From Chrysophaeum taylorii (taxonomy: Eukaryota > Sar > Pelagophyceae > Pelagomonadales > Pelagomonadaceae): a stretch of 64,000 bases of DNA. The notes below the pieces were generated by a model. That model worked only from the letters and a program-made list of their open reading frames with translations. It was not told where the DNA came from and did no database searches. Positions 1 to 64,000 of this stretch are shown here, piece after piece (the stretch's first letter is position 1; each line of letters opens with the position of its first letter). The translations under genes were made by a program, and so were the position numbers. Where the stretch lies: the NCBI GenBank assembly GCA_029834535.1, contig JAQMWT010000044.1:124001-188000 (forward strand). Direction: 5' to 3'.

Positions 1-1129
1 AGCGCGCCTCGGACGAGTTCTAAACACTGTGAGTCCCATCTCGTACGACCCCGGCCGGCGGCGGCGCCGCGGACTCCGCCGTCGAGTCTCAACCCATTTG
101 TTTTTTTCCTGAGGTAGTGGGATGGCCCGTCGACGTCGACCGCGCGCTCGGGCGTCGGGCCGAGCCGCGTCGAGCGACATTCCGTCTTCTTCGGTGCTCG
201 AAGACGTGCGAAGTCCAGCCACCAACTCGGTCGAGCAGCGCGCAACGTCGCGTTGGAGGGTCTTGGGTCCCGACGTTGATACGCCAGCCGGAGCAACTGC
301 CGGCGCGAGTCAAGAAGCTTCGGTCGGACCGCGCGAGATTGTAATGCAACGACGATAGGTCACGATGCTCGAGGGCATTCAGATCTGCGATGTGTGCAAG
401 CTCGGCGAAAAACTACCCACGCCGTGTTGGCAAGCGCCTGCGGATTGAATTCGCCAAGCCGCGAAGAAGCGGCACCGGAAATCGCGCGGGAAAAAGAAGG
501 CTCGGGAGCCTCGATGCCCGCCGTCGCGAAGAGAGCGCCCGCGCGTCAAACTCTCGGATGCGGCGCCGACAACCGTCGGCGAGGCCATCAAACGGCGCGT
601 TGAGTGTCGCGGTTTCCGCGTCTAAACTTGACTGCGGTGCGCGGCTGTCGTCGCCAAGTTCCGAATTGTTCGCCTCGAGCCGCGAAGAGTGAGAGAGTCG
701 TCTCGGGCGCCCCTCATCTGCTATATGCTGCCATCGCGGTGCCTCGCGCAGTGTCTCTTGTCTTGTCGTCGTCGAGAAGGCCGCAAGTCTCGACGACCGT
801 CGCGGTGCGCGCCAGAGAAGCCTCGCCTCGCCTCGGGGGGTCGAGAGTTGTCCTCATCCAGCGACCGCTTTTTTCTGGCGCGATGAGTCGTCGCGTTCCT
901 GTTGGTCCCGATGATCGCCGCGGGCTCCGGTCGGTGGTTTCTCGTCGACGTACAGAAACTCCCGATCGTCGTCCTTCGTTCGATTCATCAGCTGTTGCTC
1001 AAGACGAGTGAAGAAGGGTTTTAAGAGGTATAGGTTAAGGGGAGGTGGTTGTGGAAAAAGAATTCGAAGGTTTTGGTGAGTTGTTTGTGTCGGGACTCGA
1101 CATGAGGGGTGTGCCCGAAGAAGGGTTTT
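1..1129. other. No supported gene; GC-rich leading region
   Basis: I see no gene I can support here. Short plus-strand stretches read like protein, for example around 366-460 (a C-x-x-C pair) and 905-1015, but none has a start, splice sites and length that agree. A real multi-exon gene running in from the left of the window cannot be excluded. Confidence 0.4.
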
Positions 1130-2164
1130 TAATTAAAGGGAAAAGTTTCCAACCACTATATAACTTTGGTCACCGTAAACCCTCAACAAGTTTGGTCAAT
1201 CTTTATCTTTTGGTTGACTAAACTTGCACTCTTAGAGAGCAAACATAACAAGGGCCGCCGTGATCAAGCTTTCAGCGGTTCTGCATGTCGTCGCGCTGTG
1301 GTGGTGACTCCGGAGCGTCCTTCGACTTCGAAACGAAGACGGTATCGATGGGGGTTTCGTCGTCGCTCGGGTCGCGTGGTGGTGGTGTTAAACACGCCGA
1401 CGTCGGTTGACCACGACGCCGAGAAAGAAAAACACAGAAGTCGCGCGCCCACCAGAGGGTAAGAAGGTAAACGACCATGAGAGATCGCCGAGTACGCTGT
1501 CGCAGCTCAGAGCGCGCTTTAAAAAATACGAGGGTAGTCCACTTTACTCGATCTAATAACCAAGAGATGCTAAGTTCAGCACGTCTGTGTTCTCGAGGCC
1601 GACTTGCAGCAGCATCTGATGTTCGACACGGGCGGCAAGTTTTTAGACGGCGCGTACAACAACAACAACAACAACATGCTTAACAACATCGCGACAGCGC
1701 TGTCGTTCAAGTGATATATGCAAGGTGCAGCTTTTACGTGCGTGCTGCTCGTCGTGATGTGCGAGTAGACAATACCGTGACGTGTGTTGTTGTAAAAGGC
1801 ACGCCTGCTCTCGGAACCTTCGTGCGGACAAAAAAAAAGATCCAGCTATCGCGCGAAGAAAATCACGAGGCCGTGTCGGTCCTCATCAAGGGCTGCTTTA
1901 TGGAGGGCAAGTCAGGCGGCGGCTCTTCTTTCTCGGCATATATGCGTTTGATGGACATCTGCAGCAATGTCATCCGCTATTAAAGGCACGAGATGACGAA
2001 CCGGGATTCTTCGCCGTAGTCTGTCATAAACATCGAGAACTAATAAGGTGCATCCGAATGAATAATCTTGGGCGACGAAAAAAACAGCGCGAGGTATCAG
2101 CGCGCTGTCTTACGCAGGCCTTGTTTGAGGATGTTGTTCAGCGAGTATTCGCATGTTGATGCGC

Positions 2165-2345
2165 GTGTGTATGGTCAAACTTTTTGTGGCTTTGTGACCA
2201 AACTTGCAACCTTGTGATCAAACTTCAATTCGGGTGATCAAATTTGCATGCAAAGGGACAAAAACTTGTAGCTTTTTGTGATCAAACCTAATTCAATTTG
2301 GTGTGATCGATTTTCGAACAATCACATCAAACTCTTGAGACTCGT
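2165..2345. repeat. Array of TGATCAAACTT-type motifs, left group
   Basis: TGATCAAACTT and one-base variants (TGACCAAACTT, GGTCAAACTTT, TGATCAAATTT) recur about every 15-30 bases. A reduced version is left in the other copy of the element near 21755-21790. The spacing is irregular, so this is a motif cluster rather than a simple minisatellite. Its role is unknown. Confidence 0.6.
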
Positions 2346-3289
2346 ACTGATGACTAGGTTTGGTGTTAGCGATCTTCCGGAGCGAGGATGTCGACGTCTC
2401 GACACGCCCCAGCTTGTATCTGCCGACTTTCTTTCTCGTAGTACAGTGCTCGACGGTGCAGCAGCAGCTCCCGGGGAGATCTTGCGGCGGGGCGGGGTGG
2501 TCGAGATGCTCGAGGACGAGGAGGATAAGGAGGTGTCCACTTACGGTCGTGCGAGTTGTTTATGCATGCGCACGTGCTCGCGTTGCCGTTTTCCCACGTC
2601 CAAGTTGGACAGCTAACTCCTCCGGATCGGGCACGCGACGGTGAGGAACTCCTGAACGTGGGGTCCTGTACGGTCCCGCGCAAGTGTGGGACTACAATCA
2701 ATCTTTGGGTGCTCCCTCCAGGAGGAGCGTTGCCTCTCGCAGTTTCTTCTCGAGGTCGTCGTCGTCGAGTTTCGCGTTTTAACTCGACCCCGAGTCGATT
2801 AGTATCAAAGACGCGCTCCCTCTCGGAGAGAAGATTTTGGAATGGGGTGATCCGTCCGTCTCACGCAGACCATGTAATAAGTCTGGTGTCCGCCCATATC
2901 CGCTTGTTGCTGCTGAAGAATGACGTACGACCACGGCAACAGCACCGGTGGTGAGTCGCGGTTTGGGTGCCTTCTACGAATCATGGAAGGTACGAGAATA
3001 AATGGGCCCAGCTTAAAGTAGTACGCCAAGCCGTGGGAAAAGAATCTGCTCTCGAGGCCGCTGCCCGCTCTCCTATATCGCCGCGCTGTCTTAGGATGGA
3101 TCTCCTTCTTTAAGGCGGGCGGTCATGGTGGGGTGGTCCCCATGCCGTGCGTGCAACGCCACGGTAGTAGATTCTGTATAGCTGCAGCCCCTAGCTCTCG
3201 TTTTTAAGGCATTATTATTTTCGCAAAACCAAAAGCGCTCACGCGCCCCCTTGAAAGAAAGCCTCCTTCCCTTAAGTTTGATATTAAAA

Positions 3290-3550
3290 AGCCAAAGTTT
3301 GGTCAATACTGTGGAAGTTTGAGGAGTAGTGATCAAACTCTTGTTGACCAAACTTCAAAGGTTATTATTAATCAAACTTGAAGAGTCGACTGATCAAACT
3401 TAATGCAACTTCGGAGGAGGAGTGATGACCAAACTTAAGTGATCAAACTTCATGTGAAAGTGACCAAACTTGTGGTGGTGGTGAATTTTTCCTTAAACAT
3501 ACATCGAATCGAGCGAACTTGAAAGAAATTGACCAAACTTGATCGATCCT
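3290..3550. repeat. Array of TGATCAAACTT-type motifs, right group
   Basis: About ten copies of TGA(T/C)CAAACTT lie in 260 bases, mostly in plus orientation, ending with TTGACCAAACTT directly before the apparent element edge. The matching array in the second copy is at 22735-22990. It fits subterminal protein-binding repeats of a transposon, but no binding protein is visible. Confidence 0.6.
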
Positions 3551-3558
3551 TAATTAAA

Positions 3559-5820
3559 TGTCCCTAGGGGGGGTGGGCTTAAGAGCCTCGGTAGGTTGTG
3601 TGGAGACGCGAGGGGCGCTTTTGAAACTCGGCTGCCAAGAAGAGGGGGGGGTGTGTGGAGAGGTGGGATGGCCGGAAAGAGTGAAGATTGATTTCATACA
3701 GGCGAAAGAGGGAAACGGTGTGAAGTTACTGTGAGGAGGCCAGAGACTATCGCGCGGGTCTTGCTAGAAAAAAACAAGCTCGCCGACGACCCCGGGATAC
3801 ATCCGCCTTCAAGATCACCACCACGCCACCTTAACCCAAGCGTTCGCACTCCCCATCTTAACAGTCGACTCATAAAAAGTATCGTGGCGAATCAGCCGTG
3901 AAGAATAATACACGCGGGAAGGCCAACTCGGCGTCCTTGACCTTGGCATGATTAGTGGCACGAGATTTTTGTCGGACGGATACGCGGCGGTGTTTTTGGG
4001 TTCAATCCACAAATATGACGGAAGGCTAGCCACATTCTCGGCCATTTCAGTGACGATTCTCATCATAATTCCACAAAAACGGAGTCCACCCTTGTGGTCA
4101 ATCCAAGCTTGGCTTTACGGACACCTCCTCGTTCGCGTCGACCGTTTCGTCAGCACTCGCCGAGTCCTCCTCGCCGTTGAGAAGCGTCCGCGTCGACGAG
4201 CACCACGCGCCGGCGTGAGTCATTCGTCTTGGCTCGCTTCGAGGGGCGCGGATCATCGCTCATTTTCTCCTCGGGGACATACGCTGTGCTGTTGGACACC
4301 TGCGATATTGCTGTACGTAAACGTCTTCAGGATAGATCTTCGACCCACAGGCGGATCGACACTAAAATTAAATTACCCGATCTTTCGAAACTCAGCTTCC
4401 GCAGTTGTAGGAAGGCCACCAGAGCCAAGAAGAAGGTGGGTCTAAGCGCCCCGAGGCAGCATGGAAGGAGCCTGGGCGAGCCCCTATGACAGACAGACAG
4501 AAAGCCCGGGAGAAGCGACAGCGAGAAAAAAACGGCCCCTCCTAAGAAGCGAGTTTTCAACAAGAAAAGAAAACGACTGCTTTGGACTTGGAAAAGAAAC
4601 GCCAGGCCAGCAGCAGCAGAAAGTTTTTTTTCTTCGCGGAAAGAGGCCTTTGCGTATTGCGAGAAGGAAGGGGTAGGGGCCAAGAAGTGCATGACTGACC
4701 ACCACCCAGAGTGGATTGAGCTCATCATCACCTGGAGACGACAGCTCGACGACGATCGATCGATCGAGTGAAGGGGCGTGTTTCGTTTGATTGAAACAGC
4801 TGCGACACAAACGCGCTCGGAGTCGAAGTGCGCCATATTTTACTCCACAATCGTCGACTTCAGAACCGGCGCGGCGGCCGCCGCAAGAAAGTCCCGTTCA
4901 ACAACGCCAACTACGAGTGCGGCCATTCGCCCTCGCGGAAAAATTCTTCGCCGGTTTCTTCGCCCGCAACTCGCACCACCGGATCTGCACACGAAGATCA
5001 AGCATCGAGAGGCGAAGCGTGCCGCCGCGAACTGCGACGAGATGGTCGAGGAGGGAGTACTTTGCGGGAAATAAATTATCCACCGAGGCGCTTCGCGCCG
5101 AACTCTCGAGGCGACGGGGATTGTGGACGAGCACGGCGCCATGTCGGACGGACGGACGGACGGACCCCCGCCTTGTCTTGAACCTCTACGAGACGCCTCA
5201 GTTTTTTTTTTCGTGCCAATCGCGGACAAGGGAACGAAAAGACCAAGTTTGGGGCCGGCCACAAGGGTGACGTCTGCTGCGGGGCCGAGGCCTATGACTA
5301 CCGCGAGCGAGTGCAGCAACACTGTCACGTGATGTGCTGGGGCCCTGTGTGGGCCGCGATTTATTTATACGCGGCTTTTTTTGCTCGGCATGCTTCGCGA
5401 TGCGTGGCAGCGCTGAAAGGACGGCTGCGTCCGCGGCCTTGACAACGGCGGAGCCGTGTGCGACGCCAGCAAACTCTCATGTACTGCGAGAGATCTGGGG
5501 GGACCTCGGTGCAGTAAGAGCAAAAAGAAGAGGATCTTGCATTTGCCGTGCCGGATGATGCTGAAGATGAGGAGGAGGACAGCGACGCCGAATCGGAGCG
5601 CGAGATCGGTCACGATCGTCGGCGACCCCCCAGCCACGAAACGAACCAACCAGAGGCCAAAGCTGCGACCCAGACACCGACACTCCGGGAGCTCATGCTT
5701 GTTTCGACACCTAGTGTGGCTCCCCTTCCTCATGCCTGGTTATTTATTGGTGTCGGGTACTGCTAGACATTACCCCACACCGCGCCAGGATTAAACACAT
5801 AAAAAAAACTGGGGTATGGC
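3559..5820. other. No supported gene; scattered protein-like fragments
   Basis: A minus-strand frame at 3815-4066 (ATG at 4066, 83 codons) and plus-strand fragments near 4640-4770, 5220-5448 and 5545-5766 (the last rich in D and E) read like protein, but they lie in different frames and I recognise none. The fragment at 5220-5448 contains a C-W-G motif faintly like Tc1/mariner transposases, too weak to call. This is either decayed coding sequence or an unresolved multi-exon gene. Confidence 0.35.
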
Positions 5821-5829
5821 GTGCCCCAG

Positions 5830-5830
<1 letters not shown>

Positions 5831-5871
<41 letters not shown>

Positions 5872-5872
5872 G
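5831..5872. repeat. (TCTG)n microsatellite
   Basis: About ten uninterrupted tetranucleotide units. Shorter runs of the same motif family (GACA/CTGT) occur at 34362-34386 and 54505-54542. Confidence 0.95.
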
Positions 5873-6092
5873 TGTCCGAAAGGAGAGTGGTCGGGAGTAC
5901 TCCTGAGCGTCTCAGATCGCTCGTCGAGTTCGGTCCATGGTACGGCCCTTGCAACAAAACAGTAATTTTGAGTGTCGAGCCGCCTATGTAGAGCGCAGCC
6001 TCGTCGACTTGTCTGGGCAGAGCCTTCTAGCCCGTTCCCTCTCCTCCCCGTCGCGCAGTAACCAAGATCGCCGCCGCCGGCGGCAATATTAA

Positions 6093-7772
6093 TTAGGGGA
6101 GGGCGCGATTTTGCATGTAGATGTCGTGCCATACCTTGTTGAAGCGGGGTTTTAGGGCGTCGTACGTCTTGTCGTTTATGGGAATGTAGGCGATGAGGTC
6201 TTTTGGATAGGCCGCGGCGCGCGAGAGGAAGCCGGGAATGGGGACGTCGATGGTGACGACGGGCGTGTCGTCGTCGAGGCCGTAGCCCGAGAGGAGGATG
6301 TAGGCTGTGCCGAACTGCTTTGTGACGCGCGCTGGAATCCAGAGTCCCGGGGAGTGGGGGGTCGGGGGGTTCCAGTACACCATCTTGAGGCCGAGACGCG
6401 AGGTCGTTGTTCTCCGGCGCTTTGGGGGGGGCGATGCGACTGTCTGTGCGAAGGCGACGAGGTCTTGTTTCTGAGTTTTGATTTTCTCCAAAATTTTCGA
6501 AAAATTATCTTTGGCGAAATTTACGAGGTCCGAGGCGCGACGATGACGTCCAAAAAAATCCGTCGCTCGCGGCTCGGAGAAGACGCGGTCCGGCGGACGG
6601 TGCCTCGTCTCGCCGATCGCCAGAAGAAATGCAGCCATTGAAGTGAGATCAATTTCCTTCTGCGGTGGCGAATTTTTTGCCGCGGGAAGATTCGGCGGCG
6701 GTTTCGAAAAATCGAAAGTCAAAACCCTCGAAGGATCGTTCCGACGACAACAACAACTACGAGGAGCACCTTCTTCTTCTTCTTCTTCTTCTTCTTCTTC
6801 TTCTAGAGAGGGGATATTTTCGCGTTTTGGGGGGTGCGCGATGATGCCCTCGTAGGGGGGTCGGCACCGGAAGAATCGAGCCAAAGGGCACCTCGGCTCG
6901 AAGAACCACAGACTCGACTCCTGCTTGCTCAACACGAGCGACGCCATTACCCGGACGAGTCTATCGTTGTTGTCGTCTTCGTCGTCGTCGCAGGCGAAAA
7001 AAGCTACGGTGCACACGGAATCCACGACATCGCAGAGAATCGCGGGGTAGGCCGAGCAGTAGACGCCGTCTGGCGCGCCGTCGGCCTTGGGCCAACGGCA
7101 ACACACGACTTCGCCCACTCTCCCTCTCAACCGCGTCGCGTAGTCGCCAGGAACCACCCGCGCCCCGAGCTTGCAGAGATCGCGGAGGTAGAAACGCATA
7201 ACCACCCCAATCCTCCCCTCTGGAAGCACGGCCTTGTGTTTGGCGAGATACCTCGCGTGGCCCGACAGAAGATACGCGTGATACGCGGGTATCTCGAATC
7301 TGTGACACGAACCGCTCGCCTCCAGTATCACCGATATCGGATCGAGGGTGAAGGTAACGATCACATCCCCCCAGCCCCTCTTGTCGACGTGGGGCATCAG
7401 CTCGTCCCTATTCGAGTTGTGGTTCAACTGAATCCAGCCGCAAAAGTAGTGAGACAGCCACGGCGCCGTTCCCACAACCATTTCCCTGAGCGCTTCGAGT
7501 TCGGGGGGGGGCGGGGGTCGCTTTTTCAGATTCGTCGACGGATCGCAGGTGTGTTGACTTTGAAGCACAAAATTCTCTTCCGCTTCCGTCATTTCGCCGC
7601 GCGGCCGAAACTGCAACATTCGCGTCTGCTTCCGAACGGTCTGCGAGTACTCCTCGCTCAATCCGTCGTAATTCTCCACCATCCTTCGAATCGACCGACC
7701 CACGCACTCGCCCTTGACGAACTCGATCACTCTGAACCCCTCGCATGGGTTGCGCTGGACGCGTCCTTTCAT
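6093..7772 (-). CDS. AlkB-like 2-oxoglutarate/Fe(II) dioxygenase
   Basis: An uninterrupted 559-codon frame. Residues about 110-195 carry the AlkB signature: an N-x-x segment before H128-x-D130 (metal), H179 in the G-H-A-R-Y-x-x-x-H segment (metal), and R187-x5-R193, the spacing of the RxNxTxR strand that holds 2-oxoglutarate. AlkB enzymes oxidatively demethylate nucleic acid bases, and some act on proteins. Which substrate applies here is not visible. The downstream half is unusual: a tryptophan-rich segment at about 220-300, a run of 12 Glu encoded by a (TTC)n tract at 6770-6804, and a C-terminal domain at about 465-559 without a family I recognise. The start is the ATG at 7772. No intron is needed. 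The family call is solid at motif level; the role of the C-terminal half is unknown. Confidence 0.8.
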   Translation of the reverse strand: MKGRVQRNPCEGFRVIEFVKGECVGRSIRRMVENYDGLSEEYSQTVRKQTRMLQFRPRGEMTEAEENFVLQSQHTCDPSTNLKKRPPPPPELEALREMVVGTAPWLSHYFCGWIQLNHNSNRDELMPHVDKRGWGDVIVTFTLDPISVILEASGSCHRFEIPAYHAYLLSGHARYLAKHKAVLPEGRIGVVMRFYLRDLCKLGARVVPGDYATRLRGRVGEVVCCRWPKADGAPDGVYCSAYPAILCDVVDSVCTVAFFACDDDEDDNNDRLVRVMASLVLSKQESSLWFFEPRCPLARFFRCRPPYEGIIAHPPKRENIPSLEEEEEEEEEEEGAPRSCCCRRNDPSRVLTFDFSKPPPNLPAAKNSPPQKEIDLTSMAAFLLAIGETRHRPPDRVFSEPRATDFFGRHRRASDLVNFAKDNFSKILEKIKTQKQDLVAFAQTVASPPPKRRRTTTSRLGLKMVYWNPPTPHSPGLWIPARVTKQFGTAYILLSGYGLDDDTPVVTIDVPIPGFLSRAAAYPKDLIAYIPINDKTYDALKPRFNKVWHDIYMQNRALP

Positions 7773-9700
7773 ATTATCCTTACCCTTCTTCTTACGCGAT
7801 GGATGAGTGGCGATAATAAATAATAACCGTGGCGGGGGCGGAGGTCAATCTTCGAGAGCCCCATGCTGGCGTAGTTGGTGTCGTCGCGGTGGGACCATCA
7901 TCAGCGTCCAATAATCCGACGTAGCTAGCGGCGGGCGGCTTTATGATGGTTGCGGCCGCATCGCCCAGAGTCCATCATCAAGATGATGAGCACTTTCTCG
8001 CCGTCGAGTCGAAGCAGTGCGTTGAGGAGGGAGGGAGACAGACAGACACTCCGGCGGAGGAGATCGCAGGAGGGAGCCGCTGACCTGGTAGACGAACCGC
8101 TCCATGCCTTGGACATCGCGAAGGAGCTTGGGCAGATCGACATATCGTCTTCTTGGTGGAACACGGCGGCGAGGTCGAGGTCGTCCGGAAGTCGTGATGA
8201 CGGGTGCTGAATTCGTAGGTCTGGAGGCGCAACAAGAGGGCCTTGCCAAAGGCGATCATCATGTCGTGGCGTGTAGTTTGGATCCGCCGTCGCCGCCGCC
8301 GCCGTCGGTGCGCCTCGACCGCATGAGCTGCTTTTCCCGCGGCTCGTGCCGCCGCCGCGCTTCGTCCTTCTGGCCGTCGAGAGCGGCCTACATTCGGGCA
8401 TACTCTCCTCCGGGGCGGTCCAGGAAGTATTCGATGGAGGTCTCCACGCGGTCAACGTTGTGGTCCGGCTGGATTTACGAGCGCGCCGGCAACGCCGTCG
8501 TCGGCCTCGACGTCTATCACGACGACGACAACTTTGCTGAACAAAATTTTGTTGACGTCGAAACAGTGCTGCGTTTACATCGTCGCCCTGCGTGAAGCGG
8601 CGAAAATTGTCCTCGGGGCAGTCGCGGGTGTTTGTTCGAATGGTCTGATATTTTCGGGCGCGCTGCCGTGGAACCGGACTCCAAACACTTTGACTTCGCC
8701 GGTAACATCGTCGCGAATGAGGATGGCGAAACCGGAATCACGAAGATCGATGCCATCGTGGAAGGCCAAAGCGACGGGTCGCATCGACCTGTCGGATGTT
8801 TCGTCGGGACGCCGAGCCAACGGTGCAGAAACGGGACGCAGATCAAGTTCCGGCGCCCCAACTCGCTCTACGGGGAAAGCGTTCCCTTCTTTACGACTCT
8901 TGTTGCACGCGCATAGCTCCCCATAACGACGAGACTCGAGGATCTCCTCCGCGAGGTCCTCGCAGCGCCCAATGCAACGACATCCAAAGAAGGCACCGGT
9001 TCGATGCTCCGCCGGAAACGGTCGCGCTCGCTTCTCGACCAAAGGTCAAGGGCATTGAGGCGCGTCGGTCCGTCATTGATGGCCGAGTGGTTCCAGTCGT
9101 GGCTCGCTCGATGTGGCCGTCACCCAGTGCACGGCCTCCCAGCATGCGACATGATCTCCAGTCCCCAAGACTCGCGGTAGACGTCGCGCGGCAGCTCGAG
9201 GACAGACGAACCACTCGCCGCGCTCGTAGGACCTTGCGGTCTTGAGCGTCGTCGAGGGTGAGCACTTCTGCAGAATAGCTGCAACTCGCCCCTGCAGGTG
9301 CTGTTCTTAAAGGCAGCTGCACCGCACTAGTCGTCGCGTCGCCGGCTCGAGGTAACCGTCAGCCTTTGCCGACGTCGCTGCCAGCTCGCAGTCAGCGTTC
9401 CAGCAGCGCCGGCAGCTCGCAGAGGCATCCTCGACCTCCCGCTCGATGGATGGCTGCCTCTGGCGCTGCCTGCCCATCGCCGTCGACGAGGAGCTGGACA
9501 TTATGGTGACCAACTTGCGCGCGAGAACATGGAGTGGACTCGAGACAAGTACGGCCACATGGATCCTCAACAAGGTAGTTAGCTCCGCATGACACGTCAG
9601 AAAGCGTTACCATCGATCGACCAATGAGTGGCCGACTTAGCTCCGCAAGAAGGGGGGAGTTTCTTTCGCGAAGCTCTGAAGATGGCTTGAACTTCGCTCG
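7773..9700. other. No intact gene; minus-strand protein-like fragments
   Basis: Between about 8560 and 7960 the minus strand gives several consecutive stretches that read well as protein, but they sit in different frames with stops between them. I do not recognise the family. Around 8575-9042 both strands are open for more than 90 codons, which makes strand choice unsafe. I treat this as probable decayed coding sequence of unknown origin. A short TCTG-type run lies near 8036-8046. Confidence 0.35.
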
Positions 9701-12700
9701 TCTAACGCGCGATCGAACGGTTGGTTGTTCGCGCTACCCGTGGTAATGTTCAGCCCGAAAAGACATCATCACCATCCGAGCCTTCTTGCAGCCCGGCACT
9801 CGCCGCACCTTCTTCTGATAGCCCTGCTCAACAAAAGCTTCTACTACCATTGGAACTTTGGGCCGTGAACAATGGCGGCGATCTGCGGTCGGCAACGTAT
9901 CGAGGGCATTCTACAGCCTCCGCGCCGCCAGCGCGTCGCCCGACGAACTTCACGACGATGGTGATGACATTGGTCCATCCGAGGATGGCGAGCCGTGGTG
10001 CGCGATATCCTCCCTCCCGATGGCTCTTTGGTGTGTCTACTACTACAAAAGATGAACGCACGCTTCTTTTGCGGGAAATACCGACGCTTGAACTTACGAC
10101 CTCGCGCGAATGACTTCCCTGCTTTCGCCGAATGGTGGAAGGCCCACGTAAAGCTTTCGCTTTCGAAGAGACACTTCTCTTTCTGACACTTCAGAAAGAC
10201 GGCTAGTTTCCAACGGCGCAGTATCACGAGGAGCACACACCTGCGCGCGTGAATTATCTTGCGACGTTCATGAGTAAACACTGCATCCTTGCGCTTCCGA
10301 CGTTGGGTTTTGGTTTGGAGAGATGGCGAGTCGTGTGGTGGTGCGTCATCTCCGGCTCGTCATTGAAAGGTCAAAAAATCTTAATTCGAGCGAATCGCCG
10401 GATTGTGTGGCGAGGTGGCCAAGGACAGCGGCGTGCTTTCGTTGATGGTCGACGCCTTCGAAGCTCCTGGGGAGCGTAGAGGATGGCTGCTGAGAGGAGG
10501 CAGTTCGGTCCAGCGAAGGAGAAGCAGCGCGAGCGAAACTGCAAAGCGCGAGAGGCGGCGAAGGAAGATGCCACTTCGCGGAAAGAACGAAGGAGGGTTG
10601 AAAGAAGTAACCCTACCCTCGTGAGGGACCGCATTGATCGTCGCGCAACGCGAAGCGAACCACCCTCGAGGCTGGGGAAATCGAACGCTCAGGTCTAAAG
10701 TACCTCGCTGTAGGCTGCGCCGCCTCTCGGCGACTGGTCCTTACAATTGGCTCGAACGAACGAACACGTGTGTCCGACCCTCAGATCTTGGCGAGCCCTT
10801 CGGCGTGTACCGATGGCCATCAAACGTAGGCCACTCCACTCACTCCCTGATCGACCAACAAGCCCCAACACATCCCACGATCACGCACCAAGACCAAGAA
10901 ATCACAGGCCCCACTTGCTAGGTCCGATCGGCCTTGATAGGCGGTGTGGTTGCGATGCCCGTTTGATGAAACGCGACACGCTTCGCTCCCTCCAGATAGT
11001 TGTTCACCTCGACGTTTAGTGCGCACAAAGCAAGCCGGTGTTAACGAGCGAAGAACTGTCATCATATGCTCCACGAAACAACGCGGGCGAACAACCCAAA
11101 AACGAGGCTCTGATTGCCGCCAGCCGACTCGTAGGCGGCGATGCCAAGAAGAAGACCGTGGGGGGCGCGAGCCTAATATCCCAGTTCTTTCTTTCTTTCT
11201 TTCTTTCTTCAGGTAGTAGTCGTATTCTTCTGTCAGAGTAGCCGAAAACTATCCCCTGCTGGGCCGCCGGACTTGAATCGACGCGCGGACGTCCGGCCGC
11301 CGTCGGGTGTGGCACTCGGACCGCCGCTACGACGACGCCGAAACAACTTCGAACTAGCAGGACAGAGAACTTTCCGCCTCAGAAAACGCGGCAGACTCCA
11401 CACAGTCGCCGCCGCCGGTTAATTAACTAACCCCGGAGTCACAATCTCGTTGGTGTACGAGTTGTTGCGTGCGTAATCGATGTCTGCCTCCAATCACAAC
11501 AAATTTATGGGCGAAATCTTTTCAACCCTAACCCTGAGGTGAGCTTTGGTCTCCCCGCCAGTCATATCCACAGTTGGACTTGTATTATACGCTCGCCGAA
11601 TCATATTTCGAGCTTCTCTCCTCGAGCAAAAGTAGCCTCTTGAGAAACTAACTCTACGAACGTCGCCGCCGCCGTGCTGTCGAGAAATGTGCTTGTCACC
11701 ACCATTATTTGGGAGAGAAAGACAGAAAGTAAAATATTTTCGGTCGCCCGAAAGGCTCCGATTGATTTCGCTTGCTGTCGTCACACCTGGCGCGGGCTGC
11801 TGTTGTTAGAGTCATCGTGCAGCAAAATTACTATCTGAGCGGTGCGGACGCGACACAATTCATCGCAAGGTCACGGGAAAACATTCTCGCCGAAGTCGTC
11901 GTCGTCGTCCTGCCGTCGTCGTCGCGCGGATAGATCGATCGATCATATCCGGCGAGCGGGCTTGCAACGCGTCAAGATGCCGAGCGTTTGAGAACCAAGG
12001 CGGTGGACCACGCCCCGGCGCCTCGCCGTTACTTACTCCTCGGGCAGCTGCTGCTATATGCAGCAAGTTGTTTCGCGACCAGGTGGCGCCTTTTCGCGTG
12101 GCATCACAGCATCGACTGCTTATAGGACGGACAGAGACGACCGGTGCTGCCGCGACAGCAATTATAAGCAGCCCAGGACGACGACGACTTTGGACATCCA
12201 GAGACTTGATTCAGGAAAGCGGCGGCTTGCGCATCATCGCAGTGCAGCCCCGCGAGGAGTAGCAATTTAAGAAGGCGCCCGTGATGCCAGCGCCTGCTTT
12301 TTTTTGCGATCAAGCGTGTGTGCTAAAAACACGCTGAACGCAATTCGGCCTATTTTTTTTGGGGGGGGGGGGCTTCACAGCCTTCAGTCAGGGCTTTGAC
12401 TCTCTCTAACACTTTACGCCGCGGTATTCGCGACCTCGGGCGCTTTTGTTGGGACGGCCAAGCCCATGCCCTCCCGCATCTCGTCGACCGGGTGCGTGCG
12501 GTACCCCTTTCGACCGATTATCACCGATTCGGGTTTGAGCAAGAAAACCAAACCACCTCGCTTCGGATACCAACCCGGAGATGATCTATGTGCCCAGGCT
12601 CCGGCAGGTACTCGTACGGTGAGAACCTCTCCTCAACTGCGGACGAGCACGCACCACATGGCACGACTTACTTTCCGGCGGCCGAGAGAAAGAAACCGAG

Positions 12701-13200
12701 AGGTTTTCTTTCGGCATCTTTGCTGACTGAGAAATCGCGCCTCTACGGCCGGTATTGAACGAGGTGCCTGACGTCCTCACCATACTCGACGGTGATCAAG
12801 ACGCCATCGAGTTGAACAAACACCCTTTTGTTGCGCGCAAAGTCCACACCGACAACCAACCATCTTGGCGCTGCACCCCCCCACACGCTTAAGCCACCCC
12901 TGTCGAGCAGCGGCGACTACGCAGCTACGACATCGTCGCTGGCCTCGTCGTCGTCCTTGGTGGGTCATATATTTCACAACAGAGCGAACGAAGCCTGGCG
13001 ATACCTGCCATCCAACAGTTAGGTTATGCACGCGGATGTCAAGTCCTTAGATCAGCTTCTGCGCTTGGCCAGTTTACATCGATGGCAGGCATCGCGTTTG
13101 GGTAGCCTTCTTCGTTGAGCTGATTCTCGCCATTACATCCTGGATCTTTGGAATAACTTTCGAGGAGAAACCAATTTTCGATGGATTCCGCGGTGCCCAA
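9701..13200. other. No supported gene; mixed protein-like fragments and simple repeats
   Basis: Fragments read like protein on the plus strand near 9840-10050, 10390-10500, 11040-11240 and 12740-12890, all short and in changing frames. Simple tracts are (TTTC)n at 11186-11208 and a T9/G13 run at 12352-12373. I see no complete gene, no RNA gene and no element ends that I can defend. Confidence 0.35.
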
Positions 13201-13433
13201 GCTTTAGGGTCAACTCTCGACCCAAAAAATGTCGGTCGGTCGGTATTTCGACGAAGCGAACATCTCAGAGCGGCCGCTTCGTACCGGTCAGTACCTCGGT
13301 CCGACTACTGGCCGCGACGACTCCGAAGACATCTTCGCGGGACTTCATCTTCGCCTCCAATTCATTCTCTGCTCCGAAACCCCGTGTCTCGCTCGTCCTG
13401 GCCATCCTCCGGAGTCGTGGTGCCTCGCTCATG

Positions 13434-13720
13434 TTCCGCCGGCTGCGGTGCTTCCACGCGCAGTGCGTCGCGCGATCCTGGCTGCACTACGTCTCGACGG
13501 AGGGAGACCGCGGAGTCCATCGACGTCCACGTCGCCAGCGGAGCCGGTCGCGTCGCCCGCATGCCCTTCTCGCGACTCCGCAAGATGCTCTCGTCGTCTT
13601 GGGTGTACCGGGAGGGAGCTCCGCAGATGACGTACACCATGGGAGGACGCTTGCTCCGGAAATGCGACCTTCAACTCGCAGCACGCACAGGACCGCGCGA
13701 AAAAAATGGCGGTCGTCCGC
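13434..13720 (+). repeat. Partial third copy of the dispersed element core
   Basis: The stretch around 13510-13650 matches the core of the 2.4-kb element at 20815-20960. Shared features are the CATCGACGTC segment, the CGCAAGATGCTCTCGTC block and the CTCCGCAGATGACGTAC block in the same order and orientation. The flanking motif arrays are missing. In one plus frame the block reads SIDVHV followed about 15 residues later by RLRKMLSSSWVY, so the core may once have been coding. I do not recognise the protein. Confidence 0.55.
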
Positions 13721-13848
13721 CGCCTTCTACTCCTCTTCGTCCATCGCTACCATGATTTTGCTCTGTGATATATATATCACCTGGTTCGAAGTTCGTGAGT
13801 TCAACGGTCATAATGTTATCTTTGCCTTCCAGAGTTGACGGGTAAGCG

Positions 13849-14183
13849 ATGGACCCGCCCGATACGAAGAACAAGGACGACGCCGTTAAGACTTCGATCA
13901 TGCAAAAGTTGATCGAGACTGGCGAAAAAGAGCGTGAGTGCGTGGCGTGACGTGGTGAGGGGTCGCAGGTCTGAAGGAAACGCTGCGCCAGAAGTTGATA
14001 GATTGCGGCTGGCGTGACGAGTTGAAGGAGTATTGCAAAGAAGTTATAAGAAGCAAAGGATATGAGAAGATAACTGTCGACGAACTCGTCGCCGAGATCA
14101 CGCCGCGCGGTAGGGCTACGGTCCCCGACGACGTCAAGACCGATCTTCTTCAATCGATACGAAAGTTCCTCCAGGCAACCTAA
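13849..14183 (+). CDS. ENY2: ENY2/Sus1, SAGA and TREX-2 subunit
   Basis: Two exons, 13849-13933 and 13969-14183, joined across a 35-bp intron (GTGAGT..GCAG) in phase 1, give a 99-residue protein with no internal stop. It matches ENY2/Sus1 almost along its whole length: [14 protein letters not shown], then [33 protein letters not shown] and a C-terminal [12 protein letters not shown]2 is a small helical protein of the deubiquitinating module of the SAGA coactivator and of the TREX-2 mRNA export complex at nuclear pores, linking transcription to export. Length agrees with the family (about 100 residues). A possible 5-prime UTR intron runs from GTGAGT near 13794 to TTCCAG near 13832. It is the best-defined host gene in the left half of the window and shows that very short introns are normal here. 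Confidence 0.95.
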
Positions 14184-14842
14184 GTTTAGTAGAGCAGGAG
14201 ATGATTGATTTTGATTGATAAGGGGACCAGCACGCCGCGCGGCGAGGCGGCGACAAAGTGCCTACTCGCCGCTTTTAGGACCCTTCCTCCTCGGATGTAC
14301 TGGGTCGGATATCCAAGAGAGCTTCTAGCTGGACCCTAACCACCCTAAAAAAAGGAGAAACACCCTTCTTATTAATTAATTAACCCCCCAAACCCTTACC
14401 TCGAGGAGCCCCACCCCAGGCGGCCCGATCCCAGCAGGACGTCACCCTTCCTTCGTCGCACATACGTCCGGCGGCAGCATGCGTACGACCGACCAAGGCG
14501 GGGCCCTTGGTCCTCTCTTCGCCTGCCCCACGACTCGGCGATGACCCCGACGACTAGGTCCCGCATACTTACTTACTTATCTACTACGCTCGTCAGGCAC
14601 TTCCCCAAACCTTTTTACCTTTTTCTCGCGAGTCTTGGTGCGCAAAGCAGCGCGACCGACTCGAGGACCCGCATAAAGCGCTGCTGCTGCTGCTGCTGCT
14701 GCTAATCGTCGCAACACGAATGGCACGCAACGACGAGGAAATCGCTTAAGCTCGAGGAGGTCTAACCTCTTCATCGCGCGCGCCGGAAACGAGGTCGTCG
14801 TCGGGGCCTTACTTCTTCTTCGCCGACCACGACTGGTCCATC
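14184..14842. other. Intergenic, no gene seen
   Basis: GC-rich spacer with a (TGC)n tract at 14682-14702. I see no coding, RNA or element signal that I can support. Confidence 0.5.
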
Positions 14843-15304
14843 ATGGCGCATGTCGAGACATGCTGGGACGACCCGCAGATCTTAGCGACGGCGCGAGATA
14901 TGTTCGACGCGTCCGTCCGTGGAAGCCAAATTTCTCGTGCTGAAGACCTCCGACGTCGGTGCCGCGAGCACACTACGATGTTCGATTTGAGAATTCCTCC
15001 GGGTAATCCAAGTTGCATAAAGCACGTCGATAGCGAGCGTGATGTCAGTCGGCGCGATACTTACGCCGTGCAAAAAGCGCGAGACGACGACGACGACGAC
15101 GAGTGTCTCCTACTACTCTCAAAGTCGCGAGATGTCTCGACGATCTCGACGTCGGGCTGGCCGTCATCGAGGCAGCTCGACTCGGCGGCCGCACCAGAGA
15201 CCGCGCGCGTCGAAGAAGAAGAAGCGGAAACGAGCGAAATTCATAAAAATGGCCTACCTACCGCGATCGGCGCACCAACTCTTGAAGTCCAACCTAAAGG
15301 GTAG
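14843..15304 (+). CDS. Hypothetical protein, 153 codons
   Basis: An open frame from an ATG at 14843 (context ACCATC before it) to a stop at 15304. The product is charged, with a run of six Asp near residue 85 and four Glu near 125, and no domain I recognise. An overlapping plus frame ending near 15326 has a Lys/Arg-rich stretch and is an alternative reading, so the true exon structure is uncertain. No signal peptide or membrane segment. Confidence 0.3.
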   Translation: MAHVETCWDDPQILATARDMFDASVRGSQISRAEDLRRRCREHTTMFDLRIPPGNPSCIKHVDSERDVSRRDTYAVQKARDDDDDDECLLLLSKSRDVSTISTSGWPSSRQLDSAAAPETARVEEEEAETSEIHKNGLPTAIGAPTLEVQPKG

Positions 15305-16228
15305 CAACGTTGCGAAGGCCGGCTGATGCTAGAGACAAAAGAAAATCGGCGAAGAGATTTGGATCGATCTGGAGCGCGACTATAGGTTGCTTTTAGACCA
15401 CTCTGGATGTTCGACCGGTTTCTCCGGCTGGAATTTTTTTGATGACCGGCGGTCTCGTTATAACTACTCAAGAACTGGCCACGACGAAGGCCCGCGAAAC
15501 GGCCGCCTCATCATCGCCGCTGTTGCCTCCTTTTTCGAATAAATTGGAGCAGCTCGACGAGCGCGAAAGGCGCCGAGACCGGAGGGTAAGATGTTCCCAT
15601 CGTGTCGCATGGACCAAGCTCGTCGTACCACCCAATCGAGCTCCGCATGCGTCGTCGTCTCGGCGGACGGCACACGAGACTTCGCAATAGAGAGCACGCC
15701 GAGGCGGATTGCGGCGAATATTTGGCTCTAAAGTCCAATTCGTTAACGCGCAGATTGCGGTTTTTTGGCGCGTGTTTCTTTGAATAGAATGGCTGCTCGC
15801 CCGGTAGAATGGCTCGGGGAGACCCGAGTGGTTTTCTAGAATACGGATTCGCATCACAAATGCTGTTTCGGATTTATTTATTTACCCCCAAGCCACGAAA
15901 ACAATTCGACATCATCGACTGGGACGCCGGAAAAGTCAGTTGAAGGTACGCGCTCAACGCGACGGAGCGCTCGATCGTCGGAGCCCCGTTCGTTCAAATA
16001 CTAAGATGCTCGCGGACATTTTACCCGCATCCGAGGCGTATCCCGCTCGTCGTCCGCTCGTTATCCGCATCCGCGACACGTCCGCATCCGCGGCGCAAAA
16101 TGTCGGCGTCCAAGGCACGCTTGCGCCTGCGGCTGCTCCGAGTCTGCAGGGTGTCCGCGGCGGTTGGAGGGGAAAAGAGGCTAGTTGGAGTTTATGCCGC
16201 CCCTGCCATATGAAACACGTCAAAATTA
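15305..16228. other. No supported gene
   Basis: Short frames on both strands, none convincing. The minus frame at 15468-15857 is 129 codons but looks like chance in GC-rich DNA. Confidence 0.4.
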
Positions 16229-16549
16229 TTACGCAACTGTGCCCTCGCCCGTTTGATCGGAAGTCTGTTTACGTGCATAGTGCGCGATCGTGAAGCCCGC
16301 CGGGATCCCAACGCGGGTGGGGAGCCAGGAAAGGCTCTCGACGGTATTGGGCTTGCGGCTCAAGCCTGCGAGATGGAGACACGCAACAGGCTTTGCGAAC
16401 AGGAAGGAGGCGGCGGCAAGGGCAAGAGCTGCCGACGAGAAGATGGCGTAGAACCCACGGGAGTTGGTGGTATTCGTGCGAGGTAGAAGAGGCCGCAGGA
16501 AACGGGCGTCATTAGAGGGAGGCGGCGAAAAGAAAAAGAAGGGCGTCAT
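16229..16549 (-). CDS. Possible small membrane protein
   Basis: ATG at 16549 and 106 codons to a stop at 16229. Residues about 30-58 are hydrophobic and Ala-rich (FSSAALALAAASFLFA), consistent with one membrane segment, followed by a polar tail. I do not recognise a family. Nothing in its neighbourhood supports or denies expression. Confidence 0.3.
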   Translation of the reverse strand: MTPFFFFSPPPSNDARFLRPLLPRTNTTNSRGFYAIFSSAALALAAASFLFAKPVACLHLAGLSRKPNTVESLSWLPTRVGIPAGFTIAHYARKQTSDQTGEGTVA

Positions 16550-16599
16550 CTAGCTATCAAGGGTAGAGCGAGAGGACGCTCAGAGGAGGTGCGAGAACT

Positions 16600-16900
16600 A
16601 CTACGTGCGATCAAGTGTTTTCAAAAGGCGCCGGACTCTTCATCATCAACCTCGGCGCCGTCGTACTCGGGATTGTTGTCGTGCTCACCAGTGGAGTGTT
16701 TGGCGTTTCTTTCTTTGAACAACGCCCAAAGCCGGTCGTCGTCGATGCCGCCGTCGAGTTTCAAATGGGGAAGTTATGTTTGATGATTACGATGGCCTTG
16801 AGCAGCAGCCTGGGCCTGAGGCGAGAGCGAAGCGGCGGCATTGTGGTCAGCTTCGTGAACCCGAAGAAGACCCGCTCCTTGTGAGCTTCAGTGAACTGTG
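16600..16900 (+). other. Protein-like hydrophobic fragment
   Basis: A plus frame from about 16615 encodes a very hydrophobic segment (GAVVLGIVVVLTSGVFGV) followed by a polar stretch; the sense then seems to continue in another frame to about 16960. It may be a decayed or spliced membrane protein. Family unknown. Confidence 0.3.
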
Positions 16901-17039
16901 CGCAGCCCTTACTCTCAAACAGCAACGTCGCCGTCTGTTATTCGTCGCGGATTGCATACATCTTTGTCACATATCGAGACGCTTGCCGCCGCGAACTCCA
17001 TCTTCGGCAAGGAATTGCTGGTATGTATCATAATTCATC

Positions 17040-18380
17040 GCCCGGAACTTAGCCAGCTCGTTTTTAGCGTCGTGTTTCTACGGCGTAGCGACTGGCTCAT
17101 TCGCTGATTCATCGTCATCGCCGAGGTCGAGAAGATCGTCGTCGGAGTCGGAATCGGAGTCGGCAGTACGACGTTCTTCTTATGGGGCAAAAGGCTGCGT
17201 CGGTTCTGGCTGAAGCGAAGCGAGTCTCTCTGCTGCTTCCTTCCTCCCAAGCTGCCTCGAACGTGACATCAGTCGCGAGAGCTTGGCTTGTGCCTGCGGC
17301 AGAATCTTCTGGTTGAGCTTGAGCGTTGGATAGCAACAGCATCAAATCATCACCAATTTCGCCCGCGCGCAGGTGGCGCCGCTTCCGTTCTTCAAAAAGC
17401 ACCTAACTGAAAGTTGAAAGGACTGGTCAACATCTTCCCACGGAACATCGTCTAATTCATTTGCGATTCGGGCCAGTGCCGGCGTGCCGTCTTGGGACAC
17501 GCAGCTCCCGTTTCTCAAGCGACTTGATGCAACGATAAACGTACACTCGCTCCATGTCGGCGGCCACTGGAACGTCGCCTTCGGTCTGGAGTGAGTTTCA
17601 TGGGTGGCTGCATGGCCGCCTCGAGCTGCGAGTTGACGCTCCATTCGAAGTCAGGAAATGGCCGAGGAATGTTGTCGAAAGACGCGGAGTAAGAAGCGGA
17701 CTCGACGGCTCTAGACGGGGTGTCTGTAGTCGCATCTGTATCAGAACGAAGGCGCTCGTACTGGTCGCGCAACACGTCCTCGCGCAACACGTCCTCAATC
17801 TCTAGCGCTGGATATCATCCTTGTTGGCTTTTCTTTGACGGACCTCGCCGGTGACTATGTGCGAGGTGGAGAACGGCGACTTGCCTTGGATAAGTTCGTC
17901 GTCGTAGATGGCCGGATAGTGTCGTTTAATAAAGGCAGACATCCGTCCGGTGTTCGATGATGCTCCTTGATTGAATCCTTTCTTTCGCAAGCCTGCCGAG
18001 GACCAGTGGCAGCTTGTTGTTGCCGCCCGGTAGGACGCATCTCGTTTGAAACGCGACGCTCTTCTCTGAAACGCCGCCGTCGGTGGACATGCAGGCCAGG
18101 GGGCCATTCGCCACTCCGAAGAACGACTTGACAACTGACTTGCACAAGCGAGTCAGGCTTGCCACCTCATCGTCGACCTCGGCATCAGAGACACCCCCTT
18201 CGTCCGCTCCGAAGAACGACTTGACAATTGACTTGCACAAGCGAGTCAGGCTTGCCACCTCATCATCGACCTCGGCATCAGAGACACCCCCTTCGTCCGT
18301 CCTCGGGAGTAGTTCCATCGGTGGCATGCGGCATTCTCGATAGGCGTTGACGAGGAGGAGGCTCTTCTGAGCCTTCGCAC
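17040..18380 (-). pseudogene. Broken or unresolved minus-strand gene
   Basis: Going leftwards on the minus strand from 18380, protein-like sequence follows almost without gaps but in changing frames: about 18377-17926, 18000-17803, 17790-17515, 17600-17341 and 17400-17115. The change near 17985 looks like a one-base slip inside an A/G run, and no GT..AG intron explains it. The ordered continuity suggests one long gene that has decayed, or one with introns I could not place. The best piece is listed separately at 17926-18327. I recognise no domain. Confidence 0.4.
17926..18327 (-). CDS. Hypothetical protein piece with a tandem 31-residue repeat
   Basis: ATG at 18327 and 133 codons. Two copies of a 93-bp unit (starting near 18126 and 18219) encode a 31-residue repeat containing DEGGVSDAEVDDEVASL and TRLCKS(I/V)VKSFFG. 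The unit preserves the frame, which suggests it arose while the sequence was coding. The frame also extends upstream of the ATG to about 18360. Downstream sense continues in another frame, so this is probably one part of the larger broken gene. Function unknown. Confidence 0.4.
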   Translation of the reverse strand: MPPMELLPRTDEGGVSDAEVDDEVASLTRLCKSIVKSFFGADEGGVSDAEVDDEVASLTRLCKSVVKSFFGVANGPLACMSTDGGVSEKSVAFQTRCVLPGGNNKLPLVLGRLAKERIQSRSIIEHRTDVCLY

Positions 18381-18981
18381 GCTATATAGTTTTCTTTATC
18401 AATCTTCTCGTACCGCGGCTTCGTGCTCACAAACGAACGAAAAAATGGCCTCGAACTCCGGGGTTCAGAGAACCCAGAAAAATCTCGCGCTCGCTGTCGT
18501 CGTGGACTTCGGACTCCGGACACGAAATCTTCACCGCCTCTTTCTGCACTCCTCCTCCGCTCGAAGATATAATTTGTGGTCTGGTTGGTGCTCAGCGACA
18601 AATATTTGCCTGCCATTCTCTTCGACGTTCAGCAGCAGCAGCAGCAGCAGCAGCAGTTCACCCTCCCACCAGGTGGCTGGCATATCGGGACCCGACGACA
18701 AGTCTTCGAAGACCACGAGCTTCCTCTGCGCAGCAGCACCACCTTCCGAACCCCCGCTATCCCCTCCCGATGCTGGTGATGTGTTGGAGACACGGTGGAG
18801 AGACGCGATGCTCCCCTCCCACGCCGCAGGCGTCCGCAGGTCCCCTGGTCCAAGGGATGCGGAGACGATCCGCGACCTTCTTTGTTCAAACAAGCGAAGT
18901 CGGCGCACCAAAAGCCTGGGCACGCTCGTCCAGTCGTCCTATCGACAGAACTTTTTTGTTGACGCAGTTATGAGTCAGATC
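18381..18981. other. Spacer between two minus-strand genes
   Basis: Contains a (CAG)8 tract at 18630-18654 and no gene I can support. A minus frame at 18531-18923 is open for 130 codons but passes through the repeat tract and shows no domain. Confidence 0.4.
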
Positions 18982-19641
18982 TCAGATGCCGAGGAGGAAG
19001 AAGGATGCGAAAAGAAAGAGGTAGAAGGTTGCCGGGGCCTGGGAGGATCGGAATTTGACGAAGGCCTTGGTGTCGTGGACGAGGGCCGTGAACTGTCGCC
19101 GGACGCGGTTCCGGCGAACGATCGCTTTTCTCTTGAGTCTCCTGTCGTACTCTCGCTTCGACTGAGGGTCAGTTATGGTTTCGTACGCTTCGTGGAGCGC
19201 ATCGAAGGCTTCGGGGGCCAGGGGCGAGAGGTTCCGATCGGGGTGGACGTTCAGGGCTTTTTGGCGGTAACTTCTTTTCACTTCCGCGTTCGACGCGCGA
19301 CGCCCGACGCCGAGAACCGAATAATACCCTTTCCGAGCCGCCAAAAGGACGCGCCGCACGGCCGCCGCGCACCGCCGCTGCTCGGCCGTCGACAGCGATC
19401 CGAACAACCGCGTCCGTCGTTCAAGTTCCGAAGCGTCCGGTCGCCGTGTCTCTTCGATCATTCTCTCACCTTCTTCTATGATCCGTTGGAGATCCGCGAG
19501 CGTCGCGGGGATCGCCGGCGGCGCCGACGAAAACTCGCGCTCCGCCATTTCCGCGCGCCGCAAATCCTCGACGTCGCTCCACTCGTCATCCAGAAGAACA
19601 TCGCCGCGCGCCGCCGCCACCAACAGCAACAACCACCGCAT
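18982..19641 (-). CDS. DNAJB12/B14-type J-domain protein of the ER
   Basis: A 219-residue intronless frame. I chose the ATG at 19641 because it starts with a signal peptide or anchor (MRWLLLLVAAARG); the frame is open further upstream but that part looks non-coding. Residues about 105-168 form a J domain with YYSVLGV, the invariant HPD at 133-135 and YETITDP..KREYD. The lead-in TAEQRRCAAAVRRVL resembles the segment just before the J domain in DNAJB12/B14. The last 16 residues are hydrophobic (FYLFLFASFFLLGI), a possible C-terminal membrane segment. J proteins stimulate the Hsp70 ATPase; the ends suggest action at the ER membrane on an Hsp70 partner. The DUF1977-like tail of DNAJB12 is not present, so orthology is not claimed. 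Confidence 0.85.
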   Translation of the reverse strand: MRWLLLLVAAARGDVLLDDEWSDVEDLRRAEMAEREFSSAPPAIPATLADLQRIIEEGERMIEETRRPDASELERRTRLFGSLSTAEQRRCAAAVRRVLLAARKGYYSVLGVGRRASNAEVKRSYRQKALNVHPDRNLSPLAPEAFDALHEAYETITDPQSKREYDRRLKRKAIVRRNRVRRQFTALVHDTKAFVKFRSSQAPATFYLFLFASFFLLGI

Positions 19642-20154
19642 CTTTCTTATGCTTACCCTAATCCTCACAAACGACTTCAACAAAACAACACCCAAAAAGT
19701 CCCGACCTTGATTCGCGCGAAACTTTTCGTACGTAGCGCACACACTCAAAAAGAGACGGTCGTCGGCAAGGCGCCGGAACGTCCCCGGCGCTGCTCGAGT
19801 TGCTCAAGCCTCACGCTCTGATGCACCCCCAATACACTCTACCTCACATCGATGTCGTCGCGGGCTCCCCCACCGCAACCGTCGTCGCCCGCCCCCAAGT
19901 TGACCGACGCCAGCACCCACAAGTCATGACGATAAGTTCGCAGCTGAGATGGATGCGCTGCTCGCAGAACCACCTCTCAGCAGGCCAGGCAGCGCGCCGA
20001 TATTTATTGATTGACTGCCCTTCAAGCCTCGTGCCATGTCTGGAAGGTAGCCGTACTCGTGTGGTTGTTGCCTTCGAATCGCGCGTAGAGCTTGCCGACG
20101 TTGACCATCATCCTCAGGTCCAAGAGCCTGGGGATCCTGGACGTTTAGAGAAGT
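19642..20154. other. Intergenic, no gene seen
   Basis: Short frames only. It leads into two minisatellites. Confidence 0.5.
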
Positions 20155-20314
20155 CCGAGAGGTCGTCAGGAAATAAATTCCGAGAGGTCGTCAGGACATA
20201 AATTCCGAGAGGTCGTCAGGACATAAATTCCGAGAGGTCGTCAGGAAATAAATTCCGAGAGGTCGTCCGGAAAAAAACTCCGAGAGGTCGTCAGGAAATA
20301 AATTCCGAGAGACT
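20155..20314. repeat. 25-bp minisatellite, about six units
   Basis: Direct repeats of CCGAGAGGTCGTCAGGAAAT plus AAATT, with single-base variants (GACATAAATT, CCGGAAAAAA). Units are contiguous, with no unique spacers. Confidence 0.95.
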
Positions 20315-20334
20315 CCTCGAGCCAATCGATGCTG

Positions 20335-20420
20335 CGAGCGTACTAGACCAACGAGCGTACTAGACCAACGAGCGTACTACTAGACCAACGAGCGTACTAC
20401 TAGACCAACGAGCGTACTAG
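20335..20420. repeat. 17-20 bp minisatellite, five units
   Basis: Units of GAGCGTACTAGACCAAC with or without an extra ACT, contiguous, ending exactly where the inverted repeat at 20418 begins. Confidence 0.9.
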
Positions 20421-20510
20421 AACTCAAAAAACCCATTCAGTTTTGGATTCCCGTGCCATGCACAAATCCTTAACCCTACCCAGCAGTTATGCGACCCATA
20501 ATTGTTTGCA
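20418..20510 (+). repeat. Inverted repeat, left arm
   Basis: The reverse complement of this 93-bp stretch is found at 31741-31839 with a few mismatches and short indels (TAGAACTCAAAA at the outer end, AATTGTTTGCA at the inner end). The arms are 11.2 kb apart and point inward. The left arm lies directly before copy 2 of the dispersed element and after two minisatellites. Confidence 0.85.
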
Positions 20511-22990
20511 ACCACCCACCATAAGTTTGATCACCGTAAACCCTCAACAAATTTGATCACCGCCGTGATCAAGCTTTCAGCGGTTCTGCATGTCGTCGCG
20601 CTGTGGTGACTCCGGAGCGTCCTTCGACTTGGAAACGAACGACGAGGAGGACGGTATCGATGCGGGTTTCGTCGTCGCTCGGGTCGCGTGGTGGTAACAC
20701 GCCGACGTCGGTTGACGACGACGACGACGCCGAGAAAGAAAGAAGTCTAAGCGTGCCCTGACGAAGGTGGTAAACGACTATGAGAGATCGCCGCGTAAAA
20801 TGCTGTCGCGCCTCGAGTCCATCGACGTCTACGTCACGCGCCGCCAGCGGAGCACGTCGCCCTCGTGCTCCCGACTCCCTCGCAAGATGCTCTCGTCTTG
20901 GGTCCGCTCCAAGCGCCCACCGGGGGGCTCCGCAGATGACGTACGTACGCGAGGACGCTCGCCAAGAAGGCACTCCGGAAATGCGGCATCCCCTTCACAA
21001 CTCGTGGCACGACCTCGCACAAGACCGCGGCGGCTATCCGCCATCAACGCCTTTTCATTTCTCTCTACCCCAACTGTGTGATTTTGCTCTCTGATCCTGG
21101 ACCGGCTCCTGCCGGCCCAGCCTCATTCCCGGGAGAGGTCCGAAGTTAGTTAGCTCAGATCGCGGAAATACGACGACGACGAGGCTCCACTTTCATCAAA
21201 ATCCTAGCCCAACAATTCCAAGTTCAGCGCGCGCGTTCGTCGCAGCAGAGTGATGGTCGTCGACACGGGCGGCAAGTTTTTAGACGGCGCGCACAACAAC
21301 ATGATTAACAACAGCGCGTTGTCGTTCAAGTGCAAGATACCAGGCTGCAGCAGCTTTTTATGCCGCTCGTCGTGACGTGCGAGTAGACAACGTATCGTTA
21401 CGCGCGCGCGCTTGCTTCGTACCGACAAAGATCCAACTATCGCGCGAAGCACTTCCCATTCTGCGAGGCCGTGTCGGTCCTCATCAAGGGTTCCGTGGAG
21501 GGCACGTCTACTCGGCATATAAGTTTGATGGACATCCGCAGCAACGTCGTCCGCTAAAGGCGTGACGAACCAGGATCGTTCGCTGTACTCTGTCATAAAC
21601 ATCCGACAACTAGGGTGCATCCGAATGCTCTTGGACGACGAAAAAAACAGCGCGGTATGCTGTTTTTTTTTGCGCAGGCCTTGTTTGTGGATTTTGTTCT
21701 GCGACTGTTCTCACGTTGATGCACTTTTTTTCGTGCTAATCTAATATAATTCGGTGTGATCAAACTTCGAACAATCACATCAAACTTGTGAGTCTCGTAT
21801 TGATAACAAGGGGTGGTGTCAGCGATCTTCCGGTGGAGCGAGGTGGATCGACATTTTTTCGAGATGCCGCGGCTTGTATTTGCCGTCTTTCTTTCTCGTA
21901 GTACACGACGGTGCAGCAGCAGCTCCCGGGGAGATCTTGCGGCGGGGTGGGGTTAAAGAGATGCTACGAGGAGGAGGATAAGGAGGTGTTCGGTCGTGCG
22001 AGTTGTTTATACGGGCGTAACGGCACGTGTTCAGCGTAACGGCACGTGTTCACGTTGCCGGTTTCCCGTGTCCAAGCTGGACAGCTCACTCCGGATCGGG
22101 TACGCGATGGTGAGGAACTCCTGAACGTGGTCCTGCACAGTCTCGCGCAAGCGTGGGACTACAATCTTCGGGTGCTCCCTCCAGGGGCGTTGCCTCTCGC
22201 AGTTGAGGTCGTCGTCGAGTTTCGCGTTTTAGCTCGACCCCGAGTCGATTATTATCATAGACGCGCTCCCTCTCGGAGAGACTATGGGATTCAGCATGGG
22301 GTTTTCCGTCTCGCGCAGACCATGAACCTCTGGCGTGATGTCCGGTTGTTGCTGAAGAATGGCTGACGGCACCAGCTCCACGACGATCGTCGCGGTTTGG
22401 GTGCCTTCTACGAACGATGGAAGGTGCGAGAATAGATGGGCCGCCCAGCGTAACCACACGCCAAGCCGTGGGAAGAATCTGCTCTCGAGGCCGCGCGTCG
22501 CTGCCCTCTCTCCTCCTCCTTGCGTATCGCCGCGCTGTCTTAGGATCTCCGTCTAAGGCGGGCGGGCGGTCATGTCGTGGGGGGTGTGTCTCGATGCCGT
22601 GCGTGTAATGCCACAGTAGAATATCTGCGTCGCCGCCTAATAGCTCTCGTACTCGACGCATTTTCTTACCAATAGCGCTCAAACGCCCCCGTAAAATGTC
22701 TCGTTTAAAGTTCGATTGTCAAAGCTAAAAAATTTTGGAAATCTATTGACTGTGGAAGTTTGAGGAGGAGTGGAGATCAAATTTCTCGACCAAACTTTGG
22801 GCAAAAATGACCAAAAACCTTGCGAGGTCATTAATCAAACCTGGACGGTCGATTGATCAAACTTAATGCAACTTCGGAGGAGTAACCAAACTCTCGTAGC
22901 TCGAGTGACCAATTTTGTGGTGAATTTTTCCACACAAAATTGATCAAAACTTCAAAGAAATTGATCAAACTTGACCGATCCCTAAATTAT
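20511..22990 (+). repeat. 2.4-kb dispersed element, copy 2
   Basis: Second copy of the segment at 1138-3550, same orientation. The homology starts near CAACCAC at 20511 and stops near 22989. The left edge carries AAATTTGATCACC, the right edge a cluster of TGATCAAACTT-type motifs (22735-22990). Relative to copy 1 it lacks many short insertions. A frame at 21377-21565 and the matching frame at 1711-1983 share segments such as IQLSRE and LMDI(R/C)SN, so an old coding core is likely. No family recognised. Confidence 0.6.
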
Positions 22991-23069
22991 ATCCTCGTCG
23001 TATTACGGCCACTGTCGCTCGTCCGTCCGTCCTAATCATAAGTGTTTCGCATCACACGGTGTGCCTTCG

Positions 23070-25660
23070 TAGCGAGCGACGAGCGAGCGATAAGGGAGGT
23101 ACGTAAGGATACTAGATATGGAGAACCAAAGGGGTAAGCGTCATAGCATATTGACACAGGTCCCCAAAAAAGAAAGAAAAGAGAGATGGTTCATGTTGTG
23201 TGGTTCGTGGTATGTTGTCACAGTTGCCCAGAAAGAAAGAAAGAAAGAAGAGGGAGTGGGAACGTATAAATCAGCGAGTATGGAAACGAGCGCGAAGGAG
23301 CAGGTGTGCTCAGTGCTCCGAGTGAATTTGTTGCTAAGATTATCAATGCGCGGTATGTGCTGGAGATCCATCCATGATGCGGTTTCTATGGCATTCCGCA
23401 GCACTGTGAGGCGAACTTGAGTGACGATTGTTTGCATCGAAACCGTTTTTGGTTGAAGGTCAAAATCGCCACGGAGCTTTGCCACGAAAATTTTGCCAGC
23501 ATACAATGCAAGAAGTTCAGCTTCGAAAGAAAATCGTGCGAGAATACATTGGTTTCTGGAACAGTAAGATGAATAAGGAAGCCACCAAGTGCGAAACAGT
23601 AGGCAGACGTAGAATGGCGGTCATCAGGATAGTCAGCCCATCTTGTATCCACAGAAAAAGAAGTCCAGAGCTTCGGCCGAGAACGACGGGAGGGCTTGTG
23701 TGCGTAGCGTGCCAACGAGGCAACAAGCTACCAAGAATACGAAAATAGGGGATACGGGCCATGTATGCCTGATCTGGGGAGCCATCTGTCTGCGGCAGAG
23801 AGTCGAAGATCTTTCCGAGCAGGCCTGGATTCTGGCTTCTTCGAATTGTGCTCGGTTAGAATTTCCGTAAGAGCGTGGGACGCGAACGATCGCGGGCAAT
23901 GCGCAAGCCAACACGAGTGCGCAGGTCTACTTCGTTTTTGTCGGTAAACGCCTTGAACCGTGTCATGAAAGCATAGTCTAAGTGTCCAAGACAATTGCGG
24001 GAATGAGCCACTAAAACAAAAACAACTGTGCAGTTGATTATTATAAGATTGTAAGCTGCGTGCGTCGATAGATCCTCGAGAGCGAGGCCACACAATCGTT
24101 GTTAACAAGGAATCCCGTTCTGGGTGGATCCACCAGCTTCGACAACCTTGTTGTTTGCAGCCGTCGTAGTAGTGTAGCAGGTGCGGCGACATTTGTTACA
24201 ATGATTTTTGATCCGTCTTTTGGTTGTGTAGGCGAATATCCTTCAGGCGGCCACGCGTTAACATCCTCTGCAGTTTGCGCTTGAATGAGAAGGCAGAACT
24301 TGCATCTGATTTGTGCAGTGAACCCCAAGATACGTAAGAAAAAAAGCGTATAGTGACAACAATGATTGAGAGTTAGTATCGACACCATGCACATTTAAGT
24401 GTAGTCTTGCTTCGTAGGATTTGAAACGGCCTGATTCGTGCTTTTTGCGGAGGATCAACTTTAAAGTGCAGCAGCCAAAGTTGTAATATTCGTTGGCTCA
24501 CTTAGCCATCCAGGTTCCTCAGGATTTGTGTGAGCTTCACGCAAATGGGTTGAAACAATGCTGCTGTCATCCATTTAAGTATATTGCGATGCTTCATCCC
24601 TCGCTGCATATAAAGAGGCGACGTGCCTCGACATGTTGTGGATCAACAAAAGGAGTGCGCATGCAAACGAAAACTAGGATATATGTACAAAGAATGGACT
24701 CATTCTGATTGTTTTCGACAGCTTCTTGTTCGACGACATCTTTTTCACGCGCGGTTATTGGGTCAATAGTGTTCGTCGTGCTCTGTGGCAATACGGCTAT
24801 GTCCGTTTGGTTCTGAGCCGTTTGATTGGCGTCCAATTTTTACAACAACAACAGAATGGCGTTTTCGATTGTCGAGTTCGTGTTGGACGTACGTTCCCCG
24901 GGCGTTGCGCTTCTTGAGAATTGAGTAGAATGGCTCGCGCGTTCGGGTGATCTGTCTCGGTGAAGCCTGCGCATTCTCATCAAAAACAGGTGGGAAGACA
25001 ATTGGGGGTCATAATAAAACAGGTCGGGAAAGCGACGATTTACGATGGGAGGGGTTGACATTTCAACAACGACTTACGTAGTAGTGAAAAGAAGGTTTCA
25101 TCAAAAGAGACGTCAACGGACCTTTCAAAGACAGGACCATAACCCACAAAGCTGCCGGATATCGCTCTTGTTGGCCATTTGTCAGTATTGCAGCAGGGCA
25201 ACCCCATGCGCGTAGAAGTGTTTCTTCGTGTAGCACATTTCAAAGGGTGTCATAGAACCAAGATTAGATGTGGGCATACGCTCTGAGATGAACCGTTCCC
25301 ATTCTCAACCAACGCCAAAAATCAGCAGGTCGACAAGCGCGCGTACTAGACGGGCTCGAGTGATGTCCGCCGTTGCACGACGAGATCATTCTACAACACC
25401 TGAAAAAGCATGCGCCTGTGAGTTGTGCACGTCATTTGCACTGGCCCGTACAATGGTGCTCTCGACCCACCCGCAACGGTCCGTGGCAATAGAAGTGATC
25501 CATTTGGCATGTGCAGCATGGCTGGAGTCGAAGACGGGGGAACTGGCGCCAAAACTCATTTCAATCTGCCGTGTCGCGTGGCCACTCGGGCGATGCAACA
25601 AACGCGCCATCCCACTACAGACGATCCGCACGAATTTTGTCAACCCAGGATGCTAAGCCA
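23070..25660 (-). mobile_element. Ty1/copia LTR-retroelement fossil, older copy
   Basis: Minus-strand remains in the order expected for copia pol: integrase core and tail at about 25.65-25.05 kb (T-P-F-E-M and V-x-F-D-E type motifs), a variable linker, reverse transcriptase at about 24.45-23.75 kb, and RNase H at about 23.7-23.3 kb. The sequence at 23085-23170 resembles the terminal repeat of the copy at 54.6-56.5 kb (ACGTAAGGATACT, GGGGTAAG), so both belong to one family. It is clearly broken, with many (probably more than ten) disruptions, and no second terminal repeat was found. It looks old. Confidence 0.8.
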
Positions 25661-26340
25661 GCCGGCCGGCACCTCCGAGGTTTGCGGATGTTCTAGTAAG
25701 ACCCACCCCGATTAGTTCGTTCGTTCGTTCGCCCAAACGTGCTTCAACAACAACAGAGAACGTGGTTTCAACAACAACAACAACAGAGACTCCATTTCAC
25801 GTTGAAGCGAATCCACAAAGCGCTGTTTTCGAAGCGATATAGGCAAGCTTGGTCCAATGCAGATGAGCTCACAGCGCTATCTTTTCGGCTCCTGGGTACT
25901 GGTCAACCAGCCGCACCGCACGAAGCGCGAACCCAAAACGGTGTACGAGGCATCTACCTCGGCGGCGGTGCTGATATGCTTCCGCCGTCTGCACTTTACA
26001 TCGCCAATCACCGCGAGTCCCTTGTATAGATTCTGGTGACATGGGCAATTCCAAGCCAAGGTGTTTGTCAATAAGTTCATGGACGATCCGCGTATAATAC
26101 CCATCACCGCGCATCCTCGCCGGCTCCAGCCTTCACCGGAACCGACACCCTCGCTGCAACTTTCAGGTTGCCCGTCTGCGCATTTGACGCCACAGGCGAT
26201 GAAGATGACCAGTCTTCCGAGTCTGACTCCGATGCCCCACGCCCTGAGATCGGCTGGAACGCGGCTCCGATAGGGAAAATATGAGAGGCGCTCATTTCGC
26301 TCGTGACAAAATTTAGGTCGCGCGAACGGCACCCCGATAC
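25661..26340. other. No supported gene
   Basis: CAA-rich simple sequence at 25740-25792, then short protein-like plus fragments near 25855-26030 and 26060-26270 without a recognisable family. Confidence 0.4.
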
Positions 26341-27100
26341 CACCAGAGGAAAAAAAAAACATCGTGCCGTTTGTCGATCTCCTTGACTTTCGCCAAACAC
26401 CTCAGTCCACGTGGCACCTGGCGGTATAAAGGCACCGCCGCAACCCTAACCCGCTCAAAGCTCTTTGCGCATCTCGTCGCCAACCTGCAATCTACACCAT
26501 TGCCGGCTCTCGCCCGGACGTGGTTGGCCGCGTGCCCGTCGCGGACGATGCGTGCGAAAGCCTCTTACGCCTCGAGGGGGGTGGATTTTGGTTTCTCCCC
26601 AACTGCGAAAAACACCACAAAGATCCCAACCTACAAGACGCAGACGATTACACCAAAGAAGCGATCACAAGACGACTCTAGCAACGTGCGTTCGCGAACG
26701 CCCGTAAATCGAACCGAGTTCAGCCGCCAAAGTGGAGGAACAGCTTATGCTACTATCGAGAAGCAGTTCGAAAAAAAGCAACTAGGCGCACGAAATCACC
26801 AAACGTTCAACTCGAGCTGGAAGGAGGAGGGCTCTTTCAACGCGAGCCGACTTGAACCTACGAGGACATTTTGCGTCGTCGTTCTCGCTTCGGATCTGCC
26901 GCGCCTGCGATAGACGCACTGAACAACTCGCGGGAATCCCTGTTCAAAGACTGCGAAAACGACCACCTGCTTGGGCAGCCCCAACAAGGACCTGCGCTTC
27001 TAGATGTTTGTCGAGCAGAGGCAGTGCACCTCCTCGCCTTTGACCCGATGATGGTTCCGATATCACAAACTCGCGATTTCGAACACTCGCGGTGATCGGA
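26341..27100 (+). other. Protein-like plus-strand remnant, family unknown
   Basis: One plus frame reads like protein for most of 26350-27094 with a few stops, including a CEKHHKDPNLQ segment near 26605 and a Leu-rich end near 27030. It has no domain I recognise. It may be the decayed open frame of a mobile element, given the neighbours on both sides. Confidence 0.35.
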
Positions 27101-28560
27101 TTCACGACGACATCATAAAGGGAATGTTCTCAGACAATGGCGAACATGTATCATCATCAAAGAATTCGTCGATGGTATCACCGACCGATAAAGGGGTCTC
27201 TCGTACCACCAGAAGCCGCTCTCTCGACACACCTAGCTCTTAAAAGTCAAGATAGAGCACGGTGCCTACCTCAAGCACCAGATGTGTCGTCAACGGCTTT
27301 TCCTTCCTGAGTTGGACAGTGTGTACTCACCGTGGCTACGAGCCGCGCGCGCTAATCGCAGTTGCTACGCGCAATGCGGTTGTGCATGCACAGACCACGG
27401 TAGTGTGTCGCAGGCATTCGATTCGTCCAGAGCCTCATCAACAGAGCTATGTGGGTGGATCTTCCTAAAGGCGTCGTACAACGCTTGAAGCAGCAAAAAA
27501 TTTCGACGACAACTCAACCCGAAAGGGAAATTTGCATTCAGGTTGTGATCTGATCACAGCGTGTTTAATAGATACACCCCAATCGTCTTCTACCGTCCTG
27601 TTCTCTAAGCGTATGAATAAGCTCTTGAGAGACCTTGGCGTCGCCTGCAGCAGGAATGATGCCACACTGTTCACGAGTCATGACACTGATGACTCGCGCT
27701 CAGAAAAGAAAATGGAGGAATTCTGGAAGTGGAAGATTCCAGAAGTCTCCGAGAGCAGCTGGAAAAGTGTGTCAAATCATGAATGTTCACTATGTAGTGC
27801 GCGCGCAAGGCCTCCTCCTCCACGTTCGCCGACTGTGAGACCGCTTAGTGAGAGCGCCGGCGTGCACGTTCGTGTTGTTGGTGTCATGGGCCACACGTTC
27901 GAGTGGGATGGGCGGGAGGTCCCCCCCCCGCGGTGTCGTTCGTTCACAAGGCGCCGAGTGAACCTTGTTACTGGGGTCATACTTTCAGAGACACAAAGGG
28001 TTGATGAAAGTGTTGGCGTTCTTTAGTGAAGAAGAGCTGGACGCCCCTGGAACCTCTGCACGGACGACCAAGTCGAAGAAGTTGAGGGTCGCGGCGAACG
28101 TCGAGACAAAGCTGACGCTCGAGGCCCCGAAGGAAGGACCCATCGTAGTCTAGAGCTTCATCGCGCGCACATCGGGGACTAATAATCTGCCGGGTGAGAG
28201 CCACGACGCCGACAATGGCAGCAAGGACGACGAAGATCTTGATTTGGAAGACGACGATGACGGGAGAGAAAAAGAGCAACAAGATGGCACTACGGTCTAC
28301 TTCGATGAGTTTGAAGTTCCTCCTCCAGGCTTCTCGTTCGTCGACAAGCCGGCTTCCTTTCTTTTCTCCGCGAGGACGAATATAGTCGGGAGGGTGGTCA
28401 AGTTCAAGCCGCGGGCCCGGGTCTACATCTACGAAGTTCAGTGGGACAACAACAAACAACGCGCCTTGTCAGTCACCAGGGGTTTAAACTCGAAGAAAAG
28501 TACGTGGACGACACTCGAACTCCGACTGTTATAAAGGCTAAGGTTGCTGGTGCTGTCTGA
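27101..28560 (+). other. Plus-strand remnants including an acidic protein fragment
   Basis: Readable plus-strand stretches occur at about 27282-27488, 27700-27960 and 27990-28534. The last has a Glu/Asp-rich run near 28225-28270, then FDEFEVPPPGF and VGRVVKF..VYIYEVQWDN, which resembles the N-terminal part of some piggyBac-like transposases of protists, but no DDE domain follows. The call is open. Confidence 0.3.
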
Positions 28561-28680
28561 AGAAGACACTCCCCTCTGCTTCTTCCCGCCGGCGGCTTAT
28601 CCTAGAGAAGGTGCCGACGTCGACGAGACTCCTCGCCAGCGCCGCCGCATCGTCGACTGAGTTCGAAGCTCTCGAAGCTC

Positions 28681-30748
28681 TCAAACAGCGTTCTTCTTGC
28701 GCCCATAAGCGACTTGTGTGCGGAGAAACGCAATGCGATTTCGCGGGTAGTCCACTATGGCTCCCAACACCCGAATATCACGCGCTCCCAGCAGAAATAG
28801 ATGATCAGTATCGGCCACAATAGCAACAACTGGAACGGCCACGTCGTCCGCGAGCGCAATCCGCAATGCGACCCATTTGTGGAGAGTCGTTTTGTTCAAT
28901 CCTGACCCGTACAGGGTGCGCTCGACTGGAAGATCGCCCCGGTCAAGGATGATGCTATCCTTGGCCAGTTTTTCGACCATCCCACGACAAATATAGGAGA
29001 CATCAGCCATTCCATCCACGCCGAAAGTCGTTGCGAACTTCGGCCCGTCTCGTCGTCTATAAATATGACCAACTATAAACGTAAGTGTACCAGGGTCCAG
29101 GCAACCGATGGTGATGAGGTCTTGCTCGATCTTTTCCCCATCGCTCGGCGAAAGTGCAGTGTGATGACATCGTATCTCCGGTTTCGCATCGCCCGGCATC
29201 TGCGTCGTCACCGCTGCCATATCTGGCGTTCCACGTCCCGCGTCTGAATTTATATTGGCGCTCGCCGCTTCGGCTGCTTCCTCATTCCCCAGTTTCGCTG
29301 ACAACAAATTCTGACACTCCTCAATCGGAGGCACATATGTTTCCTCCTTTATCTCTTCTAGCAATCGTCGTTTCTCGTCCATCAAATCGGACATTCCCGT
29401 CAAAACTTCTCCTCCATCGGCGCCGCTGTGGTCGGCTCTGCTGCGACCAAAATTGTATCGGCTAAAACGGTCTCGGGTAAAACGGTCTCGGGGGGCCTTG
29501 TAGGAAAAGAAGACGTCTTCCCAGACGTCAACTCAAAAGGTCTAACGTCATTATCGTGAACTGCCCTGCAAGCACATTGACGAATGGGGGGACACTGGAA
29601 CCTGCGGCATGGGTTCGTCGGTCTCCGAATCTGAGTCTTCCCAGTACTGCGGAGAATCCAAAGTAGCATCTGACATTGTTTCCACATACGATGTAGAAGG
29701 CCACCGAACGATCCGAGCGTTGGTGGTATGTTGCTCCTGTTGCAATCGATGGCTGCTCGTCACAGCGACATCGGCAACATCATCGGAGACTCGGGCGGGG
29801 CGCGCCGTCGGGTAAAAGACAACTCCCGACGATGGCGGCGCGTCGCATAAAGATTGGAACGCGAAAATTGCGCTCGAATGTCCCGAACTATCCTGATATC
29901 TGCCTCCGTCATACTTGTCATCGTAATGTCGATGACGTCGGCGCCGGCGCGAATTGCGACTAGAGCTCCGGTGACGGCAAGGACTCGGGCTGCTTTGAGC
30001 AGTATGGGCTTTTCGATCAGGGCTCTGGCTTCGATGTCGGCGTGACGATCGTCTAGAAGGTGATCGTCCGTCTCGCTGTCGTGTAGAAAACGACGTAGTA
30101 TCCTTGATGCCTCTGACTTCGCTCACCATGGTTGCCATTGTGGTTCCAAGATCGGTGAGGGCCGTTTGAATTTCATTAGGAGGCTCCGATCCGTGCGTGG
30201 CGTTCGCATGAGATGCATCATCACGCTTCGCCCAATCGGACCGCGATATGGGCTGCTTCTTCTGCTTACGAATTCGCTTCCACATCGCACAGGAGTAACG
30301 ATCCGGATCGCGGTTGCAAACTACGCGATTTCCGTGTTCATCTTCATCATGGGTGGTCCAGAAGAACCCACAGTGCCTGCACGTTCTCTTGCCCCACAAA
30401 AAAAAAGATCTCGTAAAATCAGCGGATCCGTATTCCCAGACGGTTTATCCGCATCTTGCTGGCAAAACGCTCAGCTAATCGTTCATTTTCGCGACGTCTC
30501 CGCTCGAGGTCTTCACGAAGTCGACTTCGGGCTGCAGATCCGCGCTCAATAGTCACACGCTCGCCACGGTCCGGAGTCGTTGGACTCAACGGCGAAAAAA
30601 TGGCAGTATCCGGAGGCACATCAGGGGGCACGTCAGCAACGTCGACTGCCTCGGCCTCTCTTAATTCACCTTCCTCGCGGCCTATCTCAGGGGCGGCGGG
30701 AAGAACTGGAGGAGATTCTTCCTCACGCACGTCTGCGTTTATCTCCAT
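28681..30748 (-). mobile_element. Retroelement fossil: gag-like part and retropepsin-like part
   Basis: Three minus-strand coding stretches in order: about 110 codons from an ATG at 30748 (acidic, then Arg/Glu-rich helix), about 280 codons ending at 29551 (a C-x-x-C..C zinc-knuckle-like start, then an Arg/Ser-rich segment) and about 240 codons ending at 28681. The last shows the layout of a retropepsin, with a D-x-x-x-x-D-x-S-Y-I loop region and an L-L-G-x-x-D-I-R-x-L-G-A-I-V-D-Y segment near its end. No reverse transcriptase or integrase follows and no terminal repeats were found. The element is incomplete and broken in a few places. LTR family uncertain (Ty3- or Bel-like by the protease). 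Confidence 0.55.
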
Positions 30749-31740
30749 ACTATATCAAAATATCGATCAAGAATCTCGAAACACGTCCGGATCCGATCAC
30801 TCGAAGTAATTTACGTTGATTCCAACAACGCTATCTGTCTCTGTAAAAACAGCACTCGCGGAATTCCAATCCGCTGGCAATTCAAAAATGCCCGTGGGTA
30901 GCGATCCCAGTCGCTAAACAGCTTCCGCCGTTCAGTTATACCCAAATCAATTCCCGGGAGAATGCGCTGCGATTTCCAACTCGCACGCGTGTTCGTCGTC
31001 ACTCGGAACGCACGAACACAAACAACGTTCGCGTATATTCTCAACGCAAACCGGTCCACTGGAACTCCGCGTGCTTGATCAGGGCACACGTGCAAATCCG
31101 GACCACGTATATACAATACGTACGGCGGCACTCGAGTGTTCGTCGGCGACCGACATAGTCGCACGATCTCGTGTACTCCACCACGTATGGCGGCACACAA
31201 AAAAACCACTCCCGACCCCCGGGTGACAGACAAATGGGGTACTCACCGACTCGTCCTAGACCTCACTGAACGAGGAAAACACGGACTCGGGGTCGGATAT
31301 GCTCGCCACACACCTTGCTCGCGCTCACCAAGCCTCTCAACAAGATGGATGGAGAGATGGTATATATGATAGCAAGAATGCTACAAGAATGCTGCAAGAA
31401 TGCTTCTCACGAGGGAGAGGTATGATGTCACTAGGAAGGTAGGGAAAGGCGTCCCGTTGAACGGATATCATCACGCAAAAAGAAAGAAAGGGTAAGCCTT
31501 AGCGGTCAGGAGTTGCGGCCACAGTTCGTGTTCCGGCGATCCGTTGCGGGCGTCCGTCGAGGACTGAACAGCTTAAAACGTTTTTTATAACGGGCCAAAA
31601 TATAATTTCGTTTTATACCGGTATTATTTTATTTTAATATTATATCGTTTTTTCGTTTGTATTTTTCAATTTTCGCTTTGAAAACCCTCTCAGAGCGTCA
31701 GTACTTGGTTGTCCAGTACTTTTGAGAGGCGGCTGCGCGT
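30749..31740. other. Spacer with an AT-rich block
   Basis: A minus-strand stretch at 30811-31233 is open for 140 codons but has no ATG and may be part of the neighbouring fossil. 31570-31680 is strongly AT-rich in an otherwise GC-rich region, and 31690-31730 can fold (AGTACT..AGTACT with CTCTCA/TGAGAG outside). No host gene seen. Confidence 0.45.
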
Positions 31741-31839
31741 TGCAAACAATTATGGGTCGCATAACCTAACTGGTGGGTAGGGTTAAGGATTTGTGCATGG
31801 CAGGGGAATCCAAAACTGAATGGTTTTTTTTGAGTTCTA
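31741..31839 (-). repeat. Inverted repeat, right arm
   Basis: Reverse complement of 20418-20510, slightly longer through small insertions. It ends 40 bases before the start codon of the nitronate monooxygenase gene, so it may form part of that gene's upstream region. Confidence 0.85.
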
Positions 31840-31878
31840 AGCAGCACCGTTGTGCATTTACTCAAGTCGAGGAGCACG

Positions 31879-32868
31879 ATGAAATGGCCTTCGCGGCGAT
31901 TCCTTGACCTCGTCGGCGTCGAATTGCCGATTATTCAGGCGCCGATGGCCGGCGCGAACGGCGCCGCGATGGCGAGCGCCGTGACGCGGGCGGGGGGCGT
32001 CGGGTCGATTCCGATGGCCGTTGGGGGGGGAGTGTCGCGGCTGCCGGACGAGCGGCCGTTGAATTTGAATTACTTTTGTCACGCGGAGCGCGCCCGCGAC
32101 CCCCATCGCGACGCCGCGTGGCGCGCCGCCCTCGGGGAACGATTCACGGGGGGCGAGGAGGCGCGGCGTCGGCCGTTCGGAGCCGCAGACGTCGCTTTTC
32201 TCGAAGAATTGAAACCGGAAATCGTATCTTTCCATTTCGGAATTCCCGAAATTCTTCGCGTTCCTCCAGGAATCATCGTCCTGGCAACGGCGACGAGCGT
32301 CGCGGAAGCAAAATTTTTGGAACCGCACGTCGACGCGATCATCGCCCAAGGTTGGGAAGCTGGTGGGCATAGGGGGTATTTTTTGAAGGATGGCGAAATG
32401 GGTACCCTAGCCCTCGTTCCTCAAATTGTCGATGCCGTTAAAATCCCCGTGATCGCGGCCGGGGGGATTTCCGATGGCCGCGGGATTGCGGCGGCCTTCG
32501 CGCTCGGCGCCGACGCGGTCCAGATTGGAACGACCTACTTGCGAACGGCGGAAAGTACGATAAAGTACGGCCACCGTTTAGGGGAAGACACCGTCGTCAC
32601 CAACGTCTTCTCCGGTCGGCCTGCGCGAGGTCTGACGAACCGCCTGGTCGAGGAGGTCGGCCCCATAAACCCGAACGCCCCCCCTTTTCCCCAGGCCGCC
32701 GCCGACACGGCCGCGTTGCGGGCCGAGAGTCCCCTCGACTTTGGCCCCCTCTGGTCTGGCCAGGCCGCGTCTCTCGCGCCTCCGTTTCGCTCTTCGGAGG
32801 ACCTAACGCACCACCTCGCAACGGACGCCCAGGACGTCCTCCGACGCCTCGCCTCCTTTGCCCCTTGA
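31879..32868 (+). CDS. Nitronate monooxygenase (2-nitropropane dioxygenase family)
   Basis: An uninterrupted 329-residue frame starting at the ATG at 31879; codons upstream are open but lack an ATG. The fold is an FMN-binding TIM barrel. PIIQAPMAGANG near residue 17 and VIAAGGISDGRGIAAA with GADAVQIGT near the end bind the flavin phosphate. The QGWEAGGHRG motif holds the catalytic His164. These enzymes oxidise propionate 3-nitronate and other alkyl nitronates with O2, a detoxifying role; they are soluble and need no partner. The gene has no intron, unlike ENY2 and the LRR genes, and fits the bacterial and fungal family in length, so transfer from bacteria is possible but not shown. Confidence 0.92.
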   Translation: MKWPSRRFLDLVGVELPIIQAPMAGANGAAMASAVTRAGGVGSIPMAVGGGVSRLPDERPLNLNYFCHAERARDPHRDAAWRAALGERFTGGEEARRRPFGAADVAFLEELKPEIVSFHFGIPEILRVPPGIIVLATATSVAEAKFLEPHVDAIIAQGWEAGGHRGYFLKDGEMGTLALVPQIVDAVKIPVIAAGGISDGRGIAAAFALGADAVQIGTTYLRTAESTIKYGHRLGEDTVVTNVFSGRPARGLTNRLVEEVGPINPNAPPFPQAAADTAALRAESPLDFGPLWSGQAASLAPPFRSSEDLTHHLATDAQDVLRRLASFAP

Positions 32869-33206
32869 GACACGCCCTGCTTGTTTGTTTGTTTGTTTGT
32901 CTGAAAAACTTATTATGGTGAGCACAACTCCCGGGCCAGAATGGGCCCGGGCGAACACAAAGGAGTATTGTTGGTTGTTGTTCGCAGAGGGTAAAGAAGC
33001 GAGACGGTCCCAAAAAAAAATTCACAAATGACAGTTGTGGGAACACGAGGTAAGCACCGCGCGTCATCAACATCACGCGCATCAAGGATTTGTTTTTCAA
33101 TCAATCGCGAAGTCATAAAACGTCAAGCTGGCAAGTACGAGCGGTTGCAGCAGCCGCGTAACTCACGCCGTCAAAGTGGGATGCGGGCAGGAAGTCAAAA
33201 AAAATG
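32869..33206. other. Short intergenic stretch with a (TTTG)n tract
   Basis: (TTTG)5 at 32880-32900 just after the stop codon of the oxygenase gene. Nothing else that I can support. Confidence 0.5.
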
Positions 33207-34760
33207 GTGACGCGACGAGGGTTACGACAAGAGCGTGATATTCAAGAAATCCCAAGCTGTCGGGTGGCTCAAAAAATTTTGGATATGCGAGCAACTTAAC
33301 CTTTACGCCGCGCGTCACGAATGGCCGATAAAAGATGCCCGGAAGAGAAAGGATGGACATCCGCAGGCATATAAGACGCTCGAGCTGTGTTAGCAAGAGT
33401 GAAGAAGTCAACCCCACCAAAAAACAGACGGCGCCGCTGGAACGAGGCGACAGCAAACCAGCGTCCGCCGAAGTGCGGTGTGCAAGAAGGGTCGCTCCAC
33501 ACCGGCCGCGAGGCCATCAGCAAGATTTTGGAGAGGCTCGAGACAAAGGTAGACTGGGAGGAAGAAGATCTGCGATATTTCCGGGTGGCCTCGCACCCAC
33601 TCGAGGAGGTCAAAAAAACGAACCGTAATGTGCCGTTAACCGTGCGCAATCCCAAATTCATATCGCTGGATGTGACTTGGGCGCGCGCTGCGAGAGGCCA
33701 GAATGCATGCGCGAGCACAGCGCCTATTATTATTATTATTATTATTATTGTCAAGGACAGCTTTTTCACGGGTATTAAACAACCTCCGAGAGGGAGAGTA
33801 CATCACGAAGGGACCAAAGTGCAGTTAGATTCTGCCCATGTCCCCAGCACGATACGCAGAGAGCGCGATCGAAAATGGCGAGCTCCGCCCTCGCCTTTGG
33901 ACGTGGATCCGTCGCTGGCTGGCCACGTAGAGGTGATCGGTCTACAGCCATCATCATCGCGGACGACGTAGACGTCGTCGTCAAATTCCATTTTTCTAGA
34001 AAACTACCTGGGCTCGATGCACGCCGAGGACGCTGTTTCTCGCCCCCGCAGAAGAAAAGGCAGCTTATCTCCTTTTGGCCTCGAACTGTGGATACTCGCA
34101 TCCCCTTTTTACACGAACTCGAGCCTAAATATACGAAGAATGTGCCTGCGTTTAAAAACGCGCGTCGCCAAAAAAAAGCCTAGCTGGAAACATCCCCCCT
34201 CCGGACGACATCGAATATCTCTCGCCGACAACAACTCCGCAGGCCATATGTTGCGGCCGGGTTTCAAGATGCTCTTCTGCGCCAATTTCGCGGCCGGGGT
34301 CGCTCTCAACAACAAGGTCAACGAAGATCTGGTCGCTTTGATGACCGTGATGTCCAACTGGCGACAGACAGACAGACAGACAGACACCTCGCGATCTCGC
34401 TGGCGCTGGGATTAGCCGACGCCCCTCGTTAAGTCCTAGGGGGATATCTTCGGCGTATCGAGACTTATGACTTCCCCGTCGGACCGATGCCCTTTGTCGG
34501 GTTCTCGGGCCATCGGTGTGATATGGTGCCTGTTGCGTGACGAGTGTAGACCTAGGAGGTCGTCGAGCCAAGCCAAACGTCGAGGCGCTTCAAAAGAGCC
34601 AGAACGGATGAGCGCAATAATTCTGGCGGGCCCATTTTCGACGACAGAGCCGCTCTACGCTTTCGCGCCATGGACAGAATTATTTATGCGGGCGAAAGGT
34701 GGTGTTCTTCTTGACAAGTTGAGCCTGGAGGGCGGCGGCGCACCAAAAAAATGAGGACTT
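33207..34760 (+). other. Unresolved plus-strand coding remnants
   Basis: Protein-like plus fragments follow one another: about 33213-33390, 33387-33971 (open for 194 codons without an ATG at its start, with an Ile run from an (ATT)n tract at 33724-33749), 34190-34414 and 34440-34530 (YDFPVGPMPFVGFSG). They may be exons of one gene or a decayed element frame. I found no convincing set of splice sites and no family. Confidence 0.35.
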
Positions 34761-35716
34761 CGAGTAGGTGCGCGGCCTTTCCGAACCACTCTGACCACAT
34801 TGTCGAAGAGTTCCTCGAGCATCTTGCTGATGGCGTGGATACTTTCTTTTGTAGAGGCCACAGTACCTAGAGAAAGAAAATCTGAACTAGGGTTAGTAGT
34901 ATCCACTGTTCAAAGGGTTAGTTCACTTAACTTTGCCACTGATTTAAGAAAAAAAAAAAAGCTGTGTTATTCACGACGGCTGTCCTCCTCGATTAAGAGA
35001 CAGTATTCGAGGACAGACTACCACTGTTCTCACGCTCTGGTGAAGGGCAACACAATTGTGATTACTGTTCTCTAGTACCATTGCGGGACCCTCTGCACAT
35101 AACAACAACTTGCGATCCTTATTGCCGTACTTGTTTGGCTTGGCGACGGAAAATTGTGTTCGCGCTCCTCGCTGGACCTCCTTCTTCTTATCTGTCCCTT
35201 TCTCTTTGTTTCGCCGATACTACTACGATCCTGGGAGTTGCGTGCCATCACAAACCTTCGAAGATGCCTGTTTCCCAGCCGCATATTGACCCACGCAGGC
35301 AGTACGCGCGCAACTGTGGGACGGTCTTCGAGCGCTGACGTCTCGCGGCCTCGGAGTACGGCGAGCGTCAACGTCCGGAAAAAAAACAGCGCTTCAATTT
35401 GATTCGTCTCCGTCTCCGCAAACCAGCGTCATCGGGGGGGGGGGCGCCGATCCATACTCTCTCAATACCGTACACGCGTCGAGATCCACGTTCACAGGTA
35501 TATGATTCGGCGACCGGAAAGATCTATTCCTCGAACGGTAGCGAATTTACGAGCAGCCGCTTTTGAGCACGCAGTACAGACATCCAAGCTCACAGGCGTC
35601 GTCGTAACTGCACCGCTAACGTCCGGGATTCAGCATCGGCCGGGTGATGCACCTCGGAGTACTGCCGCGTGCGAAAAAGTATCTTATTTTGAATAAGTAT
35701 GTATCTTTAAAGAAAG
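34761..35716. other. No supported gene
   Basis: Short frames only. The stretch 34872-34900 (GAAAATCTGAACTAGGGTTA) resembles 38296-38320, a small dispersed repeat of unknown nature. Confidence 0.4.
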
Positions 35717-36127
35717 ATGTTCCAGACGCCGACGATCGTCGGGTTGCACGACTATGGTCGTCTCGGACCCAAGTCAGCGATGAAGCGCGCCGCAAGGAGG
35801 CAAGGCGAAAGAGAGGTGTTAATAGAGAGAGTTTCCTCGCCCGGCGCGATGACGCGGGGCGGCGCTTGGGTGACGACTGGCATGTACCCGCAGACTCTCG
35901 TCGCTCACTTTGAGCGGACGAGGCTCGTCGGCGTCGAGTTCGAGTGTGCTACCGAGGCCTCTCTCACCCTCTGGACGGACAACGCCCTCCTCGCCACGCT
36001 CCGAGGCGCAGGGTCTCTTCGCCACAGATGTGATGTCGATTGCCGCGTGCTCAGGCTCCAGGTCGACCACGCCATCGCCCACTTCACAGTGGTTAGATCC
36101 CTTAGGCTCAAATGTCGCGCATCATAG
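35717..36127 (+). CDS. IFT25: IFT25/HSPB11-like intraflagellar transport protein
   Basis: ATG at 35717, 136 codons. The centre reads AWVTTGMYPQTLVAHF, very close to the FWVTTGMFPQ.. hallmark of IFT25, and the end reads VLRLQVDHAIAHFTVV, matching the last strands of its galactose-binding-like (DOC/F5-8C) fold. IFT25 pairs with IFT27 in the IFT-B complex and helps move cargo in flagella, so its presence suggests a flagellated stage. The length is right (about 130-140), but the segment before the hallmark is shortened and the first 30 residues do not resemble the family, so the true 5-prime exons may differ. The final 65 bases of coding sequence lie in the first unit of a tandem repeat. Confidence 0.6.
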   Translation: MFQTPTIVGLHDYGRLGPKSAMKRAARRQGEREVLIERVSSPGAMTRGGAWVTTGMYPQTLVAHFERTRLVGVEFECATEASLTLWTDNALLATLRGAGSLRHRCDVDCRVLRLQVDHAIAHFTVVRSLRLKCRAS

Positions 36128-36420
36128 GGGAAGCTTATATTAATCCTGCCGGGTCTCAGATCTGATGTCGATTGCCGCGTGCTCAGGCTCCAGGTCGACC
36201 ACGCCATCGCCCACTTCATAGTGGTTACTAGATCCCTTAGGCTCAAGTGTCGCGCATCATAGGGGAAGGCTATATTAATCCTGCCGGTTCTCAGATGTGA
36301 TGTTGACTGTCGCGTGCTCAGGCTCCAGGTCGACCACGCCATCGCCCACTTCACATTGGTTAGTAGATCCCTTAGGCTCGAGTGTCGCGCATCATAGGGG
36401 AAGGTTATATTAATCGTCGC
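36032..36420 (+). repeat. Tandem triplication of the last IFT25-like coding segment
   Basis: Three units of 132-135 bp start at 36032, 36164 and 36299. Each carries the coding block DVDCRVLRLQVDHAIAHF followed by a non-coding half that ends, in units 1 and 2, with TATTAATCCTGCC and TCAG. That looks like an intron end with a branch-point-like TATTAAT, so the unit may be one exon plus one intron of about 70 bp. Differences between units are few. Confidence 0.8.
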
Positions 36421-37555
36421 GATTGACGGCGCACCAAGCGGCGGGCGGACGCACGCCGTGGACTCGAGCCGAGTCTGTCGGAGGGTCGGGTCGGGCCCTC
36501 CTCGCGAATTACGACTTCCAAGATGCGGAGTAGAAGGATAGCGTCCGTCCTCAGAGGCTGGGAGCCGGGAGATGCTGCGCAGGGGCGTGATATATCAAAC
36601 TCCCAGCACGGCAAGTACCGTTATCTCTCTTTCGCTCATATCAAGCAAGACCGACCTCGCATCCTTTTATGGCAACACTCTTTCCACCGCGACGAGGCCG
36701 CATAGGAGTATCCACCGGAGCCGATCGAGCAGCGTAAGCTGCTGCATCTCCTTTCGAGAAGATGAAATCGCCGAGCGTAGAGCGCAACTTTGGCCGTTGA
36801 CGCGGGGTATTCGTACGGTCGTCGCACGAGCGACACTGTCCTTGGTTGCTCGATCCAGCTTCCGATTCGTCCGCGGCCCACGCCAGCCGCGGCCTTCGCC
36901 AGCACGAGGGTGTCGGCCAGATTCTCGACAGCGAGCTCCAACAAGAGTGGCACTCCTGCGACGAAATGCAGCCTCAAACAAACGTCTTTTTCTCGCAGGC
37001 GTCGCGGCAATTAAAGCAGACGCGCGAGTTGGAACGTCGCGCTGGACCTTGGCGCGGCCGCCACGGAGCAACGCTGCGACATATTGGTCCCGTCGTCGTC
37101 GTCGTCGATAAAGCGCCGCGCTAATCGCGGGAACAGCATCCCTCGTCTGCTGGATGAAGCGGCGTCTCCTGCAGAGTCAACGAACCTCCGGCTACCAAAA
37201 CGATGTCGACAGATCGAATCCCGGCGGCGGCTTTGTGTTTCCTCCGAGGACGACAACTGATAATAGAGTATTACTTCTTCGCAAGCTGCCATGTTGGAAA
37301 CGCGCATGGATACGCGAATTCTCGAGACACTCGCTTTGCCCGTCCGAACAACTACCCTGTCGACCAGCAGGTCGTCGCGCTCGCGACATTGACGCGCATG
37401 CTGGCCTCCCAGGACCTGTCCAACTGCGTCTTCTTCTAGAATGGGTGCTGGCGCAGATAACTTGGCAGCCCTACGATAATTTCCTTCCTTCTCGAGCCCT
37501 CCGCTCGAACCCTTAACCTTGGCAAATAGTATCGTCCGCAAAAGATTCGTATCAA
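36421..37555 (+). other. Protein-like plus-strand exons, gene unresolved
   Basis: Plus frames at about 36846-37124 (VGQILDSELQQEWHS..) and 37203-37439 (FFASCHVGNAHGYANS..) read well as protein and the second ends in a stop at 37439. They are in different frames and I could not place introns or recognise the family. A gene here would be head-to-tail with the methyltransferase gene. Confidence 0.35.
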
Positions 37556-38032
37556 ATGGCTGTCCCCATCCCTCGTCTCTTGGGCGATCAATGCTGGGAC
37601 GACGATCTCGAGTGGTACGGGAAGATGTTCGATGTAATCGAGGGCCGGGTCCTCGTCGTGGGGTGCGGTAAGTCTGACCTGAGTTTCATCCGCGGCGGCC
37701 TCGCGATCGACCTCGCGATCGACCGAACGGACCGTCGCGAATGCCCGCCCGGAGTCGAATTCGCGAGGATGGACGTTAAGAAACTCGACCTTCCCGCGGA
37801 CTCGTTTGATGCGGTGGTCGACAAGGCGTGCCTCGATTCGCTTTTTGCGTCGAACGGCGTTCGCACGGCTATCGCCGAAATTCGAAGAGTCCTCAAACCA
37901 GGCGGCAAGTTCTATTGCGTCACCCACGGAGCACCCGCCGCTCGAATCCCGTATCTTTTCGGGAGAGTCGACCACGCGCCTTTCAACGACGCCCACCTCT
38001 ACACGTGCACCAAACCCAAAAAGGACGTGTGA
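37556..38032 (+). CDS. EEF1AKMT4/METTL13-type SAM methyltransferase
   Basis: ATG at 37556, 158 residues, no intron. Motif I is VLVVGCGKSDLS (residues 32-43), the GCG(N/K)S form typical of this family. It is followed by the acidic ribose-binding D at 56, MDVKKLDLP (72-80), FDAVVDKACLDSL (84-96), as in the FD.V.DKG.LD motif, and RVLKPGGKFY (111-120). Family members methylate lysines of elongation factor eEF1A. The protein lacks a conserved N-terminal tryptophan-rich region of full-length members and is short (usual core about 200), so substrate is a guess. Confidence 0.8.
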   Translation: MAVPIPRLLGDQCWDDDLEWYGKMFDVIEGRVLVVGCGKSDLSFIRGGLAIDLAIDRTDRRECPPGVEFARMDVKKLDLPADSFDAVVDKACLDSLFASNGVRTAIAEIRRVLKPGGKFYCVTHGAPAARIPYLFGRVDHAPFNDAHLYTCTKPKKDV

Positions 38033-38949
38033 AATTCCCCCGTCGTACGCCCGAAGAGCTGTAGTGGTTTTTCTCTCAGACACCCGCCCCCCCTGGCCGG
38101 ACCAGGGGCCTCAACAACCCTTTCTCCCAACCCGAACCGCAGGTGAAACCACCACACGCCCGATCTCAGCGCAAACACCTCACACGCCATGACGAAAATC
38201 GGACAATCAAAAGAGGGTAATAGCAAGAAGACAGCAAGAAAGCAATACAAATGCCGGGTACATTGGGTTCCGTCTGGAGGAAGCGCATTTTTAGACATAG
38301 AAAATCTGAATTAGGGGTAGTACCCCCTATTATAGGGTTCGAAAAATAAGGGTCTGAAAATCAAAGTTGACAGAATCGAACTTAGCAAATCCTGCAAACT
38401 TTGGTGATTTGAAGCCGGTGGAGAACGGCTCTTAGTTATCCGGCGGCCTCCTGCCAACCCAACGGGCGCCGCGCTGTGGACCACACCGCGCGTTCCTCGT
38501 TGCGCGGCCCCAAACACAATACGCTCGTCGTGCTCATGACCTCGACACGATGCTGGCCTCCTGGCAACAATGACGCCACTCGGACTTTTTGTTGTTGGCA
38601 ACTTGGGCGAGTGTAGCACCGTCCTTCCTCAACTCATTGCTTAGCGCATAGCCGAGATCATGATGATTTAAGGCGGCACGGTGTTCGCAACGTCACCGAC
38701 GCAAACTCCGCACACGGCTCTACCGAACGATCAGCATCAGCGCCCATCGCGGCTGCGCCCGCGCACTACTCGCCATGTGTCGTCGCATTGCTGCTGACCC
38801 AGCGTCGTACCCTGCTCTGTGGTCGGCGCCGTTGGTCCGTCATTATTGACGGGGGCTCATCATTACCCGCTAGACCCGAGAAGGAAGAAAGTTGCCACAG
38901 AAATAAAGACATGAATACGTCAAATCGAGGTATCGCGACTTCATGAGAG
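38033..38949. other. Upstream region of LRR gene A
   Basis: No gene seen. This sequence is not shared with the upstream regions of LRR genes B and C, so homology among the three loci begins only a few bases before the start codon of A. Confidence 0.6.
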
Positions 38950-41900
38950 ATGGCCACCTTGCCCACCTTCGACCCCGCCGACGCTTGGGCGTGCTTCGCC
39001 GAGCTCAAGCGCCACCTCGACTTGCCCGAAGCGCAAAAAACGATTCCTCTCGACGAGCTGTTCGAAGAGGCCTTCGACCTGTGCTTCAAGGTGCACCCTA
39101 GTTCGCTCAGTCCCGAAGCGCGCGCCGCCTTCTTCAACAACCTCGATCGGAACCAGAACGGGCGCGTATCTTTCGTCGAGTGGCGGCTGTTCCACCGGCA
39201 GTGGCGGGCGTCCCGCGAGTCGATGGCCGACTACCTCGCGTCGCTGCCGACGTCCGGAGCGCTGACTAGCTCGACGCCCGACCACGAAATCGCGTTGAGG
39301 ATCGGAACCGACGCGCCCCAAGAGGAAGACTACGGTACGGGCACGGTCGAGGGCCGCGTGGAGGGGATTCAGGAGTTAAGCGGGCTCGGAGCTGCGGTTA
39401 TTGCAATGGAAACTCACGCCCCTGAAATCACAATCGAAGGTCGCGGCTCAGGGGGTTTAGCAGTCGATCTGCTACACGGCGTTCGTTTTGAACTCAAGCT
39501 TGCGTTTCCCATCGAATTTGCTTGGCGGATCCTTAAGAACGCGGTAATTAAATACGGCGGCGGCAACGAGACCCGCGACATGATCATCGCCTCTCTGAAA
39601 GAAGATACAGAGAAGATCATCGAAGGTCTCGACGTGCTCCGCACGGCCAAGCTATCCGTCGCTCTGGACATGCTCAAGTCGCTGCTGGAAAAGTACAAGC
39701 GCTTGGCGTTGTCGATTTCGTCGTCGGATGAGCTGAGGAAGAGAGACGACATCAAAGACCTTCGCTTTGATGCCGTCAGTGTTCGGAATCTCGCGACCGA
39801 GGCGTTCCGCACCGTCACGAACAAGGAGCAGAAGGTTCAGGCAGTGAAGATCGCCATGATCGCGACGGCAATCGGTTACGGCCTCGGAGGGAGCGCCGTA
39901 GACGCCCATGTCGAACTGAGACAACAAGTCGAGAAGTTGCTCGGCGCGACGAGAGTATCGAGCAGGCCATCAGCACGCAGCTCAAAGGCGGCGACGGGCT
40001 TTTCTCGTTTGGGAGCAGGGTCGATCGCGAAAAGCTTATCTGCGACATCCTGGTGCTCGTTCTTCGCGAACACTCGTTCGCTGTCACGCGCGGTTTCCGC
40101 GACAGGGAGTCCGTGGAGCCGATTCTGCACTCGAAGTCTATTATCGAGTTTCTGTTAAATCGGAACGACACCGGCTACCTTCGAACGCTGGGCAAGGAGC
40201 GATACGTGCCTGTCGCCGATGCGTTTTCCACACTTAGTCGGCACGCCTTAAACCTTTGCTTAAAGAAATCGTACGTCTTTCCGGCGTTGTTTGTTTATTA
40301 TTTGCTTCTTTGAATGTCGTGCGTTTAAAACTCGTGGGCGCAGTTTCGAGAGCTCGGGCGTCGAGGACGCGGCGCGAAAGGCGGAAATCATCGTTGGAAT
40401 CCGAAACGACACCTATCTCTATCTAAGGTGAATCGCGGTGCCCGAGCATTTCTTTGAGATTGTCGGAAATTCGTTTGTTGTGCTCCGCGGGCAAACTCGA
40501 CGATACCGCACCATCCCACGTCTGCCGTCCCCATTCTACCATCGCACTTATTCGTTGCTCGCAGCTCAAAAAATATCGGCGACGAGGTCGCCGCGGCGAT
40601 ATCCACTGGGCTAGAGAAAAACACGACGCTCCAGGAGCTCTTGCTTTCGTGCGTATTTCCGAACTTAGTCCCTACGAATGTTTATTGTCACTCCACAACG
40701 AGAGCTCCCGGCGCATCGCGTCTCCAACGAATCGCGCCAACGATCCCTCGTACGCCCATTTTTTTTTCATGTTCTTTTTGTGTGATTGCTGTGTTACCAT
40801 CTCACCCCGAGTGCTTCTCGCAGCTCCAACCGCATCGGCGACGAGGGCGCGAGGGCTCTTTCACAAATGCTCTCCAAAAACACGACGCTCCAGACGCTCA
40901 GGCTTAAGTACGTATTTCCGAACTTAGTCCCTACGAATGTTTATTGTCTCTCCACAACGAGAGCTCCCGGCGCATCGCGTCTCCAACGAATCGTGCCAAC
41001 GATCCCTCGTACGCCCATTTTTTTTTCATGTTCTTTTTGTGTGATTGCTGTGTTACCATCTCACCCCGAGTGCTTCTCGCAGCTCCAACCACATCGGCGT
41101 CGAGGGCGCGAGGGCTCTTTCACAAATGCTCTCCAAAAACACGACGCTCCAGACGCTCTGGCTTTCGTGCGTATTTCCGAACTTAGTCCCTACGAATGTT
41201 TATTGTCTCTCCACAACGAGAGCTCCCGGCGCATCGCGTCTCCAACGAATCGTGCCAACGATCCCTCGTACGCCCATTTTTTTTTCATGTTCTTTTTGTG
41301 TGATTGCTGTGTTACCATCTCACCCCGAGTGCTTCTCGCAGCACCAACCACATCGGCGTCGAGGGCGCGAGGGCTTTTTCGGATATGCTCTCCAAAAACA
41401 CGACGCTCCAGACGCTCTGGCTTTCGTGCGTATTTCCGAACTTAGTCCCTACGAATGTTTATTGTCTCTCCACAACGAGAGCTCCCGGCGCATCGCGTCT
41501 CCAACGAATCGTGCCAACGATCCCTCGTACGCCCATTTTTTTTTCATGTTCTTTTTGTGTGATTGCTGTGTTACCATCTCACCCCGAGTGCTTCTCGCAG
41601 CTCCAACCACATCGGCGTCGAGGGCGCGAGGGCTCTTTCACAAATGCTCTCCAAAAACACGACGCTCCAGACGCTCTGGCTTTCGTGCGTATTTCCGAAC
41701 TTAGTCCCTACGAATGTTTATTGTCTCTCCACAACGAGAGCTCCCGGCGCATCGCGTCTCCAACGAATCGTGCCAACGATCCCTCGTACGCCCATTTTTT
41801 TTTCATGTTCTTTTTGTGTGATTGCTGTGTTACCATCTCACCCCGAGTGCTTCTCGCAGCTCCAACCACATCGGCGTCGAGGGCGCGAGGGCTCTTTCAC

Positions 41901-43107
41901 AAATGCTCTCCAAAAACACGACGCTCCGGATTCTCTATCTTAAGTGCGTATTTCCGAACTTAGTCCCTACGAATGTTTATTGTCTCTCCACAACGAGAGC
42001 TCCCGGCGCATCGCGTCTCCAACGAATCGTGCCAACGATCCCTCGTACGCCCATTTTTTTTTCATGTTCTTTTTGTGTGATTGCTGTGTTACCATCTCAC
42101 CCCGAGTGCTTCTCGCAGCTCCAACCACATCGGCGTCGAGGGCGCGAGGGCTCTTTCACAAATGCTCTCCAAAAACACGACGCTCCGGATTCTCTATCTT
42201 AAGTGCGTATTTCCGAACTTAGTCCCTACGAATGTTTATTGTCTCTCCACAACGAGAGCTCCCGGCGCATCGCGTCTCCAACGAATCGTGCCAACGATCC
42301 CTCGTACGCCCATTTTTTTTTCATGTTCTTTTGTGTGATTGCTGTGTTACCATCTCACCCCGAGTGCTTCTCGCAGCTCCAACCACATCGGCGTCGAGGG
42401 CGCGAGGGCTCTTTCACAAATGCTCTCCAAAAACACGACGCTCCAGACGCTCTGGCTTTCGTGCGTATTTCCGAACTTAGTCCCTACGAATGTTTATTGT
42501 CTCTCCACAACGAGAGCTCCCGGCGCATCGCGTCTCCAACGAATCGTGCCAACGATCCCTCGTACGCCCATTTTTTTTTCATGTTCTTTTTGTGTGATTG
42601 CTGTGTTACCATCTCACCCCGAGTGCTTCTCGCAGCACCAACCACATCGGCGTCGAGGGCGCGAGGGCTTTTTCGGATATGCTCTCCAAAAACACGACGC
42701 TCCAGACGCTCTGGCTTTCGTGCGTATTTCCGAACTTAGTCCCTACGAATGTTTATTTTCTCTCCACAACGAGAGCTCCCGGCGCATCGCGCCTCCAACG
42801 AATCGCGCCAACGATCCCTCGTACGCCCATTTTTTTTTCATGTTCTTCTTGTGTGATTGCTGTGTTACCATCTCACCCCGAGTGCTTCTCGCAGCTTCAA
42901 CAGCATCGGCGACGAGGGCGCGAGGGCTTTTTCGGATATGCTCTCCAAAATCACGACGCTCCAGAAGCTCTATCTTTCGTGCGTATTTTAAACTCCAACA
43001 TTCTCCAGCGAACCGAGATGTGTGCACATAGGGGAAACAACATCACCGACGCCGCCAAAACCTTGCTTCGAGCTGCCGCTGGGCCGTCGCTACTATTGAT
43101 CCTCTGA
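38950..43107 (+). CDS. LRR gene A: EF-hand, helical domain, 11 one-exon LRRs
   Basis: Thirteen exons: 38950-40270, 40344-40427, 40565-40648, 40824-40907, 41083-41166, 41342-41425, 41601-41684, 41860-41943, 42119-42202, 42377-42460, 42636-42719, 42895-42978, 43032-43107. Exon 1 carries an EF-hand loop (DRNQNGRVSFVE, residues 66-77, all ligand positions fit) and a long helical domain with one 11-residue IIASLKEDTEK unit. Exons 2-12 are each 84 bp and encode 28-residue ribonuclease-inhibitor-type repeats (SNHIGVEGARALSQM..). The last exon caps the array (GNNITDAAKTLLRAA). All introns are phase 2. Compared with B and C, exon 1 has two extra bases near 39945 (GGCGCGACG for GGCGACG) that shift the frame, so as written A would be truncated at 40158. 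Either a recent pseudogene or a sequence error. No NB-ARC, ROCO, kinase or signal peptide is seen. Confidence 0.85.
40565..42978 (+). repeat. Tandem exon-intron array of LRR gene A (259-bp unit)
   Basis: Ten 84-bp exons alternate with nine 174-175 bp introns. The introns are nearly identical (GTGCGTATTTCCGAACTTAG at the start, a T run in the middle, CACCCCGAGTGCTTCTCGCAG-type end), differing by a few bases and one missing T at 42309-42322. The pair at 41083-41425 recurs as the pair at 42377-42719, showing that blocks of two repeats were copied together. Confidence 0.95.
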
Positions 43108-43327
43108 GGAACACGGACGTTTCGACGACTCGCGAAAACACCAATCGCCGCAGGTTGTTGTGAAGGTGTGGAGGTCCAGCAACCTACCCCGTCGCGCGCT
43201 ATCAAATGGGCGTGTGTCCTTAGAAGTTTCTTTCGCCTGCGTTTTCTCCTCCTCTCCTCCGAGGTGTTGGCTGAGGCCCCCCACCCACCGAGAGTGCTCC
43301 CCGTATCTCTTAACCCTCCCCCTTTTG

Positions 43328-43982
43328 ATGGAGGGCGAGGTCTTGGCGATGATGATGATGGTTCTTGTGATATTGGTGATCATCGCGAGCGTCGTCGTCG
43401 TGGTTCGACGTGTTCGACGGAAGAGGGGCGAGGCCGTGGTGGTGGTGTACGGTACGACGAAGGGGCGTGCGCGCGAGGTTGCGAATGAGTTGGCCGCGGG
43501 GCTGTCGCGCCCATCGATCATCGTCGACGCCGCTCGCGACGAAATCCGTTGGGAGATTCCCCGCGACATCGTGGTGATTGTCGCGACTTATGATGGTCTC
43601 GCGCCCGAAGGGACGCGGCAGACGTTTGCTGATCTCGAGGAGGCGTCGGCGGACTTTCGCGTGGATGCCGCGTTGACGGGAAAGAAGTATTCTATCCTTG
43701 GAGTCACTGGGTAGCTCGGCGTACGCCGAATACAATAACGCCGCCAAGACAATCGACGGGCATTTGCGGCGGTTCGGCGGCGCGCGCGTCGCGTGCGAGT
43801 TCCTGGACGACTGCAAGAACGATCGCGCCAAGGAGGCGCGATGGATGAAGCGAACGATAAAAGCGATGGAATCACTGCAAAATACTTTAACACCATCACT
43901 ACCTCCCAACCGGGAAAAGCCGGACATCGGGGACACCGTGCAACAACAAGTGACAGCGCGGCAAGCCCGGAATCTGAAATAG
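43328..43982 (+). CDS. Membrane-anchored TYW1-type flavodoxin protein, copy 1
   Basis: ATG at 43328. An N-terminal membrane helix (MMMMVLVILVIIASVVVVV) is followed by basic residues and a flavodoxin domain: YGTTKGRARE (FMN phosphate loop), VATYDGLAPEG, LEEASADFRVD, GKKYSILGVTG, SAYAEYNNAAKTIDGHL. The LEEAS.DFR block is characteristic of TYW1, the wybutosine tRNA enzyme with a membrane segment, flavodoxin and radical SAM domain. No radical SAM motif follows, so this is a flavodoxin-only protein of about 215 residues or a fragment. The frame breaks at 43714: GGG TAG C must be read one base later to continue into SAYAEYNN. The same break exists in copy 2. It lies 220 bp after LRR gene A, same strand. 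Confidence 0.6.
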
Positions 43983-45023
43983 ACGCCATCGCGCGGCCAG
44001 GGGCGCGGCAAACTGCTCTACCTCGTCAGGGAGCAGCTCGCAGTCGCGGTGCGACTCGCTTCGGCTTTGACTGCTCACGTCGACCCGTCCCGTCGGCCAA
44101 GGCGATCTCCAGAGCTTTTTTTTGTTCGAGGCTCCTCGCAGCGCGTTCGGACAACGCCGCCAGGCTGCGTTCTAATGATGAACCTCGGGAACAACCCGGA
44201 GAATGCCCCCGGCAGCACGCAGCACCCTCGCGTCATGATGTGAGTCGCTTGCAGGTAGGCTTGTCCAAATGGCACCGCACTTGCGCGGCCGCGTGTTATG
44301 GTGGCCCAAATTTGGCTCGAGTTTGGTGTCAGACATTCTCATGTCAGGAATTATTCAGGAGTACACGCTGCGCATGGTCGACGACCACCTCGAGTTGCGT
44401 CAAAGAGATGCCGCCAGCGGCGTGGCACGCCTGGCTCTGCGCGGGTTTCTTGGACACAGACTGTTCGTGTCGTTGCCCTCCGTAGTGGTCGAAAATGCCA
44501 TCGGTGAGAGGAGCCGAGGTCTCTTGAGTGGCATGCTGAATTTTCGCACTATCGCCTGAGCACGTCAGCGTTGGTACTCGAAAAATCGATTTAGTCATGC
44601 ACGGCGAGCCAAGGTCACAAACGCAGACGGGTCCGAGAGTGAAAGTCCTTGTGCGCGGTGTCGTGTGTGGCGGCGAACGTCGCGAGCGCAGTCGCGTTCA
44701 GTGCTCCACCTTCGTGAGAGTTTTGAGTCGGACGCGGGCGGTGTCTCGCTCGCGGGTGGACTCGATGCGGGCTCACTGGGCGGACTGACGGCGCGTCGAG
44801 GCGTCACATTTGTTGGCGGCAATCAAGAAGATCTTGTGCGACGCGCCCTCGAGCTGCGCGGCGATTCAGCAGGTGCGGCACCGGTGTCTCGGCGAAAGGG
44901 GGTACTACGGGGCCTCTGGCCATTTTCTCGGCGATCGACGACGCGCGTTCGGTCGGCACCCATTTGCGCTGGTGGTCGAGGAAGATCTCCACTTGGCAGT
45001 GGACTTTTCGAGGTGGCGGGGTC
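43983..45023. other. Duplicated segment after flavodoxin gene, copy 1
   Basis: About 99 per cent identical by eye to 53439-54483. Holds the frame at 44269-44559 and a plus stretch at 44665-45156 that is open for 163 codons without an ATG. No recognised protein. The differences between copies include a one-base indel near 44363 and a three-base indel near 43999. Confidence 0.6.
44269..44559 (+). CDS. Hypothetical 96-residue protein, intact copy
   Basis: ATG at 44269 to a stop at 44559. The product begins MAPHLRGRVLWWPKFG and contains a Leu/Val-rich second half, with no domain I know. The duplicate at 53728 carries one extra base (GAGTATGACG for GAGTACACG) that shifts the frame after about 31 codons, so only this copy could make the full product. 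The upstream GTGAGT..TGCAG at 44241-44255 might be a very small intron, but at 15 bp I doubt it. Confidence 0.4.
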   Translation: MAPHLRGRVLWWPKFGSSLVSDILMSGIIQEYTLRMVDDHLELRQRDAASGVARLALRGFLGHRLFVSLPSVVVENAIGERSRGLLSGMLNFRTIA

Positions 45024-47249
45024 ATTGCTTAAGGACCAGTCCGATGACGTCTGCTGCGCCTCGGCCTGGAATGACAACGGACGCCGGGCTGGCGACCAGA
45101 GACAATCGCCAAAACCGACGATGTTTCCTGCCTGGATGCTTGGTCGGGCCACCTGAGAGACGCAGCAGCAAGAATTCACATGGGTAATACAAACACACCA
45201 CTTCACAGTGGGCCACTCAGGCCAGGCACTGGGTGATCTACACAAAGACAACCTGCATCTTCATTCACCATCTTTTACGGCACGTCGAAAACAACAACAC
45301 CAACTGGTATTACCGTGCCACCTGCTTAGTAGTAGTCAAGGAAAGCCACGTGAACCACGTTCAAAGCTCAGTTCACGAGCATCGTTGTGTTGTACAGCGA
45401 TTTTAACGCCTTGCACCTCTACGTCTCCCATCGCCCGTCCTGACTGCGGGCGCGGGCGCGGGAGGGGGCGACCGGAGGGGCTGTGGCCAGAGCGGCGGCC
45501 TGAGATCTGTGGATGAGCCGGCGCAGGAGAAGGTCGAGGTATCGACGAGGCAAGCGCCGGTCGACGAGGGTGGCGTCGCTCTGGTTGATGAGGCTGAAGA
45601 TCTGGGAGTCGCACGCGATGCCCTGGTCGGGGACAGGAAGGAGAGAGAGGGGTGGGACGCGAATGGAGGAGGGCGCCAGCCGAGACGCGGTCGGGCGAGC
45701 TGGCGGCAGTGGTGACCGAGGCGGCTCTGCGGCCATCAGTCCGACAGGGGCCCCTATTCCTCGACTCCACGCTGACGCCGCGTTCGTCCGCGTCTCCGCC
45801 GCCAGCTACACCGCCTTGGCCGCCGCCTGCTTGTGCTGCTGCTGCACCTGCTACCCCAGGCTCCTGGCGCTCGCCTGCGCCTCAACGGCGGAGCCAGCTA
45901 GCTCTGCGCGCTCGCGCTTATTAGGCTGCAATGCATCTCCTCCCCCAGGTTCAGGTTGGTCCGCACCGCCTACATTGCGTCCGCCAGGCCCACGAAATCC
46001 CGGTCGCTGATATCTTCTGCAACATCCCAGCCACAGCTCTTTCATCGCCTTGACCACTTACTTAGACTGCGTCGGCCCGGACCAACGCGTTACCTGATCC
46101 ATCGATGCCGCAGGTACGTCGCGAAGCACGGCCCCGATCAAGGTGGTGCCCCTCCTGCGCCACGACTCTGCTCGTCCGACGAGGAGGGACATGGTTCTCG
46201 CACCATGTCCCACCCACGAAGCCTCCAGTGCTCTCCTCGACGCCACACAATGTCATGTCGTCGTGTCGGACCCCCCGTATTCGAAAAAAGGATGCGCGAG
46301 TGGTCTTTGTCCGACGATGATCTTGTTGATAATGGTGATCATCGCGAGCGTCGCGGTAATTCGACCCCCGGACATCGGGTTTCGTACCGACGGGAATCGA
46401 TCGTGAAGGCTTCGTCAGGGGTGAGTTCGTGTGCGGATGCACGTTCATACCTTTGCCAGCTGTTGGTGGCAATGCATGCTTGTGGTGTCAGGGAAACTTT
46501 CATTTGACCTGCGGGCGTCGCTCCAAGCCCGCCTTCTGGCTCTCTCGACCGCGAAGGGCAAGCTCTCTGCCTTTTGCGAGCCAGCTCGCCTTCTGCATCT
46601 CTCGTCCGGAACCTAGTTGTCGAGCAACCAGCGCCTGAAGCTTCAATCAACGACGAGCAAGCGGCACACAGTACACTTGATGCCGTCGACGTCGATCCTG
46701 TGCTGAACGTCGAGCCCGCCGACGCGAGTGCAGTTCCTTCACCCACGCGCGCTCCTCACGGGCGGCTGTCCCAGCTAGCGCGCCGTGCCGTCGTTCATGA
46801 CCTCCAGCTTATCCGCGCGCTCCCTACCGACGCGGCGCTCAAGCCAAACCGGACTCGGGTAGAGGCGCGACCGCCGCCCCAACGTCCCGACCAGGCAAAC
46901 GCCACCACCACCTAGAAAGATCCTCATTGTCGCCGTTGCGGTCGCTCGAAACAGAGGCTGTTGCGGACGCTTGAAACAGAGGAATCCGATCGCCGCTGGC
47001 AAGCACGGGTCATAAGCACGTCGGCCGCCTACTGACGAGTGGGCTCATCTCAATATGAGCCAGGCATATCCCGAAACCTGGTCATGGGCTCCTTGATGTT
47101 GCTTAATTTCATCCTTGCGTCCTTCGCATCGACTACGGGGAGAGAGGGCTCTGTCCAGATATCGAGACCCGGCCCAACCTGTCGCCTTTTTAAAGACGGG
47201 GACCTCCCTCAATTATTTTCTTCTCAGAACATTTCTAGAGTCCGCATTA
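45024..47249. other. Duplicated segment Q, copy 1, no recognised gene
   Basis: Matches 57395-59631 with few changes. Both strands show long GC-rich frames. Plausible pieces are a minus frame at 45419-45736 (FSLINQSDATLVDRR..) and plus frames at 46429-46560 (C-x-C..C-x-x-C..H-x-x-C pattern) and 46590-46915. Homopolymer indels between the two copies (for example A6 against A7 at 46285/58667) shift several of these frames, which argues against strong coding constraint. Confidence 0.5.
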
Positions 47250-48756
47250 ACTCGATCTTCCGACGGGCCGTCCTCGAGAACGCGCGAGACCGAACGAGAC
47301 TCGACTGTCGACTCGGTGGATCGAACATCGTTTCACCTTCGATACGATGCGTGCCGCCGGCTTCGTCGCCGCTGCGAGCGGCCATCGACGTCGCGACCGC
47401 GGTATCGGACTCGCCCGCGGGTTGACGTCCAGTCGACAAACCCGAAAAAAAACTCGGCGGCTCGCTCGACGGGCGGCGCTCCGCGCCGCCGGGCCCGGCG
47501 CTTCGATACGATGCGTGCCGGCGTCTTCGTCGCCGCTGCCAGCGGCCACCGCCGTCGCGACCGCGGCCTCGGACTCGCCCCCGCTGCGGATCGAAGACCA
47601 CGAAAAACGCGGCGACGACCGCGACGAGCGTGCCGCGCGCGCGCGCGCCGACGACCCGGCCGCGCGCCCGCGCACCCCGGTGCGCCGCCGGGCAGCGCAC
47701 CGATACGATGCGTGTCGGCGTCTTCGTCGCCGCCGTCGCGACCGCGGGTTGACGTCCAGTCGACCAACCCGAAATAAAAACTCGACGGCGCGTCGAGGTC
47801 GACGCGTCCGCCAGCGCTTCGATACGATGCGTGCCGGCGTCTTCGTCGCCGCTGCGAGCGGCCACCGCCGTCGCGGACTCGGACTCGGACTCGCCCGCGG
47901 ACTCGGACTCGCCCGCGGTGTCCAGTCGACCAAGCCGAATAAAAAGTCCGCGGCGCGGCGCGCCGGCGCTCGACGCGTCTGCCAGCGCTTCGATACGATG
48001 CGTGCCGGCGTTCGTCGCCGCTTCGATACGATGCGTGCCGGCGTCTTCATCGCCGCTGCGAGCGGCCACCGCCTTCGCGACCGCGGCCTCGGACTCTACG
48101 AGCGCGCCGCGCGCCCGCGCCCCGACGACCGGCCGCGCGCCCGCGCGCGTCCACCACGACCGCCCGTGGCCATCGGCCATCGCCCACGGAGACGAAGACC
48201 TCTCCGCTCGCGTCTACGGCGAAGCCCGCTTCCGCGGCCACGCCTCGCTCTTCCCGCTGCGGCCGTCCTGGCCGCGAGAACCTCTGGACCGTCGACCGCG
48301 ACGGCGCGTCCGCTATCTATGGATTATGCGCGACGCCCTCCTTCTCACTACGCCCGCCACCACCCCGGCGCCTATTGTCTATAATGAAATACTCCATTAA
48401 TTAAAGCGGCCATCCGCCATCTCATAGTCCATCTCATAGTCCATCCGCAAAAAACGCAAAGCCGAAAATAATCAGGCATAACGCTAACCCCCAGAACGGT
48501 TCGCGCAACGGAAAGGAAGGAAAAGGGTACCCACCCTAACCCAAGAACGAAAAAATGCGCAGAAATCTTCAAGAACCGAAAAGACAGAATTTCCACGGCG
48601 TCGCGACTTCGTTTTTGGTCGGCTCCCGAGACGCGGCGGGCGTCGAGGCGGTGGGGGGTCCGGGGGTGTCCCCCGGCGGGGGGTTTGGGGGGCAGAGCCC
48701 CCCAATTCCCGGGGGGTTCGGGGGGCTTGCCCCCCGAGAAAAAGGCCGAAAAAAAC
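47250..48756. repeat. 1.5-kb insertion unique to unit 1, rich in tandem repeats
   Basis: Unit 2 has only 16 bases (59632-59647) at this place, between TCCGCATTA and ACTTC. The left part (about 47330-48062) is a GC-rich degenerate tandem repeat: GATACGATGCGTGCCGGCGT recurs near 47342, 47506, 47701, 47821, 47993 and 48026, and CCAGTCGAC(A/C)AACCCGAA near 47428, 47756 and 47921. The right part has the G/C hairpin cluster. All six frames are stop-poor because of composition, not because of coding. Confidence 0.8.
48651..48738. repeat. G/C hairpin cluster
   Basis: Runs of five to seven G alternate with matching C runs (CCGGGGGTGTCCCCCGG, GGGGGGCAGAGCCCCCC, GGGGGGCTTGCCCCCC), giving at least three stacked hairpins and possible G-quadruplexes. 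It is similar in style to dispersed palindromic repeats of bacteria and some algae. The origin is unknown. Confidence 0.7.
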
Positions 48757-49477
48757 ACTTCGCACCTCCAGCCACATCCAAACCCGACGTCATCATCGTC
48801 GATACTTCCGGCTCTCAGCTCAGAACCGCCGTCAACACACGATGGATGAAGAAGTTCGACAAGGCGCCGAGGTGCGTGGATGCAAAGGACTCAAAGTCGA
48901 GCGATGCCAACGACATACGAGCGAGATCGGCTCCTTGAAGTGGTGCGGTCGGCGAGTCACCGGTACCGATGTCACCTGCAGCCGGGCGCCGTGTGGCGGT
49001 CGACAAACGAGACGCGCGCAGCGTCAATTATTTTTCGGACCGACAATCTCTCGATCACCGCTTGGCAGGAACAGACGCCATGGGCGCGCTGGTCTCGCGC
49101 AGGGATCGAGCTGTGGTCGGGGATCTATCTTACGAGCTCGACTTGGTGGGTTCAGCAAGACACCGAACATCCAAACCCTGACGCCCATTTTCAGGGTCAG
49201 GTGGCTGTTACATGGTCGCGCTTATGGCTACGAAGTCAGATCCATCGCGTGCCACGTGGTAGACGCTGGCACTGTACCTCAAGGTAACTTAAAATCAAAT
49301 TCGTGCTTTCCCTTGAAGTTCTCAAGCAGAATATTGTGACGTAGCAAACAAAAAAGCTAAAGATTTTATGATTTTGTACAGACGACTTCGCGACTTTTTC
49401 AACGGTCACCAATTTGGTACTGCCTGCGCGCAGTTTCTCAAGGTGTGCGTCGCGCCCAAAGACACCTTTGCTTTGAG
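48757..49477. other. Upstream region of LRR gene B (segment R)
   Basis: Matches 59648-60355, the upstream region of gene C. Several plus frames are open (for example 48880-49287), but a 4-bp indel at 49029/59919 and a 9-bp indel near 49418/60306 separate the copies, so I do not call a gene. It probably contains the promoter and 5-prime UTR of the LRR gene. No TATA-like element stands out. Confidence 0.5.
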
Positions 49478-52397
49478 ATGGCCGCCTTCGACCCCGCCGA
49501 CGCTGGGGCGTGCTTCGCCGAGCTCAAGCGCCACCTCGACTTGCCCGAAGCGCAAAACACGATTCCGATTCCTCTCGACGAGCTGTTCGAAGAGGCCTTC
49601 GACCTGTGCTTCAAGGTGCACCCTAGTTCGCTCAGTCCCGAAGCGCGCGCCGCCTTCTTCAACAACCTCAATCGGAACCAGAACGGGCGCGTATCTTTCG
49701 TCGAGTGGCGGCTGTTCCACCGGCAGTGGCGGGCGTCCCGCGAGTCGATGGCCGACTACCTCGCGTCGCTGCCGACGTCCGGAGCGCTGACTAGCTCGAC
49801 GCCCACGCACGACCAAAAAATCGCGACCACGATCGAAACCGACGCGCCCAAAGAGGAAGACTACGGTACGGGCACGGTCGAGGGCCGCGTGGAGGGGATT
49901 CAGGCGTTAAGCGGGCTCGGAGCTGCGGTTATTGCAATGGAAGCTCAAGAAGCCCCCGCAATCACGGTCGATGGTCGCGGCTCCGGGGGTGCTGAAGTCG
50001 GTCTGCTAGACGGCATTCGTTTTGAACTCAAGCTGGCGTTTCCCATCGAATTTGCTTGGCGGATCCTTAAGAATGCGGTAATTAAATACGGCGGCGGCGA
50101 CGAGACCCGCGACATGATCATCGCCTCTCTGAAAGAAGATACAGAGAAGATCATCGCCTCTCTGAAAGAAGACACGCGGACGATCATCGCCTCTCTGAAA
50201 GAAGACACGCAGACGACCATAGAAGATCTCAAAGTGCTCCGCACGGCCAAGCTATCTGCCGTTTCAGACATGCTCGAGTCGCTGCTGGAAAAGTACGAGC
50301 TCTTGGCGTTGTCGATTTCGTCGTCGGATGAGCTGAGGAAGAGCGATGACTTCAGAAGGCTCCGCGACGATGCCGTCAGTGTTCGGAATCTCGCGACCGA
50401 GGCGTTCCGCACCGTCCCGAACAAGGAGCAGAAGGTTCATGCAGTGAAGATCGCCATGATCGCGACGGCAATCGGTTACGGCCTCGGGGCGAGCGCCGTA
50501 GAGGCCCATGTCGAACTGAAACACGAAGTCGAGAAGTTGCTCGGCGACGAGAGTATCAAGCGGGCCATCAACACGCAGCTCAAAGGCGGCGCCGGGGCTT
50601 TCTCGTTTGGGAGCAGGGATGATCGCGAAAAGCTTATCTGCGACATCCTGGTGCTCGTTCTTCGCGAACACTCGTTCGCTGTCACGCACGGTTTCCGCGA
50701 CAGGGAGTCTGTGGAGCCGATTCTGCACTCGAAGTCTATTATCGAGTTTCTGTTAAATCGGAACGGTACCGGCTACCTTCGAGCGCTGGGCAAGGAGCGA
50801 CACGAGCTCTTCACAGCCGATTTCCCCACGCTTGGAACTCCGCACTTCTCAGTCCTTAAGTCGTACGTCTTCCCCGCAGTGTTTGTCTTTGTGCTTCAAT
50901 GAACGTCGCGTTGTGGTGAAAACTCGTGGGCGCAGTTTCGAGAGCTCGGGCGTCGAGGACGCGGCGCGAAAGGCGGAAATCATCGTTGGAATCCGAAACG
51001 ACACCTATCTCAATCTAAGGTGAATCGCGGTGCCCGAGCATTTCTTTGAGATTGTCGGAAATTCGTTTGTTGTGCTCCGCGGGCAAACTCGACGATACCG
51101 CACCATCCCACGTCTGCCGTCCCCATTCTACCATCGCACTTATTCGTTGCTCGCAGCTCAAAAAATATCGGTGACGAGGGCGCCGCGGCGATATCCGCTG
51201 GGCTAGAGAAAAACACGACGCTCCGGATTCTCTATCTTAAGTGCGTATTTCCGAACTTAGTCCCTATGAATGTTTATTGTCTCTCCACAACGAGAGCTCC
51301 CGGCGCATCGCGTCTCCAACGAATCGCGCCAACGATCTCTCGTACACACTTTTTTTTTTCATGTTCTTTTCGTGTGATTGCTGTGCTACCATCTCACCCC
51401 GAGTGCTTCTCGCAGCTCCAGCAGCATCGGCGACGAGGGCGCTAGGGCTTTTGCGGAAATGCTCTCCAAAAACACGACGCTCCAGGCGCTTGAGCTTAAG
51501 TGCGTATTTCCGAACTTAGTCCCTACGAATGTTTATTGTCTCTCCACAACGAGAGCTCCCGGCGCATCGCGTCTCCAACGAATCGCGCCAACGATCCCTC
51601 GTACGCCCATTTTCTTTTCATGTTCTTTTTGTGTGATTGGTGTGACCATCTAGTGCTTCTCGCAGCTCCAACAGCATCAGCGACGAGGGCGTGAGGGCTC
51701 TTTCACAAATGCTCTCCAAAAACACGACGCTCCAGGCGCTCTGGCTTGGGTGCGTATTTCCGAACTTAGTCCCTACGAATGTTTATGGTCTCTCCACAAC
51801 GAGAGCTCCCGGCGCATCGCGTCTCCAACGAATCGCACCAACGATCCCTCGTACGCCCATTTTTTTTTCATGTTCTTTTTGTGTGATTGCTGTGTTACCA
51901 TCTCACCCCGAGTGCTTCTCGCAGCTCCAACCGCATCGGCGACGAGGGCGCGAGGGCTTTTTCGGATATGCTCTCCAAAAACACGACGCTCCAGACGCTC
52001 GGGCTTTCGTGCGTATTTCCGAACTTAGTCCCTACGAATGTTTATTGTCTCTCCACAACGAGAGCTCCCGGCGCATCGCGTCTCCAACGAATCGCGCCAA
52101 CGATCCCTCGTACACCCCGTTTTTTTTTCATGCTCTTTTTGTGTGATTGCTGTGTTACCATCTCACCCCGAGTGCTTCTCGCAGCTTCAACAGCATCGGC
52201 GACGAGGGCGCGAGGGCTCTTTCACAAATGCTCTCCAAAAACACGACGCTCCAGATTCTCTATCTTTCGTGCGTATTTTAAACTCCAACATTCTCCAGCG
52301 AACCGAGATGTGTGCACATAGGGGAAACAACATCACCGACGCCGCCAAAACCTCGCTTCGAGCTGCCGCTGGGCGATCGTTAGAATTGATCCTCTGA
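49478..52397 (+). CDS. LRR gene B: EF-hand-like loop, helical domain, 6 one-exon LRRs
   Basis: Eight exons: 49478-50862, 50936-51019, 51157-51240, 51416-51499, 51666-51749, 51925-52008, 52185-52268, 52322-52397. They sum to 1965 bases, an intact 654-residue frame. The start is the first ATG that matches A and C. The EF-hand loop reads NRNQNGRVSFVE: the first ligand Asp is Asn (residue 65), unlike A and C, so calcium binding is doubtful. The helical domain has three copies of the 33-bp IIASLKEDT unit (50117-50215). Repeat exons 2-7 are 84 bp each and phase 2, and strand variants at the junctions are LNLS, YLN, ELN, WLG, GLS and YLS. The intron at 51500-51665 is 166 bp, the others 175-176; the last is only 53 bp. 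Role unknown; the architecture suggests an intracellular ligand-binding or immune-type protein (inference). Confidence 0.92.
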
Positions 52398-52509
52398 GGA
52401 ACACGGGCGTTTCGACGACTCGCGAAAACACCAATCGCCGCAGGTTGTTGTGAGGGTGTGGAGGTCCAGCAACCTACCCCGTCGCGCGCTATCAAATGGG
52501 CGTGTGTCT

Positions 52510-52760
52510 TTAGAAGTTTCTTTCGCCTGCGTTTTCTCCTCCTCTCCTCCGAGGTGTTGGCTGAGGCCCCCCACCCGCGGAGAGTGCTCCCCTTAGAAGT
52601 TTCTTTCGCCTGCGTTTTCGCCTCCTCTCCTCCGAGGTGTTGGCCGAGGCCCCCCACCCGCGGAGAGTGCTCCCCTTAGAAGTTTCTTTCGCCTGCGTTT
52701 TCTCCTCCTCTCCTCCGAGGTGTTGGCTGAGGCCCCCCACCCACGGAGAGTGCTCCCCTT
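52510..52760 (+). repeat. 83-bp tandem repeat, three units, upstream of flavodoxin copy 2
   Basis: The unit beginning TTAGAAGTTTCTTTCGCCTG and ending GAGAGTGCTCCCC occurs three times here and once at the same place in unit 1 (about 43228-43310). The unit is pyrimidine-rich and lies between the LRR gene stop and the flavodoxin start. Confidence 0.95.
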
Positions 52761-52783
52761 ATCTCTTAACCCTCCCCCATATG

Positions 52784-53438
52784 ATGGAGGGCGAGGTCTT
52801 GGCGATGATGATGATGGTTCTTGTGATATTGGTGATCATCGCGAGCGTCGTCGTCGTGGTTCGACGTGTTCGACGGAAGAGGGGCGAGGCCGTGGTGGTG
52901 GTGTACGGTACGACGAAGGGTCGTGCGCGCGAGGTTGCGAATGAGTTGGCCGCGGGGCTGTCGCGCCCATCGATCATCGTCGACGCCGCTCGCGACGAAA
53001 TCCGTTGGGAGATTCCCCGCGACATCGTGGTGATTGTCGCGACTTATGATGGTCTCGCGCCCGAAGGGACGCGGCAGGCGTTTGCTGATCTCGAGGAGGC
53101 GTCGGCGGACTTTCGCGTGGATGCCGCGTTGACGGGAAAGAAGTATTCTATCCTTGGAGTCACTGGGTAGCTCGGCGTACGCCGAATACAATAACGCCGC
53201 CAAGACAATCGACGGGCATTTGCGGCGGTTCGGCGGCGCGCGCGTCGCGTGCGAGTTCCTGGACGACTGCAAGAACGATCGCGCCAAGGAGGCGCGATGG
53301 ATGAAGCGAACGATAAAAGCGATGGAATCACTGCAAAATACTGTAACACCATCACTACCTCCCAACCGGGAAAAGCCGGACATCGGGGACACCGTGCAAC
53401 AACAAGTGACAGCGCGGCAAGCCCGGAATCTGAAATAG
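52784..53438 (+). CDS. Membrane-anchored TYW1-type flavodoxin protein, copy 2
   Basis: Near-identical duplicate of 43328-43982, with an extra in-frame ATG at 52781. Same membrane helix, same flavodoxin motifs, one substitution in the RQ(T/A)FADLEE stretch, and the same reading-frame break at GGG TAG C (53168-53171). Because the break is in both copies it predates the duplication. It sits 387 bp after LRR gene B, the gap being longer than in unit 1 through the 83-bp repeats. Confidence 0.6.
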
Positions 53439-54483
53439 ACGCCATCGCGCGGCGGCCAGGGGCGCGGCAAACTGCTCTACCTCGTCAGGGAGCAGCTCGC
53501 AGTCGCGGTGCGACTCGCTTCGGCTTTGACTGCTCACGTCGACCCGTCCCGTCGGCCAAGGCGATCTCCAGAGCAATTTTTTGTTCGAGGCTCCTCGCAG
53601 CGCGTTCGGACAACGCCGCCAGGCTGCGTTCTACTGATGAACCTCGGGAACAACCCGGAGAATGCTGCCGGCAGCACGCAGCACCCTCGCGTCATGATGT
53701 GAGTCGCTTGCAGGTAGGCTTGTCCAAATGGCACCGCACTTGCGCGGCCGCGTGTTATGGTGGCCCAAATTTGGCTCGAGTTTGGTGTCAGACATTCTCA
53801 TGTCAGGAATTATTCAGGAGTATGACGCTGCGCATGGTCGACGACCACCTCGAGTTGCGTCAAAGAGATGCCACCAGCGGCGTGGCACGCCTGGCTCTGC
53901 GCGGGTTTCTTGGACACAGACTGTTCGTGTCGTTGCCCTCCGTAGTGGTCGAAAATGCCATCGGTGAGAGGAGCCGAGGTCTCTTGAGTGGCATGCTGAA
54001 TTTTCGCACTATCGCCTGAGCACGTCAGCGTTGGTACTCGAAAAATCGATTTAGTCATGCACGGCGAGCCAAGGTCACAAACGCAGACGGGTCCGAGAGT
54101 GACAGTCCTTGTGCGCGGTGTCGTGTGTGGCGGCGAACGTCGCGAGCGCAGTCGCGTTCAGTGCTCCGCCTTCGTGAGAGTTTTGAGTCGGACGCTGGCG
54201 GTGTCTCGCTCGCGGGTGGACTCGATGCGGGCTCACTGGGCGGACTGACGGTGCGTCGAGGCGTCACATTTGTTGGCGGCAATCAAGAAGATCTTGTGCG
54301 ACGCGCCCTCGAGCTGCGCGGCGATTCAGCAGGTGCGGCACCGGTGTCTCGGCGAAAGGGGGTACTACGGGGCCTCCGGCCATTTTCTCGGCGATCGACG
54401 ACGCGTGTTCGGTCGGCACCCATTTGCGCTGGTGGTCGAGGAAGATCTCCACTTGGCAGTGGACTTTTCGAGGTGGCGGGGTC
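53439..54483. other. Duplicated segment after flavodoxin gene, copy 2
   Basis: Copy of 43983-45023 with about a dozen differences. It stops abruptly at GTC (54481-54483), and the homology to unit 1 resumes at GTC (57392-57394). Confidence 0.8.
53728..54019 (+). pseudogene. Frame-shifted duplicate of the 96-residue hypothetical gene
   Basis: Same start as 44269-44559, but an extra base at 53822-53823 changes the frame after SGIIQEY; the original frame then stays open to 54019 in a neighbouring phase. Which state is ancestral cannot be decided from two copies. Confidence 0.45.
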
Positions 54484-54590
54484 CTAACTACTAATCGACA
54501 GATGTTTGTCTGTCTGTCTGTTTGTCTGTTTGTCTGTTTGTCCCTCGATTTAGGGTAAGGATCAGGTAGGCGCGAGAGTAAGGATCAGTG

Positions 54591-56477
54591 TTACGAATGG
54601 TATGAGGCGTTAGACTAGCGATAGGAGAAAGACGTAAGGATACTGGATACGTGGTGCAGGGGTAAGTGTCATAGCTTCTTCACACAGGTGCTGGAAAAGA
54701 AGGAAAAGGAAAAAGGGGTAAGTGAGGTCTTCACACAGGTGCTGGAAAAGAAGGAAAAGGAAAAAGGGGTAAGTGAGACGCTCACAGAGGAGAAGCTTTG
54801 AGGAAGACGTCACATTTGAGGAAGACGTCACAAAGGCATTGTGGCAAGAAAAAAAAAGAGACAACAGAGATCAGGGCGAAGATCACGAAGTGAGGTAAAG
54901 AGCACGAAGCCGGAGGAAGGAAGGAGCTTCCGTACTGCGGGTGAAAATATCGCTAAGATTGTTAAGGCGGGGTATGTGCTTGAGATCGATGATGTGGTTG
55001 CGATGGTACTCGGCGGTACTGTAAAAGCGAATGTCAATATGGCGGGTGCGCCGTGTGAGACATTGGAGACGAACTTGGGTGACGGTGGTGCTATTATCAA
55101 CATACATTGGGACCGTGTGACGAGGGAGATCAAAGTCATCAAAAAGTTTGAGAAGCCAAGAGAGCTAGCAGCGTAGCAGCGTAAGCAATTCGGCTTCGAA
55201 AGAAGAACGAGCAAGTAAGTATTGCGAGCGGGAGCAGTAGGCTATCATAGAACCAGCAAGGAGAAAACAAAAACCAGTTGTAGAGTGGCGGTCATCAGGG
55301 TCGTCGGCCCAGCTGGAGTCGGAATAACCACAGAGATGAAGGGTAGAATCGCGACCAAGAATAAGGGCAAGATCCTGAGTACCGTTGAGGTAACGCAGAG
55401 TGTGGGATAAAGCGTGCCAGTGGGGTTTACCAGGATTGTGGGAAAACGCGCACACTGATTGACGGACCAAGTGATATCAGGGCGAGTCATGATGGAGATG
55501 AAGAGGACACAGCCAACAATACGGCGAAAAGGGATGCGTGCCATGAAAATGTGATCTGGAGAACCAGGAGCCGGACAATCAGCCGCAGAAAGATGAAGAC
55601 CTTTGGGAGCGGGAGAGTTCAGGTTTACTGTTGATGAAGCGATGTTCGGTAAGGATTTCACGGATAGCATGGGATTGGTCAAGAGTGAGGGTTCTCCGAG
55701 GGCGATCACGCGTAATGCGAAGACCAACGTAAGAGGTGAGATCGAGTTCATTGACGTCAGTGAAAGCGCGGAAACGGAGGAAAAAGGCTTGGTAATGGCC
55801 AATGCAGTGAGGAGGGTGCGCTACAAGAAGATCATCGACGACCAAAACAAGACGGAGGACCACGGTAGAATTGAGCACGAGCTTGTAATGGCAAGTGTCA
55901 CCAGATCCGCGGACGAAGCCACAATCATTGAGAAGGAAGCGTTCCAAATAAAGCCACCAATTGCGACAAGCTTGTTTGCAACCATACCAAGAGCGACGGA
56001 GCTTGTAAACGATTTTGGAACCATCGGTGGGTTGGCGAGGAGCATAGCCTTCGGGTGGCCAGACATAGATGTCTTCGTCAATGGGAGCTTGAATAAAAGC
56101 GGAGCTAACATCCAACTTGTGCAAATCCCAGTCACGAACAGCGACAAAGGTCAGAAAGAAACGGATCGTGACGATGTTGGCAACTGGTGAGTAGGTGTCA
56201 TGATAATCAATGCCGTGAACCTGGGTGTAACCGCGGACGACAAGGCGAGCCTTGTACGATTTAAAGCGGCCAGAGTCATACTTCTTGCGGAGGATCCACT
56301 TGAGGGTACAAATGTTGCCAGAAAAAGTCTGAGGGAGGCGAATCACATCCCAACAACCAAGTTGACCAAGAGAGCTGTATTATGTTACGAATGGTATGAG
56401 GCGTTAGACTAGCGATAGGAGAAAGACGTAAGGATACTGGATACGTGGTGCAGGGGTAAGTGTCATAGCTTCTTCAC
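54591..56477 (-). mobile_element. Ty1/copia LTR-retroelement fossil, younger copy
   Basis: Minus-strand reverse transcriptase at about 56346-55579 (FVAVRDWDLHKLDVSSAF, DEDIYVWPPEGYAP type segments, VVDDLLVA region) and RNase H at about 55470-54900 (GYSDSSWADDPDDRHSTTG). Gag, protease and integrase are absent. Direct repeats of about 95 bp at 54591-54685 and 56384-56477 look like the terminal repeats, and ATCAGGTAGGCGCGAGAG stands just outside on each side (54562-54579 and 56478-56495). The element is internally deleted and broken in several places, but better kept than the copy at 23.1-25.7 kb, so it is younger; same family. Confidence 0.85.
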
Positions 56478-56496
56478 AATCAGGTAGGCGCGAGAG

Positions 56497-57065
56497 CCAG
56501 ACAGTGATCCTCCAAGCCGTCTACGGCGACCTCGCAGACTATTTCCACGACCCGCGGCGGCTCTTTCAGCGCGCCATTCTCACGCCCCGTCGAAACGATG
56601 TTGTCGATGCTGACAACGCGCGCATGACCGCGGCCTTTTTTTCCCGAAGACGAGGCGTCGGAGTTCTTTTCGGCCGACTAGGTTGGGTCGGAAGCCGACG
56701 CCTCGCTCTTTACAGTCGAGTTTTCAACTCCCTGACAACCAACGGCATGCTGACTTTGATCGCGAGCTTAAAGTCTTCGCAACCTCGACCCGTCGCACGG
56801 CCACTGCAACGGTACCAGATACATCATCGATAGTGTCGTGTCACCGAGGCTCCTCCAACCTGTATCCCTCAAGCCCCACCGACGCCAAACGATCACCAAG
56901 AGCCAGGGCCAGACGCCCCGCGAGGTCGGCGTCCTCTTGGCGAAGCCCGTCTTCTGCCACGTCCAGCTCTACGTGGCTCTCTGTCGATCGGCAACCCCGA
57001 GGATATCCTCTTCTAAGTCGACGACTCCACCCTACCCCACACGTGCTGCGCAATACCGATAAGCC
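56497..57065 (+). mobile_element. PIF1/Helitron-type helicase relic, C-terminal part
   Basis: Ordered motifs in three plus frames: YGDLADYFHDPRRLFQRAIL and LTPRRNDVVDADN (56520-56625), a VGSEADASL and FNSLT stretch (56685-56750), then CNGTRYIID (56800-56830) and TKSQGQT..VGVLL..PVF..QLYVAL.R (56895-57000), the last helicase motifs of PIF1-like proteins and Helitron Rep/Hel. At least two frame changes, so not functional. Helitron origin is likely because the N-terminal helicase and host context are absent, but a host PIF1 pseudogene is possible. No Helitron 3-prime end identified. Confidence 0.7.
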
Positions 57066-57097
57066 CCCTCACGGCGTCTACACGCGCACTGTAGGTT

Positions 57098-57382
57098 AAC
57101 TTACTGGGACCAGGTGAACTTACTGGGGTTAGAGATTGGGACTAGGTGAGCTGAGTGCCCAGGTGAACTAACTGGGACCAGGTGAACTAACTGGGACCAG
57201 GTGAACTTTCTGGGGTTTTAGAGTAAACTCAAGGGTTGGCGGCGCGTGCGGATCACAGCAGCTTGGATTGGCGGGGGTGAGAGCGACGAGCTCAAAGGAG
57301 AGTGGGGTGAGTGGGTGTGAGCACGAGTGGGTTTACGCCGAACTTACTGGGGTTAGAGATTGGGACTAGGTGAACTTACTGG
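57098..57382. repeat. 19-bp minisatellite, interrupted
   Basis: Units of GGTGAACT(T/A)ACTGGGACCA and variants recur at 57110-57215 and again at 57340-57382, with a unique stretch of about 120 bases between. TTACTGGGGTTAGAGATTGG occurs in both parts. Confidence 0.85.
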
Positions 57383-57394
57383 CCTGCACTTGTC

Positions 57395-59631
57395 ATTGCT
57401 TAAGGACCAGTCCGATGACGTCTGCTGCGCCTCGGCCTGGAATGACAACGGACGCCGGGCTGGCGACCAGAGACAATCGCCAAAACCGACGATGTTTCCT
57501 GCCTGGATGCTTGGTCGGGCCACCTGAGAGACGCAGCAGCAAGAATTCACATGAGTAATACAAACACACCACTTCACAGTGGGCCACTCAGGCCAGGCAC
57601 TGGGTGATCTACACAAAGATAACCTGCATCTTCATTCACCATCTTTTACGGCACGTCGAAAACAACAACACCAACTGGTATTACCGTGCCACCTGCTTAG
57701 TAGTAGTCAAGGAAAGCCACGCGAACCACGTTCAAAGCTCAGTTCACGAGCATCGTTGTGTTGTACAGCGATTTCAACGCCTCGCACCTCTACGTCTCCC
57801 ATCGGCCGTCCTGACTGCGGGCGCGGGCGCGGGAGGGGGCGACCGGAGGGGCTGAAGGGGGCTGTGGCCAGAGCGGCGGCCTGAGATCTGTGGATGAGCC
57901 GGCGCAGGAGAAGGTCGAGGTATCGACGAGGCAAGCGCCGGTTGACGAGGGTGGCGTCGCTCTGGTTGATGAGGCTGAAGATCTGGGAGTCGGACGCGAT
58001 GGCCTGGTCGGGGGCAGGATGGAGAGAGAGGGGTGGGACGCGAATGGAGGAGGGCGCCAGCCGAGACGCGGTCGGGCGAGCTGGCGGCAGTGGTGACCGA
58101 GGCGGCTCTGCGGCCATCAGTCCGACAGGGGCCCCTATTCCTCGACTTCACGCTGACGCCGCGTTCGTCCGCGTCTCCGCCGCCAGCTACACCGCCTTGG
58201 CCGCCGCCTGCTTGTGCTGCTGCTGCACCTGCTACCCCAGGCTCCTGGCGCTCGCCTGCGCCTCAACGGCGGAGGCCAGCTAGCTCTGCGCGCTCGCGCT
58301 TATTAGGCTGCAATGCATCTCCTCCCCCAGGTTCAGGTTGGTCCGCACCGCCTACATTGCGTCCGCCAGCCCCACGAAATCCAGGTCGCTGATAACTTCT
58401 GCAACATCCCAGCCACAGCTCTTTCATCGCCTTGACCACCTACTTAGACTGCGTCGGCCCGGACCAACGCTTTACCTGATCCATCGATGCCGCAGGTACG
58501 TCGCGAAGCACGGCCCCGATCAAGGTGGTGCCCCTCCTGCGCCACGACTCTGCTCGTCCGACGAGGAGGGACATGGTTCTCGCACCATGTCCCACCCACG
58601 AAGCCTCCAGTGCTCTCCTCGACGCCACACAATGTCATGTCGTCGTGTCGGACCCCCCGTATTCGAAAAAAAGGATGCGCGAGTGGTCTTTGTCCGACGA
58701 TGATCTTGTTGATAGTGGTGATCATCGCGAGCGTCGCGGTAATTCGACCCCCGGACATCGGGTTTCGTACCGACGGGAATCGATCGTGAAGGCTTCGTCA
58801 GGGGTGAGTTCGTGTGCGGATGCACGTTCATGCATCTGCCAGCTGTTGGTGGCAATGCATGCTTGTGGTGTCAGGGAAATTTTCATTTGTCCTGCGGGCG
58901 TCGCTCCAAGCCCGCCTTCTGGCTCTCTCGACCGCGAAGGCAACTCTCTGCCTTTTGCGAGCCAGCTCGCCTTCTGCAGCTCTCGTCCGGAACCTAGTTG
59001 TCGAGCAACCAGCGCCTGAAGCTTCAATCAACGACGAGCAAGCGGCACACAGTACACTTGATGCCGTCGACGTCGATCATGTGCTGAACGTCGAGCCCGC
59101 CGACGCGAGTGCAGTTCCTTCACCCACGCGCGCTCCTCACGGGCCGCTGTCCCAGCTAGCGCGCCGTGCCGTCGTTCATTACCTCCAGCTTATCCGCGCG
59201 CTCCCTGTCGACGCGGCGCTCAAGCCAAACCGGACTCGGGTAGAGGCGCGACCGCCGCCCCAACGTCCCGACCAGGCAAACGCCACCACCACCTAGAAAG
59301 ATCCTCATTGTCGCCGTTGCGGTCGCTCGAAACAGAGGCTGTTGCGGACGCTTGAAACAGAGGAATCCGATCGCCGCTGGCAAGCACGGGTCATAAGCAC
59401 GTCGGCCGCCTACTGACGAGTGGGCTCATCTCAATATGAGCCAGGCATATCCCGAAACCTGGTCATGGGCTCCTTGATGTTGCTTAATTTCATCCTTGCG
59501 TCCTTCGCATCGACTACGGGGAGAGAGGGCCCTGTCCAGATATCGAGACCCGGCCCAACCTGTCGCCTTTTTTAAAGACGGGGACCTCCCTCAATTATTT
59601 TCTTCTCAGAACATTTCTAGAGTCCGCATTA
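57395..59631. other. Duplicated segment Q, copy 2, no recognised gene
   Basis: Copy of 45024-47249 in the same orientation with scattered substitutions and small indels (an extra GAAGGGGGCT-type stretch near 57853, one extra A near 58667). Same unassigned frames as copy 1. Confidence 0.6.
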
Positions 59632-59647
59632 TATAATCAAGGCTTCA

Positions 59648-60355
59648 ACTTCACACCTCCAGCCACATCCAAACCCGACGTCATCATCGTCGATACTTCC
59701 GGCTCTCACCTTAGGACCGCCGTCAACACACGATGGATGAAGAAGTTCGACAAGGCGCCGAGGTGCGTGGATGCAAAGGACTCAAAGTCGAGCGATGCCA
59801 ACGACATACGAGCGAGATCGGCTCCTTGAAGTGGTGCGGTCGGCGAGTCACCGGTACCGATGTCACCTGCAGCCGGGCGCCGTGTGGCGGTCGACAAACG
59901 AGACGCGCGCAGCGTCAATTTTCGGACCGACAATCTCTCGATCACCGCTTGGCAGGAACAGACGCCATGGGCGCGCTGGTCTCGCGCAGGGATCGAGCGG
60001 TGGTCGGGGATCTATCTTACGAGCTCGACTTGGTGGGTTCAGCAAGACATCGAACATCCAAACCCTGACGCCCATTTTCAGGGTCAGGTGGCTGTTACAT
60101 GGTCGCGCTTATGGCTACGAAGTCAGATCCATCGCGTGCCACGTGGTAGACGCTGGCACTGTACCTCAAGGTAACTTAAAATCAAATTCGTGCTTTCCCT
60201 TGAAGTTCTCAAGCAGAATATTGTGACGTAGCAAACAAAAAAGCTAAAGATTTTATGATTTTGTACAGACGACTTCGCGACTTTTTCAACGGTCACCAAT
60301 TTGGTGCGCAGTTTCTCAAGGTGTGCGTCGCGCCCAAAGACACCTTTGCTTTGAG
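59648..60355. other. Upstream region of LRR gene C (segment R)
   Basis: Copy of 48757-49477. It continues without a break into the start of gene C and likely carries its promoter. No gene called. Confidence 0.5.
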
Positions 60356-63300
60356 ATGGCCGCCTTCGACCCCGCCGACGCTGGGGCGTGCTTCGCCGAG
60401 CTCAAGCGCCACCTCGACTTGCCCGAAGCGCAAAACACGATTCCGATTCCTCTCGACGAGCTGTTCGAAGAGGCCTTCGACCTGTGCTTCAAGGTGCACC
60501 CTAGTTCGCTCAGTCCCGAAGCGCGCCCCGCCTTCTTCAACAACCTCGATCGGAACCAGAACGGGCGCGTATCTTTCGTCGAGTGGCGGCTGTTCCACCG
60601 GCAGTGGCGGGCGTCCCGCAAGTCGATGGCCGACTACCTCGCGTCGCTGCCGACGTCCGGAGCGCTGACTAGCTCGACGCCCACGCACGACCAAAAAATC
60701 GCGACCACGATCGGAACCGACGCGCCCCAAGAGGAAGACTACGGTACGGGCACGGTCGAGGGCCGCGTGGAGGGGATTCAGGAGTTAAACGGGCTCGGAG
60801 CTGCGGTTATTGCAATGGAAGCTCAAGAAGCCCCTGCAATCACAATCGAAGGTCGCGGCTCCGGGGGTGCTGAAGTCGGTCTGCTACACGGCGTTCGTTT
60901 TGAACTCAAGCTTGCGTTTCCCATCGAATTTGCTTGGCGGATCCTTAAGAACGCGGTAATTAAATACGGCGGCGGCGACGAGACCCGCGACATGATCATC
61001 GCCTCTCTGAAAGAAGACACGCAGACGATCATCGCCTCTCTGAAAGAAGACACGCAGACGACCATAGAAGATCTCAAAGTGCTCCGCACGGCCAAGCTAT
61101 CTGCCGTTTCAGACATGCTCGAGTCGCTGCTGGAAAAGTACGAGCTCTTGGCGTTGTCGATTTCGTCGTCGGATGAGCTGAGGAAGAGCGATGACTTCAG
61201 AAGGCTCCGCGACGATGCCGTCAGTGTTCGGAATCTCGCGACCGAGGCGTTCCGCACCGTCCCGAACAAGGAGCAGAAGGTTCATGCAGTGAAGATCGCC
61301 ATGATCGCGACGGCAATCAGTTACGGCCTCGGGGCGAGCGCCGTAGAGGCCCATGTCGAACTGAAACACGAAGTCGAGAAGTTGCTCGGCGACGAGAGTA
61401 TCAAGCGGGCCATCAACACGCAGCTCAAAGGCGGCGCCGGGGCTTTCTCGTTTGGGAGCAGGGTCGATCGCGAAAAGCTTATCTGCGACATCCTGGTGCT
61501 CGTTCTTCGCGAACACTCGTTCGCTGTCACGCACGGTTTCCGCGACAGGGAGTCTGTGGAGCCGATTCTGCACTCGAAGTCTATTATCGAGTTTCTGTTA
61601 AATCGGAACGGTACCGGCTACCTTCGAGCGCTGGGCAAGGAGCGACTCGAGCTCTTCACAGCCGATTTCCCCACGCTTGGAACTCCGCACTTCTCAGTCC
61701 TTAAGTCGTACGTCTTCCCCGCAGTGTTTGTCTTTGTGCTTCAATGAACGTCGCGTTGTGGTGAAAACTCGTGGGCGCAGTTTCGAGAGCTCGGGCGTCG
61801 AGGACGCGGCGCGAAAGGCGGAAATCATCGTTGGAATCCGAAACGACACCAATCTCAATCTAAGGTGAATCGCGGTGCCCGAGCATTTCTTTGAGATTGT
61901 CGGAAATTCGTTTGTTGTGCTCCGCGGGCAAACTCGACGATACCGCATCATCCCACGTCTGCCGTCCCCATTCTACCATCGCACTTATTCGTTGCTCGCA
62001 GCTCAAAAATTATCGGCGACGAGGTCGCCGCGGCGATATCCGCTGGGCTAGAGAAAAACACGACGCTCCGGATTCTCTATCTTAAGTGCGTATTTCCAAA
62101 CAATGGTCCCACGAATGCTTTTGTCTCCGCACAACGAGAGCTCCCGGCGCATCGCGTCTCCAGCGAATCGCGCCAACGATCCCTCGTACGCCCATTTTTT
62201 TTTCATGTTCTTTTCGTGTGATTGCTGTGTTACCATCTCACCCCGAGTGCTTCTCGCAGCTCCAACAGCATCGCCGTCGAGGGCGCGAGGGCTCTTTCAC
62301 AAATGCTCTCCAAAAACACGACGCTCCAGACGCTCTGGCTTAAGTGCGTATTTCCGAACTTAGTCCCTACGAATGTTTATTGTCTCTCCACAACGAGAGC
62401 TCCCGGCGCATCGCGTCTCCAACGAATCGCGCCAACGATCCCTCGTACGCCCATTTTTTTTTCATGTTCTTTTTGTGTGATTGGTGTGACCATCTAGTGC
62501 TTCTCGCAGCTCCAACAGCATCGGCGTCGAGGGCGCGAGGGCTCTTTCACAAATGCTCTCCAAAAACACGACGCTCCAGAAGCTCTATCTTAAGTGCGTA
62601 TTTCCGAACTTAGTCCCTACGAATGTTTATTGTCTCTCCACAACGAGAGCTCCCGGCGCATCGCGTCTCCAGCGAATCGCGCCAACGATCCCTCGTACGC
62701 CCATTTTTTTTTCATGTTCTTTTTGTGTGATTGCTGTGTTACCATCTCACCCCGAGTGCTTCTCGCAGCTCCAACCGTATCGGCGACGAGGGCGCGAGGG
62801 CTTTTTCGGATATGCTCTCCAAAAACACGACGCTCCAGACGCTCGGGCTTTCGTGCGTATTTCCGAACTTAGTCCCTACGAATGTTTATTGTCTCTCCAC
62901 AACGAGAGCTCCTGGCGCATCGCGTCTCCAACGAATCGCGCCAACGATCCCTTGTACGCCCCGTTTTTTTTTCATGTTCTTTTTGTGTGATTGCTGTGTT
63001 ACCATCTCACCCCGAGTGCTTCTCGCAGCTCCAACCACATCGGCGTCGAGGGCGCGAGGGCTCTTTCACAAATGCTCTCCAAAAACACGACGCTCCAGAT
63101 TCTCGATCTTTCGTGCGTATTTCCGAACTTAGTCCCTACGAATGTTTATTGTCTCTCCACAACGAGAGCTCCCGGCGCATCGCGTCTCCAACGAATCGCG
63201 CCAACAATCCCTCGTACGCCCATTTTTTTTTCATGTTCTTTTTGTGTGATTGCTGTGTTACCATCTCACCCCGAGTGCTTCTCGCAGCTCCAACCGCATC

Positions 63301-64000
63301 GGCGACGAGGGCGCTAGGGCTTTTGCGGAAATGCTCTCCAAAAACACGACGCTCCAGAAGCTCTGGCTTAAGTGCGTATTTCCGAACTTAGTCCCTACGA
63401 ATGTTTATTGTCTCTCCACAACGAGAGCTCCCGGCGCATCGCGTCTCCAACGAATCGCGCCAACGATCTCTCGTACGCCCATTTTTTTTTCATGTTCTTT
63501 TTGTGTGATTGCTGTGTTACCATCTCACCCCAAGTGCTTCTCGCAGCGACAACAGCATCGCCTTCGAGGGCGCGAGGGCTCTTTCACAAATGCTCTCCAA
63601 AAACACGACGCTCCAGTCGCTCGGGCTTTCGTGCGTATTTCCGAACTTACTTTCCCTACGAATGTTTATTGTCTCTCCACAACGAGAGCTCCCGGCGCAT
63701 CGCGTCTCCAACGAATCGCACCAACGATCTCTCGTACGCCCATTATTTTTTCATGTTCTTTTTGTGTGATTGCTGTGTTACCATCTCACCCCGAGTGCTT
63801 CTCGCAGCTACAACCGTATCGGCGACGAGGGCGCGAGGGCTTTTTCGGATATGCTCTCCAAAAACACGACGCTCCAGAAGCTCTATCTTTCGTGCGTATT
63901 TTAAACTCCAACATTCTCCAGCGAACCGAGATGTGTGCACATAGGGGAAACAACATCACCGACGCCGCCAAAACCTTGCTTCGAGCTGCCGCTGGGCCGT
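60356..64000 (+). CDS. LRR gene C: EF-hand, helical domain, 9 one-exon LRRs (cut by window end)
   Basis: Exons: 60356-61707, 61781-61864, 62002-62085, 62260-62343, 62510-62593, 62769-62852, 63029-63112, 63288-63371, 63547-63630, 63808-63891, 63945-beyond 64000. By analogy with A and B the stop lies 20 bases past the window, giving an intact frame of 727 residues. EF-hand loop DRNQNGRVSFVE is complete. Two 33-bp IIASLKEDT units (60995-61060). Nine 84-bp repeat exons with junction variants NLS, YLN, WLN, YLN, GLS, DLS, WLN, GLS and YLS. The 166-bp short intron at 62344-62509 is at the same position as in B, so B and C share it by descent. The coding region is very close to B (mostly single-base differences). 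Confidence 0.92.

Follow-up and report, generated by a model that had tools for sequence, protein, structure and literature searches.

How do the LRR genes of this locus come to carry exons that differ strongly next to introns that barely differ? In the window analysed (the whole 64-kb stretch of Chrysophaeum taylorii DNA) we read from the sequence three neighbouring genes, each with a row of 84-bp exons that hold one leucine-rich repeat (LRR) apiece. We consider it probable that these are three tandem copies of one LRR-protein gene whose binding face has been diversified in the germline.

Layout of the genes and their products

The arrays comprise 23 exons, ten in gene 1, five in gene 2 and eight in gene 3, and a pattern scan permitting 60-110 bp found every one of them (23/23) to be exactly 84 bp long and to encode, as the first-pass annotation had proposed, one 28-residue LRR, here assigned to the ribonuclease-inhibitor (RI) type. 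Each array opens with a diverged repeat, and a degenerate 84-bp LRR exon lies upstream of every array (40344, 50936 and 61781), giving 26 in all. The array introns (n = 20) all run GT...CAG, with GTGCGT as the start in 19 and GTACGT in one; 13 of the 20 are 175 bp long and the remaining ones 166-177 bp. All 20 are in phase 2, again as annotated, and the same phase is found in intron 2, in the 53-bp last intron and in intron 1 of genes 2 and 3. Each 84-bp exon is a one-LRR cassette that is neutral to the reading frame and is bordered by nearly identical phase 2 introns. The spliced arrays contain no in-frame stop in any of the three genes, and the unspliced arrays contain 6-9 stops in every frame. 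Gene 1 has a 2-bp insertion in exon 1 relative to genes 2 and 3, through which the frame is lost, so that its reading frame is already broken upstream of intron 1, and gene 1 may be a pseudogene. The features are as follows.

38950..40270, + strand: gene 1 exon 1, with EF-hand-like loop and helical N-terminal region, last quarter frame-broken (translation, alignment)
40344..40427, + strand: gene 1 exon 2, degenerate 84-bp LRR exon (pattern scan)
40565..42978, + strand: gene 1 LRR array, 10 exons of 84 bp and 9 introns of 174-175 bp
Gene 1 array exon starts: 40565, 40824, 41083, 41342, 41601, 41860, 42119, 42377, 42636, 42895
43032..43107, + strand: gene 1 terminal cap exon, coding part up to the stop, after the 53-bp intron 42979-43031 (end counted from sequence)
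43112..47249, + strand: flank behind gene 1
49478..50862, + strand: gene 2 exon 1, 461 codons plus 2 bases, with EF-hand-like loop
50936..51019, + strand: gene 2 exon 2, degenerate 84-bp LRR exon (pattern scan)
51157..52268, + strand: gene 2 LRR array, 5 exons of 84 bp and 4 introns of 166-176 bp
Gene 2 array exon starts: 51157, 51416, 51666, 51925, 52185
52322..52397, + strand: gene 2 terminal cap exon, coding part up to the stop, after a 53-bp intron (end counted from sequence)
60356..61707, + strand: gene 3 exon 1, 450 codons plus 2 bases, with EF-hand-type loop DRNQNGRVSFVE and helical region
61781..61864, + strand: gene 3 exon 2, degenerate 84-bp LRR exon (pattern scan)
62002..63891, + strand: gene 3 LRR array, 8 exons of 84 bp and 7 introns of 166-177 bp
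Gene 3 array exon starts: 62002, 62260, 62510, 62769, 63029, 63288, 63547, 63808
63945..64000, + strand: gene 3 terminal cap exon, truncated by the window end

Two stretches of the flank behind gene 1 have counterparts behind gene 2: 43318-45020 is 1.06% different from 52774-54480, and 45021-47249 is 1.44% different from 57392-59631, which indicates that gene and flank were duplicated together.

Judged by similarity, the repeats are RI-type LRRs of the 28-residue LxxLxLxxNxI kind and homologues of ribonuclease inhibitor, with PDB matches to 1z7x (E 6e-60) and 5irm (E 6e-40), which we take to be human RI and NOD2, respectively. Of the EF-hand plus LRR design that had been annotated, the LRR part stands (Pfam LRR_6, E 5e-50), and the EF-hand comes down to one canonical-looking loop that falls below the Pfam cut-off (EF-hand_5, E 0.046, 13.7 bits against 25.9). 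The gene 3 loop DRNQNGRVSFVE presumably matches the canonical EF-hand pattern, and in the gene 2 loop N replaces D at the first position; weak matches to calbindin and aequorin were also found (E 0.005-0.36), and gene 2 exon 1 carries an 11-residue helical repeat in three copies. Among the 11 Pfam families listed for the spliced gene 3 product (721 aa, truncated at the window end) neither ROC nor COR is present, and the same scan of that product gave no NACHT family. Across 20 window frames, Pfam matches were above the cut-off in six, solely sub-threshold in one and absent in 13, while NCBIfam returned no family for the gene 3 exon 1 product and one match far under the cut-off for that of gene 2. 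The AlphaFold2 model of the N-terminal region (three window copies) has a mean pLDDT of 41.8, a quality insufficient for fold comparison. The EF-hand-like and helical N-terminal region might serve as a regulatory or signalling part. Neither this region nor the LRR array had a confirmed relative in bacterial, archaeal or viral contigs, and a 30-base intron word had none in viral contigs, searches that say little about eukaryotes. Nothing was found in the 64-kb window by Rfam or tRNA scans, and an array intron considered as a structured RNA was rejected (z-score -0.19, one intron).

Exon divergence against an intron yardstick

The near-identity of introns within and between genes, reported in the first-pass annotation, is confirmed at a mean difference of 2.7% over all pairs of the 20 (166-177 bp), the exception being the first array intron, i1, which differs at 17/174 sites between genes 2 and 3. 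That annotation had missed that the exons diverge more than the introns, with a mean pairwise difference of 11.2% among 20 exons, the first array exon of each gene (3/23) being left out of exon diversity as a diverged repeat. In the 17 units that have both an exon and its following intron, the exon/intron ratio is 5.9 (unit bootstrap 4.5-8.0). Sites and units are non-independent, and the p-values given here are therefore rough.

Most of the exon differences change an amino acid, and they are most frequent at the concave-face residues 1, 3, 24, 26 and 28 of the LRR, where contact with a partner is expected. At codon positions 1-2, diversity is 0.455 in these five codons and 0.057 in the other codons, compared with an intron diversity of 0.021, or 0.027 when the first array intron of gene 3 is included. 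Amino-acid heterozygosity is 0.57 at positions 1, 3, 23, 24, 26 and 28 versus 0.11 elsewhere (permutation p 0.0002), with the true LRR register ranking first among 28 circular shifts. A block test that counts gaps as states gives a weak difference (12/28 codons versus 11/59 intron triplets, p 0.02), and without gaps the intron count falls to 5/59 triplets (p 0.0003). Nei-Gojobori estimates for the exons are pS 0.070 versus pN 0.129, and for gene 2 alone 0.125 versus 0.151; in exon 1, pN/pS is 0.70 for genes 2-3, 1.19 for genes 1-2 and 1.33 for genes 1-3, with no clear excess. Amino-acid variation in the arrays lies far over the intron level and is highest on the concave strand, and the introns, as an internal neutral yardstick in the same array, point to selection on the exons.

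These data bear on whether recent ordinary tandem duplication of units and genes, followed by neutral drift with unselected exons, would suffice. The genes and their flanks, about 1% apart, clearly arose by recent duplication, and distances of an exon and its following intron are partially correlated (Mantel r 0.39, p 0.0075), which also indicates that whole units account for much of the movement. Under drift, though, exons should not exceed introns, and here they do so about 6-fold; moreover, 21 of the 24 shared exon states alter the amino acid and the variation tracks the LRR contact register, and we regard neutral duplication as an unlikely account.

The variation clusters in contact codons that are separated by invariant ones, a pattern that would also suit a mutator aimed at contact codons. 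Such targeted hypermutation is extremely unlikely in our assessment, since private states are no denser in exons (11 per 84 sites) than in introns (20 per 175 sites; p 0.69) and the exon excess lies in states common to several repeats (24 per 84 exon sites versus 6 per 175 intron sites, p 2e-8). This count excludes the first array intron of gene 3 (1/20), with which the introns have 28 private and 8 shared states over 178 columns. The same division between private and shared variants, the latter several-fold denser in exons, argues for unequal crossing-over and conversion between units combined with diversifying selection.

Near-identical introns at one position per repeat, beside more divergent exons, could also arise if an older LRR array without introns had acquired a mobile intron (an introner) in each of its repeats, making the introns younger than the exons. 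Silent sites speak to this: at four-fold codons whose amino acid never changes, the third position is invariant in 8/9, which means that the introns are no younger than most silent exon sites. Adding three less strictly invariant codons raises mean silent diversity to 0.064, above the introns, because codons 9 and 13 vary, and the silent sites of these two codons favour the introner account. Outside the arrays, however, matches to the intron consensus in the 64-kb window are all short (11-25 bases, E at least 1); in an alignment with intron 2 the consensus agrees at the ends only, and the last intron has, by eye, the same first ten bases. We judge an introner origin highly improbable.

Probable exchange between repeats and genes

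Comparing genes 2 and 3, we found most introns and the 5' flank to be about 1% apart (flank 6/708, i2 1/166, i3 3/175, i4 4/176), whereas among the four matching-position array exons compared, e2 differs at 12/84 and e3 at 9/84 sites, and e1 (3/84) and e4 (1/84) are without clear excess. With a Poisson rate drawn from the gene 2-gene 3 comparisons only (15/1435), the tails are 2e-10 for e2 and 4e-7 for e3; with the divergent i1 in the rate they become 2e-7 and 6e-5. Since i1, which precedes e2, is itself divergent, the difference in e2 may be part of a longer tract that was replaced, and e3 is the clean case of exon divergence beside near-unchanged introns. Strongly differing exons thus adjoin barely differing introns, and repeat number varies among the copies.

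Within the 84 bp, codon-state combinations are reshuffled, with four-gamete failures in 90/231 site pairs. Exons 6 and 7 of the gene 1 array are mosaics, whose 5' and helix parts match those of exon 3 of that array and whose last 18 bases match those of the first array exons of genes 2 and 3. One intron variant is restricted to gene 1, where it occupies seven neighbouring introns, i2-i8. We infer exchange from a single assembled sequence. The proposal that intron homology drives gain, loss and swapping of repeats draws support from the copy numbers of 10, 5 and 8, from the i2-i8 variant and from the e2 and e3 divergence beside i2-i4, although calling the system undescribed was too strong.

Under diversification in the germline, the introns would anchor unequal crossing-over and short conversion tracts that move and recombine the cassettes, and diversifying selection would maintain alternative residues at contact positions from a shared pool of codon states. 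The protein could conceivably recognise a variable partner, such as non-self, a parasite or a mate. A bolder version would see the three arrays as a living cassette store: LRR exons would pass between genes, perhaps somatically or each generation, often enough for individuals to differ in their binding repertoires, the near-identical introns would anchor the recombination, and the frameshifted gene 1 would donate intact repeats; we consider this very unlikely.

The layout might instead serve mainly for combinatorial alternative splicing, given that the frame survives whichever of the 84-bp phase 2 exons are included. The array exons are all frame-neutral and their splice sites near-identical, and excerpts of published accounts describe splice variants for brown-algal ROCO genes (PMC11378527) and human NLRs (PMC6642158). 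Splicing alone fails to explain exon divergence exceeding that of introns, and as the main use of the layout it seems improbable, although it can coexist with germline diversification of the binding face.

Because of the yardstick introns, homogenisation, exchange and selection can be separated within one gene. Should more individuals confirm the pattern, the locus would be another lineage-specific case of exon-by-exon LRR cassette diversification, and phase 2, one-repeat-per-exon arrays would be suggested as a recurrent route to eukaryotic recognition repertoires.

Comparison with known systems

Excerpts of the papers cited below contain precedents for the diversification system that the first-pass annotation had called undescribed (PMC6564038, PMC11378527, PMC6642158, PMC1805685). 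Tetrahymena LRR genes have one LRR per 90-bp exon, phase 2 introns and exon shuffling, and share with this locus tandem fixed-length exons flanked on both sides by phase 2 introns, a variable repeat number and inferred unequal crossing-over or conversion (PMC6564038). They differ in exon length (84 bp here, 23/23), in number (thousands of genes there, three within the window here), in selection, which is purifying for most 90-bp-exon genes whereas the contact residues here look diversified, and in the neighbouring element, LINE-like beside the repeats there and a Copia-type insertion in a flank here (PMC6564038).

The annotation's parallel with one-repeat-per-exon shuffling in brown-algal LRR-ROCO genes is published (PMC11378527): these genes likewise have one LRR per exon, phase 2 introns, exon shuffling and diversifying selection at concave sites, but their 72-bp exons encode a 23-residue LRR and their products have a ROC-COR GTPase domain, in contrast to 84-bp RI-type exons and no ROC-COR match in the gene 3 Pfam scan. 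Most human NOD and NLRC genes resemble the locus in having RI-type LRRs with one 28-residue repeat per frame-preserving exon (PMC6642158), whereas the Pfam scan of the gene 3 product gave no NACHT match, and near-identical introns, present here, are not mentioned in the excerpted text of PMC6642158. In Podospora NWD genes, highly alike repeats are exchanged within and between genes, pseudogenes keep intact repeats and positive selection acts at a few interaction-surface codons (PMC1805685, PMC4986451); exchange within and between genes and selection on interaction-surface codons are likewise supported here, in one assembled sequence, and gene 1, a possible pseudogene, also keeps intact repeats. 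The Podospora proteins combine WD repeats with a NACHT domain, and the excerpted text does not mention a one-repeat-per-exon layout (PMC1805685, PMC4986451). Among the papers listed in the literature searched, with most subscription journals outside its scope, none describes an EF-hand-like/LRR family built from 84-bp exons. Overall, the diversification strategy is already known, and what is new, as far as the literature searched reaches, is the gene family.

Gene layout and surroundings

We found that the three tandem genes belong to one family. Each opens with a large first exon and a degenerate LRR exon of 84 bp, continues with an array of 84-bp LRR exons and ends, after a 53-bp intron, in a short cap exon. 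The arrays are:

40565-42978, forward strand, gene 1 array, 10 exons
51157-52268, forward strand, gene 2 array, 5 exons
62002-63891, forward strand, gene 3 array, 8 exons

The first-pass annotation had proposed one 84-bp LRR exon per repeat with phase 2 introns, and this holds throughout: 23/23 array exons are exactly 84 bp, 20/20 array introns are phase 2 (GT to CAG, 166-177 bp), and in-frame stops number zero in the spliced arrays versus 6-9 per frame in the unspliced ones. Tandem-repeat finder scores of 4380, 1732 and 3051 (genes 1, 2 and 3) indicate that the arrays are far from chance. By sequence, the repeats are of ribonuclease-inhibitor type, and a PDB search matched 1z7x (6e-60). The whole analysis concerns one assembled sequence, with repeats not independent of each other; identical array exons inside gene 1 (e.g. 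the sixth and seventh) may represent an assembly duplication, and the private differences of other units (exon plus following intron) argue against a general artefact.

Exon 1 encodes a single EF-hand-type loop that reads DRNQNGRVSFVE in gene 1 as in gene 3, starts with N in gene 2 and scores under the Pfam cut-off; matches to calbindin and aequorin are weak, and the remainder is largely helical in a structure prediction of very low confidence. A 33-bp repeat in this exon (50116-50220 in gene 2; 60994-61065 in gene 3) encodes the 11-residue helical unit IIASLKEDTQT; gene 2 has about three copies, gene 3 has two and gene 1 has one.

The three genes are recent duplicates. The flanks behind genes 1 and 2 differ at 18/1703 sites (1.06%) in their first part and 32/2227 (1.44%) in their second (45021-47249 versus 57392-59631), and the 5' flanks of genes 2 and 3 at 6/708 (0.85%). 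The likeness of gene 1 to the others starts only at about the start codon (window position 38950), so its upstream region differs from theirs. Between genes 1 and 2, differences number 100/1301 in exon 1, 13/69 in intron 1, 1/84 in exon 2 and 0/137 in intron 2. The exon 1 frame is open in genes 2 and 3 and lost in gene 1 through a 2-bp insertion, with every gene 1 LRR exon still open; gene 1 is possibly a pseudogene, or its frameshift a sequencing error.

In the flank common to genes 1 and 2, an insertion at 54483-57392 carries a Copia-type reverse transcriptase on the reverse strand (Pfam RVT_2, 1e-36), a direct repeat of 96 bp whose copies at 54589 and 56383 match perfectly and, by eye, possibly a target repeat of three bases (GTC) at its ends. 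An open frame at 43310-43711 ends early; its start is hydrophobic by eye, it contains a flavodoxin domain (Pfam 8e-7, scanned on this copy), and it seems to be a piece of a longer flavodoxin-type gene. The stretch 52780-53170 is near-identical to it. An 83-bp unit occurs three times in tandem behind gene 2 (52510-52761) and once behind gene 1 (by eye), and a GC-rich region between genes 1 and 2 (47250-48757), which contains short repeats, lacks an equivalent in the corresponding position ahead of gene 3. The window also holds a dispersed repeat pair in three pieces (1255-3061 and 20560-22494; 78-83% identical), a 135-bp tandem repeat of 2.9 copies (36025-36415) and three likely genes:

31834-32865, forward strand, likely nitronate monooxygenase gene (Pfam 6e-55)
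18985-19803, reverse strand, likely DnaJ-domain protein gene (Pfam 3e-19)
37517-38029, forward strand, likely methyltransferase gene (Pfam 8e-11)

Divergence of exons and introns

Once the diverged exon that opens each array is set aside (3/23), the mean difference is 11.2% among 20 exons versus 2.7% among 20 introns, and the exon/intron ratio is 5.9 (bootstrap range 4.5-8.0) over the 17 units having an exon and its following intron. Minor exon states alter the amino acid in 31/35 cases (10/11 of those private to one unit, 21/24 of those shared among units), and the third position is invariant in 8/9 four-fold codons whose amino acid stays constant. Adding three codons with a nearly constant amino acid raises mean silent diversity to 0.064, an effect of variation at codons 9 and 13. 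Nei-Gojobori estimates were pN 0.129 and pS 0.070 across all 20 exons, and 0.106/0.042, 0.151/0.125 and 0.138/0.090 in genes 1, 2 and 3, whose intron diversities are 0.009, 0.038 and 0.039. Codon 13 changes invariably in one block with amino-acid replacements at 12-14, and further silent differences at codon 28 stem from the last exon's junction base; we therefore judge introns a cleaner yardstick than silent exon sites.

Counting from the exon's first full codon, mean amino-acid heterozygosity is 0.57 at positions 1, 3, 23, 24, 26 and 28 versus 0.11 elsewhere (permutation p = 0.0002), and the true register ranks first among 28 circular shifts. We assign these to the x residues of LxxLxLxxNxI; in ribonuclease inhibitor such residues point to the concave side, and the array variation would lie on the expected binding face of the LRR. 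A second variable patch covers positions 5, 6 and 12-14. The last two bases of each array exon (TC, AA or GG before the donor, e.g. border 40907/40908) code for residue 28, a variable contact position, and may therefore influence splicing and binding alike.

Probable exchange between repeats

Private states number 11 per 84 exon sites and 20 per 175 intron sites (p = 0.69), and shared states 24 versus 6 at the same sites (p = 2e-8). By codon or triplet, shared variation affects 12/28 in exons versus 5/59 in introns (p = 0.0003), or 12/28 versus 11/59 with gaps as states (p = 0.02). All four combinations occur in 90/231 pairs of informative sites inside the 84 bp. The sixth and seventh array exons of gene 1 have 5' and helix parts of gene 1 type and are followed by introns bearing a gene-1-only variant, and their last 18 bases match only each other and the first array exons of genes 2 and 3. 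This pattern argues for exchange between repeats rather than hypermutation.

The contrast is sharpest between genes 2 and 3. They share markers in array introns 2 (a 9-base loss) and 4 (a one-base gain together with a G), in combinations absent at those positions from every other array intron, and none in intron 3. Between these genes, array introns 2, 3 and 4 differ at 1/166, 3/175 and 4/176 sites, and array exons 2 and 3 at 12/84 and 9/84 (Poisson tails 2e-10 and 4e-7 at 15/1435, the rate of all other non-coding comparisons of the two genes; 2e-7 and 6e-5 with the divergent array intron 1 included); array exons 1 (3/84) and 4 (1/84) lack a strong difference. Array intron 1, directly before array exon 2, differs at 17/174 sites, so that exon may belong to a longer replaced tract. 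Exon distances correlate with those of the following intron (Mantel r = 0.39, p = 0.0075); for the preceding intron r = 0.19 (p = 0.10), or 0.46 (p = 0.0005) without array intron 1 of gene 3. Given the strong exon contrast and this correlation, whole-unit duplication and smaller exchanges both seem to operate.

Overall, the arrays combine a cassette layout, differing repeat numbers, large exon differences beside near-identical introns, mosaic exons and an excess of amino-acid variation at contact sites. We infer unequal crossing-over and short conversion tracts, with the introns as anchors, and diversifying selection that would maintain alternative contact residues; a recognition role for the LRR proteins is suggested more tentatively.

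Comparison with known systems

The family had been put forward as an undescribed diversification system. Among the matches listed in the open-licence literature we found no description of an EF-hand-like family with 84-bp LRR exons, and to that extent the gene family is new. As a statement on the system the proposal goes too far: the layout and the proposed mechanism are already published for Tetrahymena (PMC6564038) and brown-algal ROCO genes (PMC11378527). Both share the layout but differ in exon length, and the ROCO genes have a ROC-COR domain. Most human NOD and NLRC genes likewise devote each exon to a single 28-residue LRR (PMC6642158), as here, and repeat exchange with selected surface codons is described in Podospora (PMC1805685, PMC4986451), resembling our arrays; both have a NACHT domain, whereas a Pfam scan of the spliced gene 3 product, its end cut by the window, matched neither ROC-COR nor NACHT. 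With the layout in common but an exon length unlike that of Tetrahymena and the ROCO genes, and with these domains differing, the family is therefore best regarded as a variant of an already known strategy.
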